From NCBI RefSeq assembly GCF_041260155.1, contig NC_091935.1:5943501-6007500 (forward strand): a stretch of 64,000 nucleotides of DNA. The letters are read 5' to 3'. The notes beneath the pieces were generated by a model. The model was given only the letters and a program-made list of their open reading frames with translations, made no database searches and was not told the DNA's origin. Both the position numbers and the translations under genes were made by a program. Source of the DNA: Ptychodera flava. Taxonomy: Eukaryota > Hemichordata > Enteropneusta > Ptychoderidae. Positions 1-64,000 of this stretch are shown here, in pieces (position 1 is the stretch's first letter; each line of letters opens with the position of its first letter).

Positions 1-21
1 TTCGGATATTTGCTGAGGATG

Positions 22-24
<3 letters not shown>

Positions 25-103
<79 letters not shown>
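25..103. repeat. (CT)n microsatellite
   Basis: A nearly pure CT dinucleotide run of about 79 bases. Any open frame across it is only a low-complexity Leu/Ser repeat and is not a gene. Confidence 0.97.
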
Positions 104-104
<1 letters not shown>

Positions 105-126
105 AATACATACTTATCTATTTATA

Positions 127-128
<2 letters not shown>

Positions 129-169
<41 letters not shown>
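129..169. repeat. (GT)n microsatellite
   Basis: A pure GT run just downstream of the CT run. The two together form a compound microsatellite. Confidence 0.97.
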
Positions 170-170
<1 letters not shown>

Positions 171-334
171 TATGAAAGTCACGCGCACAAAGGGCGTGCT
201 GAAAAGTATGTCTGATTATCTAAGTTACGCGCCCGATGGGTGCACCGTAAAATGCAACTGAATGATGAAATTCGTGATTGGCACGATGCATTTAAGGTAA
301 GTATGAGTCCGTGTCGAAATTCAAAATAACACTG

Positions 335-354
335 CCCCCCCCCCCCCCCCCCCC
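335..354. repeat. Poly-C tract
   Basis: Twenty consecutive C residues. The length is likely to be variable or misassembled. Confidence 0.95.
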
Positions 355-706
355 GTATTGGGCATTTTAAAAACATGGTGATCCCCCATCACCAAAAGTC
401 AAAAACAGGGTGACACCCCATGGATGCACCGGCCCCCCGGGCCTAAGAAACTCACCAGTCCCTTATGCAGTGCAGTTGGCATACGATTTTATACGATTCA
501 ATACAATACTCATCGTAATGCCATCAGTCAGTGACGATACTACTCTACAATGCCCACAATCATGAACAATTTCTCGCCGCTAAAACTAGTTCATTTGAAG
601 GCTGATGATAGTGTTTTGACAAACACATCTAAAGGGTGGGAGAATTGACCGGGGGAGATTTGAAAAAAGTTTGAGGTTATGCCGGGACAGTATCGAAAAA
701 TACTGA

Positions 707-911
707 GATGGTAACACAGGCGCTCCTTAGCTGGGTAGTCTGCTAAGAAGATCGATTTTCGGATCGATCTATTGATCCCGTAGTCGATATGCCCGCCACT
801 AAATACTCACAGGTTGCAGTGGCGGGCATATCGACTACGGGATCAATAGATCGATCCGAAAATCGATCTACTTAGCAGACTACCCAGCTAAGGAGCGCCT
901 GTGGATGGTAA
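707..911. mobile_element. Fold-back element with 8 bp target-site duplication
   Basis: Arms 715-800 and 818-903 are inverted copies of 86 bp that differ at one base, around a 17-base loop at 801-817. The ends read CACAGGCGC and GCGCCTGTG. GATGGTAA lies directly outside both ends (707-714 and 904-911), so the 189 bp hairpin was inserted with an 8 bp duplication. It has no coding capacity. An 8 bp duplication is known for hAT, P and Merlin transposons, and I cannot choose among them. The near-perfect arms indicate a recent insertion. Confidence 0.9.
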
Positions 912-2010
912 GGGGAACTTGAAATTGTATCGGTGTCCGTCTCAGAATGCACAAAAAAGCACCATGTTGGCTAACAATTTAAAAAAATCGACAGAAGCAG
1001 CCGGGACAGCCCCCTCCATATCCACCCCTACTCGCACATTATGTGTACACCTTTCACCTATAGAACGAGAGATGCCGGATAATCAAAACCCCCAAGCTAC
1101 TCATGCCACGTTTATCATATACATTTGTAATAGACCAGAAGCTCGCCCATGCTGTCTGTAATATTGTGCACTTTTCAATACAGGAGATAGGAAATAAGTC
1201 ACCCCAATATTAGGAACAGTTGCTTCAATTTTTGGCATTTTTTCAGTATTTCAAAGTTATGGAGGGAATGGAGTCCGGGAATGGCGCACTATCGCTGCAA
1301 ATCCCCGTTTAGTTGGATGTCGGGCTGCCAATTAGTCCAGTCAATCTACGAAATTTTTGGAATAAATAGACAGCTGATCTCGGCGGGAGAAGTGCCTTGT
1401 AGCATCGACTTAGAAAACTCCATAATCAGCAACGATATAGTCGACTGCAAACCTTTCCTTTGCTACGAGTCCAAACGTTACAAGAGAAGGTCACAAGGGC
1501 AAGAGAAGTTCCGGTCGGGAAACCTGTTGCCATGACAACTCGGCAGACAGACCATGTAACACTTGTAACGTTTTGCTTTAATCTTCGCTACACTGTAGAT
1601 ACCCATATGTAAAATTTTATCGAGAGACTCCCTAGCATACAAAAGAAAGTTACGATTGTTCGTTTCTGTTTTCTCGATTCTGGTTTCTGATTTTCGAAAA
1701 CGAAGTTTGTAATTCGAGACCGATACTGCAGAACCAAATTTGAAAATCGTCCTAAATTCTTAATAATGAGTACAAAAACACAATATCTGAATGAAAACTA
1801 ACCCCAAAAATTGAAATTACACCTAAAATCGAATTCGCCGATTTCAGGAAATATTAGAATTTTATTTGGCCGTCATTAGCCACGGACCTGATCCACGATG
1901 ATGCTTTTTACGGTAAATTTCCTCTGTTATAATGTATGTGGAAAGTGTTATTGCACCGTGTACAATCACAGCCGGCCATGCTTGAATATATGATTAGGGC
2001 CTATGAGTGA
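912..2010. other. Intergenic stretch, no gene recognised
   Basis: Apart from the X-box-like site I see nothing here. Open frames of 84-86 codons at 901-1161 and 1281-1535 resemble no family I know and have no convincing splice context. Confidence 0.5.
1526..1539. promoter_or_regulatory. X-box-like RFX site
   Basis: GTTGCCATGACAAC matches the RFX X-box consensus GTNRCC(N0-3)RGYAAC at all but one position on either strand. RFX factors drive ciliary genes through such sites. The surrounding 1.0-1.6 kb has more CpG than its neighbourhood, so this could be the promoter of a gene outside the window. It is a motif match only. Confidence 0.4.
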
Positions 2011-2392
2011 TGATGAGTTTTAGTTCACTGTCATCGGACTAAGATAGTCCGTAAAGAAAGTAATTTACCTGAGTTTGAGATTTCTAACCCGAGCAAAATG
2101 TGACATCGACTATGGCATCCTCAACAAATTAATCGCGACTAAAACAGCAAAGCCTTGCATGCCTAAAAGTTTTTTATTCCAGAGTACTTGTAAGGTCAAT
2201 GACCCTGAGCGACCCATATTGAGTGCAGAAAATGTTTTATTTTGTTGCTCTTTTTTGTGCCCAGTTTGAATTTTTTCCAATATCGGTGGATCCTTTGTGG
2301 AGATGAGTTACTAGTAGTTCACTGTCATGAGGACAAAGATAGTCCGTAAAGATAAGTAATTTCCCTGAGTTTGCGTTTTCTAACCCGAGCAA
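2011..2392 (+). repeat. Duplicated ~90 bp segment
   Basis: 2011-2096 and 2302-2392 are diverged direct copies that share the phrases AGTTCACTGTCAT, GATAGTCCGTAAAGA and TCTAACCCGAGCAA. A shorter third piece follows near 2489-2512. The origin is unknown. Confidence 0.75.
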
Positions 2393-2516
2393 TGCTTGCA
2401 TAAATTGAGCTTCAGATTTGAAAGGTTCTTGAGAAATCAGTTTTAGCTCCCAATATGTTATTCAATGTCAGAGGAAACTTTGTGGAGATTAGTTAGTGCA
2501 CTGTCATATTGATCAT

Positions 2517-2998
2517 AATCATGACACAAGATGTAGAAATGTGACCTTCATGTCCCTAGGTACAACAGTAGATTTGGTCAATCTTCCATTAAATTCGTTG
2601 GATCAAAAATTTGGAATAATATTCCCAAGGAGGTAAGAGATATAAGTACTAGACACAGATTCAAAATAGCATACAGAAATCTTTTTCTCTCGCGATACTG
2701 ATATTGTATTTTCTTATATTGTTTTGTCTTCAGTGTCTTCTGTTCAATTTCTCTAGATTTGTAGGAATCTCATCAGTTGACACTACCAGGTTCATCAGCA
2801 CCTGTAAATTTCTATTTCATGGAAATTACTACTGGCAGGGTTGGAATTGATTAGTTGGATCACAACTATTTTCCAACCTCTCACCCACATACTTTGCTGT
2901 TTATCATACTTTCCACTGTATGTATAGTGTTTTGTTGTCGTTGTTGTACATTCATTTTTTATTTTGGGAATAAACTAAACTAAACTAAACTAAAAACT
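2517..2998 (+). mobile_element. LINE (non-LTR retrotransposon) 3' end
   Basis: The frame 2570-2701 encodes a 43-residue tail that ends at a stop, with core FVGSKIWNNIPKEVRD followed by a short basic stretch. This is the typical last segment of reverse transcriptases of Jockey/CR1-type LINEs. The upstream part continues in another frame (HDTR and NVTFMS around 2519-2556), so it is degenerate. A 3' UTR follows and ends in a TAAAC-type tandem tail at about 2970-2998, as expected for target-primed insertion. The element is 5'-truncated and cannot move by itself. Confidence 0.8.
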
Positions 2999-3080
2999 AA
3001 TCCTACTGTATGTGACCAGCTGAGAGTTTGTGGTTTCCAAAATTATTCACCCCTTTTTGTTGAATATATGGACTTCACAT

Positions 3081-3376
3081 TTGTGTGGTTTCATTGTTTG
3101 GATGGTTATTGTGGTAGCCAATGAAAATGGTGATTCCACAACTTAACAGGCTAAGCCTGTCGTCTAGGTGCAGTACTTGACCACTTTTGTTGCAGTAGCA
3201 CCAGTGCTTTTAAAATGGATGTACTCACACTTTTGTGGTTTCATTGTTTGGATGGTTATTGTGGTAGCCAATGAAAATAGTGATGCCACAAATTAAGAGG
3301 CTAAACCTGTCGTCTAGGTGCAGTACTTGACCACTTTTGTTGCAGTAGCACCTGTGCTTTTAAAATGGATGTACTC
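3081..3376 (+). repeat. Tandem duplication of 150 bp
   Basis: Copy 1 is 3081-3230 and copy 2 is 3231-3376, about 95% alike. The shared core runs from GTGGTTTCATTGTTTGGATG to AAAATGGATGTACTC. It is a simple two-copy tandem duplication with no coding signal. Confidence 0.9.
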
Positions 3377-4300
3377 GCGTAGGATGAATGTTCAGGCAGC
3401 TGGGTCTAGGCTTATGAATACGTACATCTACATTGGCGACAAAACTAAATTAGGACTCAAAATTTGCCAAGTGGTTTGTTTTGTCAGATTATGGCTGATT
3501 ATTGCCAAAATTTTTGCATCAGATTTAAATTTCAATCGTGAGAGAAAATTATTGACAAAAACATAAACAAAGACTGGATACATTATGATGTAAATTTATT
3601 GTTAGCTGGGAAATAAAAAACTATTTCCAACGTCTAAAAATGAATACTTTTGTTATGTACACCTAAGAGAGGGTGTCATATAGACCAGTATATATTACAA
3701 TGTGTCCTTAATAACATTATTGAGAGTATACTTGGGAGCAAGAAATAATAATTTCATCATGTCAATCACTATTATTATAGATTCTTAGATTTGTAATATT
3801 TACATATAATAACGACAAATGAACAAAGCTAATCACACAAAAATCTTGACATACTATTCATATGTACCACAAAGATATTGCAATTCATCTGTGCTTGCAA
3901 AAAGCTGAAATATATTGTTTCTAAATTTACAGTGTAAAAGATTTCACATGAACATAGCTATTATCCCAGATATGAGGGAATTTTGACAGGGTAAATGAAC
4001 AATAATATTATAAAATTCCACTATGAATCATCACAAACAGTTGAAAGAGATAAAAAACCAAACATTTTTTTACTTTTATGATTTCTATTTTGTTGAGTTT
4101 ATCTATATCTGCACCACTCTTTGGACATGTGTAGATAGAGTGATGAAAATATATTACATGCATAAAAAATATCAATCAAGTTAGGGAAGCTTCAGACAAC
4201 CCACTCGACCAATATGGCTGGAGAGCATTGATGTAATGTGCGATGGACAACAATGTCACATGAAACCACCTAAGTCAGTGACAACTAGCTAACTTTCACA
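3377..4300 (-). other. Probable DNAI3 3' UTR and flank
   Basis: AT-rich sequence after the DNAI3 stop (minus-strand sense). A reverse-complement AATAAA at 3595-3600 is a candidate polyadenylation signal that would give a UTR of about 0.7 kb. No other element was seen. Confidence 0.4.
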
Positions 4301-7300
4301 TTATGTTTCTGGAAGAGGTTCTTCAGGTGGTACTATCAGCCCTAACTCTTCTAAGAACTTCTTGGCCATCTCTTCGTAATCATCGTAAGCCATCTTCATT
4401 TTCATGTGGATTTCTGCTTCGTCTGGTTCTGGCGGTTTGGCCTGCGACAAAGGATCAAGCAATTTGTAATGTTACAATCACTGATCATGTTCATTACATG
4501 CAATTAATATCTTTTGGGTCATCATGATGACACAATAGAATTACAAAATGTTACGAAGCAGCAAGTTGTTTCGGTTTTACGAGGGGGTCATCTTTATTTA
4601 CAGCTGGGAAATCACTCAAAGAATGATGATCCAAAAATTTTCAGATGTCAACTGTTTAAGTATCACCAAATGATGTTATTTTAACATCAAATTTTAAAAA
4701 CTACGAAACATGTTTAAGCAGCAAATTGATCCTGTTTTTTATATAGTTGAATATTGTTGACTGTTTCGTTTCTTTGGTTCCGATAAAGTCTCAAAAGCAC
4801 ACCTGACGAACACGAGGCCATATCTTCATCACGAAAACAATGAAGTTTTCTTGGGGAGCCCTCCCATAAATTTGAGAAGCACCTGAACCTCCTCGAATTG
4901 TGTTTATTTCTAAAACTGGTCAGTGTTGGCCCTGTATCCTTCAGCTTTGCTGTCTCCAAACTATTAGTACAAATTTCTGTTTTTAAACCAGCTGCGGATA
5001 TAATCAGCATAATTTTGATATTTGAACAATAACATCTACATTCACGTGACTTTGATTGTCGATCTGTAAGATCACAGAAAATTAAGCATTCTTTCATGTC
5101 AATTCAGGGCTGGCACTCGTGAAGTGTCCCTCCCTGGGAGAAAAAATGAGTAAATTTTCAACATATCACAATTGGTTGTTACACAGTTACCCTACTACCC
5201 TTCTATCAGTTCAAAAATATAGGATTGTAAAACCATGTAATCATGATGGGTTACAGGTATAGCCCACTTAAGGACAAGCATGCCAGCACAAAGTGGAGCC
5301 AAATTTACCCATATTACAATGACCACCATATGTGAAGTCATTATCAAAAATACTTACAGACTGTTTCAAGGCTTCATCTGCGTCTTTCTGTCTCTTGTCT
5401 CGTTCACGGAAGTCTTTGCGCTCATCCACAAATTCTAGCCGCTTGACCTCACGGTCAAAGTAATTGGCAACACTGGTGACCTAGGGTAAAGGTCACAGAA
5501 CAAAATTGAAATAAATGACTGAGATTTGCAAGTCATCAATACAAATAATTGTGCACAATATTAAAAGTCTTCATTGCCTACAACTGTAAATGACTTTCAC
5601 ATTATCTTTTCTTATAAACTGGCCACGCTATCTTTTCATACGCATGCAAAATTGACACATGAACTACTATCATAAATAATACTACAAAAACATTAGACTT
5701 TCACAGTTTTGATGTTGAGGCCACATTCACTGGGATTTAATTCATAGATTCCAAGGTAGGAAGAAAAGGAAGTTTACTGTTTTGTGACATCTTCACATTA
5801 ATACAATTTAGTGGATTTTATCATAAAAACAGCAGAATTAGATGTTAGTGAATGATAAATGTTTCTGTAATAATCAACACATAATGTAGGATAGTCCAAG
5901 AAAATTGATAATATTTCAGAGCAATATATATGGTGATGGGAACGGGTTGTGAAAGTATTTCTGTACCTCATTTGATGTAGCATGTCTCAGTGTCCATGGC
6001 ACTTCAAGGATATGCAGTGTACCCACATTATCAGCAATGGCTAGCAAATGCTGCTTACCTGTAGGGACAAATGTAACGCCATTTTAATACAGCAAAAAAT
6101 GTATTGTGTTATCAAAATGAACAATTATAGACCCGCTTTCCTTTTCCTCTTTGTGCTTTCCTCAAACACTGATACTGATATTTCTTCCAAGCTACTTGGC
6201 AATATATTCTGGTGATATCAAAAAGCCAACTGACATTTTAGTAAATGGTGTATTTCGCTGAACATAAAATCAAATTGAGCGATGAATCAATCCTCTGAAG
6301 TCAATTTTGTAACTTTTCACCAAATCTTTTTCTACATAGGTCCTATTTTGCCATGGAGCTCAGAACAATGGCCTTGAACCAGTATTTGGCAGTGACAGGG
6401 TGGATTGACCTGCTCAGTTTCCCTGACTCATACTTACTAGACACAGCCCATGGAAATATTGCAGTGATGGTGGCAGCCGTTACGTTCTGTGTCAGAGATG
6501 GTTCATGCGTTCTATCAAGCAGATCCCACACATCAACATTGCCATCAGACCTGGCAATGTAAAACACACCAGGACGTGAAGGACTCCAGTGACCAGCTGT
6601 TAGCTTCTTCTGTGATAAAGCTGACACAAGCAGAGGTCCAGACTGCAGGGAATTATGATAAAAAGTTGATTCAAGTTAAAGTTAAAATGCTTCATAGAAG
6701 CTGCACTCTGATTTTGAAACATTCATTTCATATAACACAAATTTGCATATATCATTTGCGGTAAAAAAGGCATGTACGCAATGCTCTCTCATGTAATGTT
6801 TCTTCTTCTATACACTTTTGGTAATGTACTTTCTTTGCCTTCTCTACGTGCATGCATGCAGTACATACACGGAATAATACCTTTAATTCAAATTGGCAAA
6901 AAGTTGGACTAAGTATGGTAAAAGATAATTATGTTTGCATGACTTGTTGAAATTTTTATTTACGGCTGTAAATGAACAATTTTATTCTTACCAGTGCTAC
7001 ACGCATCCAGTGTTTCATTGAAGATAGATATTTGCATAACTAACTTATCATAAAAAACCTTCATCAATGCTCATGTCAGTACAGTATTATAACAATAATT
7101 TATAGTAGCATTATCATTGACAGTTATGAGTGTTTTTATCTGATATGATACACACACTTACTTGAACACCTTCTTTCCAGATACTGAAGTTCCATCCACC
7201 GACACAGAGCAGTATGTCCTTGAAGAACGGAGACCTTTGCAAGGTGTTGATGGTGCTGTCATGTAATAGCTTACTCCATTCTGGTCTCTGAGCTGTATGT

Positions 7301-10300
7301 TAATGATACACAATGTGACCACATCTTAATTTCTTGTATTGTTTACTCAAAAAGCTGATCAGTAAGGCTGAAATTTTTGAACGTTGGCAATTATGATGCT
7401 GTTATACATAAAATCAGTGTTCAACAATTTTCTTCTTTGACAACTGTTCCGAATGTTGGACCTCATTACTGACTGATATTGAGTTAAAAATGCTGTGCAG
7501 TCCCACTTGTGAATGAAACTTCACATTTCATAGGAACAGGTAAAAGTGCAACAAAGCGAGGGCGCACTACCTGGCAGTATAACATTACTATAGAAATAAC
7601 GAGCGACGCGCTGACCGTTAACGTTTATTTGTGGGCAAGGGCGAGAGGAAAGCCAAAAATTAACGGGCGAGGCTTGCCGAGCCCGTTAATTTGGCTTTCC
7701 TCGAGCCCGCGCCCATAAATAAACGTTAATGGTCAGAGCGGAGTCTGTTATTTCCATTATATTATCAGCGAACCCAAGAAAACCGTCAAAATTTCCGAAA
7801 ATTTCAGGAGCGAACGACAACTGGGCCCCAGAAACTGAGCAATACACGACGCACTGTCACGCGCGCTGTAAAAAATTGGCAAATCCGGAGATATTTTCAG
7901 AAAAAAGTATCTCAACTTGGCCCACAAGTGCTCCATTTTATTTTGTGATTGATTATGATTTACGTTTGAGCTGTAAAGTTACGATACTTTGAGTTGTTAA
8001 TCTTATTATTCATATTCACGGGCATGTAAACAAACCATTACTGTGTATTTGTGGTCAGTCACGTGGTTCAGCTCGACCAATCAAAATGCGACGGGCAGGG
8101 CATGGTAATATAATGTTCCTGTATCCATTAGTGTTTACATTTGCTCATTGTATGTTATCTGAATTCAAATAGACTCATAAATTGTTGTTAACAAAACTGG
8201 TATATTATAATTGGAATCAAGACATGACACATTCAAGGCAGATAGCTTAATGTAATACTCACGTCCAAGTTTGCCAGAGTCAGGATCTTTCTCATACTTC
8301 CAGTCACAGTACACTAGCTCACCGTCCTGTGGAAGCGAGGAAAGATTTTCAGAACTAACTGAATAGTGAACATACTAGATGTGACATGAATGGAGAATGT
8401 AAACTGAAGGCCTAGAATAGGATTTACTTTCCAGTTTGGAATAGATGGTTTGAAATCAAATGCAACTTATGTAAAAGTGCTGACCGCATTGTGACCACAG
8501 AAAGTTTTTCAAATATTGGCAACAAATGCACAATTACATACTTTTCAAGTTGCAAATCAAACATTTCCACCACAAATAATACATGTTTACACCGGACTTG
8601 ATTCCATCAAAGTCATCCCAAGGATTGAAATAATAGTGACATTTTTAAAGGCAAATGGCTTAAAACAGCCATCCAAAACATCTCTCTAAAGACTAGATGG
8701 TATTTTTTGGTAAGTAAATTGCGCAAAGATACACCTAATGGGGCTTGAACATGGAGAGTACAATCTGGCAGTGCATGGTCATCAAATTGATTAATAACCC
8801 TAGGTTTCAGAATTGTGCTTTGATTACACCCTATTGTTTTAAATGGTATGGTTGAATCTAAATACAAACCATAGGGGTGAAAGGACTAGAAAAGTTGCAA
8901 AAATTTCTTGCACCTCATGTCAACATCATGTCTTTCTGATTGTTTGATAATTGTCTAAATCTTTTGAGGAAATATTGATTTATATATATGAAGAGAGCAA
9001 GGTATGATTTTTTTAACAATGTCTTTAAGCACCCACCTCTGTTCCTACATAGAATTTGCTTGACACATTTTCCAGCTGGCGTTTATCCTTGGCAGATCCT
9101 GTTCTCAGTGCTGTCAGATGGGTTGTACTGGATAAGTCAGTTTTGTTGTCAGATTTCAGCTTGTCCACTGGAAAGAGAACACCAAGACAATATCATCACT
9201 TCCATATTCATTACACGTACATAGATATTGAGTGTGTTCAAGTTGCATTTTAAATGAATCTATTAACAAACGACTAAATGGATAGCCGCATAAATGTCAT
9301 GTAATCGTGCATGAATAAATGACTAAGCACATAAAAAAAAATTATTTCAAGTGTGACGCTGCAAACTACAAGTGTAAAGCTCTGTTACAATTTATGCATG
9401 AGGCTGTACACAATAGCAGTCTTTCAGAAAAAATCTGGCATATATCATTGATCTATCAAGATGTCATTGTACAAATATCATGACTGTACTTTACCGTCCA
9501 CTTTTGTTTATTGTTTTTTGTTTACCTTTTATGAATACATCATGAAATACAACACAGCAATTCCTCATCTTTTCACCTGATTTGCTACAATATTTTGTAA
9601 ACACTTACAGACACTCCTATCGCCTTGTCTCTCTTTGATGGAGATTCTGGTCGGTCCATAGTCTCCACTTCCACCATCCAGCCTGGCCAGTGGCAGCTGA
9701 AATCATAGATGACGTGAATATTACTGTACAGCTACTGTCAAACTTGTTTTGTTCATATTTTTGTTATTTTAAATATTCACTTACTAATATGATTAGGTGA
9801 GTGGTTGTTGAATGAATAAAACACAAACTTCAGTGAAGTAAAATGAGAAAGATAAATAATCTAACAAGATAGCTTTGCTCTTGATAGTCTTTTTAAAATG
9901 GTACAGCATCCAATGTACACAATGTAATTCATATAGCATTTCATTCCAGGGGGTGTAAGACTTTGATAAAATGCTGGCCTAGGATGTACATGTATGGGTC
10001 TTTTCAATGGCACTTTGTCTACTTCATTCATTTTGGAGATTATGCAATTGAAGGAACATGACAATCTTTGAATTGAATCCTTTAGTGTAACTGACTGGTG
10101 TATTGACAGCTGCTATCACACTGTACCTTGAAATGTGTTACTAATTCAAAACATGTAAGAAAATTGACTGTACCACATGTAGATGGCAAGAGTGAACTCA
10201 CTGATTCAATGATTCATTAATGCTTGAGTTCGATGGGACTTACCCTGAGTAGTGGCTTCCATGTCAGGTCTAGATGTTTGAACGTTGTGGGTATCTGGAA

Positions 10301-13300
10301 TGGGTTGTTAGGTTGTGAATCCGACTGTATGATATGACCTTTAGGTGGCTTGGTCTCCCATAACAAGACAGACCTGTGATGTACAAATCAAGCAAAAAAC
10401 AACACAGTAAACATTAATGGTAAAAGTATAAATGTCCTTTTTTAAGAAGATTCAGGTGTCAATTCCACAACTGATCAACTTTTGTGATATTCTAATAGAT
10501 AGAGATGATCACTATTTCATAGGATTATATGAAAAACTACCTACCCATCCACAGCACTTGTCAAGATCTGCGTACAATTTACAGCTTTGTTCTCATAGAC
10601 AATACCAAAACGATTAATCTGTTGAAGAGATGAAAGATGTCAATACTTTACCTTTTAAAATAAATGTCCACCAGCACAAAGCAGAATTGATATACATTTT
10701 TTTCTAAATATTGTGACTTGGAATGAGAAAGAAACCTTTGATCTAATCACAAAATTAAAATTTTTTTCACCTGTATTAAATATTTTAGTTAATTATTTTG
10801 CTGTGCAAAAAGTTCCAAAATGGCTTACAGAGTGACAAGGTGAAACTGGTGTCACTCTTATAGACTGAAAGATCAGTGACTGTCGCTCAAGGGCGCTCTC
10901 TGTGTTCCCCAAAAGAGAGCGCCCTCAACGATGGATCTTCCAATTCACACTCATTCCTGCCACAATGAGAACCACTTGCAATGTTTTCCAGCAACCAGGG
11001 CATCTGTGTAACAAGACTTTCATCCAAAATATCAATCAGACCATTCCTTACCTCCATGTGGTCAGGCACCCACTGTAAATCTGTTATCGTTGTCTTGTGG
11101 CTGTGTTCTATCGCTGAAACTGCACAGTAACGTATGATGGGCGTCTCCTGGGAGTTCTCATCTTCAAAACCAGGCTGAAATAAACAAGGAGATGCTACAG
11201 TCAGCTCACAAACAGGATAACATCTGGAGTCAGATCATGTTAGTGGCATGTCAGAATCACACATACTCATATCTAATCCTACAAGATGCAGAAGATCAAA
11301 TTTCAAAATGTTAGTAAGAAAGTTGCTGGCTGCAGATAACAAAATACCTTTACTCAGTCCATATAGTACGGTAACCAGTGACAAGGACTGGGTTGTACTT
11401 TGAAAAACGAAAAAAGACTGGTTTTGGTATCAGGCTATAGTTAATGTAAACTCAATACAAATTTGAATGAGATCACAGCAATCCTAAAAGTGGTTAGAAG
11501 TTTGAAAAGTATTTTAATAATATACTGGCAAAAATGCATATCTGTTATGGAATGTGATAATTTTAAAGACAAAACATTCACAATTCGAGAATTCTAATCG
11601 ACATATTTCTAAGCATGCTACCAATATTTTGAAAGTGATACTAAAATTTTTGAAATCTATCTTGCTCCAATGTTTACTTACTCTTGATGTGTTAATAGAC
11701 AAGACAGAGCTTTGAAGATTTCATGATTATTGGCAAAACAATTTTTGTTCATAAATTTTAGATTCAAATCATGTGAACCACAACATTGCAAGCACATCAC
11801 TACAGCTATATAAATAGAAATAGACTCCTTTGAACCCATTAAATTCAAAATTCCAATGAAGAGCAGACGAACTGCATGCTATGTGAACCAGATCCAAGTT
11901 GTTTAATACTCAACATGGGCTAATGGTAATGTGTGTTTGAATATGAGTGGGAACATGGAAAGTGGAGGAATGTATGTGATGTTTTTGTTTGCATTGCAAA
12001 ATATTAACAGGACTAATGACCATGATATGAATGCCCATATGAAACGCTGCCATGATCAGTGACTGCTTTCCTTACAAGGCATTGAGCATCTTTTGATTTG
12101 ATCGCACAGAAATGTCCTGTGATCTGATATTTTGATACAAACTTTAAATGTTCAAGAAATACAAAACCTAGGTAATACACTGCAACAATATTGAGAATAG
12201 AATGGTATGGTGAAGCACAGCAAACCCAGCACACATCATGTTACCTTGTTGTCATTTGTCGGCTTTGATGGGAAAAAGTGATTGTTGTAAAATGACAATT
12301 AATGATTGTGATGTGAATGATAAATGAGACATGATTGTGATAGGATGACAGCATTACATTACATGGCACTGTCTTTTGTGATGTGCTATTGAGAAATTGC
12401 TAAAAAGCATTTTCCAGAAAGAAAATTACTAAGCAAAGAGAAAGGCAAACTACTGCAATCATCAGATTTTGAAATATTAGTCATCAACTATGACATTAAG
12501 ATTTGTAATTCTGAATTTTACTGAGATTACCAGGTAATCTATACAGTTAATGAAGTTTAAAAATTATGTTCTTGCGACAGATGTAGGTTTGTTTCCCATG
12601 GTATTGTCCTTTAAGGCTGACTTTGAAAAACACCTTTCACTGTATGGCTGAACTTACCAAACTCATCATAGTGTTTTTCTTTGTTTGTTTTCCTCTAGGG
12701 TTGTTTTTCAGTCTGTCTGCCCACCTGGTGATATCCCAGAGGACCACCTGGCCATTGATGCAGCCGCCTGCTATGATGTTCGGATCAACTGGGTTGAAAC
12801 GGAAACAAAAGATGTCGTCTGGAGCTTCCAGCAGCAACTGTTGTAGTGGAAGATGGGGAAAAAAACAAGGAAAGGTATGTGATGAAAAATTGGTTTCATA
12901 CACTAAAATCTCAGAAATCTAAATATTGTTGAAAGTATCATTGAGAAAAGTTTGAGTAAAAGTTTAAGTCTTTCACTTTCAAGGCACATTGTTGACAATT
13001 GGGTAGTTGAGAACATCAAGCTCATTTTAACAGTCATGATATAGAAATGTTGAAAGTCACAACTTTGTGCTGAACAATATTTGGAACAAGTCATTGACAA
13101 TGACATAGTCCCCACTTGTAAAAGGAGTATTAGTCTTGATGGGGCAGGGAAATGTGGTCATTAAGAAGTATCACTGGAGTGTATAAGTTCATATCTATGG
13201 GCACATAGGTTTATGTCGTTTTTCCCAATTTATAACAAGAGGCATGTCTAAGTTATGGTTCTAAATCGGAAAAAAGATCAGACCTCTAGCTGTGTTGGCC

Positions 13301-16300
13301 AGCCAAGAAATACATATGTGCATAACAAATGAGGTACGACATGTGAAATTTAAGGTCTAATATCCTATCAAAATTGAAGCGTACAGAACTTGTGGTTACT
13401 GAGTTATGCATATATATGTATAATCAAGGTCTAAGGTCATCAAGGTCACGTGACGTTGATAAAAAATTGTATTGCTAAGTTATCCCTATATACCAAAAAT
13501 CAGACCTCTAGCTCTATTAGCTCGCTCAAATTAGATATGTGCATAATTAATGAGGTACAATATGTGGCATCATAAGGTGTCCCATCATACCATATATATG
13601 AAAGGTTTGGCACTTGTGGTTACTGAGTTGTGGACAAATATGTATATTTGAGGTCAAAGGTCACCAAGGTCACATGACATTTTGTCAAAAAAATGTATTG
13701 CTAAGTTATCCCTATATACCAAAAATCAGACCCCTCTAGCTCTATTGGTTTGCTCAAATTAGATATGCACATAATTAATGAGGTACAATATGTGGCGTCA
13801 TAAAGTGTCCCATCATACCATACATGAAGGGTGTAGCACTTGTGGTTACTGAGTTATGGACAAATATGTATATTTGAGGTCAAAGGTCACCGAGGTCACG
13901 TGACATTTTGTCAAAAAAATTGTATTGCTAAGTTATCCCTATATACCAAAAATCAGACCTCTAGCTCGATTGGCTTGCTCAAAATTAGATATGCACATAA
14001 TTAATGAGGTACAATATGTGGCGTCATAAGCTGTCCCATCATACCATATATGAAGGGTGTAGCACTTGTGGTTACTGAGTTATGGACAAATATATATATT
14101 TGAGGTCAAAGGTCACCAAGGTCACGTGACATTTTGTCAAAATATCTGAGATATCTGCGTGAACGGATGGACTCACGGATGGACTCACGGACAGACATGA
14201 CCCAATCTATAAGCCCCCTGGACTTCATCCGTGGGGACTAAAAACTGTGTCACTGCATCCTTTTTGCAATATGAATACGATGAGAAACTAAATTTTTATT
14301 TTTCTTGGCCTTATACATGGGAGTCTATGGACTGCCTTATACATGGGAGTCTATGGACTGCCTTATACATGGGAGTCTATGGACACTGCCTTATACATGG
14401 GAGTCTATGGAGGTGAAAACTAAAAAGTCCTCTAACATGGCCAAATTTGATTGCATTGTGAAACAAATCGACGTGCATCTGTATGGGGTAGGGTACTATC
14501 CTTGTGCAAAGTTTGAAAGAAATTGACCTGGGCATGTCTGAGATATCTGCGTGAACGGACGGACGCACGGACGGACGCACGCACGCACACACGGACGGAC
14601 ATGACCAAACCTATAAGTCCCCCCGGACGGTGTCCGTGGGGACTAATAACTGACACGTTTGAGAAGTAAAACATCCATCAGCAATATTCTTTCACAATTT
14701 TTCCAGCTCAAAGGTCCTCTTAAATTTGGAAATATGTTTGAAATAGAATGCACTTGTTCAGGGTTTGCAGGTTGGTAAAAGTTACTCATGTTTCTAACTC
14801 ATTTCAATCTCAGCTGCCGAACAAAAAGTGAAACTATAGAAACTGTACGATACTCCAACAAGTTTTAAATTAATGTACTGAAAAGTACCATATTGAAGCG
14901 TTGAGTAACATTAGCAGCTAATCTGAAAATTTTATGAGTTCATTACTACCACATCATCATTGCAGCAGCCCTGTCTAAGTAGTACCGGTAGTGTCAAAAG
15001 ACCACTGAACTCTTTCTCACCTGTGGATGGATAGGGTCTGTAAAACTCCACACCAATATCAGAGATGGCGTCATCAAAACTTTGGAGGCATTTTCAGTTC
15101 TTTCATCAAAAGACAGTCTCTCAGCACACGATACGGCAATGATTCCCTTGATAGCTGGGTGCCAATCAACTGATGTAATCGTCTTCTCTTTACTGAATTG
15201 TAAGTCGGTAAATGACTGATATTCCTGTGAGTGGAGAGAAATTATCAAGTTTTGAGAATGTCAGAGTATATCACTTGATAGGAATTATTAGACTTTCAGG
15301 CTGTCGTTTAGTGTAAGCTTGAACTTGTTTATCTACAGGTCTGGCAATGACAATTCAGAATCTTAGTGCAGATACTAATGTAGCAGTGTGGTAAACAATG
15401 AACCAAATTTCAGGACTACCAATGTTCTTTTGAAGTCAACTTGGTGGATTTGCATTTCCACTTGTCTGGTGAATCAGTAGATAGCATTGTAGTGCATCTG
15501 TATTAGAAAGAAACAGAATTGTACTGCATCTGTGGGAGAAAGAAACAAACTGAGTACACAACCTAGCAAGTAAGACCATACAACTAGCATGTAGGATCAC
15601 CAGACTAGATTCCGGAACAACCATACAGGCATGAAGGATCACCAGACTGGGTTGCAGGAACACTGGAATTGCATTGACTACCAGATAAATACCACAATAG
15701 TATTCAGCACTGGATGCCATCTGATGCGATAATGATTGGTTAGCTTGGCAATGCAATGCAGAGTTAGAGAGTTTCATGTACCTTGAGATGGTTATCTGAC
15801 TTGCTGCCAAATGTACTGTCCTCTTCAGAGAGAGCCATCCAATCATCAAAGAACACATCCATGATTTCATTCTGTTGCAGAGCCAACTCAAATCTGGGAA
15901 AAATAAATAACATTCATTTGCAATGCTGTTTCAGTTTCTTCCATTTATCATGATTATGCATGATTAAAATATCCAATACGACAGGTATGTGTTATTGATT
16001 TGAAAAGATCTCAGTAAACATCTGTTTCCTCTTTAATCAGAAAGACATCCAGAGTGCCAAATCACAATCTACGTGCAGTTTGACTTACAGAGATAAGTCC
16101 TGTGATGCAGTTCTTGCATAATAGAATGTATTGTACCTGCTTTACAGACAGTTTCTGACTATTGAGTTTGCATATACGGCCTAGCATAGATAAGTTCGCA
16201 TGTAAAATCCAGTTCCATTGTAGCAGTAGGGCTGTCTATTGTGACAAACTAATTATGTAAATGGATTGTCACTGCATCCCAACTGAACTCAATCATTTGT

Positions 16301-19300
16301 AGTGTCAAATTGTAATGAGGTATGGCATCTAAAGTAACAGGGATATTATATCTACCTTGGAGCAACTTCTGTGATGAAGACCTCCACAGCTCTGGACGTT
16401 GACAACTTTTCTTTCTCTTCTTCATTGAATTCCCTTGGGACATATTGAGTGGCCGCATTTCTTGGATGTTTCCTGTTGTCAACAAGAAATTGACATTTTA
16501 TACGCTGACTTGACAAAAAGGGCATGCCACACTAATGTGGAATATTTATATTTATTTATTTATATTTATAACGTGAAAGGCATTTGCTCTGCAAATGATA
16601 TTGTTTGATTTTACAGTCTGTCAGGTTTTGAATTAATTTCGTTCTGTAGGCTGTTGAAAATCTTGACTTTTGTAACACAGCTTCCTGTTTTGTGGAAAAT
16701 AGTTTCTTGCAACAGACCTTTATGTGCCACAGAAATAACATCATTTTAATGAATGTAAAAATATTATAATCTTACCATTCTGTCTGAGAGCCACTTTCCA
16801 CCAATGTAGGAATAGCCTGCGTCCCAGTCTCTTTTTCCATCTTCTTGATGTTGAAACTCTTGTCTTCATACGAAGTACACTCGATGTAACCATCTTTGGC
16901 GTCACCGGCGTTGCGATCGCTTAAAGTAACCGGTGCACCAAATTCACGACGCACCCTACTAATGGTGAATTTCACCTACAGCAAAGAAGAACAAGATTAT
17001 GGTGATGTGTTAGTACAAGAGCTAAATGATTAAATGTCACTAGATTTTTTTTCCATTTTGAAAAAATTTCTCTGGTTGTAGAGCAGATTACAGTACTCGC
17101 TACAGGAGACAACATTATTTTGCACAGTTTCATGTTTTGCTTTTCTTTTAATGGTTTAAAAACACACTTTGAGGCAAATGTCCTTATCCAAGCATTAATA
17201 AAGCAATGCCAGTGAAATGTTGTTTGCTGACTTTTTGTGTTGTCATAGTTACCCTTTCTCGTTGCTCTTCAACTTTTTCTTCATCTACTTCGAATTGACT
17301 TCCTTGTGAAACCCACTCTTTGGGTTCCGGTGGAATGTATCTGTAGATGATCTCCTCTTCTGGTTCAGCTTCACCCTCCCCTTCCTCTTCAGGGGGCTGA
17401 ATATGAATGAACAGTTGAAGTCAAAGCATGCAGAGATATCAAGAAGACAAAATTTTCTCTCTCTTAAAAGCATCCTTCAAGGTAGTATGCACCTTAGGGA
17501 TAGATATTTAGACTCTCAAACTTTTACAATACTTTTTTGATCTATGGCTTGTTGGGGCTCATTTCAAAGCTCTTGAAGAAAGTAGTTTTTCACTCTCTCA
17601 ACTTTGTGAAAAACGAAAATTTTAGTTTTCTCCATAGAGTTAACACAGTGATGGCGGCCATTGCAAATTTCAAATATCGGTAAATTTACGGTAATTTACT
17701 TCTCTAGCACCAAAATTTTCACAGTGACCCAAATTTTTGACCTTGATTTGGTAAGAGAATGGAAAACTTGCTTAAGAGTTTATTAAGTATTTCAATTTTA
17801 GACGCATGTACTAGTACTAGTTTAATGATTTTGTAGTTTTCAATTTGTGGGAATGAAAACTGCATGATAGCAAGTATGGCAGGACTTTAAAAAACTGGGC
17901 CCACACTGAGTAATTTTACAAATTAACACAATCCTAGGGGGTCTAATGGTTTGAAAGCACTGTGGGAGGCCCCTTAGAAAATCTCATATTTATTATTAAA
18001 AAAATACTGTGCCCAGTGTCCTTCAGGTACACCCTGAGTACAATGCACATATTGTGATAAGATTATGGTGAATGCAAAGGTACACAGTTTGTAGTGCAGT
18101 GCACAGCCCTCAGCTGCTGAATTAATGCAAGTTTGTAATTCAACTGTAACCCACGGAGCTTTGATCATTTCTGATGTGGCTATTGACCTACAGCTCTGTA
18201 GGTGCACAAGCCAGATTGGTGTGACAGGCAAAAATTACATTTACTTGCAGCTATCTAAATCATGTTGAAGGTAACACTACAAGCAAGTAATCCAATATAC
18301 TACTTAATACATACATGTAGAATTCTCTCCTTGGCTTCTTCTGTGAGTGCCATGTAGAAATTCTGACCATACTTGAAGTCATAATCATAGATGACAAGGA
18401 TTTCATCAGCTGGGTAATCCTGAAAAGGAGACAAACATAATGTATCACTAATCTAAATCTGAAATTCATTCATTTTATGCCCTGGGATCCAAACATTGAA
18501 GAGAAGTTTACTTTTTCATGCACCAAAGAAAACAGCTGCGACAATATGCAAGAAAGAAATTATTTTAAATGAGATTAAACTGACTGTGTTAAAATGTTCT
18601 CCGTGTCAGATAACCTATAATCTCTGTCTTGATGATCCAAAGAATACAGAGAATGCATTCCTGGTGATAGAACAGTTCACTGGGGAAACTTAAACAACAG
18701 AAAGCTAGTAAATTTTCAAAGGACAATATAATTTCATTTGGGTAGAATGCACCTCAGGGACAGATATTTTGACTTTCAAATTTTTACAATTCTTTTCTGA
18801 TATACCTCTTGTGGGAGCTCATTTTAAAGCACTTGGAAAAAGAAAAATTTTCACTGTCTTAGTTTTTAGAAAACGAAAATTTTATTTTCCCCTATGGAGT
18901 TAACACAGGGATGGCAGCCATGTTGAATTGCAGATGACAGTAAATGTTAGGTAATTTGTTTCTCTAGTACCAAAATTCGCATGGTGACCCCTGATTTTCA
19001 TTCTTGATTTGGTAAAAAAATGGATGATAGTTTCATAAAGAAAAGTTCCAGCAAAAGTTTCACGTCTGTCACTTTCAAGGCGCAAACTACCTTAAATTTG
19101 AGCAATCACTCACCAAGACAGTCTGTTTGACAGGATGGAAATCTGAGATGGCAGCCCTCATTTTCATGTCTTGTATAATTTCCTCTTTAGGGATTAATTT
19201 ATGTGGCTCCTCCGTTGTCACATCTTCATCAACAGTTACATGAAACAGCTCTTGAGTCTTACTTGACAAGAAGAGTGGCACTATATCATCTGGAGGTGGG

Positions 19301-20780
19301 CCTGACAGTGAGAACATACACATTTTTGGAAAATGAAATATACACATACCTTTTTTCAAAAAATAACCTCTTTAAGATTAATTCATTCGGAGTCTGTATG
19401 AAAATTATGACATACATCACTGTGGCTAGACTGAAAGATCTGTTACTCAAGGACGCTCCCTAAGTGCCCTCGAGTGGTGGATCTTCCGGTCTACACTGTG
19501 GCGTATACTTTCATTGTTCAATATCACATTAAGTCAGTAAAAATCAGCTTTTCTTATCTGACTTTATTGTGAAATAGATTTAGTAAAAATTATGTTTATA
19601 TACATTTATGGCAGTCTCAAAATTGTCTAGTGGATGATGCTATGCTTTACTGGTTTTAACCAACTTGACCTGAGTAAGAGAGTTGGATTTGTCATAAAAA
19701 GAATTCAATAATATTTTTAGTTTCCTGTGTTTTACCTTTGACTCTTTAACTTTTTTCTGAAAAGTATGGTAATTTTACTTCATAAACAGTCAAATTTGCA
19801 TGTAAACATATCACACCCTCTGATATGTTTGATTTGTCATGAAGTGCAAAGTAATATTTGCTACAGTTATAGGGAATTATTTTGACAACTTTTGAATGTA
19901 TTGAAATAACAGAAGGGAGGAATATAACCTATGTTTGATTTTTGTTGGGTGATAGTTATTCTTTAATAAACCATTCCATTGTTCATTCACCTTCTTTCTC
20001 TCCATCTTCAGCTTGTTCTTCTTTGGGTTCAGTGTCTTTCTTTTGTTTACCTGTGAACAAATACAACAGATCAATTAAATACCATTTTATGTAACAAATA
20101 GGTGCAGCAGTATATTCTCAGATTTTGCAGTGAGTAGTGTTTTTATACCCCTTTTTCTGTGGTCGAGATAGAGTTGCATTTCTGATGGTCTTTGAAAAAC
20201 TAAAATTTGTCAATGACAAACTACCATGGAAAACAAGTTTGTGGACACATTTGGGATATTCGCATTAATCTGTTCATCCATAATTCCCTGTAAACAAGTC
20301 CACAATAACCATTGATAACGATGGGTTAAGACCAAGCCACAGTAATAAAAGGGTTCCAATTTTTTGAGGATGGTTGATTGAAGAGTCTTCTTAAAACTTG
20401 CCAAAAGAGCCTCAGCCTGTAAAGTAAACCACAGTTGTCAAAAAGACTTTCCATACAGAACTGCCTTTCTACATAGACAGTGGAGGGGAAGACTGTCCAT
20501 GCATCCATGCATTATCCCAGTTGCAAGTGGAATTGATAATCTCACCTTTGGGACTGCCTTTTCTAGCCTTGGGACTCCCTGGTTTTGAGCTTTTCCTTTG
20601 TGATGGAGGACTTTTTGGAGTTTTTCTGCCACTTCCTGCGCTACCCTTCCTTGGTGATGGACTCCTTGCCTTAGTAGAAGCACCACTTTTAGGTCGACTT
20701 GGTGGACTCTTGGGGCTGCTCCGACCCTTTTCAGGTGTTCCTGATTCTTGACCTTCAGCTGGTTTTTCCTCATCAGCCAT
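4301..20780 (-). CDS. DNAI3: Dynein axonemal intermediate chain 3 (WDR63)
   Basis: WD40 intermediate chain of the axonemal inner dynein arm (Chlamydomonas IC140 family), acting in motile cilia. Coding exons in transcript order: 20780-20546, 20050-19991, 19301-19114, 18419-18315, 17396-17253, 16975-16776, 16472-16356, 15893-15782, 15224-15021, 12837-12658, 11174-11052, 10618-10545, 10373-10244, 9696-9609, 9167-9037, 8326-8263, 7292-7162, 6642-6438, 6058-5967, 5480-5358, 4441-4301. All junctions are GT-AG and phases close, giving about 948 residues against 891 in human. Family hallmarks are DMKMRAAISDFHPVKQ (exon 3), LLLEAPDDIFCFRFNP and IIAGGCINGQVVLWDI (exon 10), and KLTAGHWSPSRPGVFYIAR (exon 18). 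Residues 1-78 are a Ser/Pro/Lys tail, exons 5-7 are acidic and charged, exons 8-19 hold the WD repeats, and the end is a charged helix. An AG just upstream (exon edge 20804) suggests a noncoding first exon. No break was found. Confidence 0.95.
4442..9036 (-). other. DNAI3 introns 15-20, mostly unremarkable
   Basis: Six introns of 0.4-1.0 kb of AT-rich unique-looking sequence. Apart from the inverted repeat at 7593-7754 I recognise no element. A 127-codon frame at 4714-5097 on the minus strand lies inside intron 20 and resembles no known protein. Confidence 0.5.
7593..7754. mobile_element. Imperfect inverted-repeat element (MITE-like)
   Basis: Two arms of about 75 bp, starting GAAATAAC and ending GTTATTTC, share the inner blocks TTAACGTTTATTT, AGGAAAGCCAAA and TTAACGGGC around a short loop with GAGGCTTGCCGA. 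The element is GC-richer than the intron it sits in. Target-site duplications are not clear (CATTACTA versus CATTATAT). Confidence 0.7.
10861..10950. mobile_element. Small hairpin MITE, copy 1
   Basis: Starts TAGACTGAAAGATC and ends with GGATCTTCCAATTCA. The core is a perfect 12 bp stem, AGGGCGCTCTCT with its complement, around a short loop. A relative lies at 19427-19493. It lies inside DNAI3 intron 11. Confidence 0.65.
11175..12657 (-). other. DNAI3 intron 10, nothing recognised
   Basis: A 1.48 kb AT-rich intron. I see no repeat family member, RNA gene or coding signal in it. Confidence 0.5.
13106..14645 (+). repeat. Composite satellite element A (225 bp units)
   Basis: Begins TAGTCCCCAC and has the inverse GTGGGGACTA at 14231-14240 and again at 14636-14645. 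Inside are several units of about 225 bp, the first ones diverged. They share CAGACCTCTAGCTCTATTGG, ATAATTAATGAGGTACAATA and AGCACTTGTGGTTACTGAGT, and each ends with AGGTCAAAGGTCA then a third AGGTCA. The tail has ACGGATGGACTCACGG-type short repeats and four copies of a ~26 bp minisatellite (14315-14412). It occupies DNAI3 intron 9. Related copies lie at 34.0 and 46.6 kb. Confidence 0.9.
14315..14412 (+). repeat. ~26 bp minisatellite, four copies
   Basis: Four tandem copies of a unit with core TTATACATGGGAGTCTATGG separated by ACTGCC-like spacers. The same unit occurs twice at about 36252-36302 and about twice at 47637-47687, always in the tail of the composite satellite element. Confidence 0.95.
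17481..17800 (-). mobile_element. TTAA-family MITE, truncated copy
   Basis: Starts GGTAGTATGCACCT and matches the reverse complement of the intact copy at 58001-58352, sharing CCATAGAGTTAACACAG and ACTTCTCTAGCACCAAAATT. The far terminus is missing. It lies in DNAI3 intron 4. Confidence 0.8.
18741..19091 (-). mobile_element. TTAA-family MITE, near full length
   Basis: Starts GGTAGAATGCACCTC and ends CGCAAACTACC followed by TTAA, about 351 bp. It aligns end to end with the 58001-58352 copy on the other strand. It lies in DNAI3 intron 3, immediately beside exon 3. Confidence 0.85.
19427..19493. mobile_element. Small hairpin MITE, copy 2
   Basis: Starts TAGACTGAAAGATC and ends GGATCTTCCGGTCTA, which are inverted ends. 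It has the same ends as the element at 10861-10950 and a diverged middle. Confidence 0.6.
20257..20352. mobile_element. ~95 bp MITE, copy 1
   Basis: Runs from near TTAATCTGTTCATCC to AATAAAAGGGTTCC, with inverted ends like TTAACC(C/T)TTTCA. Relatives are at about 59145-59237 and 63841-63934. It lies in DNAI3 intron 1. Confidence 0.5.
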
Positions 20781-21911
20781 CTTAACAATATTTTAAAAAC
20801 AACCCTGCAGAAATAATTGTATCATAAAGTGAATAATTAATTAGTGAATTTAAGTTATGGCAAATGTTAGAACAAATGGATGATAATAAAGAATTTCTAC
20901 TAAATAAAAAGACTACATGTGAACAAAAATCAATTGGGGAAACATAAAACAGGGCAGTTTGCAAATTACGTCATAGTTCTCTCATTAATATGCAAAAATA
21001 ATATTTGTCTGCAAATTTACATTATGTTTTTGTAAATTATTCATGCAAGAAAGAAACTACAACGTAATGGGTGACTGCTAAATTTAAGATGTCTTGAGCA
21101 TGCAGCTATAACAAACCTATCCAGACAGTACTGTTACTGGTAATAAATGCAATTATTGGGGAGAAGTATGATAAAAATGCCTTAATTCTTCACTCTGACA
21201 AAACAAAGACAATGTATAGATATGACAGTATTGACTACAGACGTGTGCTTAAATTTGGATGTTTAACACTAGATTCTAACACAACACTGACCAAATTTTG
21301 CATGTATTAATCTGTCAATAGACACTCCGTTTATATAAACACTGCCCCTACAAGCCTGTTGGATGACGCCTTTATAGTAGTACATTCCTGCAGCGAGGGT
21401 ACCTCCATACAATTCGTGTGTATGCGGACATACGAGCGCGGTCCCTCCACAATTTTGTGGAGGGACCGTGATCCGAGGAAGATTATTGCTCATATGAAAC
21501 TAGTTTGTGAAGTTGAAACGAATATACTGGCTTGTGCTCGTGAAGCTTACAAGGACAAGTCAACAAAGCAACCAAAAAGGAACGTGGGAGCTTACCGAGT
21601 ACGCGAACGTGTCCTGATTCTTGAAAATTTGCGATTCAGTTTACAAACTTTCCGCCATATTGGATCCCTGTTGCCATAGAGAGGCGCAATGAGAGCCCCT
21701 AACTCGCTGAAAATTATTACCCTACGATTCCTCAAAGAGGGCGCTGCTCATCAAGCCCAGCGGAAACATGGATGTAGAGAACAAGCAAGATATTGACAGC
21801 CCGGATTGACAGCCAAAGCAGTCGAAAAAAACAAAGTCCAACATTTTGAACAGGAAGCTTTCATGAGCAGGTACGCCTTCCGTTATGTGTTATGCCGAGC
21901 TTCCAAGCTAA
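20781..21911. promoter_or_regulatory. Divergent DNAI3 / WDR41 upstream region
   Basis: 1.13 kb separates the two start codons. The right half (about 21420-21790) is CpG-richer and is probably the WDR41 promoter and 5' leader. A GTTGCCAT half X-box lies at about 21670. An ATG at 21768 opens a 13-codon upstream frame before the WDR41 start. Shared regulation is inferred from position only. Confidence 0.5.
21439..21468. repeat. Perfect 30-base hairpin
   Basis: CGGTCCCTCCACAA is followed by a TT spacer and its exact complement TTGTGGAGGGACCG. It sits in the presumed WDR41 upstream region. It could be a MITE remnant or a structured or regulatory site. Confidence 0.8.
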
Positions 21912-23290
21912 ATGTCGTTGTTCAGGTGGAAATCGCGGGAAAATCATTCGAAATCATCGAATGAAATAAGACAACTGAGGCAGGGGGTAGTGAACATCTC
22001 TGATGACCAGGCCCGGAATCCTTACACTGAAGTTCAAGTGTTGTCTGGCCACACGGATATTGTGCACCATCTAACAAAGATAGATCAAGACAGATGCGTT
22101 TCAGCTGGTGATGATAATACTGCTATAATTTGGGACATACAAACTGGCCAGAAATTAGCCGTTCTGTCATTGCACACCAGGCCCATCACCTGTTTGCTCG
22201 TTATAAGCAGTGACCTGGTACGAGAAGAGTATGCAATTGATAAGGTATTGCTGACGGCTTCATCTGATCGGGTCATCGAATATGGGATATCGACAGTGGC
22301 CAATGCCTGATAACAATTACAGAGCACAGTGGAACTGTCAGGTATTTGGTTACCATCGATGATCTTGGCGTATTTTGCACCGGAGGACAGGATCTGTGTG
22401 TGTTCAGTCACATGGGTCAACTGCTTCATAAAGTTGCGAGGAAAGATGAACAGGCCGATATCCATCGACTTTTGTCCATTAAAAGCAACAGAATAGTGGT
22501 GGCATCAGGGAAGTCTCTTCAAGTTTATAAATTAAACGTGTCAGACCAGGGCGAGGTCACGCACATCGAGTGCTTGAAAACTCTTAAAGGTCATCGGGAG
22601 GCCATTCGAAGCCTGATCAAAATATCAGACAGATCCTTTGCTAGTGGATCTATCGATGGCAGCATCATGGTTTGGACGAGTCATGCATTGAACCCATCGA
22701 GGGAGTTCAACTTCAAAGCCAGATACGAGGGTGATTCACATGGCTACCCATTTAGTGTACAGGACATGGTAACAATTGAGGAGAGGTATATACTGGCTGC
22801 TATTGGATCTGGCTTCTGCCTGTATGATGTCATCAAGGAAACCTGCCTCATTGAGAAGCTTGGCGCTCACTACTCCAAGATTCACCGCATAGATTTGATG
22901 TATGGTGGATTGTTCATAGGCACTTGCTCCGAGGATGGGACCATCCGGTTATGGGGTTGTCCAACCATTTCATGTCTACCCAGTAACTGTGGAACAGCAC
23001 AAACAGCAGACGACGACCAGAGTGTGCTTGTCAAGATCATGGGGAAGCATGCCCCTGGGCAACAAGATGGTAAGGCCAAGAGATTCTCCAGCCCTCCGGT
23101 GTTCGAGCCGACACTCCTTGGAGAATGCCGAGGGCATTCTGGTAGTGTGTGTTGTTTCCAGGACTATGGCAGTGATGGTTTTGTAAGCTGTGGTATGGAC
23201 AATCTGCTCATACTGTGGAAAGATGGCGTTGTGCAGGCTGCAAAAAGAAATGACATTGTGCGGAAACTGCTAAATTGGAATGTGCTTTAG
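21912..23290 (+). CDS. WDR41: WD repeat protein 41, intronless, one frame break
   Basis: WD40 subunit of the C9orf72-SMCR8-WDR41 complex, which is recruited to lysosomes. The start MSLFRWKSREN is followed by NPYTEVQVLSGHTDIVHHL, SAGDDNTAIIWDIQTG, then SSDRVI, and after a frame change WDIDSGQCLITITEHSGTV, TGGQDLCVF, GTCSEDGTIRLWG and GMDNLLILWKDG, ending at a stop at 23288-23290. These match human WDR41 along its length. Frame 1 is coherent from 21912 to about 22277 and frame 2 from about 22283, so the change (net +2 or -1) lies in 22278-22282. The total is about 457 residues against 459 in human. The gene has a single exon, whereas the human gene has many introns. Either the break is an assembly or allele error in an active gene, or this is a young dead retrocopy. 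I lean to the former because the rest is intact. Confidence 0.85.
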
Positions 23291-25292
23291 TCTAGCATTT
23301 CTCTGTTTTAACTTCTGACACTTGATCATTATATGTGGACAAAACCTTTGCTTTATTTTCAGATTAACGAATCAGATATCTTATCAGGAAAACAAAACAG
23401 ATACTAAGCGACCAAGTTACAACTCTAAATGCAATTTGTCTGTCAGGAGCTATAGAGAACTTCGGTGCTTATTGATTATACTGGTATACGGAGTGATTTT
23501 TGGAAGTATACTTTTACCATGAACCAATCTTGTGCAATATCTAGTGCATAGAAAAGTCAGACTTTTTCCAGCTAAGTACTACTAATGTCCTGTCAAGACG
23601 TGATTTGCAATTTTTGGTGAAAAGATCAACATTTACAATTAATTTGGAATTTTAAAAACATCTGAGATGTTGCTTTAACCTGTTTTGTACTTGTTTGTTA
23701 GATTGCCACTTTTTGATTCAGTTTCAAAGGAAATTGACAAAAATAGCGATTTTTTTTAACTTTTTCATTGAGCTTCTTAATTGTCACTATGATTGAGTCC
23801 AATGAATTACTCTGAAATCAGACAAAGTGTTACAATATTTGGTTGTGAGGACATTTTTGCATCGTTACCCAGTTTTCCTACACATATATTCACCCACTAG
23901 TTTGAAAACAACAGAGGTATTATATAAAAGCTTGGGGACAAGAGGGTTGAGGAACCTTTTTTTCAAAAAAATCATCCTTTTTTATTTTCATTTTATTCAG
24001 AAATATTGGAAAGAGAAGTGTAGAGAAAAGCTATTGTTAGGGTTTTATGATACCCGCATGTCAGAGATAAGCTGACCCTGGAAGGTGATCCTACACCTCT
24101 CACCAGACTGTTCATCCCTTTTCTCAGAATAAAGGTGGTCCAGCTCATTGAAAACGATTGGGATTTATCAAATTTTGAAGGCAGAGGGTTGACTGTACAC
24201 TTTTTGTCCTGATTCTGCAGGGGTCCTGTACTTCATGAATAGGAGAGACCTATTTGTAATATGTAATAATAGGATAGGCAATGTGACATGATAGTAATGG
24301 ATAGGTTTAGGTCATTTTCATTCAACAAAGTATTATTATGATAGACATGGGCTCACTAGACTTACTGAGATCACAGTACTGTAAAGTCTGTGATGCTTTA
24401 TCGACCTTGATCTCAATCAATTTTGGTCTGAAGACTTGTTCAATCCTGGAGGTTAATTTGTCAAATTATTCAGACTTGAATAAACAACTTTCAAAATAAT
24501 GAAAAATTGTGCTGCATTTTCTTCTCACAAATGCTGTGCTACTGCGCAATATTGTCTCTCCTAATATTCCTGCCTTTGGCAATGTTCAATCCGAGGACCA
24601 GGAAATCAGTAAGCTCCTTTGGGAATGTGATTTAAACCAACCAATCAGTGTTTACCTTACAGAGCATGTGACTCACACCAACCAATCACTTGTTTTCCTA
24701 CTGATATTGAAAAATTCAATGGTGATACATAAATGAGATCATGCCAAAATCACCTGTTTGAAATAAAGACAATTTATTCTTTCCTAACAAAATAACCTCT
24801 GCCAGAATGAAAGTTGATATTGGAATTGTAGTATCAAAGGTATGTCATCAACACAATATATTAGAGAACATGACACAATGAAAGTGGGCAAGTATACTAT
24901 GAGCCAGCATTTTAATTGAGCTGAAAGTTCTGTTTTCCATGCCATTTTGTTTGAAATATCCTACTGACACTACATTTATATTTGCATTATGAAGATTTAC
25001 CGGAGAAGTTCAAAGTTCCAGACAAATCAACACAGAAAATTGGTAACACTCTTTGCTCAAAACCATTTCAAGCTGAGCCTCAGTTTTATCAGTTCAAATT
25101 TTTGAAATTAAGAACCCTCTTTGTTGAAAGGTATAATAGAAAAGTAAATGCATTCATCAGGATAGCATTTGATAGAGAATTTGCTCATATGGTAACTTTT
25201 TCATCGATTAACATCATCAAACATGTTTTTTGAAGACATTTTTTCTTTGATACTGTTTTACACTGTTTTATACTTTATGGTCAATGGATAAT
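23291..25292. other. WDR41 3' region and intergenic sequence
   Basis: AT-rich, with no coding signal. Candidate AATAAA signals for WDR41 are at 24128-24133 and 24479-24484. No poly-A tract of the kind left by retroposition was seen directly after the stop. Confidence 0.45.
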
Positions 25293-26763
25293 TACTGTGG
25301 TTTTACGACTTATCCGGACACCAAACTTGCTAATTACCCAGCAACTTCGCTGATGATATTCAGACTTTGATCAGTAATTACCAAAGCACTTTGGTAATTC
25401 ACCTCAAACTTGATACTTGATCTGGATGCAGTAACTCCATGGGTGGCAAAGTGTAAACACAGACGGCCGACATCTCAGTGCATAGCATAAACCAATTTGA
25501 GACATGAGTTTGCACTCAAAGTTTTCAACAGTGTACCCATAGTTGCTGAACAAAGTGATGAAAATGGCACAGGACAAATACAACTTGCATTGCAGTAAAC
25601 CTGCCCACTGCACCAAAATATTTCTGTAACTTCAATGGACATCATGCCTGGTTGAACAGTCCTACTTAAATACTTTTTCCACTCAATTCGTGTTGATTTA
25701 GGCACAATTATTGAACACCACTCAAACTTTCAATCTCTTTCCTAAATCGACTTACACCTGAAGAAATTGTAAAGGAAGCTAGAATACAGAAAAGATTTTC
25801 AATCTCTCTATCTTCATGAACGGGCATTCCTCGATCACATTTATGCTGATAGACAACCATTGCCAAAAGGCAGCAAAACTCAGCAACGATTCTGAGCTAA
25901 ACTGACGCAGTATTTCAAATCCCTGCATCAAATGAAATTGAAAACACAATCCCATCAGTGACATTTGGTAAAATTTTCACATGAATCATATCTTGAAATA
26001 AAAAAAGTGAAACAAAGACGTCTTGTACTTTGCCGATCAACAGCACAGTGTGAACTGTGAAGTGGCATCTGCATTGCCTGCACGTAAAAGCAACTCAGTG
26101 TACTCAGTATCAAATGGTCTGCATCTTATGAAAACAACAACTGGCAGTGAAAGTTGTAATAGTCACCGGTAAAAACTCTTCACAGATGAAAGGATAATTG
26201 CTTCAAATGAATGAAACTGCAGGTTTTAGAGGAGGAAAACCAATGGTGGATGCGTGGAGTGGGACTATTCTATTTAGGTGACGGAGACGGAGGGTCATAG
26301 GATTATAAATAAACTGGATAACGTAGGATTTTTCTCACAATACTGTAACAGGAATTCCAATGTCCCCTTGTTTTAACGTCAGTAATAGTTTTTCTGCTCT
26401 GAAGAGTAATTTAACAAACTCTAACGACCCATTATACTCTCCTAACCTCTCCGTAGTTGAGTTTTACATGTAACACGGATGAACAGCACACATGTACATA
26501 TGTTGGTTTTACTGAGGAATGCTGTTCAGTGGAATGCCAACCCCTGGTCACAAATTAGTTTATGGCACTAGTATGATACTTATCAGTGACTTTGTATACA
26601 CATTGTGTACCCCATGGAGCACTCATGCAGCCAGATCAAGTATCAAGTTTGAGGTGAATTACCGAAGTGCTTTGGTAATTACCGATCAAAGTCTCAATAT
26701 CATCAGCGAAGTTGCTGGGTAATTAGCAAGTTTGGTGTCCGGATAAGTCGTAAAACCACAGTA
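25293..26763. mobile_element. Non-autonomous Tc1/mariner-pogo-like element
   Basis: Inverted ends of roughly 140 bp (25295 to about 25430 and about 26630 to 26761) begin CTGTGGTTTTACGACTTATC and are bordered by TA on both sides, so it is 1,467 bp with a TA target duplication. The ACTTATCCGGACA phrase near the ends resembles pogo/Tigger termini. The 1.2 kb interior has only short frames (to 76 codons) with no DDE transposase that I can recognise, so it is non-autonomous. Confidence 0.85.
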
Positions 26764-26940
26764 AACAGCAACTTACCTAACATGTATAAATCTATAGTGA
26801 AAGCAATAATAGCTTTGCATGATTAACCCACTATTCTCAGCCTTTACACACAAAATAGTGACAATGTACTTTCTTGTTTTGATAACTACTCTGGCACAAT
26901 ACCCTACGGAACTTTGTTGATGTATCGGTGTATGTATTCA

Positions 26941-27914
26941 GGCAGAATGCATTGTGGGACAGATATTTTGACCCACAGTCTTATTCTTTTCTTGTCCACC
27001 TCTGGTGAGGACTATGTTTAATACTCATTGGATAAGAAAAAATTTCAGTCTCTGTGTTTCAAACATAGCATCAATGACACATGGCTCACATTTGGTTCAA
27101 TGTGGCGGGCCAGAGTGAGTATACTTAACATACTTAACTAAGTTTACCCCTGGGAACATGCAAACCAAGTTTCAAAGCAATACAAAATTTCACCACAATT
27201 TTTACAAATCAGACAGAGGTCAACCCTAGGATCAAGAATATCAAGTATCAAAGCAATCAAAGATAAAATTTTTGGAGAAAATGATTTGACCAAAAATGGG
27301 AAAAATTGCTCCAAAAATACAACTATGAAAATTTCACCACAATTTGAACAAATCTGACAGAGGCGAACTCTGGGATCATACATACATCGCTGTTTCAGAG
27401 ATTTTTTGACCAAAAACCGTGAAAATTGCCCCAAAAATACCACCATGAAAATTTCACCATAATCTGAATAAATCTGACTAAAGTCGCCTTCACAAACCTG
27501 CATACCAAATTTCAACCAAATCCGGCCCTTGGTTATACAGGCTTTGGCAATTTGCAGGGTTTTCCCATTTTTACCGCATTTGCATATTTTTGACACTGTG
27601 CATATTTTTTGACACTATGAGGAGTTCATTTGAACAAATTCACATCTCCACCCCTGGCAGCAACTGTGCGATATTACGATAGCAGGTGCTGCGGTTTTGG
27701 AGTTTTTGATGTGGATGGACATACACCCACACACACTCTCATACATATTAACATACATACATACATTGAGACGCCGCTGACTTACCATATAAGCCCCCTT
27801 TGGTATTAAATACATATACCAAATGTGAGCCAAAATGAACCCCCAAAAGTGGTAGGACAAAAGAATATTATAAAAGTTTGAGTCCAAATATCTGTCTCTG
27901 AGACACATTCTGCC
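26941..27914 (-). mobile_element. Composite inverted-ended repeat with internal units
   Basis: Starts GGCAGAATGCATTGTGGGAC and ends in the near inverse, CAGATATTTTGAC mirrored by GTCCAAATATCTG. Inside are 2-3 diverged units of ~130 bp with TGAAAATTTCACCA and TTTTTGACCAAAAA, then a CATACA-rich stretch. The interior is related to 36303-36830. The 150-codon minus-strand frame at 27144-27596 is the repeat read through and not a gene. Confidence 0.7.
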
Positions 27915-29317
27915 TAACGTTCATTTCAAAGTTTATTGATATAATGATTTAGGTAAGTGGAAAGGAATCACTGTCACTACCAGATGATGTGTCAACCTTA
28001 AGATATTTTATTACAATGACAACTTCCTATGAGACTGGTTGTAAAATATTATCCAACCACACATGGAAGTCAAATGAGATCTCAACAAAAAGGTAAAATG
28101 TAGCTGTGTTTGAGGAATACAAAATGACATAGGAACTACAATGCTAATTGTAAATAGACACTAATTTACCAACTCACTGCACAGTATAGTCTAGCTAGGA
28201 TTGTACTCACAGACTGTAACTCAAATTTTGATACCTCTGAATGCAGTCTGTCAAAATTTCCATGACAGCAGTAATTGGCTATTAACAATGGAGATAGTAT
28301 GGGTGAAAATATCAGTTATGCAATTGATGGAAATGTTGATGTCTGAACTAGTGCGCTATCAAATCAGTGTTTTTGCTAAGGTTTGGGTACACAGGTAAAT
28401 GCTTTGGGGACCCAGGTAGCATTTCTATTGTTCTCTGATAGGATTGCATTGATATTCAATGAGGAACCCTGGTAAGATATAGCTGGGTACCACCTTTAAC
28501 CCTTTACCTGTCAGACAGCATCACTTCCCCATCTGCCAAGTCAATAAAAAGCGGTATTGGGCCAAGACCATACGTATTTTCACCCACTTGGCTCAGTATG
28601 TTATAGCAGCTTTAGTCTGTAAAAATCATGTTTACAGTATCTATGTTTTCAGGGGCCTTCATATGTTCAATATTTTGTTGCAATGGACCATATGGGAAAT
28701 GTTGTACTTTACTAGTTTTCACCAACTATACCTGATGGTGAAATATGAACTTGGCAGGAAAAGAGTTAACAAAAACTCTGAAATCCAATCTGGCACAATT
28801 TCTTTGACTTCCTGAAATTTTACATGTGTATACTGATATAGGGCTAATTGAAGGAAATATCGAGAAATTGTGGATTAGACTCAAAGAGTTAATTTAAAAA
28901 GTTTGGGGGCACACTGATCTGAATTGAACTGAGGATGAAGATGTATGGCTCTGATAGTACAGCCGACAAAGTCTGAGTACAATGATCAAAGACAGATCCT
29001 TCATGTCTTTGTCAATGGGATATCATTTGAAAAAAAATGTTTCTCAGTGCATATGAGTTTATATAGAATGGTAAATGCACATATATTCCGAATTGATACC
29101 ATGCCCCTTTGCATTCTGGAATACATCGTTAAAATGTTTGGTATCTTCTTGGTACTATTTACACTATTTCCTCCCATTTCTGTAGTATATAAATTTCCAA
29201 TTAATTTCCATCACAAGTCTTCATCAATCTTCTCAGAGGTGAGAGAGTTCTGTCTTTAGGTACAAAGCCTGTCTCTACTGCATACAGATCCTGTTGCTAT
29301 ACATGTATCTCATCGTT
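27915..29317 (-). other. ASF1 3' flank
   Basis: AT-rich sequence downstream of the ASF1 stop, containing the MITE at 28500-28765. No clear nearby polyadenylation signal was identified. A reverse AATAAA at about 28007 is distant. No gene was seen. Confidence 0.4.
28500..28765. mobile_element. TTAA-flanked MITE of the TGCCA family, copy 1
   Basis: 266 bp bounded by TTAA on both sides (28496-28499 and 28766-28769). Ends are CCCTTTACCTGTCAG and CTTGGCAGGAAAAGAG. It shares AAAAAGCGGTATTG, GTATTTTCACCC and ACCTGATGGTGAAA with 40435-40709. Confidence 0.85.
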
Positions 29318-32300
29318 TTATGACATCATTTTCATTTCGCTGTCCACTGTACTACTGTTACTGTCCATATTGATGTCAGTCATTGCTTTTTCAGCACAGG
29401 GTGTACCCTGTTGAAGTGAGGGGATTTGTGAGGGGTCAAGGGGAGGCATGGACGCCATGTACGGTAACTGTGAGCTCTCCGGAGGTTTATTTTCATCCTC
29501 TGGATTGTTATCCCAATCTATTTTAAATCTCGTCACCCGAGGACTTGTAGCCAATATATTCCTTGTCATCTGAAATACAAACAAGAAGATAGGCTTATGA
29601 ATTCCACTGAAATTCCTCTTACTAACCCCTTGAAATGATAATCAGTGATAAGATACTTGCAGCCAACCGACATGAATTTAATGATAAGGCAAATACATTC
29701 CCTAATCACAAATCTAGATAATATACTTTATTGCTGGCGCAAATAAACTTGGAACACCGAAGTCCCTATATACTTAGGAAAACCGCTGGCGATATCCCTA
29801 TATCGCCAAGTGATTAGCCAAAGCCGTATCGCTAGTGAGTTAGATCATCTTACAGTTTGTTTATCGAAATCACTGCGGGGTGCCCATACTGTGTCTCATA
29901 GACAAAACACCATAGCAGAGGCCGTTCAAATTGCGTGAACGATGGTACAAGAAAGGATTGACGTTTTGAGTAAAGTTACTTGGGTAAATTTCGATGAGCA
30001 GGGAACCTGTTGAAGCAACCGTTTTGACAGACTTTCCCTCAAAATGAAGAAAGAGTGCAGGTGAGAAACGGTAGGTGTTGTCATGGAGTTCGCTATCGTT
30101 TGGCTTCGTTTCGTTGTGCAGGCGTGTCATCATAAATGCCGTCATTTCCACTATCTCACAAAAATTGTAAATTACGCCTGGCATCGTGGTTAAATCTTTG
30201 CTGCGAATCCGTAGCCTCTACCACTCAGGAGTGGCAGGGCTCGATTTCGCAGCAAGTTAAATCTGTATTTTTAACTTTCATTTTTATAAAGTGATCAGCT
30301 TACGTTGAGGTTTACAATGTGCGTCTCTTTCTTATATGTTGTACATGAACCTTTATTCACGTTTTACACCCATCGAGCGATGTAATATCTCGAGCATGTA
30401 CTTCGACAATTTCCATTCAATGCGACAGTGTTTCCTTGAGTGAAATTCAAAGTCGCTAAATTTCTAATTTCGTTTCGAAGAAACCGGTTTGTCCATAGAC
30501 CCTCGTTTCTCGAGGATCTATGGTTGGTCGACCGGTGTAAAGTAGATGCACTAAGTGAGAATAGACGGTTGTGAAATACCAATGGTACCGGTACGTTACC
30601 GGTATGTTATCGGCCGTGCACCGATGCGAGTTGCTAGGTAAAACTTCCTGGCTCTGACGTTTTTTTATCCGACATGTCGTAGCGAAATTCTGGTGAGAAC
30701 TAATACTGGCAAGGTTTCGGTTTTCGGAGAATTTCAGTGTAACAGCTGATTATCAAGTTGAAATAAAGCGCGAGCGTGGATGGTCTGACTTGTTGCTGGC
30801 GCACGGCGTGGCGCATATGGCGTGGCGGGGAATCTATGTTACAAGCATCCAACTGTCGGCCATAACTCTACGGTCGCCATCGACGGCTTTCGTGATTTTG
30901 AAGAATAGAGTAAACCGTAGATAAAGCTAGACCTTTTCTCGGCTTTGTTTCTGAAAACCTCTCCTCAGAGGCAAAGGCGACGTAAACCGTGTCCGAGTCT
31001 CGGCCTTGACATGACACAAGAAAGTCATAGTTCAATCACATTTATTTGCGTGCGTCATACAGATGATATCATTATTCATAGGGGTATCCGCATGAAGTGG
31101 GTACATACTATTCTCAAGAAACGTACGATGAAAAAGGACAGGCTAAATAAAAAGGTTTCAATCATATCATCAATTGCAAAGAACGCTGAAATGCTGCAGA
31201 TTTTAATCGCTATGGCAAAGTTTGTTTTTTGACCTCAACGTTATCCGATCGAGAACGTAAACTTGGTTTGACCCAAAGTTTGAAAATGTGTTTTCTGATC
31301 TCCCGCGGCATGGCCCGCAGCCTAGCCAGTGACGTCGACGTTTCGTACTTCGAATTCTGAGAGCTACATCAAATCGCCACGATCAGCGGACAAGAAATTA
31401 CTATTTTCAAATCGCCATCACCAAAAAAATTACAGAGAAATGAGACAACACGGTGAGAAAAAAGGCACATCATCAATGATGTTGATAACCTACATTTTGC
31501 TTCAAAACGGGTACCTTTTCAAACCACCCAGATTCCCGATACCAACTCGCCCGAATTCAATTTGTTGGGCGAGCCAACGATATATTTTTCCTGCAAACGT
31601 AAACAGACTTGCACTGTGCACTGAAGGAATAGTTGGCGATATCTTTACCGAAACTGAAAAAAATAGCTAAAGAAGTAGCCATCTCTCAGGCAGTACACGG
31701 CCAAGGTAAACCTGAGCGTTCATATTCGACTATAATGGAGCATTTTCAACGAAAACGGCGATGTCCAGGCGATGACTTATTTTTAAAGTTGAAGAAAAAT
31801 GCTTAAAATTTTGGTTGTGTTAGTCAATCTATCGAAATATTTTGTTCTAACTGATAAAATCATAGACAGTCTCGATTATACCATCCATAATTAATATTTA
31901 CAGACTAAATCGACAGGGGGGGAACGCGGTACGAACGAACGTGTAAACTCAAACAACGGGCGAGTTGATTTCGGACCAATATGACTAAAATCAGATGTAG
32001 GTTCCCTGGTCATTGAAATTTACCAACGTAACTTTACTCAAAACGTCAATTCTTTATTGTACCATCGTTCACGCAAAATGAACGGCCTCTGCTAAGGCGT
32101 TTTGTCTATGAGACACAGCATGGGCACCCCGCAGTGTTTTCGATAAACAAAGTGTAAGATGATCTAACTCACTAGCGATACCGCTTTGGCTAATCACTTG
32201 GCGATATAGGGAAATCGCCAGCGGTTTCCCTAAGTATATAGGGACTTCGGTGTTCCAAGTTTATTTGCGCCAGCAATAAAACGTATTGATGTCAAATATT

Positions 32301-35300
32301 TCCACTTCACAGCAGATTCTTCATGCTAAGAAAACAGTTACATGTAAGTAAAAACTGTGTATATCGATGGACTTCCATTTGGTCTCAGACATATATTTGA
32401 TGTGAATAATTCAACAAAGATAATCCAGTGTTGACCTGAACACGAATTTCCAACAGTCAGACCTATAGTCACTGGCGGTTCATCTTTCTTGATCATATAG
32501 GTATGTAATACTACACTATGAGTCTTTGAATGTGAATGTGATATGAGTGCTTTTATGTTTGTGCTCACATGTATGTATACACATATGGCTGTACTTTATG
32601 TTATGGGGATGTACTTCTACATACATGTACTGGTAAAGTTTTATTTCAGGTTCTGTTGCAGTGTTGTATTGAAATACAGTCATCAGACTTCCTTGTCAGT
32701 GCTTTATGCTATTTTTGGGACAATAGATAAATGATTTTGGAATCTCTATAATCCTGGGACCCCTTACCATTTCTGTTATCCCCTAGTATAGTTGTATTGA
32801 TATATCCCTTTTCCTGCCAAGCGCCCTTGTCCGTTATCCTGCCAAGTCCGTAGAAAACGGCCCCCTTTTCCATGCCTGCAAAGATTGGCTCTCCTGCACG
32901 TTATCCTGCCAGGCATTTTGGCAGAAACCACCCATTTTCAGGGTAGTTTTAGCCCTACTTATACGTGTTAGACTCCGATAATTTCAACATGCCCGTAGAC
33001 AGGGGAAGGTGCTCAAGGGTTACTGTGGAAAAAAAATTGAGGTCACCGGCTTTGTTTGCCCCTGGGAGTGCGTCATTTTATTGCCGTTTCATGTTTTTTT
33101 TTCGGAAATAAACTCGTTCAGTATTACGCACGTCCGCTAGGCACAAACATCACCTCACTCGTCTGTTGTCAGAGACCCTAGGGGTCGTGCGAGGGTGCAG
33201 CAGCACCGGCAAACCTGTCCTTTTTCCTCCAGGGTAGGGTCAATTGAATACGTACCTTAAACGACTTGGCAGTGTAGCACAAAACTACGTTTTTGCCGTT
33301 GTTCTAACGACATAGCTGAGCCATTGAGGCACAGTTTCCACGTAGTTTCGCCAGCTCGTTTGGGAGTTGGCTTACGAGTGTTACCGTTCATAACCGACTT
33401 AATCAAGCGGTCCTCAGTCAGGTACGGGTTTGTACCGCCATGGCTTGGGCTGCAGCTAACCAGTGATAACCAGTCACTACACCCAAGTTGTCAGTCTCAC
33501 TTTTGCGATGCACGGGTACAACGCAATATGCTTCCATTGTTCTAGCCATCGACGTCTCCACATGCCTGGCAGCCATTGTGGCTAGCTGGTTTGCATAACA
33601 AAAGCAGTCCCTGCTCAGTACAGGCGGTATCCCCGTAGCATTGACCTCATGTCCCCTGAATTCTCGGTACGCAAATAGCGTACGTAGCAACCAAAGTCGT
33701 CGGCAACAGGATACGTTTGCCTGCAAACCAGAGCCAATACTTCGGACGATGGAATAAATAAAAATAGCGTCAATGACACTGTAGCTCCCATCCTGGACTA
33801 TTTAGTGTTTGTTCTCTGGTCAGATATTTGAACATGTGTGAAAGGGATAAAGTGCATGAAGTGAAAATACTTAAATGAAATGTACTGGAGACAGTGAAAT
33901 ATGTTTAATGTAATTATTCAGAATATAAAATGGAAAAAAGACAGAATTAGATATATCGAATACTGTGATACAACCATTAACTCAACAAGTCATTTACAAT
34001 GACATAGTCCCCACTTGTAATAGGAGTATTAGTCTTGATGGGGCAGGAAAATGTGGTCATTAAGAAGTATCACTGGAGTGTACATGTTGAGATCTATGGG
34101 CACATAGGTCTATGTTGTTGTTCCCAATTTGAAACACATGAGCATGTCTAAGTTATGGTTCTAAATCGGGAAAAAGACCAGACCTCTAGCAGTATTGGCC
34201 AGCCAAGAAATACATATGCGCATTATAAATGAGGTACAAGATGTGACATCTTAAGGTCTAATATCCTATCAAAATTGCAGGGTATAGAACTTGTGGTTAC
34301 TGAAATATGCATATATATGTATAATCAAGGTCAAGGTCATCGAGGTCACATGACATTTTGAAAAAAAATTATATTATAATAATAATAATAATAATATTGG
34401 GTTCTTATATAGCGCACATATCCACAAGTAGATGTGATCAAGGCGCTTTACAATTATTATTATTACCCCTGGTCACTGGACCTAATATGATACCACTCAA
34501 CTCCCTGGGGAGCAGACAACAGCTCACATGTGCAGCCAATAAGCGCAGCAGAGCTAAACGCACACATAACAACCTCTGTCCTACCAGGTACCCATCACTC
34601 CTGGGTGGGGAGAAGCAATGAGGAATAAAGTGCCTTGCCCAAGGACACAACACCACAGCCATGCCGGGGCTCGAACTCACCATCCTTTGATCGTGAGTCC
34701 ACTGCTCTAGCCACTGGCCCATGATGCCTCCTCCATATTGCTAATTAATCCCTATATGCCAAAAAATCTGATCTCTAGCTCTATTCGCTTGCCCAGAATT
34801 AGATGTGTACATAATTAATGAGGTAAAGCGTGTGTTGTCATAAGGTCTCCCATCCTACTAAATACAAAGGACATAGCACTTGTGGTTACTTATTTATTGA
34901 CATAAACATATATTTTAGGTAAAAGGTCATCGAGATCACATGACATTTGGTCAAAAATTTCTCTTCTATAGTTATCCCTATATACCCAAAATCAGACATC
35001 CAGCTCTATTGGCTCGCTCAGAATGAGATATGCGCATAATTATTGAGGTACAGTATGTGGCGTCATAAGGTGTCCAATCATACCAAACATGAAGGGTGTA
35101 GCACTTGTGGTTACCGAGTTATGGAAAAATATGTATATTTGAGGTCAAAGGTCACCGAGGTCACGTGACATTTTGTCAAAAAAATTGTTTTGCTAAGTTA
35201 TCCCTATATACCAAAAATCAGACCTCTAGCTCTATTGGCTCGCTCAAAATTAGATATGTGCATAATTAATGAGGTACAATATGTGGCGTCATAAGCTGTC

Positions 35301-38300
35301 CCATCATACCATACATGAGGGGAGTAGCACTTGTGGTTACTGAGTTATGGACAAATATGTATATTTGAGGTCAAAGGTCACCGAGGTCACGTGACATTTT
35401 GTCAAAAAAATTGTATTGTTAAGTTATCTCTATATACCAAAAATCAGACCTCTAGCTCTATTGGCTCGCTCAAAATTAGATATGTGCATAATTAATGAGG
35501 TACAATATGTGGCATCATAAGCTGTCCCATCATACCATACATGAAGGGAGTAGCACTTGTGGTTACTGAGTTATGGACAAATATGTATATTTGAGGTCAA
35601 AGGTCACCGAGGTCACATGACATTTTGCAAAATAATTGTTTTGCTAAGTTATCCCTATATACCAAAAATCAGACCTCTAGCTCTATTGGCTCGCTCAAAA
35701 TTAGATATGTGCATAAGTAATGAGGTACAATATGTGGCGTCATAAGGTGTCCCATCATACCATACATGAAGGCTGTAGCACTTGTAGTTACTGAGTTATG
35801 GACAAATATGTATATTTGAGGTCAAAGGTCACCGAGGTCACATGACATTTTGTCAAAAAATTGTTTTGCTAAGTTATTCCTATATACCAAAAATCAGACC
35901 TCTAGCTCTATTGGCTCGCTCAAAATTAGATATGTGCATAATTAATGAGGTACAATTTGTGGCGTCATAAGCTGTCCCATCATACCATATATGAAGGGTG
36001 GTAGCACTTGTGGTTACTGAGTTACGGACAAATATGTATATTTGAGATCAAAGGTCATCAAGGTCACATGACATTTTGTCAAAATATCCGAGATATCTGC
36101 GTGAACGGATGGACTCACGGATGGACGAACAGACGGACATGACCCAATCTATAAGCTCACTGGACTTCATCCGTGGGGACTAAAAATTGTGTCACTGCAT
36201 CCTTTTTGCAATATGAATACGATGAGAAATGAAATTTTTATTTTTTGTGGCCTTATACATGGGAGTCTATGGAGATCTGCCTTATACATGGGAGTCTATG
36301 GACGTGTAAACTAAAAATATGCAAATTTCACCCACGATTTACCCAAATTTGGGAAAGGTCACTCCTATGCACTTCCATACCAAGTTTCAAATCAATCGGA
36401 CTTGTGGTTTCAGAGCAGGAGATTTTTGACCAAAAATGGGAGAAAATTACAAAAAAATTCATGAAAAATAGCAAGTCCAAGATACTGACCCAAGATGCGC
36501 ACAATCATTTCATGTCAGCCCAAAGTACTTACATGCTAATTTTTCATGTAATCTGCTCAGTGGTTATTGAGTTTTTTCAATTTTGACTGTTTTTACATTT
36601 TTTCACTTAATTTGCATATTTTTGGCAATGACAACTTCATTTGAACAAAATCTCATCTACAGCCCATCATCCATGTACACACCAAATATCAAGATGAAAT
36701 GTACAGCGGTTTGTGAGTTTTTGATGTTGACGGACAGACATACAGACATACAGACGTACAGACATACAGACATTTTCCTAGCCTATAAGAATAGCTTCCA
36801 TTGCCATATATACATATGGCTATGGGAGCTAAAAAATCCAAAGTCACGTCCATTGAATGGCACGGCCAAGACGGTGAAGGACGTTGCCTGGCTTGAACTT
36901 GCAGAGCTGAAGCCTAGCTTAGTACGTCGGACACCAGTTTGTAATGGTATTTCCGAGTCGTTCATATCCGTTCCATCGGAGGAACAATTGAGCCGTCCCG
37001 TCAAAAAAACGTTCTCATTTTCAGTCACGCACAACTGAATAAGTGACTTTCGTCTCGCACCATCGGCACCATCTGCCAAGTCGTTTGCAAGAGGTAGCCT
37101 TCTAGATTAGCATTGCCGAGTTGGTCAAGTTCGGCAGCAAGCTCTATAGTGCCAGGCAGCCAAGTATGTCCAACTCCGCCAGAAAACATCACCATGCTAT
37201 CCTGCCAAGTCCGCTAAAAAGCGGTAAAAAAAACAACAGCCCCCTTGGTGTGGGGGACTGGCGGACAGGTTTCTGCACCTTTCCCTGTCTATCGACTCCC
37301 TGCCAACCCATTTGGAGGGGAAAGGCGTTCCTTGTCAGAGAACCTGTCCTCGGATGACCCCTAAACGCACAGGGGATAGCAAAACGTAGTGCCGTCGACT
37401 TGGCAGGAAAGGGGTACCCAAAAAGGGCCCGATTTCCACCGAGTTGGTAGAATAACGGTCACCAGTGCTTAGATTCTGGCTACACCGAATTTCAAGCGGA
37501 TTTTCACCGGCTTGGCAGAAAAGGGATATACACTTCGCAAAAGTACTGTTTTCGTAGCTTTTGCCTTTCAGTGAAAAATAAAACATGGGTGTTATAAAAT
37601 TTAAACATGAAGTGTGTTATGAAGACAAGCTTCCCAAAGCAAATAATACAAAATCTTTGTACCTTGTCAAACTGAGGTACAGTTGACGGGTTTTCTCGGA
37701 GTTCCGGATCTGTATATTCATTGTTGACATAATAACCGACCCTCACAAACTCATTGTTTCTGTATGAGCAGGTCAGCAAGACAACTGTAACTCCAACTGC
37801 GTCTGCTAAAGGAATTTTGGATGTGTCCGGCGGATCAGCCTGAAAGATATTGTGACATAAACAGCACATTATTATTATATAACTCAAAATGAGAAACCCT
37901 AGTTCATTGTTGCACTACATATCTTGATAAGGTAATACCAAAAAACAGCAGTACATCATCTAAGCTGTGTTTTAGGCCTTTGAATGCCAAGGTCAATTTT
38001 TATTGCCTTTATAAAATATAATGCAGACAATTTTTTTCAGATTTTCCCCTGAATTTTGATCTAAAGCTGTTGGTAAAAATTATCAAAAAAAATTACAGAA
38101 AAAATTGTAAAACTTAGAAAGCCTTGGCGAAAAATATTTACACTGAAAAGTATGGGTTGTATGATAGCTAAAGTACCATGAGACCAAAGAAAGTAAATTC
38201 CTTGTTATGCGTCCACTCAACATTCAAAAAGGTTGGTGAGTAAGTGGCTAAAAACATGAAAAATCAATACAAAATCACCTTCCCCAGTAATTATCTACAT

Positions 38301-41300
38301 GCTTCATCACCTTCCCCAGTAATTATCTACATGCTTCAAGAGGGTAATTTTACATCTTCATATGGTTCAATGGTTGTGATATGAGAGCTGTAAGGAAGTA
38401 TTTTGTCACAATGTTAAAGTCATGGCTTGGTTTTACAACAGAATATTGCCAATGATGGAAAATTCTGCAGAGAAATTTTTGGGTTTTTTTTCAAAAAACT
38501 CTGGAAACCTGGACACAAAGCAAAGAATTTACTTACAGTAATTCCTGAGAAATTGAAGAACATGCCCACTCACCTGAAATACAAACATATGCCTACCAGC
38601 TGCAACAGGTCCAACTAATACTGTGTCCAGAACTTGGTCATGATCTTCACTCTCAGCTGAACCCACATAGATAATCTTCCACTCCAAATCTATTCAATAG
38701 AAGAACATGAAGTCTGAGTCTTTTTGAACTACAGAGGGTGTTACACCTACTTAATATGTGAAAGCCATTAATAAGAAACCAGAAGGAGCTGATACAGTAC
38801 TTCACTACACATCTTACATTGCCCAAGGTATATGCATTCTAATCTTCTTAGCTTTATACACAAGCCTTCATGGATGTTGAGTGTCAAGAAATGGTTTTCA
38901 ATAAAGTTGTATCTCAGTGTCACCATGCCTCAGAACAAAGCCTTGTATTTCCTTGAATAAATTTGATAGAATGTGGTTGCCGTTGGATTGAATCATCGGA
39001 TCTTATTGATTTTCTACAGTAAATTTGCATTGGATGCTGATTATTTGCCCATGACATATATACAACAGGGATCACTTTGGGGTGCAATAACGCGATATTT
39101 ACGCTCAAAAATCAGAAATCGTATTCAGAAAAATCAATTGGGCAAAAAAGTTGCGCCAATAATGCAAATGGCGCATACGTTATACATTTACGCGATCTAA
39201 ATTCATCGGTAACATTTGGCAGGTTTTCAGTACAGAACCACTCATTGTGTCACCGCAGAGAGCGCTATAATTATGCTAGAAAAGCTGTTGCCGAGTTACC
39301 CGTTTCAAACAGTGTTTGTGATTGGTTGCCAACAGGAAGTTTTGTGTTCATTGACAAATCATTGGAGTCGATGCAGCAAGTGTTCATTGCTGATGTACAG
39401 TGTAATGTTGTCACTCAAAATGGCGCTTTCGAAGGAATTCGTGTCCAGTACAAGTGGTAGTGTGAAGAAAAACGAGAACGCACTATTCTGGACTACTGTA
39501 CAAGTGTTACTCCCGCACTAGAAAGTATGGATTCGATCGCCTCCGATTACGATTACACTCAGTGTGACAGTTTTCGGACAGGGTAGTGAATTTCGCCCAA
39601 AGCCGTTTCATAAATGACGAGCGCTACGAAATTTTATTATTATACCTTTCGAAACTTTATCGTGTTAATTCTCAAACTGTTAACACCGACAGAAGTGGCA
39701 TTTAAGGAGTCAAAGATGCCAATTTTTTACCCATGTTGAGTGCCTGTAATCGGACTGCTATCGCAGTAATCGGACGTTGTATTTGGAATATGATTACAGG
39801 GGCTAAATATCGAACACGGGCTTTTTGAAACTTCGAACCCTGATTTTCAATTTCGATGTGTTCAGAAAACTATATGGAAATATTTCGTGATAATTAGTTA
39901 GGTTTAATCCATGGACGACGCAACTATATTTCAACGTGTATAGCACTTAGATATCGAACACGGGCTGTTTCTGTGTGTTGTGTTCGACACCTCGTATCGT
40001 ACGGTGTGGCTAACTTAACCAAGTTTGTAGCGCCCGAAATAGCTTCTACAAAAAAAAAACTATTCAAAACGGGACATTAGCATCACCTGACTTAATATGC
40101 TGTAGCATAACTTGTAAAACGCTATCAAAATGGAGCGAAGTGAGTATAACGAACAGCATTTCATTAAATGTCTGAAAACTGAGGTCCGAAAACTGTCTCA
40201 CTGAGTGTATTGTTATGCAAATTCACCAATATGCAGAAAATCAGGGAAAGTTAGGTCCGGTTCCCACAGACTTTGAAATTCTCGCACTGCCACTGTTTTT
40301 TTTCATGTGGGATTTTATCTCATGCAGTTCTTGAGCCAGGGTAATCCCTGTACAATCTTGGCAAGAGAATAGTCAATTGTGTGGTCAAGTAGTGAAAATA
40401 GAATGGGAAAGATCAATAATCTTTGATACCCTAACCCTTTTCCTGCCAGACAGTATTTAGACTATTACTTCCCCATCAGCCAAGTCAGTAAAAAGCGGTA
40501 TTGAGCCAAAACATGACGTATTTTCACCCGCTTGGCTTGGTCTGTTATAGCATCTTTAGTCCAAAAAAATCAAGTTTACAGTATTTATGTTTTCAATAGC
40601 CTTAAAATGTACAGTATTATGTTAAAATACACCATATGGAATATGTTGTGTTTCATTAATTTTAACCATCTTGACCTGATGGTGAAAGATGGACTTGGCA
40701 GGAAAAGGGCTAATATGGCTCTTTCCAAAACTGATCATAGAGTGACTAATTGTAACATCACTCGTCTGTCAACATTTAATATCAATGCATATCTGATACC
40801 TCCTGAAGTTACATGCAACATAATAATTAGTGTTTGTAATTGCAATTCCTACATTGGCTTTCAGAAGTATGATTAAATTTTAGAACTACTGCCCTACATG
40901 GCTATGGCAATAGAAATTTCAATTGTGAGTAACAATTTATATAGGAGTACCATCACCTGCTACCATGATAATTGATAACTTTTGAGCGATCATGTCATAC
41001 CTAATGTTTATGAAGTACCTGCTTGAAATTATACCAGTATATTTTTCCCCACTTTTTTACAGTTTTACTCCATTTCTATGTACTTCTATTTATTTTATTA
41101 ATTTGTCTATTTATTATGTTCTTTGATGAATCAAGTTGTTGGACATTATACAGCAAATCACTTTCTTGTGCTCAACGTCATACAGTTGCCTACCTGTTCG
41201 CACTTATAGGACTTCTTCCCTGGCTGCTCTCTAACAGCAGATAAGATCTTTAAATCACGCCCCAAACACCCCTTGGTCTATGAATAATATAATTACCCAT

Positions 41301-41874
41301 GATACACCAGTTTTAATCTGCAGCATATGAACTCACTATAGCACTGCATGCATCAATCTTTCCTGAAGGCGAAAGCCACCCAGGAAGTCACTTTACGGTA
41401 AGAGGATGACTTTGAGTCGACAAAATGTAACTCGGACAATGCTTTGACTGCGTAGTTGTACCCTTGTGAAAGAATGACGGGTATAGAATCGTTCCCTTTC
41501 ACTGCTTATGAGTATACAACTACAGAGCAATACTCGCGAAACAAAAGATGCAGCAGGCAGGCACAGTTCCTTCACCATAGCGGGAATCAGTGACTGTTTG
41601 TACACACAAGTTCAAGTGACAAAGATCTAATGTGTAATCGTTTAGACCCAACTTACTACTATAAATGTGTATGTTGCCAAAACAGACTTTTAAAAAGCGG
41701 AATGTGCAAAAATAGGATCTCCAGTCTCAGGACATGAAAAATCAAATCACTAAACCTTTACGTACCTTCTTTGAGAACGTCTAGACACTCAAACGTGATT
41801 TCGAACTGGAAGGGATTCAGGAAGGGCGATGGGTTGTCCAATACGACGACGTTGTTTATCTGTATGATTGCCAT
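29318..41874 (-). CDS. ASF1: Histone chaperone ASF1
   Basis: Anti-silencing function 1 hands H3-H4 dimers to CAF-1 and HIRA in the nucleus. Coding exons in transcript order: 41874-41766, 38689-38574, 37839-37663, 29569-29318, with GT-AG junctions; total 217 residues against 202-204 in human ASF1A/B. The start MAIIQINNVVVLDNPSPF and the blocks DLEWKIIYVGSAES, DAVGVTVVLLTCSY, RVGYYVNNEY and NILATSPRVTRFKIDWDNN are diagnostic. Residues known to contact H3-H4 or HIRA/CAF-1 fall at conserved numbers: E36, D37, D54, V94, R108. The C-terminal 55 or so residues are acidic, Ser/Pro-rich and disordered, as in the family. Intron 3 is swollen to 8.1 kb by nested repeats. The gene is intact. Confidence 0.96.
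29727..32280. mobile_element. Long-inverted-repeat DNA element
   Basis: Arms of 282 bp (29727-30008 and 31999-32280), roughly 93% identical, begin TTTATTGCTGGCGCAAATAA. The 2 kb centre is CpG-rich (about 30590-31330) with frames up to 113 codons (31329-31670) that I cannot assign. Target duplication is unclear. Long arms recall Mutator-like or fold-back elements, but no transposase was recognised. It lies in ASF1 intron 3. Confidence 0.8.
33418..33726 (-). other. Unassigned 102-codon frame in GC-richer repeat
   Basis: Open from MQANVSCCRRLW to a stop. It contains SRDCFCYANQLATMAARHVE. An overlapping frame from about 33800 starts with a hydrophobic, signal-like stretch. I recognise no family. 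It may be a fragment carried by the surrounding element nest, or chance. Confidence 0.2.
34005..36182 (+). repeat. Composite satellite element B (225 bp units)
   Basis: From TAGTCCCCAC (34005) to GTGGGGACTA (36173-36182), the same ends as element A. About six or seven units are present; in the regular part the phase AAGTTAT recurs at 35195, 35421, 35646 and 35871, giving 225-226 bp spacing. DR1 motifs start at 35142, 35368, 35594 and 35819, with a one-base variant at 36045. A SINE interrupts the left part. Confidence 0.9.
34370..34732 (-). mobile_element. tRNA-derived SINE
   Basis: On the minus strand the head reads GGAGGCATCATGGGCCAG, then an A-box-like TGGCTAGAGCAGTGG and a B-box-like GAGTTCGAGCC at tRNA-like spacing. 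A body with TGTCCTTGGGCAAGGCACTT and a tail with AAGCGCCTTGATCACATC and GCGCTATATAAG follow, ending in an (AAT/ATT)n repeat near 34370-34395. It is inserted in satellite element B. It looks full length, and it is not a functional tRNA gene. Confidence 0.9.
36183..36830 (+). repeat. Tail of composite element B, mixed family
   Basis: Begins with the AAATTGTGTCACTGCATCC tail seen in element A and two minisatellite units, then switches to the family of 26941-27914 (TTTTTGACCAAAAATGGGA). It ends in CAGACATA tandem units (about 36735-36775) and GGCTATGGGAGCTAAAAA. Confidence 0.75.
37840..38573 (-). other. ASF1 intron 2, nothing recognised
   Basis: A 734 bp AT-rich intron. A 28 bp phrase containing CACCTTCCCCAGTAATTATC is tandemly duplicated at about 38277-38336. 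Otherwise nothing was seen. Confidence 0.6.
38960..40080 (+). other. CpG-richer island in ASF1 intron 1
   Basis: CpG dinucleotides are common here, unlike the flanks. An ATTGG (inverted CCAAT) lies near 39323. An ATG in good context (39420, AAAATGGCG) opens a 33-codon frame ending at 39521, and a 127-codon frame covers 39077-39460. I recognise none of the products. It may be an alternative promoter or first exon, or an unrecognised insertion. Confidence 0.3.
40435..40709. mobile_element. CTAA-flanked MITE of the TGCCA family, copy 2
   Basis: 275 bp bounded by CTAA on both sides (40431-40434 and 40710-40713), with ends CCCTTTTCCTGCCAG and CTTGGCAGGAAAAGGG. It aligns along its length with 28500-28765. 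Confidence 0.88.
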
Positions 41875-42416
41875 GTTGAAGACGAAGTTTCTCGAAAATA
41901 AGAAAATGGACTAATACAATCAGGTTACTGGATGTCCTTAGTTGTAAATTCTTCGGGGAAACTTGAATATTGTAGGTGCCGGGCGCTATTTTTGGGGGGA
42001 GTCAGTGTGCTGACTCCACAACAAAGTCGAAATGCTGAAACTGGCGGGGAAATACCATCATCCAAGAAAGGTATTACGCTATTGGTCGATTTGTAGCAAT
42101 TACCTTACACCTCACATGATTGGTCTGATATTTTTCAGCCTCGTTAAAAAAAATCTATCTGCTTGTCTTTAAAATAAAGACTGATTTTGCTTAATTTCAT
42201 TTTACTGTTTATAATCAGAAAATGTACTGGGTTATACAAATAAAGTCTGTATCTATACCAAAATTCTCTCACCAAACCAATTGCAAGGTTGGCTCGTATG
42301 GGTGTGAAAAGGAGACTTATGAAAGTAATACTTTCATGGTTCGTTCGAGGTGCATTTCCGTTTCCTGTGCATGCTCAGAACAGTGAACCCAGAAAAGAAT
42401 CGAAAGGAGAAAAACT
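41875..42416. promoter_or_regulatory. Divergent ASF1 / PLAA promoter
   Basis: 542 bp separates the start codons, so both promoters must lie here. Two inverted CCAAT boxes (ATTGG at 42081-42085 and 42119-42123) and an E2F-like GGCGGGGAAA at 42043-42052 are visible. E2F control is known for vertebrate ASF1B, so the site is plausible for S-phase expression. No TATA box was evident. Confidence 0.6.
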
Positions 42417-42859
42417 ATGGCAACTTATAAGTTAAGTTGTACACTTACAGGACATGAACTTGACGTCAGAGCTGTACAAGCGACCTTTTCGCCAGAGGGA
42501 GCGATCGTGTCTGGTTCCAGAGACAAGACAGCAAGGATATGGGTACCGGACAGGTAAATCATGCTAACTCATGTTACAACGTCGTCAACAGCCGGTCAGC
42601 CGGTCATTCATTGTGATCTGATTGCGAGTGTGTTGGTTTTGAAGCATAGCTCGTTACATGCCATTCGGAGTTTCTAAAGTATGGCCAGTCTTAGCATTTA
42701 TGTATAAATTTTTGCATAAATTCAAAATTTGACACAATATACAACAGCGCAAATTTGCGATTTAATAAGTACGGTACACAGACTGTGACAGAGTCCATGA
42801 TAATTGACATAGTTTACGGATATGTGTTGATTACAAATGAATCTTGTTCATAATGAAGG

Positions 42860-42895
<36 letters not shown>

Positions 42896-45800
42896 AATTG
42901 CCGTCTGTGTAAATCATTCATCTTCGAAGTAGAACTATATTACTGCGTTACCCAGTGCATGAACAAAATATTTAAAAAAAGATTAAAATAACATTTCACT
43001 GGCTTAGTTTATCCACATTATCACCTACACTTTCTTAAAGATGAATTGCTAAGTGGTTTACATACTGTCAGGGCTCCCTCTCAGTCACCAAAATGATTAG
43101 CCAACTGATTAGCCAATCAAAATCTTGTAGCCACTTTGAGCAACTTTTAGCCAGGCTATGATCTCAATTAAGCGTGGCAATTACAGCTTTCTCCGCATTC
43201 AGGAGTTCCTAATTTTACAAATCGAGATCTTTTGTATGATGTTCCTGATAGCTTTTACATTAAAGAAACATTTGTTCAGTTTGTACTGAATAATCTGTGT
43301 TTTTATGACATTTCCAGGATAGAAATACTTTTTCATTTCAGATGGTAAACTTTTACCACCAGAAATAAAATAAGGTATCAATTGAATTCTAAAAATCTGG
43401 TAGCAAAGTGAAGTGTATATTACAACAGGTACAGAACATTTCTGCGGCATTCATTTAGTGTTCACAGTATGATAGCTTGTTATAAGCTACAAGCCTCTCA
43501 TGCGGCAAATTTATGCAGTCTTCCATAACCAAAATGTTTTAGCCACAAGAATAAAAAAAATGGTGCAGGAGAAAGCATTTAGTAGCACACTGGCAGTGTA
43601 GATACAATTGGCCCCGGTGTTACTTGTATGTCACAGTTGTGATCAGGCAGGCTAAATAGCATTTTGAGTATGAGTATTTTTCTTGAGATCAAAGGTTTTG
43701 GCCAAACACAACTCTTGTAAAACAAGACACAATGATATATGTTCATTTAAATTACTCACTGTTTGAGAGTATACATTGTTTTAATGATTATGATAATATT
43801 TTAACACAGATATATTTTCACTTGATATTTTGATATCATAAAGAAATGTCTGGTAATGTTTACTTCTACATCATTAAACTGGTCGAATCTGCAAAAATAT
43901 TAAAATAATTCAGAATCACATAATTTCTTGTATAAGTTATAGCAGTTTGAAATAGACCGAATTAACAATTTTAATGAATTGTTATAATTGCTTTAATGTT
44001 TACATGCAAAATTGCAATTCACAAATGTGATGATTTGACAATGGATATGCTTACTGCAATTACTGTTTACAATATCCCTTTGCAATGACTCTTAATAAAT
44101 TTAATTTAAAACTGACAGTCAAGCTGAATGCCATTTAAATTGGAAGACACCAAAAATACCTTTTACCTATTGACCCACCCTAGGTGGCTCTTTTGAACCA
44201 TAATTGTACACTTAAGGGGTCTTCATGCATGACATCACATGATGAGATGACCTAGACTTGACCTTTCAGAAAACCTCAGTTTTTCTCCTCTTCCTTTGTA
44301 TTATTGCTCCGTTTGTGAAATTTCCCTTTTAAATTACGGTATTTACTATCAAACTGAGTAGTTGCCGGCCAAATTTTGATTCTAGCAAAGTAGGTAAAAC
44401 TTCTAGATAGACTGAAGGACGAACGGGACTCACGGAGGCAAAACAAAGCCTCTGTACCACAGACGGAACAGCAACAATGTCTGCTCCATGTACCAGGGAA
44501 CTTGTAATTTTGTAGAAAGGAGAGTAAACTGTTTCAATACATTGCAACTTTGTAGGAAGGAGAGTAAACTGTTTCAACATCTTACAACTTTTTATTGTTA
44601 GCTGTAGTTTTTTGTTGAGGTGGCACCTGGGCAGGAAAAATTCATTAGCCACTATGTTCGCCAAACTGGAATTTTTGTAGCCATTTTAAACTTTCTTTCG
44701 CATTTGGCTAATTGGCGATCGGGTAGCGGGAGCCCTGACTGTAAGTTTATTCTGCACATAAAGTACAAAAGGTATCATTATTATTGTATTTTATTTTAGA
44801 ATAAAATGTGCTGATGAACTATGACTGTGCATATCATCAGATAGCTTACATCCTTTTTGTTGTTGAATAATCTGAACCACATTGTTGAATAATCTGAACC
44901 ACATTCCGATTTTCTTTTGAGTTCTAAGTAAAGTACCAAATAAACGAAAGTAGGTGCAAAATAAATAGAAATAAGTAAAAGAAGTTGGTACCAGTCTTAT
45001 GTTACTCATGAATTTGTTTTTGAAATAGAAAAAATGTTATTGTTCTCAAGATAGCCTGTTTTGTAATTGTATTGCAGCAATGGCAGAGGCTATTCCCAAG
45101 CCATGATACTGACAGGACATACAAACTTCATCTCCTGTATCTGTGTTATGCCTCCTACTGATGAGTATCCACAGGGACTCATTATGACTGGAAGCAATGA
45201 TCACAATATTAATGCATACACACCAGACTCTCCATTCCCAGTGTACACTCTCACAGGACATGAGAACACAGGTGAGTTTTAGATCCTAAGATTCTTTGAA
45301 GAGTGGTGGCTAATTCGCATAAATTTAAATACAACATTTGCATATCATTGCTTTGTTTGGTGTATATAATTACTGTGAAAGAAGATGATGTTTGCTCTGC
45401 CATGCAAAGAAAAAGAAAACATTTAATGTGGTCAGGCAAATGTAGATCTCTGTAGCTTTCATACGTAAATATTACATAGCATTTGCGCTCCATAATAGCT
45501 CATGTATGTAAAATTTATGATGTGCTTTCAATAGTCCAGAGAAGCTCCCACTGTCATGGTTAAGAAAATAAATTATGCTACTTGGAGATGATTTAAACAC
45601 AAAAATTCTTTTATCTTTCAGTTTGTACCTTGGCTTCTGGTAAATTTGGTACTCTCCTCAGTGGTTCGTGGGACTGCACTGCTAAAGTTTGGTTGAAGGA
45701 GAAAAACGTCATGACCTTACGAGGTCATTCACTGGCTGTATGGGCTGTAGCTATTTTGCCAGCACAGGGACTGATGCTCACAGGGTCTGCAGATAAAGAC

Positions 45801-48800
45801 ATCAAGATGTGGAGAACTGGAAAGTGTGAACGGACATTTAAAGGTAAATAGGTGTTTCTGTGGAGTTTGTGTGTTCTCCAACATGTCGGAAGGTTAGACG
45901 TAAAATTATTAGTGATTCTTTGTGATCAAGAAAGCATCACAACTACAGGAATTATAATTAATATGTCATTCATTTTTTTAAAACAGTGTTCAAATAAGAT
46001 AAGGAGTATAGTCCAGGCAATGGTTTTTACTGCCATTTTACATGAAAAGTTCCATACAACTGCATACAAAATTTTTCTTATTTCATTAGAGCAACTTTAT
46101 ACTATAATGAAACACAGGCCATTACCAGTCTGTAAAACCATACTGAACTTCAATAAAGCCACTGATTGAGAACGAGGATCTATCACGGTAACCTTCACAA
46201 CGAGTACTGTATCTACATATGGTATAATATAATGATAATAATAATAATAACAAGGCAGTATTGCTGAAGGCAATGAGTACTTGGGCCGTGATAGAGTAAT
46301 TTTGAGGACAATATATACCACTATTCAAATATGGTCTTGAATTTCCTCCTGTCAATGAGGCATTTGATTAACTGGTTATTAAACGAAGCAATGGCATGAC
46401 AACGGCAAAATATGTCTAGCAACTTTTGTGGAGTTTGAGGCAGGGGTTCTTTATTTATAACGGGAATTGCTTAAACTCCTTAAATATTCAAATTACAGCA
46501 AATTTCTTTTGTTCTCGATGGTAGATGTCTAATATTTAGATGGGCATATTTAGATTTCTACCCTATAGTTATCCCTATATACCAAAAATCGGACATCCAG
46601 CTCTATTGGCTTGCTCAGAATTAGATATGTGCATAATTAATGAGGTACAATATGTGGTGTCATAAGGTGTCACGGTCCCATCATACCATTTATGAAGGGT
46701 GTAGCACTTGTGGTTACTGAGTTGTGGACAAATATATATATTTGAGGTCAAAGGTCATCGAGGTCACGTGACATTTTGTCAAAATAATTGTATTGCTAAG
46801 TTATTCCTATATACCAAAAATCAGACCTCCAGCTCTATTGGCGCGCTCAAAATTATATATGCGCATAATTAATGAGGTACAATATGTGGTGTCATAAGGT
46901 GTCTTATCATACCAAATATGAAGGATGTAGCACTTGTGGTTACTGAGTTTGTGGACAAATATATATATATATTTGAGGTCAAAGGTCATTGAGGTCACGT
47001 CACATTTTGTCATAATAATTGTATTGCTCAGTTATTCCTATATACCAAAAATCAGACCTCTAGCTCTATTGGCTCGCTCAAAATAAGATATGCACATAAT
47101 TAATGAGGTACAATATATGGTGTCATAAGGTGTCCTTTCATACCAAATATGAAGGGTGTAGCACTTGTGGTTACTGAGTTGTGGACAAATATGTATATTT
47201 GAGGTCAAAGGTCATTGAGGTCACGTGAAGTTTTGTCAAACAAATTATATTGTTAACTTATCCCTATATACCAGAAATCAGACCTCTTGCTCTATTGGCT
47301 CGCTCACAATTAGATATGCACATAATTAATGGAGTACAATATGTGGCATCATAAGGTGTCCCATCATACCAAATATGAAAGGTTTAGCACTTGTGGTTAC
47401 TGAGTCATGGACAATAATGTATATTTGAGGTCAAAGGTCACCAAGGTCACATGATATTTTGTCAAGATGTCTGAGATATCTGCGTGAACCGATGGACTCA
47501 CTGATGCACTCACTGACGGATATGAGCCAATCTATAAGCCCCCTGGACTTTATCCGTGGGGACAAAAAAACTGTGTCACTGCATCCTTTAGGCAATATGA
47601 ATACGATGAGAAACTACATTTTTATTTTTCTTGGCATCATACATGCGAGTCTATGGAGAACTGCCTTATACATGGGAGTCTATGGAGGTGTAAACTAAAA
47701 AGTCCTCTAACACGGCCAAATTTGATAGCATTGTGAAACAAATCGACGTGCATCTGTATGGGGTTGGGTACTAGGCGTGAACGGACGGACGGACGCACGG
47801 ACATGACCAAACCTATAAGGCCCCTCGGACTTCGTCCGTGGTGATTAAAAACAACGCAACAGTTATTACAGCTACACCGGCGGTAGGTTCATATCCAGAG
47901 CCCCGTACGGTCTGCCGCCGTCTCTTGAAAACAATCTCATGCACCCGGCCATATGGGCAGCTGGCCGGATCACAGTCGCTCGAGAGCTATTCAGCTCTGG
48001 GACTATTCGCCCCATAGACGAGTATACAGAAGCGAGGTATTTCTCGCTTCTGTATACTCGTCTATGGGGCGAATAGTCCCAGAGCTGAATAGCTCTCGAG
48101 CGACTGTGGCCGGATGCATGACTTCCCGGAGAAGGCGAGCTGTCACGTTCAAAGCTCAGGATTATTTGTCGATCAAATTTCAGTAAATTTACCTTACCTA
48201 GATGAAATTTTGTCTATAGGCTGAAATTTCGCCGAAGTTTGACAAAATTACATCGATTTTTCAGGTTCATATGCGACATTTTTGAGTTTTGAGTGCAGAC
48301 AGAAATAAGTTTTGAGGCAACATGGCTGCGACCCCATGTTGACACCTAGCCCTGCATACGATGCTATGTGCTACAGCTAACACACAGCATCGTACGCAGG
48401 GCCAGCGAGAGAGTTGCCGACATCGACGGTTATTTACGAGAAGTGAATAAAAGACTGTCATTTTTGGAAGCGATCGAGTAGCTGAGGTAGGCTGGGATAC
48501 GACTTGGGCCCAAGAACGCTGAATTTCGGCAGTAATTTGGCTTTTACGTCAAGTCCCAAAATGGATTTGAAGTCACCGACCCAACGTACGGGTCTTTGCA
48601 GGGCTGTGGTCAGCGGGGCGGTTAGCTGTAGCGGAACACACAGCATCGTACGCAGGGCTAGTTGACCCCCAAGTGAAAATGTGTTCGCGATCAAATCTCC
48701 TATATTTTTTTCAGAATTTTCAACAAAATCATTGCTTCTTACATCTTTTGTAAAATATAAAATACTAAAATAAAACTGCGATGTGCCATGTCTCCAGATT

Positions 48801-51800
48801 TCTAAAATATCGTTCGTTGACCGTTCGACACAAACTTGTGACGCAGTTGAAATTCAATACTGACCGCCAAATAAATGAGACGAGATCAGTCTAGACATCC
48901 TCCAAATTATCCAACCATTCGCATTGGAGTTCAGCTCGCTTAGAGTATCATAACATTTTTCGGCCTTTTAGATCGACCCTAATATCTCCCATTTAGGAAA
49001 TAAATACACAAGCTACCTCGACAAAACTTCGTGCACCATGCACCATCCAAGACCAAACGCACTACAAATCTGTCTTGACGTCATCATCTCCTTACATGGT
49101 AATCGGCATACCGTATTTTTTAGCAAAGGAGACACAGAATACGTCGGAGTATTCAGTTTCAAAACGTATTACATTGTGTGATGTTGTCAAAAAAAGTCAT
49201 GTTACTGCAGTGGTATAAATTACAAAACACAAAAGTTCAAATCAGTTTATTTTGGACTGGCTTTACCCAACATTTCATATTGTTTCTTATGCCAGATTTG
49301 ACCACGTGCTTACTGGCGACCCCTTTTCATGCAAATTTTGTGTCAAATGATGTGTTCCCCTGGAAAAACAAACGTACGATTTCTAAATGAAGGAGGCGAA
49401 ATTTGCCCTCAAGACTCGAAACCACCCCTTATGGGGTGTACCTAGCTATTTTTAACGAGCTTCTCGAATCTGCAGCTCTATTTCGAATGATGGTCTGGTT
49501 TTCTCAGCTCAAGGATAAGTGTTCTCCATCGCTGTGGGCGTTACTATTCTCAACCGGGGGTGCAGTTTCCAGTCGTAATGTTTTTCATTGTGTCCGGGAT
49601 ATAAAACCTTCCTTTTCAAACTTTCTCTTTGATTAACACTAATCCACATCTTGTCAGTGATTAAACATGTTTCAAGTTAAATGTTAAATTCTGGTCTCGA
49701 GCCCTCCTGTTCGACCAAACCGAAATTACCCCTCCCACTTTGGCTCGTCCAGTGGGTGTAGCAAGGGTCGTGCCATCGCCTAGTAAACGGAGGGTGCATT
49801 AATTGTTGCATTTCGATGCACATTTTGATTATATTCAGAAGACTTTGTGGCAAAAACTCAGATAGAGAAGCATTTATATTCACATCTCACTTATTCAAGA
49901 CTAGCTGAGAGCAGCACTTCCATTCAGTTAACATCATTACGCCATTTATTATGCCAAGAAAGATGAAGCCAATACATTTTGCCCTCCCTGGTCTCAGCCA
50001 GAAATGGTTATACCTTACAGTTTTTTCCCACGGAATGAAACAAATGTACTTGGGCTGAGGCCCAAGTACAATAATTTATTTTTCTAGAGCAATTTCCATC
50101 AATAAAATATCAAACTGCTTTTACAATAAAAAATACAAAGATCATAAAAATACAATGAAGTAAAAGTACAGTAATAAAAAATGCACTGATGAAAAGGCAA
50201 ACTGGACACTGCAACGTGATAAAAAGTACAAAAAAAGATGAGAACAACAAAACTGCGACTTAGTCACAGTGCTTGCTGAAGAGATATGTTTTAAGAGATG
50301 TTTTAAGGGAAGCAACAGTTGGTGAAAACCTAATTTCCTTTGGTAAGACATTCCATATAGTTGAGCTGCATTAGTGAGAGAAGATATGCAAGAAAAACAA
50401 GTCATAATTTTGGAAGCACGGTATACAAGTTGTAGTTTTTTATAGTTTTGGTTTTATCTGACCGAGGAATGTTTCAAACATAGACTTTCTAAAGCGGCAT
50501 TCATACATGTGAAACCAACAATTACATTACACATAGCACTGGGAATAAAAATCATTCCGCACTTCCAGGTCACAATGACTGTGTCAGAAGTATAGCCGTC
50601 CTCTCTGAAGTTGAGTTTCTCTCTGCAAGCAACGATGCCAGTATACGCAGATGGTTGACAACCGGGGAGTGTATACAAGAATACTATGCTCATACAAATT
50701 ATGTGTACAGCCTTGCCATCCTGCAAAATGGCACAGACTTTGCTACAACTAGTGAAGATAGAACACTGCGTATATGGAGAGGCAGTGACTGCACTCAGAC
50801 TATACGACTCCCTGCTCAGTCTGTGTGGTCTGTGACAGCTCTTCCAAATGGGGATATTGCAGTTGGATCAAGGTAATGTCAAGATGACTGGCAATTCAGG
50901 CGGTATGTGCCTCACTGAAAGACTTAAACTTTCGCTCAAACTTTCCTAAAGGAAACGTGAAACGATTTTCTTACAAAGTCAAGAATTAAAATTAGGTTCA
51001 CTGTGCAAATTTGGTTAGTGGGCAAACAGATTGTCTTGAATTTACCCTTATTTGAAATTCAACATTGCCACTCCTGTGTTAACTCAATGAAGAAAAATTA
51101 AATTCCCAATATTCTCAAAAAAAGCAGGTGAAAACTTTTATCAATTCAACGAGCTTGAAAATAAGTGAGTCCTCAGAAACAATAGATCGACGAGTTTTTT
51201 AATAATATGAAAAATTTTAGAGTCGGAATATCTGAACATCTGTTCCTTGCTGTGTGCTTTTGTTCGTCAGTGATAACATGGTGAGAGTGTTTACAACCAG
51301 TGCTGAAAGAACCGCCAGTCCTGATGAAATTGACATGTTTGAGAAACAAGTTGCATCGTCTGCCCTGAACCCACAGTCTGATGATCTTGGAAAGATTAAA
51401 ATTGATGAGTTACCGGGTCCTGAGAGTTTGAACAAACCAGGTATGTACCTTTGAAATGGTAGTGTGGGAGAGATAGGAGCTAATGTTAGCTGTGTGGGTT
51501 AGGAATTTCACAGCAGGAGTAGTGCCAGATTCTGGTAAACTTTTGAGTCAAGTGAAGATGACTTTGAATAATTCTGTGAACTTTAAAGTGACAGTGAATG
51601 GAGGTAACTTACAATCTCTCATGAATCATTTGAAATGATCAAGATGTACGTACTCCTCACATCATACCACGGTTCAGTTCCATAGCTGCTGTAAGTACAA
51701 GGGGATACATTCCCGGGATACATTGCTTTGTTTGTTGGTTTGCCTTGGAAAAGTTTAAACTTTTCTACTTGCATTACACTGTCTGATTGCACAGTCTACA

Positions 51801-54800
51801 ATCAAAGAGATTTAAGATTCATATGTAGAATGAAATCATGAATTGGATAGACACCACAGCTACAATATTCTGTCTGTTGTCATCTAGGTAATAGAGATGG
51901 ACAGACCACCATGGTCAAGGTTGGGGAAAACAAGGTGGAGGCGTATTCATGGAGTGCAACGGAGAATAAGTGGAACAAGATTGGTGATGTGGTCGGCTCA
52001 GCTGGTGCTTCGGAAGGATCTAAGGGAAAGACAATGTTTGAAGGACAGGTAAACAATGTCAAGGTCATACAGCTCATCCAAACATCAACAAACTGTCCAG
52101 TTTATCAATGGTCTCATGCAAAGATTTCTTAAAAGAGCCCACATCATACTGAAGAGAATAAGGGCCCAATACTGTGTTTGGCTTTGGCTTTTTGTCATAG
52201 GTTGCTTTTCTGTAGGAAATAACATGATCCAATAATTGCAATGTCATTCACGACCCAAGTATTCTTTGGCAAATGTTCAACTACACCTTAGTTTAACCAA
52301 AGCTTTGTAGTTATCTAGCCAACAGTACTGAGGTTCTGTAACAATATCCCAACTAGATGTCTAGCATAATTTTAATGCATTATTCCTCTCTTCTGATACA
52401 TATGCTGGGAATGTTTCTTTCCTGATGGTGCCGTTCATATCGTTAGCCTTTGAGATGTAAATATGTGAGTGCTAACATAATATCTGCACATTTCTTTTCC
52501 AGGAATATGATTACGTGTTCAGTGTTGACATTGAGGATGGCAAACCACCGTTGAAATTACCATACAACATCACAGAAGATCCCTGGTTTGCTGCTCAGAA
52601 GTTCCTGCAGAGAAATGAGCTAAGCCCACTCTTCCTGGACCAGGTTGCCAACTTCATCGTTGAGAACACCAAGGGTACAACATTGGGTAGTTCAGGACCT
52701 GTTGTCAGTGATCCTTTCACAGGTAAATGTTCCTACAATGCTTTACAGAATTCAAATTCAGGATTTTCAGGGACACTTGAAATCTTTCCTCCTCTGAATC
52801 TGAGGATATACCAGATAATAAAGACAATGTTTGTATTATACATTACTTTGAACTATCTGTTAGAGAATTTTGTGAACTGACAAATAGGAAGTCTTGAGAG
52901 TCCTTTCTTTATGAAACTTTGATATACAGCCATTTCTGAGTGTAATTATCAGAGAAGGAAAACAGTGAATAATTTCAGCAGCGGGAAAGTGAATGCGTTA
53001 AAGTAATGACTGCTTCCTTTGTTTATAAAATCGATGCAGGAGTTCCTTGATCAATCAAACACTGGTATGCCTCATGACACATTCTGTACATACTTTTGGA
53101 ATATTATTCTAAAATATGTTCTGAGTGTAGAATTTCATTAAAAGTATTGTACGTCTGTTCCTACCCTTAATGTCAGCCAGTGATTGGCATACATAGCTTG
53201 CAATTTCACCATTAAGGGCTTCTAATATTGAGAATCACTGACCTTTATATGACCATTAAGAATATTGAATGTTTGAATGTCTGAGTCAGAACTAAATTAT
53301 TGCATGAGTGTCAGAATATCGTATTTCCAAATTTCTGTATTTGACGGTTGTGACAGAAAGAAAACTTAACTTTATAGCAAAAAAGTCATTGTAAAACTAG
53401 TAAATATGTACTTACACAACAAACCACACCCAGTGATGGTATACTACGAGATTTGACCAGTTCATAACACATATACACGGTTGCCAATAGCAAGTGCATA
53501 TATGAAGTGAACTGGGCAAAACTTAGTGGTATACTCATTGCTGAAGTGGTTTATTGCCTTTGTATGTATTGAAATTCTGCCATTAAAGTTGAAAAAGGGA
53601 TTCTTTTTGTCAAGTGGAGAACTCATGCACGTTCCAACTGTGCTATATCACAAATACAGCTCTTGTCACATCTCAACCAATCAGATCGCTGTATGCAAGA
53701 TACAAGGTACCAGTCTTGTTGCCAGTATGTACTGGTATGATGTAATCATAAGTATTTAACAATGGCTTCACACAAAGGTATCACACATTTAGAATTTAAC
53801 CTAATTAAAGAGGATATTCTCAGTCATTTTTGGATACGTCCTTCTTGTGCTGCTATTGGGGAACAGGGACATCACTACCTTGACCACTTACAGTCATTCT
53901 TACAAGATCATGATCTGATAATTAAACTGCAAATGTCTGCACCCTTAACATTAATAATGCATTGAGAATTCAAGTTTAACCAGTTTCCCATGTCTTTTGC
54001 GTAATTTCTTCCAGGTGGATCCCGATACATTCCCGGAGGCGGATCAGGAAGCGCTCCTCAAGTCCCACGGCCAGGAACATCAGATCCATTTACAGGTGAG
54101 GCTTTGCAGGGTATAAATCACTGTAATCATAGGCTGAAACCCTTAAGGTCCAGTGTCTGCTTTAGAGTCGGTGTAACAGCATTTTCAGTGTCTCAAAGTT
54201 ATCATTAATATTTCTTAGATTTGCAAGCATCTATTCAACTGATGGAAACTGACTCCATTTGTATGTGTCTTATTCAGTTAGAGTATATTTTGACTTTAAT
54301 ACTTCATTTATCGAAGTAGACTCCCATAATGCCTTTCATCTGAAGAGCAACACTATTATTATTATGCCCTGCAGGTGGCTCCAGGTATAAGCCAGGTGGT
54401 GCTGCTCCTGCCGCCCCAAGTTTTCCCGCGGGCCAAGGAGATCCCCTGACAGGTAAACGCTGAGTTGGCCAGGACTTTGTTCACCCTTAGTCCATTTCAC
54501 AGTCACTTTGCTCAGATACAGTCAGCACTGTGCTTTTTTGCTAAGTTGGACCAAGATTATGATAGCATCTCTATCTGAATATTGATCTGAAATATTGTAA
54601 ATTGAAAGTACCATTATATAGAGTATTCATGCATTTGTTCATTCAATTATTCAAGATTTTTTAGGCTACACCTAGTATCTATGTATCAGCGCAAGAGGAA
54701 TTTTACAATTTCCAAAGCTAATGAACTCTAGTGAATGAGTCAAAGGTCAACAAAAGGAACAATTGGTATTATTTGCATGTGGTTTCTTTCAAACAACAGT

Positions 54801-56721
54801 GAAAGCAATCCTCACTGTTCTTCAAAATGTGTGACAAACAGCGCCCCCAGTGGTAAAAATTTAAAAACTTCTACTTGAACTGGGTATTCTGAGTCAAGTT
54901 ACAGTTTGTTATATTTCCATCAGCACTTGGCAGTTATTTAAGTTAAGGATATTGAGCATATCAGACAATACATGCTTGTGTCCTTTTAGGTTGACAAAGT
55001 AATTCCAAAAGGAAATTTGAAAATACCAAATTTCATTTTGGGTCATACCTCAAACATGCATCAAAAGATATTCTAATATTCTGATTTCTAGGTGGTAATA
55101 GATATATACCAGGTGGTAGTCAGCCACTTGTCCAGGCTGCAGCACCCTCATCAGTGCCAAGTAATCCATACTTCCCGAAGACAACACATCTGACCTTTGA
55201 CTCTGCCAATATTCAGGCAGTATTAGGTAAGTTATACTCAAGTTGGTTCTTTGCAGTGATTCAAAATGCCGAAACTAACAAAATAGAAAAAGAGAATAAA
55301 TTTCTAGCTGTATAGTTGAACAAGAGCCTCTTAGTTGAGTGTGTAGAGGTGGCCAGATGAGAGCCCTGCGGAGCAGTCTGAATAGCTGAGACTCGTAGGA
55401 AAAATGAAAATGAAAAATCGTTGCAATTTAAACAATATACAGAGATCAGAAATTGCCAACTTTGCAGTTGGAAGACATTTATTAGAACTTTCATGCTTTC
55501 ATCAAATATTTATGGCCAATTTGGGTTCCCAGTTTGAACTGTGAACAATACCAGCGATTTAAGCCACAATGGCTGTTCAAGGCCTTATCCGTAAAAAGTT
55601 TTTCATAAGTTTGTCTTTGTTTCCAAATACTGACCATTCATGATTTCTCGAATGATCAGGAAAACTGAAAGAATTGAACCGGGGTCTTGATGATCCACAC
55701 AAGGTGGATGAGAGCCAGTTGGATGAGGTGGTCAAGCTAGCAGACAAGACTAAGATACCAACAGCACAACAGATGGAAATACTCTGGAAAATACTACAGT
55801 GGCCAGCAGGTGAGATGAAACTATACAATTTTTGTCAGCTGACAACAGAAATACAGGATTTCATACTCCAGATGTTTGCAGTAATTTCAAACTATGTCTG
55901 TAACATCATGTTAGCATTTCATGTCTGTCAATATTTCTAAAACCTGTGCAATCTAAATGGAGGAAATGATATCCACCTCTTTGAAAAAGTAATTTTAACA
56001 ACATAATAATGGATTCAGCACTGAATAGAGTAGTGTTATTCCAAATCAGACGGTATAAAAGATGAATTGTTAATGTGTAAGATATGGTAATATCTAGTAG
56101 ATACCTGACTTCATATATCATGAAACTGAATTCAAAGGATATATTTCTGTTGCAGATGTTGTCTTCCCAGGCTTGGACGTTCTTCGTTTAGCCATCTGTA
56201 ATGACACTGTTGCCCAGCATTTTTGCAACGCGAAAGATGGCCCACAATTCCTAGCTCACCTTTGTAGAATTCTCACAGATGATCCCAAGCCGGCCAATCA
56301 GCTGCTTGTTCTCAGAACTTTCTGCAATGCCTTCGTTCAGCCTCTCAGTCACCAGCTCCTGATGGCTCACTTGGAGAGTGTGGTGTCGTCGTCGCTTCAA
56401 TGTAATTCCAGTAGTAATCGAAACGTGAGGCTAGCGCTGTCAACTCTTTGTTTGAACTATTCCATCAGTCTTCATGCGGGTGACGACGCCGAAGCCAAAT
56501 CACAGTGTATGAGCCTGGTGGTGATGGGAGTTGAAGATACAGACAATGAAGTCAAATTTCGACACTTAGTCGCTTTAGGAAATCTGATCAGCAACGATGA
56601 AAACGCCAAGGCCATGGCCTTGTCACTGGACCTACTACCTCTGATCACCAGATCCAAATCAATTTCAGATCCTGCCAAGGTCGGTGACTGTGCGAGATAT
56701 CTAGAAGGAGTGCTCAGTTAA
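42417..56721 (+). CDS. PLAA: Phospholipase A2-activating protein (Doa1/Ufd3)
   Basis: Ubiquitin-binding cofactor of p97/VCP in ubiquitin homeostasis, endosomal sorting and damaged-lysosome clearance. Exons: 42417-42553, 45078-45271, 45622-45843, 50569-50872, 51271-51440, 51888-52048, 52503-52722, 54015-54095, 54375-54452, 55092-55226, 55660-55809, 56156-56721. All junctions are GT-AG and phases close; 805 residues against 795 in human. Exons 1-5 encode a seven-bladed WD40 propeller ([45 protein letters not shown]). Exons 6-7 encode the ubiquitin-binding PFU domain ([35 protein letters not shown]). Exons 8-10 encode GG(S/N)RY-PGG linker repeats. Exons 11-12 encode the p97-binding PUL domain ([31 protein letters not shown]). 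The ATG is the first in frame and gives the expected [14 protein letters not shown] start. No break. Confidence 0.97.
42861..42895. repeat. (ATC)n microsatellite
   Basis: A trinucleotide run of about 11-12 units in PLAA intron 1. Confidence 0.95.
43074..44742. mobile_element. Non-autonomous hAT-like element, 5 bp duplication
   Basis: Ends CAGGGCTCCC (43079) and GGGAGCCCTG (to 44737) are bordered by ACTGT on both sides. Both subterminal regions repeat TAGCCA/TTAGCCA motifs, such as GATTAGCCAACTGATTAGCC on the left and ATTAGCCACT plus TGTAGCCATT on the right. hAT ends typically read CAGGG, and families with 5 or 6 bp duplications are known. Frames in the 1.66 kb body reach 111 codons (44329-44664, minus) with no transposase match. 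It sits in PLAA intron 1. Confidence 0.8.
46561..47846 (+). repeat. Composite satellite element C, 5'-truncated
   Basis: Five units of about 225-230 bp with the same core phrases as A and B. It has the ACGGACGG tail and a degenerate final GTGGTGATTA, and lacks the TAGTCCCCAC start. DR1 motifs start at 46745, 46976, 47202 and 47428. Two minisatellite units lie at about 47637-47687. It is in PLAA intron 3. Confidence 0.88.
47963..48115. mobile_element. Perfect fold-back element with target-site duplication
   Basis: Arms 47971-48036 and 48043-48108 are exact inverted copies (66 of 66) around a 6-base loop. Ends are CACAGTCGC and GCGACTGTG. GCCGGAT lies directly outside both ends (47964-47970 and 48109-48115); if the last G is shared, the duplication is 8 bp. 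No coding capacity. Its ends resemble those of the 707-911 element (CACAG then CGCTC). It is in PLAA intron 3. Confidence 0.92.
48346..48661. mobile_element. CTAG-flanked MITE
   Basis: 308 bp (48350-48657) between CTAG copies. The left end CCCTGCATACGATGCTATGT mirrors the right end ACACAGCATCGTACGCAGGG, and the inner CTACAGCTAAC is mirrored by GTTAGCTGTAG. An extra copy of the right-end motif at 48380-48401 makes the left end a hairpin in its own right. Confidence 0.8.
48662..50080 (+). other. PLAA intron 3 remainder, nothing recognised
   Basis: Mixed-composition intron sequence with frames below 80 codons. GTACTTGGGCTGAGGCCCAA near 50047-50070 is a short palindrome. No gene or known element was seen. 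Confidence 0.45.
50085..50425 (-). mobile_element. LINE 3' end, minus strand
   Basis: On the minus strand 50361-50260 encodes [20 protein letters not shown] followed by a 13-residue tail and a stop, the typical end of a Jockey/CR1-type reverse transcriptase. An AT-rich 3' UTR follows to about 50090. The upstream part is degenerate. It is related in type to the fragment at 2570 but is not the same copy. It is in PLAA intron 3, only 200 bp before exon 4. Confidence 0.75.
50899..51190 (+). mobile_element. TTAA-family MITE, degenerate copy
   Basis: Matches the 58001-58352 element from GGCGGTATGTGCCTCACTGA onward, sharing TGAAAGACTTAAACTT, AAAGTCAAGAATTAAAAT and CCTGTGTTAACTC. The right end is lost. 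It lies in PLAA intron 4. Confidence 0.75.
52723..54014 (+). other. PLAA intron 7, nothing recognised
   Basis: A 1.29 kb AT-rich intron without recognised repeats. A 67-codon frame at 53762-53965 looks accidental. Confidence 0.5.
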
Positions 56722-57157
56722 AAGAAATCAAAACTTTACAGATGGAAGGAAAGATATATTGTTGATTTCATACTGCATCTGAATCATCCTCATAATATCT
56801 GTCACTCTTTGACTCAAACAGCAAATGCATTTCAAATTCAGCAATTACTCTCTTGTCATTGCAGTGTTACTCTCCTCTCCGCTGATGTCTAATGGTGCAA
56901 AAATGTGTAACAATAAACCCATGGCTACTCTATTTCAGTGTCAGTCTCTTCAAATCAACTTCAAAATGAGAAGAAGTTTCAATCTATGATCAGATCAGAT
57001 TTGAAAATCAAATTTCAGCACATCAAAAGTCACATTCAATGATAATGTACGTGCATTTCAATTCTGTTCTTCACAGTGACGGAAGTGTTCAATAGGAACA
57101 TGATTAAACTTAGTCTCAATATTCTGTCCTATATTGTACAGTTGATTGATATTCTCA

Positions 57158-57163
57158 AATAAA
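57158..57163 (+). terminator. PLAA polyadenylation signal candidate
   Basis: AATAAA 437 bp past the stop codon. An alternative AATAAA lies nearer, at about 56909. The UTR between shows nothing else. Confidence 0.5.
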
Positions 57164-57996
57164 TTGCACTTAACATTATGAATGTGCTTTTGTTATATCA
57201 ATGACCTTATCAATACACTTACTGGTATTAATATACCAGTGGTACAACTTTCCTCAAATCCCTGAACTGCAGATGGCCTACAAGAGCCAGTATCCAGTAT
57301 CCTCAGTTGGAAAAAACAAAAGATTCATCATCTTGATCTTAGAGGGCCTCCCAAACAACTAAGAAGAATCTGGGCATGTTTTATCTCGATGTTCATGAGC
57401 AAAAAATATGACCATAATATTACATAATGTGTCTGATGATAAAGACAGACAGACAAATAAAAAAGTGAAAGAAGTTTGTCCAGTTCCTGAAATTATTGCC
57501 GCTGACTTTGTGTCAACCGGTGATATTTCCAAAATATTTCTCAAATTCTCAATATGCTCGAGTATTACAGCAGCTGAGCTGGTATGATGATACATAGTAT
57601 GTATTCTATACAATGAAATGGTGTCTGTCAATTAGTGACCTTTTGAGCACTAAAGTCAATTTTTGTCCCCTTTTATAAATATACCCCAGTCTTCTCCGAT
57701 TTTTTGCCAAAATATTTGAAAAAAAACTCTAGCCAATTAAATGTGATGTCCATTTGGTCCAAAATTATAAAAATTGGTAAAATGTTGCACTAAAATTTTA
57801 GAAAGAAAAATTACAATACTCAAAGGGTTAGTATGTTATCTATGCCACTTAGGAGATAACTTGAAATAACGAGACAAAATGCAAATTTTATGGATGCATA
57901 TGTCGATTTCCATGGGTATACAGGACGATGGTCCATATCATGTGTGTGTGTGTTTAATCTTTGTACACAGTAGTATCCAAGTGTTCATGTTTCATC

Positions 57997-58356
57997 TTAA
58001 GGTAGTATGCACCTCGAAAGTGAAAGACTTAAACTTTTGCTCTAACTTTCCTCAAGGAATCTTTCAATCATTCTCCTTCAAAATCAAGAATAAAAATAGG
58101 GGGTCACCGTGCAAATTTTGGTACTAGAGAAACAAATTACCCAAGATTTACCGATATTAGAAATTCAAAATGGGCGCCATCCCTGTGTTAACTCTATGGC
58201 GAAAACTAAAAATTTTCGAATTTTGAAAAACTAAGCCGAGGAAGAGTTTTCTTTCACCAACAGCTTTAAAATGAACCCCCACATGTGGTATATCAGAAGA
58301 GAATTGTAAAAGTTTGAGAGTCCGAATGTCTGTCCCCGAGGTGCGTTCTACCTTAA
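57997..58356 (+). mobile_element. TTAA-flanked MITE, intact copy
   Basis: TTAA borders at 57997-58000 and 58353-58356 enclose 352 bp with inverted ends GGTAGTATGCACCTC and GAGGTGCGTTCTACC. A TTAA duplication is the mark of piggyBac and some Kolobok elements. It has no coding capacity. Three more copies in this window (17481, 18741, 50899) are more diverged. Confidence 0.9.
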
Positions 58357-58422
58357 TGAGTCTTTACACGTGATACACGTGAATCATGTATTATATGGAC
58401 TGATTTAGTCCGAAATAAAGTG

Positions 58423-58450
58423 AAAAAAAATAAAATAAAATAAAATTGAC
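58423..58450 (+). repeat. A-rich (AAAAT)n tail
   Basis: AATAAAGTG followed by an A run and AAAAT units. It looks like the 3' tail of a retroposed element whose body begins before the MITE at 57997 and is interrupted by it. No coding part was seen. Confidence 0.45.
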
Positions 58451-61400
58451 ACACTATAAAATTTGATACATATTTGGTGGTCAATATGCCATTGGTGTAC
58501 ATAGCAGATTGAAGCAATGAATTTCGTGTTAAAATCTATAATACATTTAGGGTTAGGGTCAACATCAAAAGTTTGACGTCAGATTTAATTCCTTCAATTT
58601 TAGGAGTGGACTTGACTTCAAAATGACAAATTGTTTGCCAGAAAATTGAAATTCAGAAAAAAGAATATAAGTGTATACTCAATTGAAATCCAACATACAA
58701 GAGTTTTGAAACGTGTGTATACACCAGTCTAATTCCTAAATGTAAACAGAATCAGTGAAATATTTGACCATCACCACATCCACACAGGAAGAATCAATAT
58801 TGGCTTTCACCAACACTAAATTTGTTCTCACTGTAAGCTTTTTCCAAAGAAATAATATATACCAGTAAATAATATACTTTTTAAAATCAATTCAACCCAT
58901 AAATGCACCGTCATTTGCTTCATTTGACAGAATGAGCCCAATGGTAGAATTTGGTGTAAGCTGATTAAAGTTGTTGGGTCACTGCAAATTTGCATAGGCA
59001 TATCCATATATGGTAAACAGGGCCCCTCAGCCATGTTCACTCATACAAGAACAGTTACAATGTGAAGTATTGGTGGCGCTTTCTTTATGACTGCCAAGTG
59101 AAAATCAGTGATTGGCTACTCGTAATACAATGTGGCTGAATTCCTTTAGCCTGTTCACCCTAATTTCCTGTACGCAGGTCCACAATCAACAGTGATAACA
59201 AAGGGTTTGGGCCAAACCACGGTAGTGAAAAGGTTAAGATTTTGAGAGGAGGATGGTGACGGTTAGGGGAAAGCCCATTTACTTTTTATTGATATTTCAC
59301 ACATTTGTGTCACATTGATAAGTAATAATGAAGATAAAAACACAATTGTGTGGAAAACTAACATTTATTGATATAACTGGAAGGCACCAGATTGATGAGT
59401 AAAGTACACACTAAAAATATTTCATGATGTGATAAACAATGTTGGCAGTGTTTAGTGTCACTATGTCATCACGAAACGATAAAAACTTCTTATACGGTTT
59501 GAGATAAAATTCAACAATGAAAAAACCGTAGTGTTGGACCGCGAATAAAAATATACACCTCAAAACAGATCAACAGTACATTGGAAGACAGGCTGTCTAG
59601 GATGGATGTACCTACATGTTTTGTTGTCCACTTTAAAACACTTTAAAAAATCAACATTTTAAAAGTATTCTCGCGAGGTATTTACAAGAGCTGGTACTAC
59701 AAAAGCATTATCTGTGCACAAAGACAGTTACCAAGATTAGTAACACAGAATTGTATTTTCACTGGCCACTTTTTTGCATTGTGCAACTGCTCTACCCCGT
59801 GGAAATGTCGTAAAATACAATTGAAATTTTAAAAAGATACAACATAAAAATAACAAGAACTGTACAGCTATGCGTTCTGAGAAAATTCAATATTACAGGC
59901 ATTGTTATAAAGCTTATATTGTGTGCGTGAATAATTTCATATATTATAAAAAAACCATGGAAGTGACCAATGACTTTGTTATAAACTAAATATTTGTTAC
60001 GGAACAAAAATGTGTACTCTGTCTCAGTATTTTATTACTGCAGTCTGGTGCACTTCTCTGAACAATTCTGACACCCAAAAAATTCTAATGTCTGTTGTAC
60101 CATGCACTTGGCCTATCTGTAACCAACCAGGATGGCATATGTTTGAGATAATGCAAGCTTTCACAGTATCTGCAAATAATTAGCAGGAAATTAAGTAACA
60201 TAAGCTGGCAATTTTTCAGGATTGCCATGTGTCAATTATACACAAATATGCAACACTGATAAATTGCTTAGTGATCACTGTTGTGCAAAAAGTGCTATTT
60301 TATCAATTAGCAAACAGCGATGGTTTGGTCAATTGAGGGTAAATAGAGTAGCATGCTGGATCAGTTGTAAATACTGCTGTAAATTACGGTCTGTATGGGT
60401 GTTAGTGGAATATCTTATATTAGCTGGCTATTTTGCAAAAGGATTTACAGAGCTGGCTAACTAGCAAATGTGTCACAATTTGTTTGCTGTGAAACTAACT
60501 GTACAGCGATAATAGAACTAGTTTTCAACACGTGTACATTTTAATGGCAAATTACTTTGCAAATATGTTCAAACAGTGATAACGTTACAGAAATGTCAAA
60601 TTAGCCATCCGCGTAAAAGGACAGAGCTGGCTAACTTGCAAACGCACAATACGAGATGGTCTGACCACATTTTCCTATGTGTGTAACTTTGCAAACACCA
60701 AACAAAACTTGCAGGTTACACAAAAAATGCGACTTTGCTGCCTACACTGTCAAAAAGCTGCATCAAGATACAGTGCAAGCTAAGAGGACAGTAAAGAATG
60801 TGACGCTGACAGAAAAAAAGATGATGATCAAACAGTTGTTTTCACAATGTCAATAATGATATTTACATGTGCATGTTCATGGTCACTAACCACTTCACCT
60901 GCCACACTCAAATCAAAATACTGAACCTCATAAAATATATATGTTTCTCTTCACACAGTTTGGTCTCACTTTTTAATATCTACTATTAATGCAGCTCTCC
61001 CAAGGAATAAAGATTTTGTGACGTCTGTGGCACCTATGTTATCGAAAAAGTACAGTATGACGTGGATGCCAAAGGCAGAAATGGTGTTTTATATATAATA
61101 TCAATGCACACAGCCCAAGGGTTTCAAAAAAAGTGTGATTCATTGTTGATCTGTCTACTCATGGCAGTGGGATTACACATCAAGCTTATGTTCATCTTTT
61201 TTTCTTAAATATTACCACAGGGTAGGGACATAGGTAATAGAGAAACCAATACTCTAGACTTATGATGTACGTATTATGAGCTATGCATACTATGGGTTGG
61301 GGCGTGCCATCTAGCTGCATGGCTGTTTTCATTTCAAAATGCCTTATTTTCAAGGGGAAAAAAGTGTAACGTAACATTTCATTAAAAATCTGTTTACAAA

Positions 61401-63047
61401 ATGTTGAAATGTTTTAACACCAATGCTTTTCTGTGTGCGTGAAGTTTTCTAGGAACGGCTTTGTTGGAACTTTAAGCTGACAGCTGTATGAATGTGGCTG
61501 ATTGAAAATTTGTGTGTTACATCCATTTTATATTGAAGTCGTATAGCCTAGAAAATCTCAACTCAGAAGTCATTACATCAGTGTTATCAAAACACATTCA
61601 CGGGGCATGCACACTTTAACACAAACACCTCTATGCAACCTTGCATAAGTCCTCTTCTAGCAAAATCAACCCTCTTGAACTAACGCTGCTTAAGTGATTG
61701 TCAAAAGACACCCTAGTTTTCTGGAAATAGATCTACTTTTGAGAGCTATAAAATACCTGCAAAACATTAAAAACAAGCACTAGCTAGTAACATCATCATC
61801 TCTTCCTAGATACAACAAAATAGCACATATTATCACGAGATGACGTGAAATTTCTACAAAGTGAGCTTCAAAATTAAAATCAACAAAATGTCTTGAGGTC
61901 TAAAAAATTCCTTGAAGATACAAATCATGTTTATTAAAACTATATCAAACATTTGCTGCAAAATCTAAAACTAAAAAACCAATCTGTTGGTTTTTCCATA
62001 TACAAATATATGTACATTGCAAGTTAACCCAAATTACAGTTTCACTAATGGAAAAACAATGTGTTTTTTTTGTTTTGTTAATTTGTGACGCACTCAAAAA
62101 TAACATATATATATAAGTCCTTGACAAAAAACATGGTGATATAAAATCCCATCTCTGCTCATCAGATTTCTACAATCCACTGCGGCAAACACTGGGATGA
62201 ATTGTGCACCGGGACAAAATAAATTATATATATTATGATACACATTTAGGTCTAACACCGAAGTATAGTATCAACTTTGAATATAAACTGACATTCCATA
62301 AGGGAAAAAATATGTAATTGTCATGACGATGCTGACATATTGCTTACAGTATCAGTGTCTTTGGCAGTCTGTACTGGATGATAGTTGATCACATGTAAAA
62401 TATGGAAGGGTCTATATTATAATTATTTCTTCTGAATGAAATACATTGACTTCTGTGATCTTACACTGTGAAAGAAATAAAGTCAATTCTATGGACTAAA
62501 AATTCTTATGATTTTCATGCGGAAAATTTTCAACTAAACTGATATGCATGTGTTTGTTTACTCAGAACTTCAAAATGGTCCCTGTATTATGATGAATAAT
62601 TTCTCATAAAACATGGTGAAAGCACAGGATAAACAGTTCAAAAGACCCACTCGATCTAACAATATACATGTCTCTTTTTTATATTTTATGTGTTATACCT
62701 TTTTATCATTTTATCAGTTTGCTTAAACAACATTTGGAATATTATTATCAATACATCACACCAATACTAAGGTGCCCTTAAAAGTCTTGAGAAAAAAAAT
62801 TTTCCACCAAAAATTGCAAAATTTGTTCTTCAATGAAACATCTTGTTCATGAAAGGAGTCAAATAATTCCTAAACTAATGCCCCATCTGACAGTGCCCTC
62901 TATGGGAGCTCAATGGTGCCTTCATAGTTTAACACAAAAGAAATATTTTAAAAATTTTGCTGTCCTTGTTCGCTGTACATGACCCTGTCAAACTAAATCA
63001 CCAAATGTAAATGGTTAAAACAAACATGCAAGGTGAAAGGTTAACTT
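58451..63047. other. Long AT-rich stretch without coding signal
   Basis: No exon, RNA gene or known element was recognised apart from the small MITE at 59145. The phrase AGAGCTGGCTAACT recurs near 60452 and 60625. Reverse AATAAA signals near 59286 and 59366 would allow a long 3' UTR of a minus-strand gene that starts beyond the window. That is a guess. Confidence 0.4.
59145..59237. mobile_element. ~95 bp MITE, copy 2
   Basis: Runs from AGCCTGTTCACCC to GTAGTGAAAAGGTTAA, with weak inverted ends like those of 20257-20352 and 63841-63934. Confidence 0.5.
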
Positions 63048-63167
63048 GGACCAATGGCAGCACATCTGTCATGCCTGAGGATAACTTTGACCAATGGCAG
63101 CACATCTCTTATTGAGGAGGAGACCTCTGACCAATGGCAGCGCATCTTTGATTGAAGATTATAACTT
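63048..63167 (+). repeat. 40 bp tandem repeat containing CCAAT
   Basis: CCAATGGCAG starts at 63051, 63091 and 63131, giving three units of exactly 40 bp (unit core TGACCAATGGCAGCACATCT). A degenerate fourth CCAATGGCA is at 63186. Confidence 0.9.
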
Positions 63168-63840
63168 GTGCAATTGTCAAAGTCTCCAATGGCATATCTT
63201 TCACTAGAGATGGGCAGTGTACATTGAAGTAAATTTACACGACAGAACTTACATGGAAATAATGATTCTCTTTGTCATTTTTACTGAAAATTGTGACCTA
63301 CAGAGTTTTAATACTGTTTTTTTGAGTTAAAGCTCAGTGCAAGTATGCAAAGCAAATACATAATCTTCAAGCATGAATATATGCTTTCATAAAAAAATTT
63401 ACGAACTGCTATTCAAGAAAGTTTTTCGACACACATACCGCCCATGTAGTGCTTAAGCTAATCAAGGTGAGGTACGGTACCAGACTCAATGGCTATTCAC
63501 TTATTTCATCAATAGGAGTGTCCATATTCAAATGTTCAACTCTGAGTAAAACTAACACTAGCTTTCTAGCACTTCCAGACTCTCTAAAAGATTTTTTTTC
63601 TTTTGTACAGTGTGGTAATAATGGTGGTTACTAGTACAGAGGGTATAGACTGTATAGCAACGGCAATAAGACTACAGAGAAACTATACATTGGCAAGGGA
63701 CGCAATGCTGTCACATAAACACCTGTAGGCATTGCAGAAACTGAACATTACCGATGCCTAATTGGAGCCATAAGCTGGAAGGGGGACAGAAATCTAGGAC
63801 ACCCGTAGCACACAATTCCTAGCTCTATCCATTTGGCTTG

Positions 63841-63934
63841 TAACCCTTTCACCACCATTGTCAGGTACATAGGTTAAACTTTGCAATTATAGAACACAAC
63901 TGGAATTGCCAAAACCATTTTGGTAAAAGGGTTA
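63841..63934. mobile_element. ~95 bp MITE, copy 3
   Basis: Inverted ends TAACCCTTTCACCACC and GGTAAAAGGGTTA, with TTAA-like borders. It is the clearest of three related copies in the window. Confidence 0.6.
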
Positions 63935-64000
63935 AAAATCTTGGATTAACAGGAATCCTAGACTGATCTAAAAGCAAGGCAACCAAATACACTCAGCACT

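Follow-up and report, generated by a model that had tools for sequence, protein, structure and literature searches.

Within a 64,000-nucleotide window of the Ptychodera flava genome, three HINE-like elements (A, B and C; Table 1) lie in introns: A is flanked by exons of DNAI3, B lies between exons of ASF1, and C is enclosed by WD40 exons of a gene whose PFU and PUL domains identify it as PLAA, as the initial annotation had proposed. Their motifs sit in a ~226-bp unit that occurs 15 times, apparently a central satellite-like repeat in which three AGGTCA half-sites run into CACGTG.

Table 1. Coordinates of the three elements and of their parts in the window
Feature	Position	Strand	Remark
Element A, HINE-like	13085..14646	-	DNAI3 intron; 5' end at right
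A left boundary	13085		similarity to B begins at 13085/33984
A 3' palindrome	13090..13104	-	GTCATTGTCAATGAC
A 3' subTIR	13106..13115	-	GTGGGGACTA on the minus strand
A units A0-A3	13245..14147	+	four, 226 bp; motif block at 13427, 13651, 13877, 14103
A inner 5' subTIR	14231..14240	-	TAGTCCCCAC
A 26-bp phrase, four times	14308..14411	+	between inner and outer 5' ends
A microsatellite	14555..14600	-	GTCC-type (ACGG on +)
A outer 5' subTIR and hairpin	14616..14645	-	TAGTCCCCAC
Element B, HINE-like	33984..36831	-	ASF1 intron; second HINE-like 5' end joined at right
B 3' subTIR, then 3' palindrome	33989..34014	-	GTGGGGACTA; palindrome with one mismatch
B divergent unit B0	34143..34369	+	AGGTCAAGGTCA instead of DR1
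B main array B1-B6	34738..36086	+	motif block at 34917, 35142, 35368, 35594, 35819, 36045
B inner 5' subTIR	36173..36182	-	TAGTCCCCAC; hairpin weathered, z -0.37
Microsatellite near B outer 5' end	36734-36773		
Second HINE-like family, outer 5' end	36793..36831	-	hairpin after T-rich sequence
Element C, HINE-like	46554..47847	-	PLAA intron; 3' end (left side) absent
C units C0-C3	46567..47472	+	motif block at 46745, 46976, 47202, 47428
C inner 5' subTIR, weathered	47556..47565	-	TTGTCCCCAC
C outer 5' subTIR, weathered	47838..47847	-	TAATCACCAC

With up to one mismatch, 14 DR1 copies were detected (against an average of 0.10 across 100 dinucleotide shuffles), 11 of them perfect and three with a single mismatch (13427, 34917 and 36045). 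All 11 perfect starts and the one-base variant at 36045 had been exactly located by the initial annotation, to which the copies at 13427 and 34917 are additions; five of its six positions for exact GTCACGTGAC sites were also right, the other site starting at 13445 instead of 13446. Its statement that nearly every unit holds a perfect DR1 has to be reduced to 11 of 15 units, the repeat being broken in the edge or divergent units A0, B0, B1 and B6, with a DR0 at 34325 replacing DR1 in B0. The best-kept pair is not DR1 but the DR3 formed by half-sites 2 and 3, intact in 14 of the 15 units; this pattern is suggestive and post hoc, as its first rank among 193 placements was obtained with a mask chosen after the alignment was viewed, and only ~13-16 placements (an estimate) are independent because neighbouring ones overlap. 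Chance is ruled out for the motif set as a whole, and the many copies of a consensus site that mark a transposon-borne regulatory array are present (11 perfect DR1 and 14 DR3 in 15 units). These copies are descendants of one ancestral block, hence not independent matches.

On the minus strand, the parts of the elements follow one another as a T-rich 5' end, the subterminal repeat TAGTCCCCAC and its hairpin partner, a GTCC-type microsatellite, the central repeats, a 3' subTIR and a 3' palindrome, C being without its 3' end. The right-hand tail outside the array is common to A, B and C, and the left flank to A and B. The 10-bp subTIR, exact at both ends of A and B and weathered at the 5' ends of C, is shorter than in reported HINEs (11-15 bp). 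A hairpin partner as in HINEs was found at the outer 5' ends of A (fold z -4.27) and of B, where it belongs to the second family (z -3.82), whereas the other four of the six 5' ends fold no better than shuffles (z -0.37 to -1.73), nor do the 3' palindromes of A (z -0.83) and B (z -0.87, for a folded stretch short of one palindrome base). Microsatellite and central tandem repeats follow each other in the fixed order of HINEs, and the elements are non-coding as HINEs are: none of the 13 ORFs of at least 75 aa overlapping them has a curated Pfam match, one having two sub-threshold matches. The ends, known in occupied sites only, are T-rich on the 5' side and TT on the 3' side of the minus strand. 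In the window, neither an Rfam match at gathering thresholds nor a tRNA (ARAGORN) was found. Exact-pattern scans gave no match to two patterns among prokaryotic contigs and none to three among viral contigs; scans of such collections say nothing about other animals. The earlier idea of an array spread by a mobile element was right, but the HINE/Helentron-type anatomy of this element, which explains the dispersal, had gone unrecognised. A, B and C are probably copies of one candidate new HINE family carrying passenger motifs.

It is already known that HINEs carry satellite-like arrays and that rolling-circle transposons spread transcription-factor sites in worms. Cg_HINE of Crassostrea gigas and the bivalve Pearl elements are ordered as 5' subTIR, complementary inverted repeat, microsatellite (GTCY/GTCC), satellite-like monomers, 3' subTIR and palindrome, with short arrays, mostly of up to five monomers, also within gene introns and sometimes with joined modules (PMC7492417). 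The present elements resemble them in order of parts, short array, intronic sites and joined modules, but differ, as compared by description, in their monomer (226 bp vs mostly 140-180 bp), their subTIR (10 vs 11-12 bp) and their two successive 5' ends (PMC7492417). DINE-1 and other HINEs and Helentrons likewise show subTIRs, an inverted repeat near the 5' subTIR, a 3' stem-loop, T-rich insertion sites, a non-coding body and optional microsatellite and tandem repeats, although with subTIRs of 12-15 bp and demonstrated autonomous partners (PMC4067079).

Conservation was compared on a unit alignment trimmed by 10 consensus columns at either end (ragged edges) and by the columns in which a majority of the 12 core units have a gap; A0, B0 and B1 do not belong to this core set. 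The claim that the unit is more variable outside the motifs did not hold: ACTTGTGGTTACT survives unchanged in 13 of the 15 units vs 11 for DR1, and the 28-bp block as a whole is not better conserved in the core units than its surroundings (0.68 changes per column vs 0.57 elsewhere; 132 of 180 windows as low). The exact E-box, proposed as a TFEB/MITF-type site, is not retained and decays like the other CpGs of the unit: CACGTG is kept in 7 of the 15 units, and seven of the eight losses are CG>CA changes. Selection on the exact E-box as the force keeping the array is disfavoured because of this partial survival and of the dominance of CpG loss. Against the core consensus, A0 and B0 share 23 of 25 half-site and E-box columns vs 124 of 182 elsewhere (Fisher p 0.017), which makes this mask the best kept of 180 placements, while against B1, the third divergent unit, the 28-bp block is ordinary (50 of 180 windows as low). 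Once CpG columns are left out, this mask comes third among the 180 placements in the core units, and DR1 shows 1 change in 156 cells vs 82 in 2088. That the site decays more slowly than its surroundings is favoured by the A0/B0 columns, the low non-CpG change and the DR3, and opposed by the 28-bp block and the E-box. The initial annotation had named decay of the block at the rate of the rest in old copies as the observation that would speak against its array; this was not clearly seen, the block being better kept in A0/B0 and no different in B1.

We consider it likely that the three elements are copies of a single non-autonomous rolling-circle transposon of Helentron type (HINE), and that its motifs are most probably passengers and no host regulatory array. 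The Rep/Helicase, and recognition of subTIRs and hairpins, would come from an autonomous Helentron at another place in the genome, and rolling-circle copying would have moved the whole multi-unit array into T-rich intronic sites, as the anatomy, the shared flanks and the partly shared unit order suggest. DR1, DR3 and E-box occurrences would then all go back to a single ancestral block, the divergence of only ~10% among core copies leaving them recognisable, and the motifs would be at most weakly kept by selection on the element itself. This reading is favoured by the shared flanks and tails, by the matching 10-bp inverted termini of A and B together with a hairpin partner, a microsatellite of GTCC type and a 3' palindrome arranged as in HINEs, by the ORFs without curated Pfam matches, by units as alike between elements as within them and grouping across elements, and by the CpG-driven E-box loss together with a 28-bp block not specially conserved in the core units. 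The short subTIR and the ends that fold like shuffles (four of six 5' hairpins, both 3' palindromes) weigh against a HINE, and the first rank of the A0/B0 mask, the persistence of DR3 and the low non-CpG change in core units against mere passengers.

These last observations also speak for a mobile array of putative receptor sites, in which the HINE spreads DR3/DR1 and E-box clusters bound by host nuclear receptors and bHLH-Zip factors, altering nearby genes or aiding its own expression. Precedents exist for such a role: Caenorhabditis Helitrons are rolling-circle transposons with many copies of one factor's site, the heat-shock element (PMC6927752), and Alu DR2 and HNF4 sites (PMC1785376, PMC3252374) and the Drosophila ISX (PMC4384637) are likewise transposon-borne. 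There, binding of HSF-1 and induction are demonstrated for the Helitrons, as is binding for Alu, a SINE, and ISX, a dosage-compensation element, whereas the receptor-like motifs described here are known from sequence. The Alu cases concern sites for nuclear receptors, and the DR2 motifs of Alu owe their form to CpG deamination (PMC1785376, PMC3252374); here, CpG decay destroys the E-box and creates no receptor site. The block is deeply shared with A0/B0, but the exact E-box has been lost through ordinary CpG decay and DR1 from four units, ACTTGTGGTTACT, to which no receptor reading was attached, is kept equally or better, the block is unexceptional vs B1 and in core units, and the three intronic elements differ in orientation to their genes. 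We regard this array as unlikely, and rate lower still the bolder proposal that the putative DR3, DR1 and E-box are truly bound by nuclear receptors (DR3 above all) and bHLH-Zip factors, and that transposition seeded intronic arrays and wired their genes into a hormone- or lipid-sensing programme. Within the collection searched, no literature joining 'Helentron' and 'nuclear receptor' was found; the motif string was absent among the matches listed, which says nothing about the remaining ones. A HINE family in which most units hold perfect direct repeats of nuclear-receptor type would be well suited to finding out if arrays of this kind are bound, silenced or ignored, since each copy has several near-identical sites with natural CpG-decay variants. 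The present case is mainly a caution that one ancestral sequence can yield many perfect motifs.

Selection on the HINE itself, for replication or expression and not for host gene regulation, might also have kept the block, although we hold this to be improbable. Two separate phrases, the half-site block and ACTTGTGGTTACT, are the best kept, and otherwise different oyster HINE monomers are reported to have common conserved segments (PMC7492417). A ACTTGTGGTT-like phrase at 36400, within the second HINE-like sequence, would fit as well, but this lone match carries two mismatches and is weak (unit profile E 0.25); moreover, HINE recognition is thought to reside in the termini (PMC4067079), and only about two deep lineages are represented.

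Recent homogenisation, which had been offered as another explanation, is unsupported as a local process after insertion. Core units are not significantly more alike within elements (90.6%, 19 pairs) than between them (90.0%, 47 pairs; permutation p 0.18), so local homogenisation is unnecessary and is put low; their sameness is accounted for by common origin from a source element that already had several units. An ordinary, transposon-free satellite whose units were homogenised locally through unequal exchange or conversion is highly improbable: the most divergent units do lie at edges (A0, B0, B1), as in arrays homogenised from the middle, and C1 groups with C2 (support 82), but the shared tail and left flank lie outside the array and units are as alike between elements as within. 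Unit groups also cut across elements, joining A0 with B0 (support 100), B2 with C0 (91), and A3, B6 and C3 (77).

The three intronic composite elements examined here (A, B and C, all on the minus strand) embed arrays of a ~226-bp unit between common flanks. The motifs are real and lie within a known kind of mobile element. Along the minus strand, each element successively displays a T-rich stretch, TAGTCCCCACGGA (weathered in C), a hairpin-capable partner arm, a GTCC-type microsatellite (most evident in A and C, at their outer ends) and finally the array. The 3' terminus of this strand in A and B consists of GTGGGGACTA followed by the palindrome GTCATTGTCAATGAC, with one mismatch in B, and is lacking in C. 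Excerpts of published accounts describe the same layout as that of A and B for the oyster Cg_HINE (PMC7492417), and for DINE-1 and other HINEs, i.e. non-autonomous Helentrons (PMC4067079). A, B and C resemble HINEs that carry central repeats, such as those of oyster and Drosophila, and probably represent a new family, not yet named in the literature searched. An autonomous Helentron would mobilise them by rolling circle, with insertion presumably at T-rich sites.

Among the eight stretches folded, two hairpins were far better than shuffles: that of the outer 5' end of A (z -4.27) and that of another HINE-like end, unrelated to the first, which is joined to B (z -3.82). Four other 5' ends and two 3' palindromes, the stretch folded for B being one base short of its palindrome, did no better than shuffles (z -1.73 to -0.37). 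Each element possesses two 5' ends, an inner one adjoining the array and an outer one, which in B is that of the second family, with common sequence between them, which argues that the composite would predate the spread of the copies. The elements are non-coding, and none of the 13 overlapping ORFs of at least 75 aa had a curated Pfam match. A lies between exons of DNAI3 (top PDB hits: WD repeat domain 63 / dynein axonemal intermediate chain 3) and B between those of ASF1. C lies between the WD40 exons of PLAA, a gene recognised by the PFU and PUL domains that follow downstream. The elements' minus strand runs in the direction of DNAI3 and ASF1 and opposite to PLAA.

Coordinates of the elements, their arrays and other features of the window
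Feature	Position	Description
Element A	13085-14646	minus strand
Element B	33984-36831	minus strand
Element C	46554-47847	minus strand
226-bp-period array, A	13388-14142	Tandem Repeats Finder
226-bp-period array, B	34738-36084	Tandem Repeats Finder
226-bp-period array, C	46567-47465	Tandem Repeats Finder
26-bp phrase GCCTTATACATGGGAGTCTATGGACT between inner and outer 5' ends, A	14308-14411	four copies
Same phrase, B	36248-36317	two copies
Same phrase, C	47632-47701	two copies
Insertion between B0 and B1	34376-34735	minus strand resembles, by eye, tRNA-like SINE head and (AAT)n tail; no tRNA by ARAGORN
ORF region	36233-36586	two sub-threshold Pfam matches
Second HINE-like sequence	36318-36831	own microsatellite and hairpin
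Phrase ACTTGTGGTT in second HINE-like sequence	36400	common with 226-bp unit, 2 mismatches in 16
WDR41-like open frame	22268-23290	340 aa, Pfam PF25178, E 8.1e-39; strand opposite to neighbouring DNAI3
Degenerate ~120-bp tandem repeat	27144-27614	some similarity to 36323-36373
Element between 289-bp inverted repeats	29720-32287	~2.5 kb; repeats 93% complementary
Near-perfect palindrome	715-903	86-bp arms, 99%; 17-base gap
Near-perfect palindrome	47971-48108	66-bp arms, 100%; 6-base gap

Counting divergent edge units, the arrays comprise 15 units (A0-A3, B0-B6, C0-C3). A unit profile found no copy beyond the three elements at E < 0.01; four weaker matches had E 0.21-4.4. The unit tree clustered A0 with B0 (support 100), B2 with C0 (91), C1 with C2 (82) and A3 with B6 and C3 (77), most remaining nodes being weakly supported. 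Identity among the 12 core units (without A0, B0 and B1) was 90.6% within elements (19 pairs) vs 90.0% between them (47 pairs; permutation p 0.18). Together with the cross-element groups, this indicates that motif sameness mostly reflects common descent from an already multi-unit element.

The 28-bp motif block of the unit comprises three AGGTCA half-sites running into an E-box. DR1 (AGGTCAAAGGTCA) had 11 perfect matches in the window and three one-mismatch sites (13427, 34917 and 36045), against a mean of 0.10 for this combined set in 100 shuffles. The E-box palindrome GTCACGTGAC occurs in six exact copies, five at the positions reported in the initial annotation and the sixth one base earlier, at 13445. 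Across the 58,285 bases beyond the elements, AGGTCA occurred 36 times vs 23.9 expected, with neither DR1 nor DR3. DR1 fits RXR/HNF4/COUP-type receptors, DR3 VDR-like NR1 receptors and CACGTG TFEB/MITF/USF-type factors.

Evidence on whether the block resists decay points both ways. In core units it accumulated 0.68 changes per column vs 0.57 in the rest, 132 of 180 windows being as low, a count falling to 50 against B1 alone and to 23 by parsimony over all 15 units. With CpG columns dropped, DR1 showed 1 change in 156 cells vs 82 in 2088 elsewhere. When intact 13-mers are counted in core units, however, 11 of 195 placements match or surpass it. Over all units, DR1 is intact in 11/15, equalled or bettered by 18 of 195 placements, including ACTTGTGGTTACT (13/15). 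CACGTG is intact in 7/15 units (172 of 202 six-base placements equal or better), its eight losses being seven CACATG and one CACGTC; its CpG is kept in 7/12 core units, and the unit's three further major CpGs in 9, 6 and 6 of the 12. A regulatory function of the exact E-box looks unlikely.

Once CpG columns are set aside, the half-site and E-box columns hold a suggestive rank of 3 in 180 among core units. The initial annotation described the third half-site, leaving unnamed the DR3 it forms with the second (AGGTCANNNAGGTCA). Retention of this DR3 (14/15 units, best of 193 placements) and of the half-site and E-box columns relative to A0 and B0 is only suggestive, because about two deep lineages are compared, columns are taken as independent and the mask was picked post hoc: 23/25 columns are common vs 124/182 elsewhere (p 0.017, best of 180 placements), or 22/23 vs 113/164 without CpG (p 0.0055), and fixed differences number 0/25 vs 26/182 (p 0.05; p 0.08 without CpG).

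The motifs are likely passengers, though half-sites 2-3 may play a role in element or host. The nearest proven cases by possible action, putative in A, B and C, are Helitron heat-shock elements, the reportedly Helitron-derived ISX, and Alu DR2 and HNF4 sites. Excerpts of the corresponding papers document Helitron-borne spread of factor sites in Caenorhabditis (PMC6927752), and transposon-borne sites for ISX (regulatory; PMC4384637), Alu DR2 (PMC1785376) and Alu HNF4 (PMC3252374).
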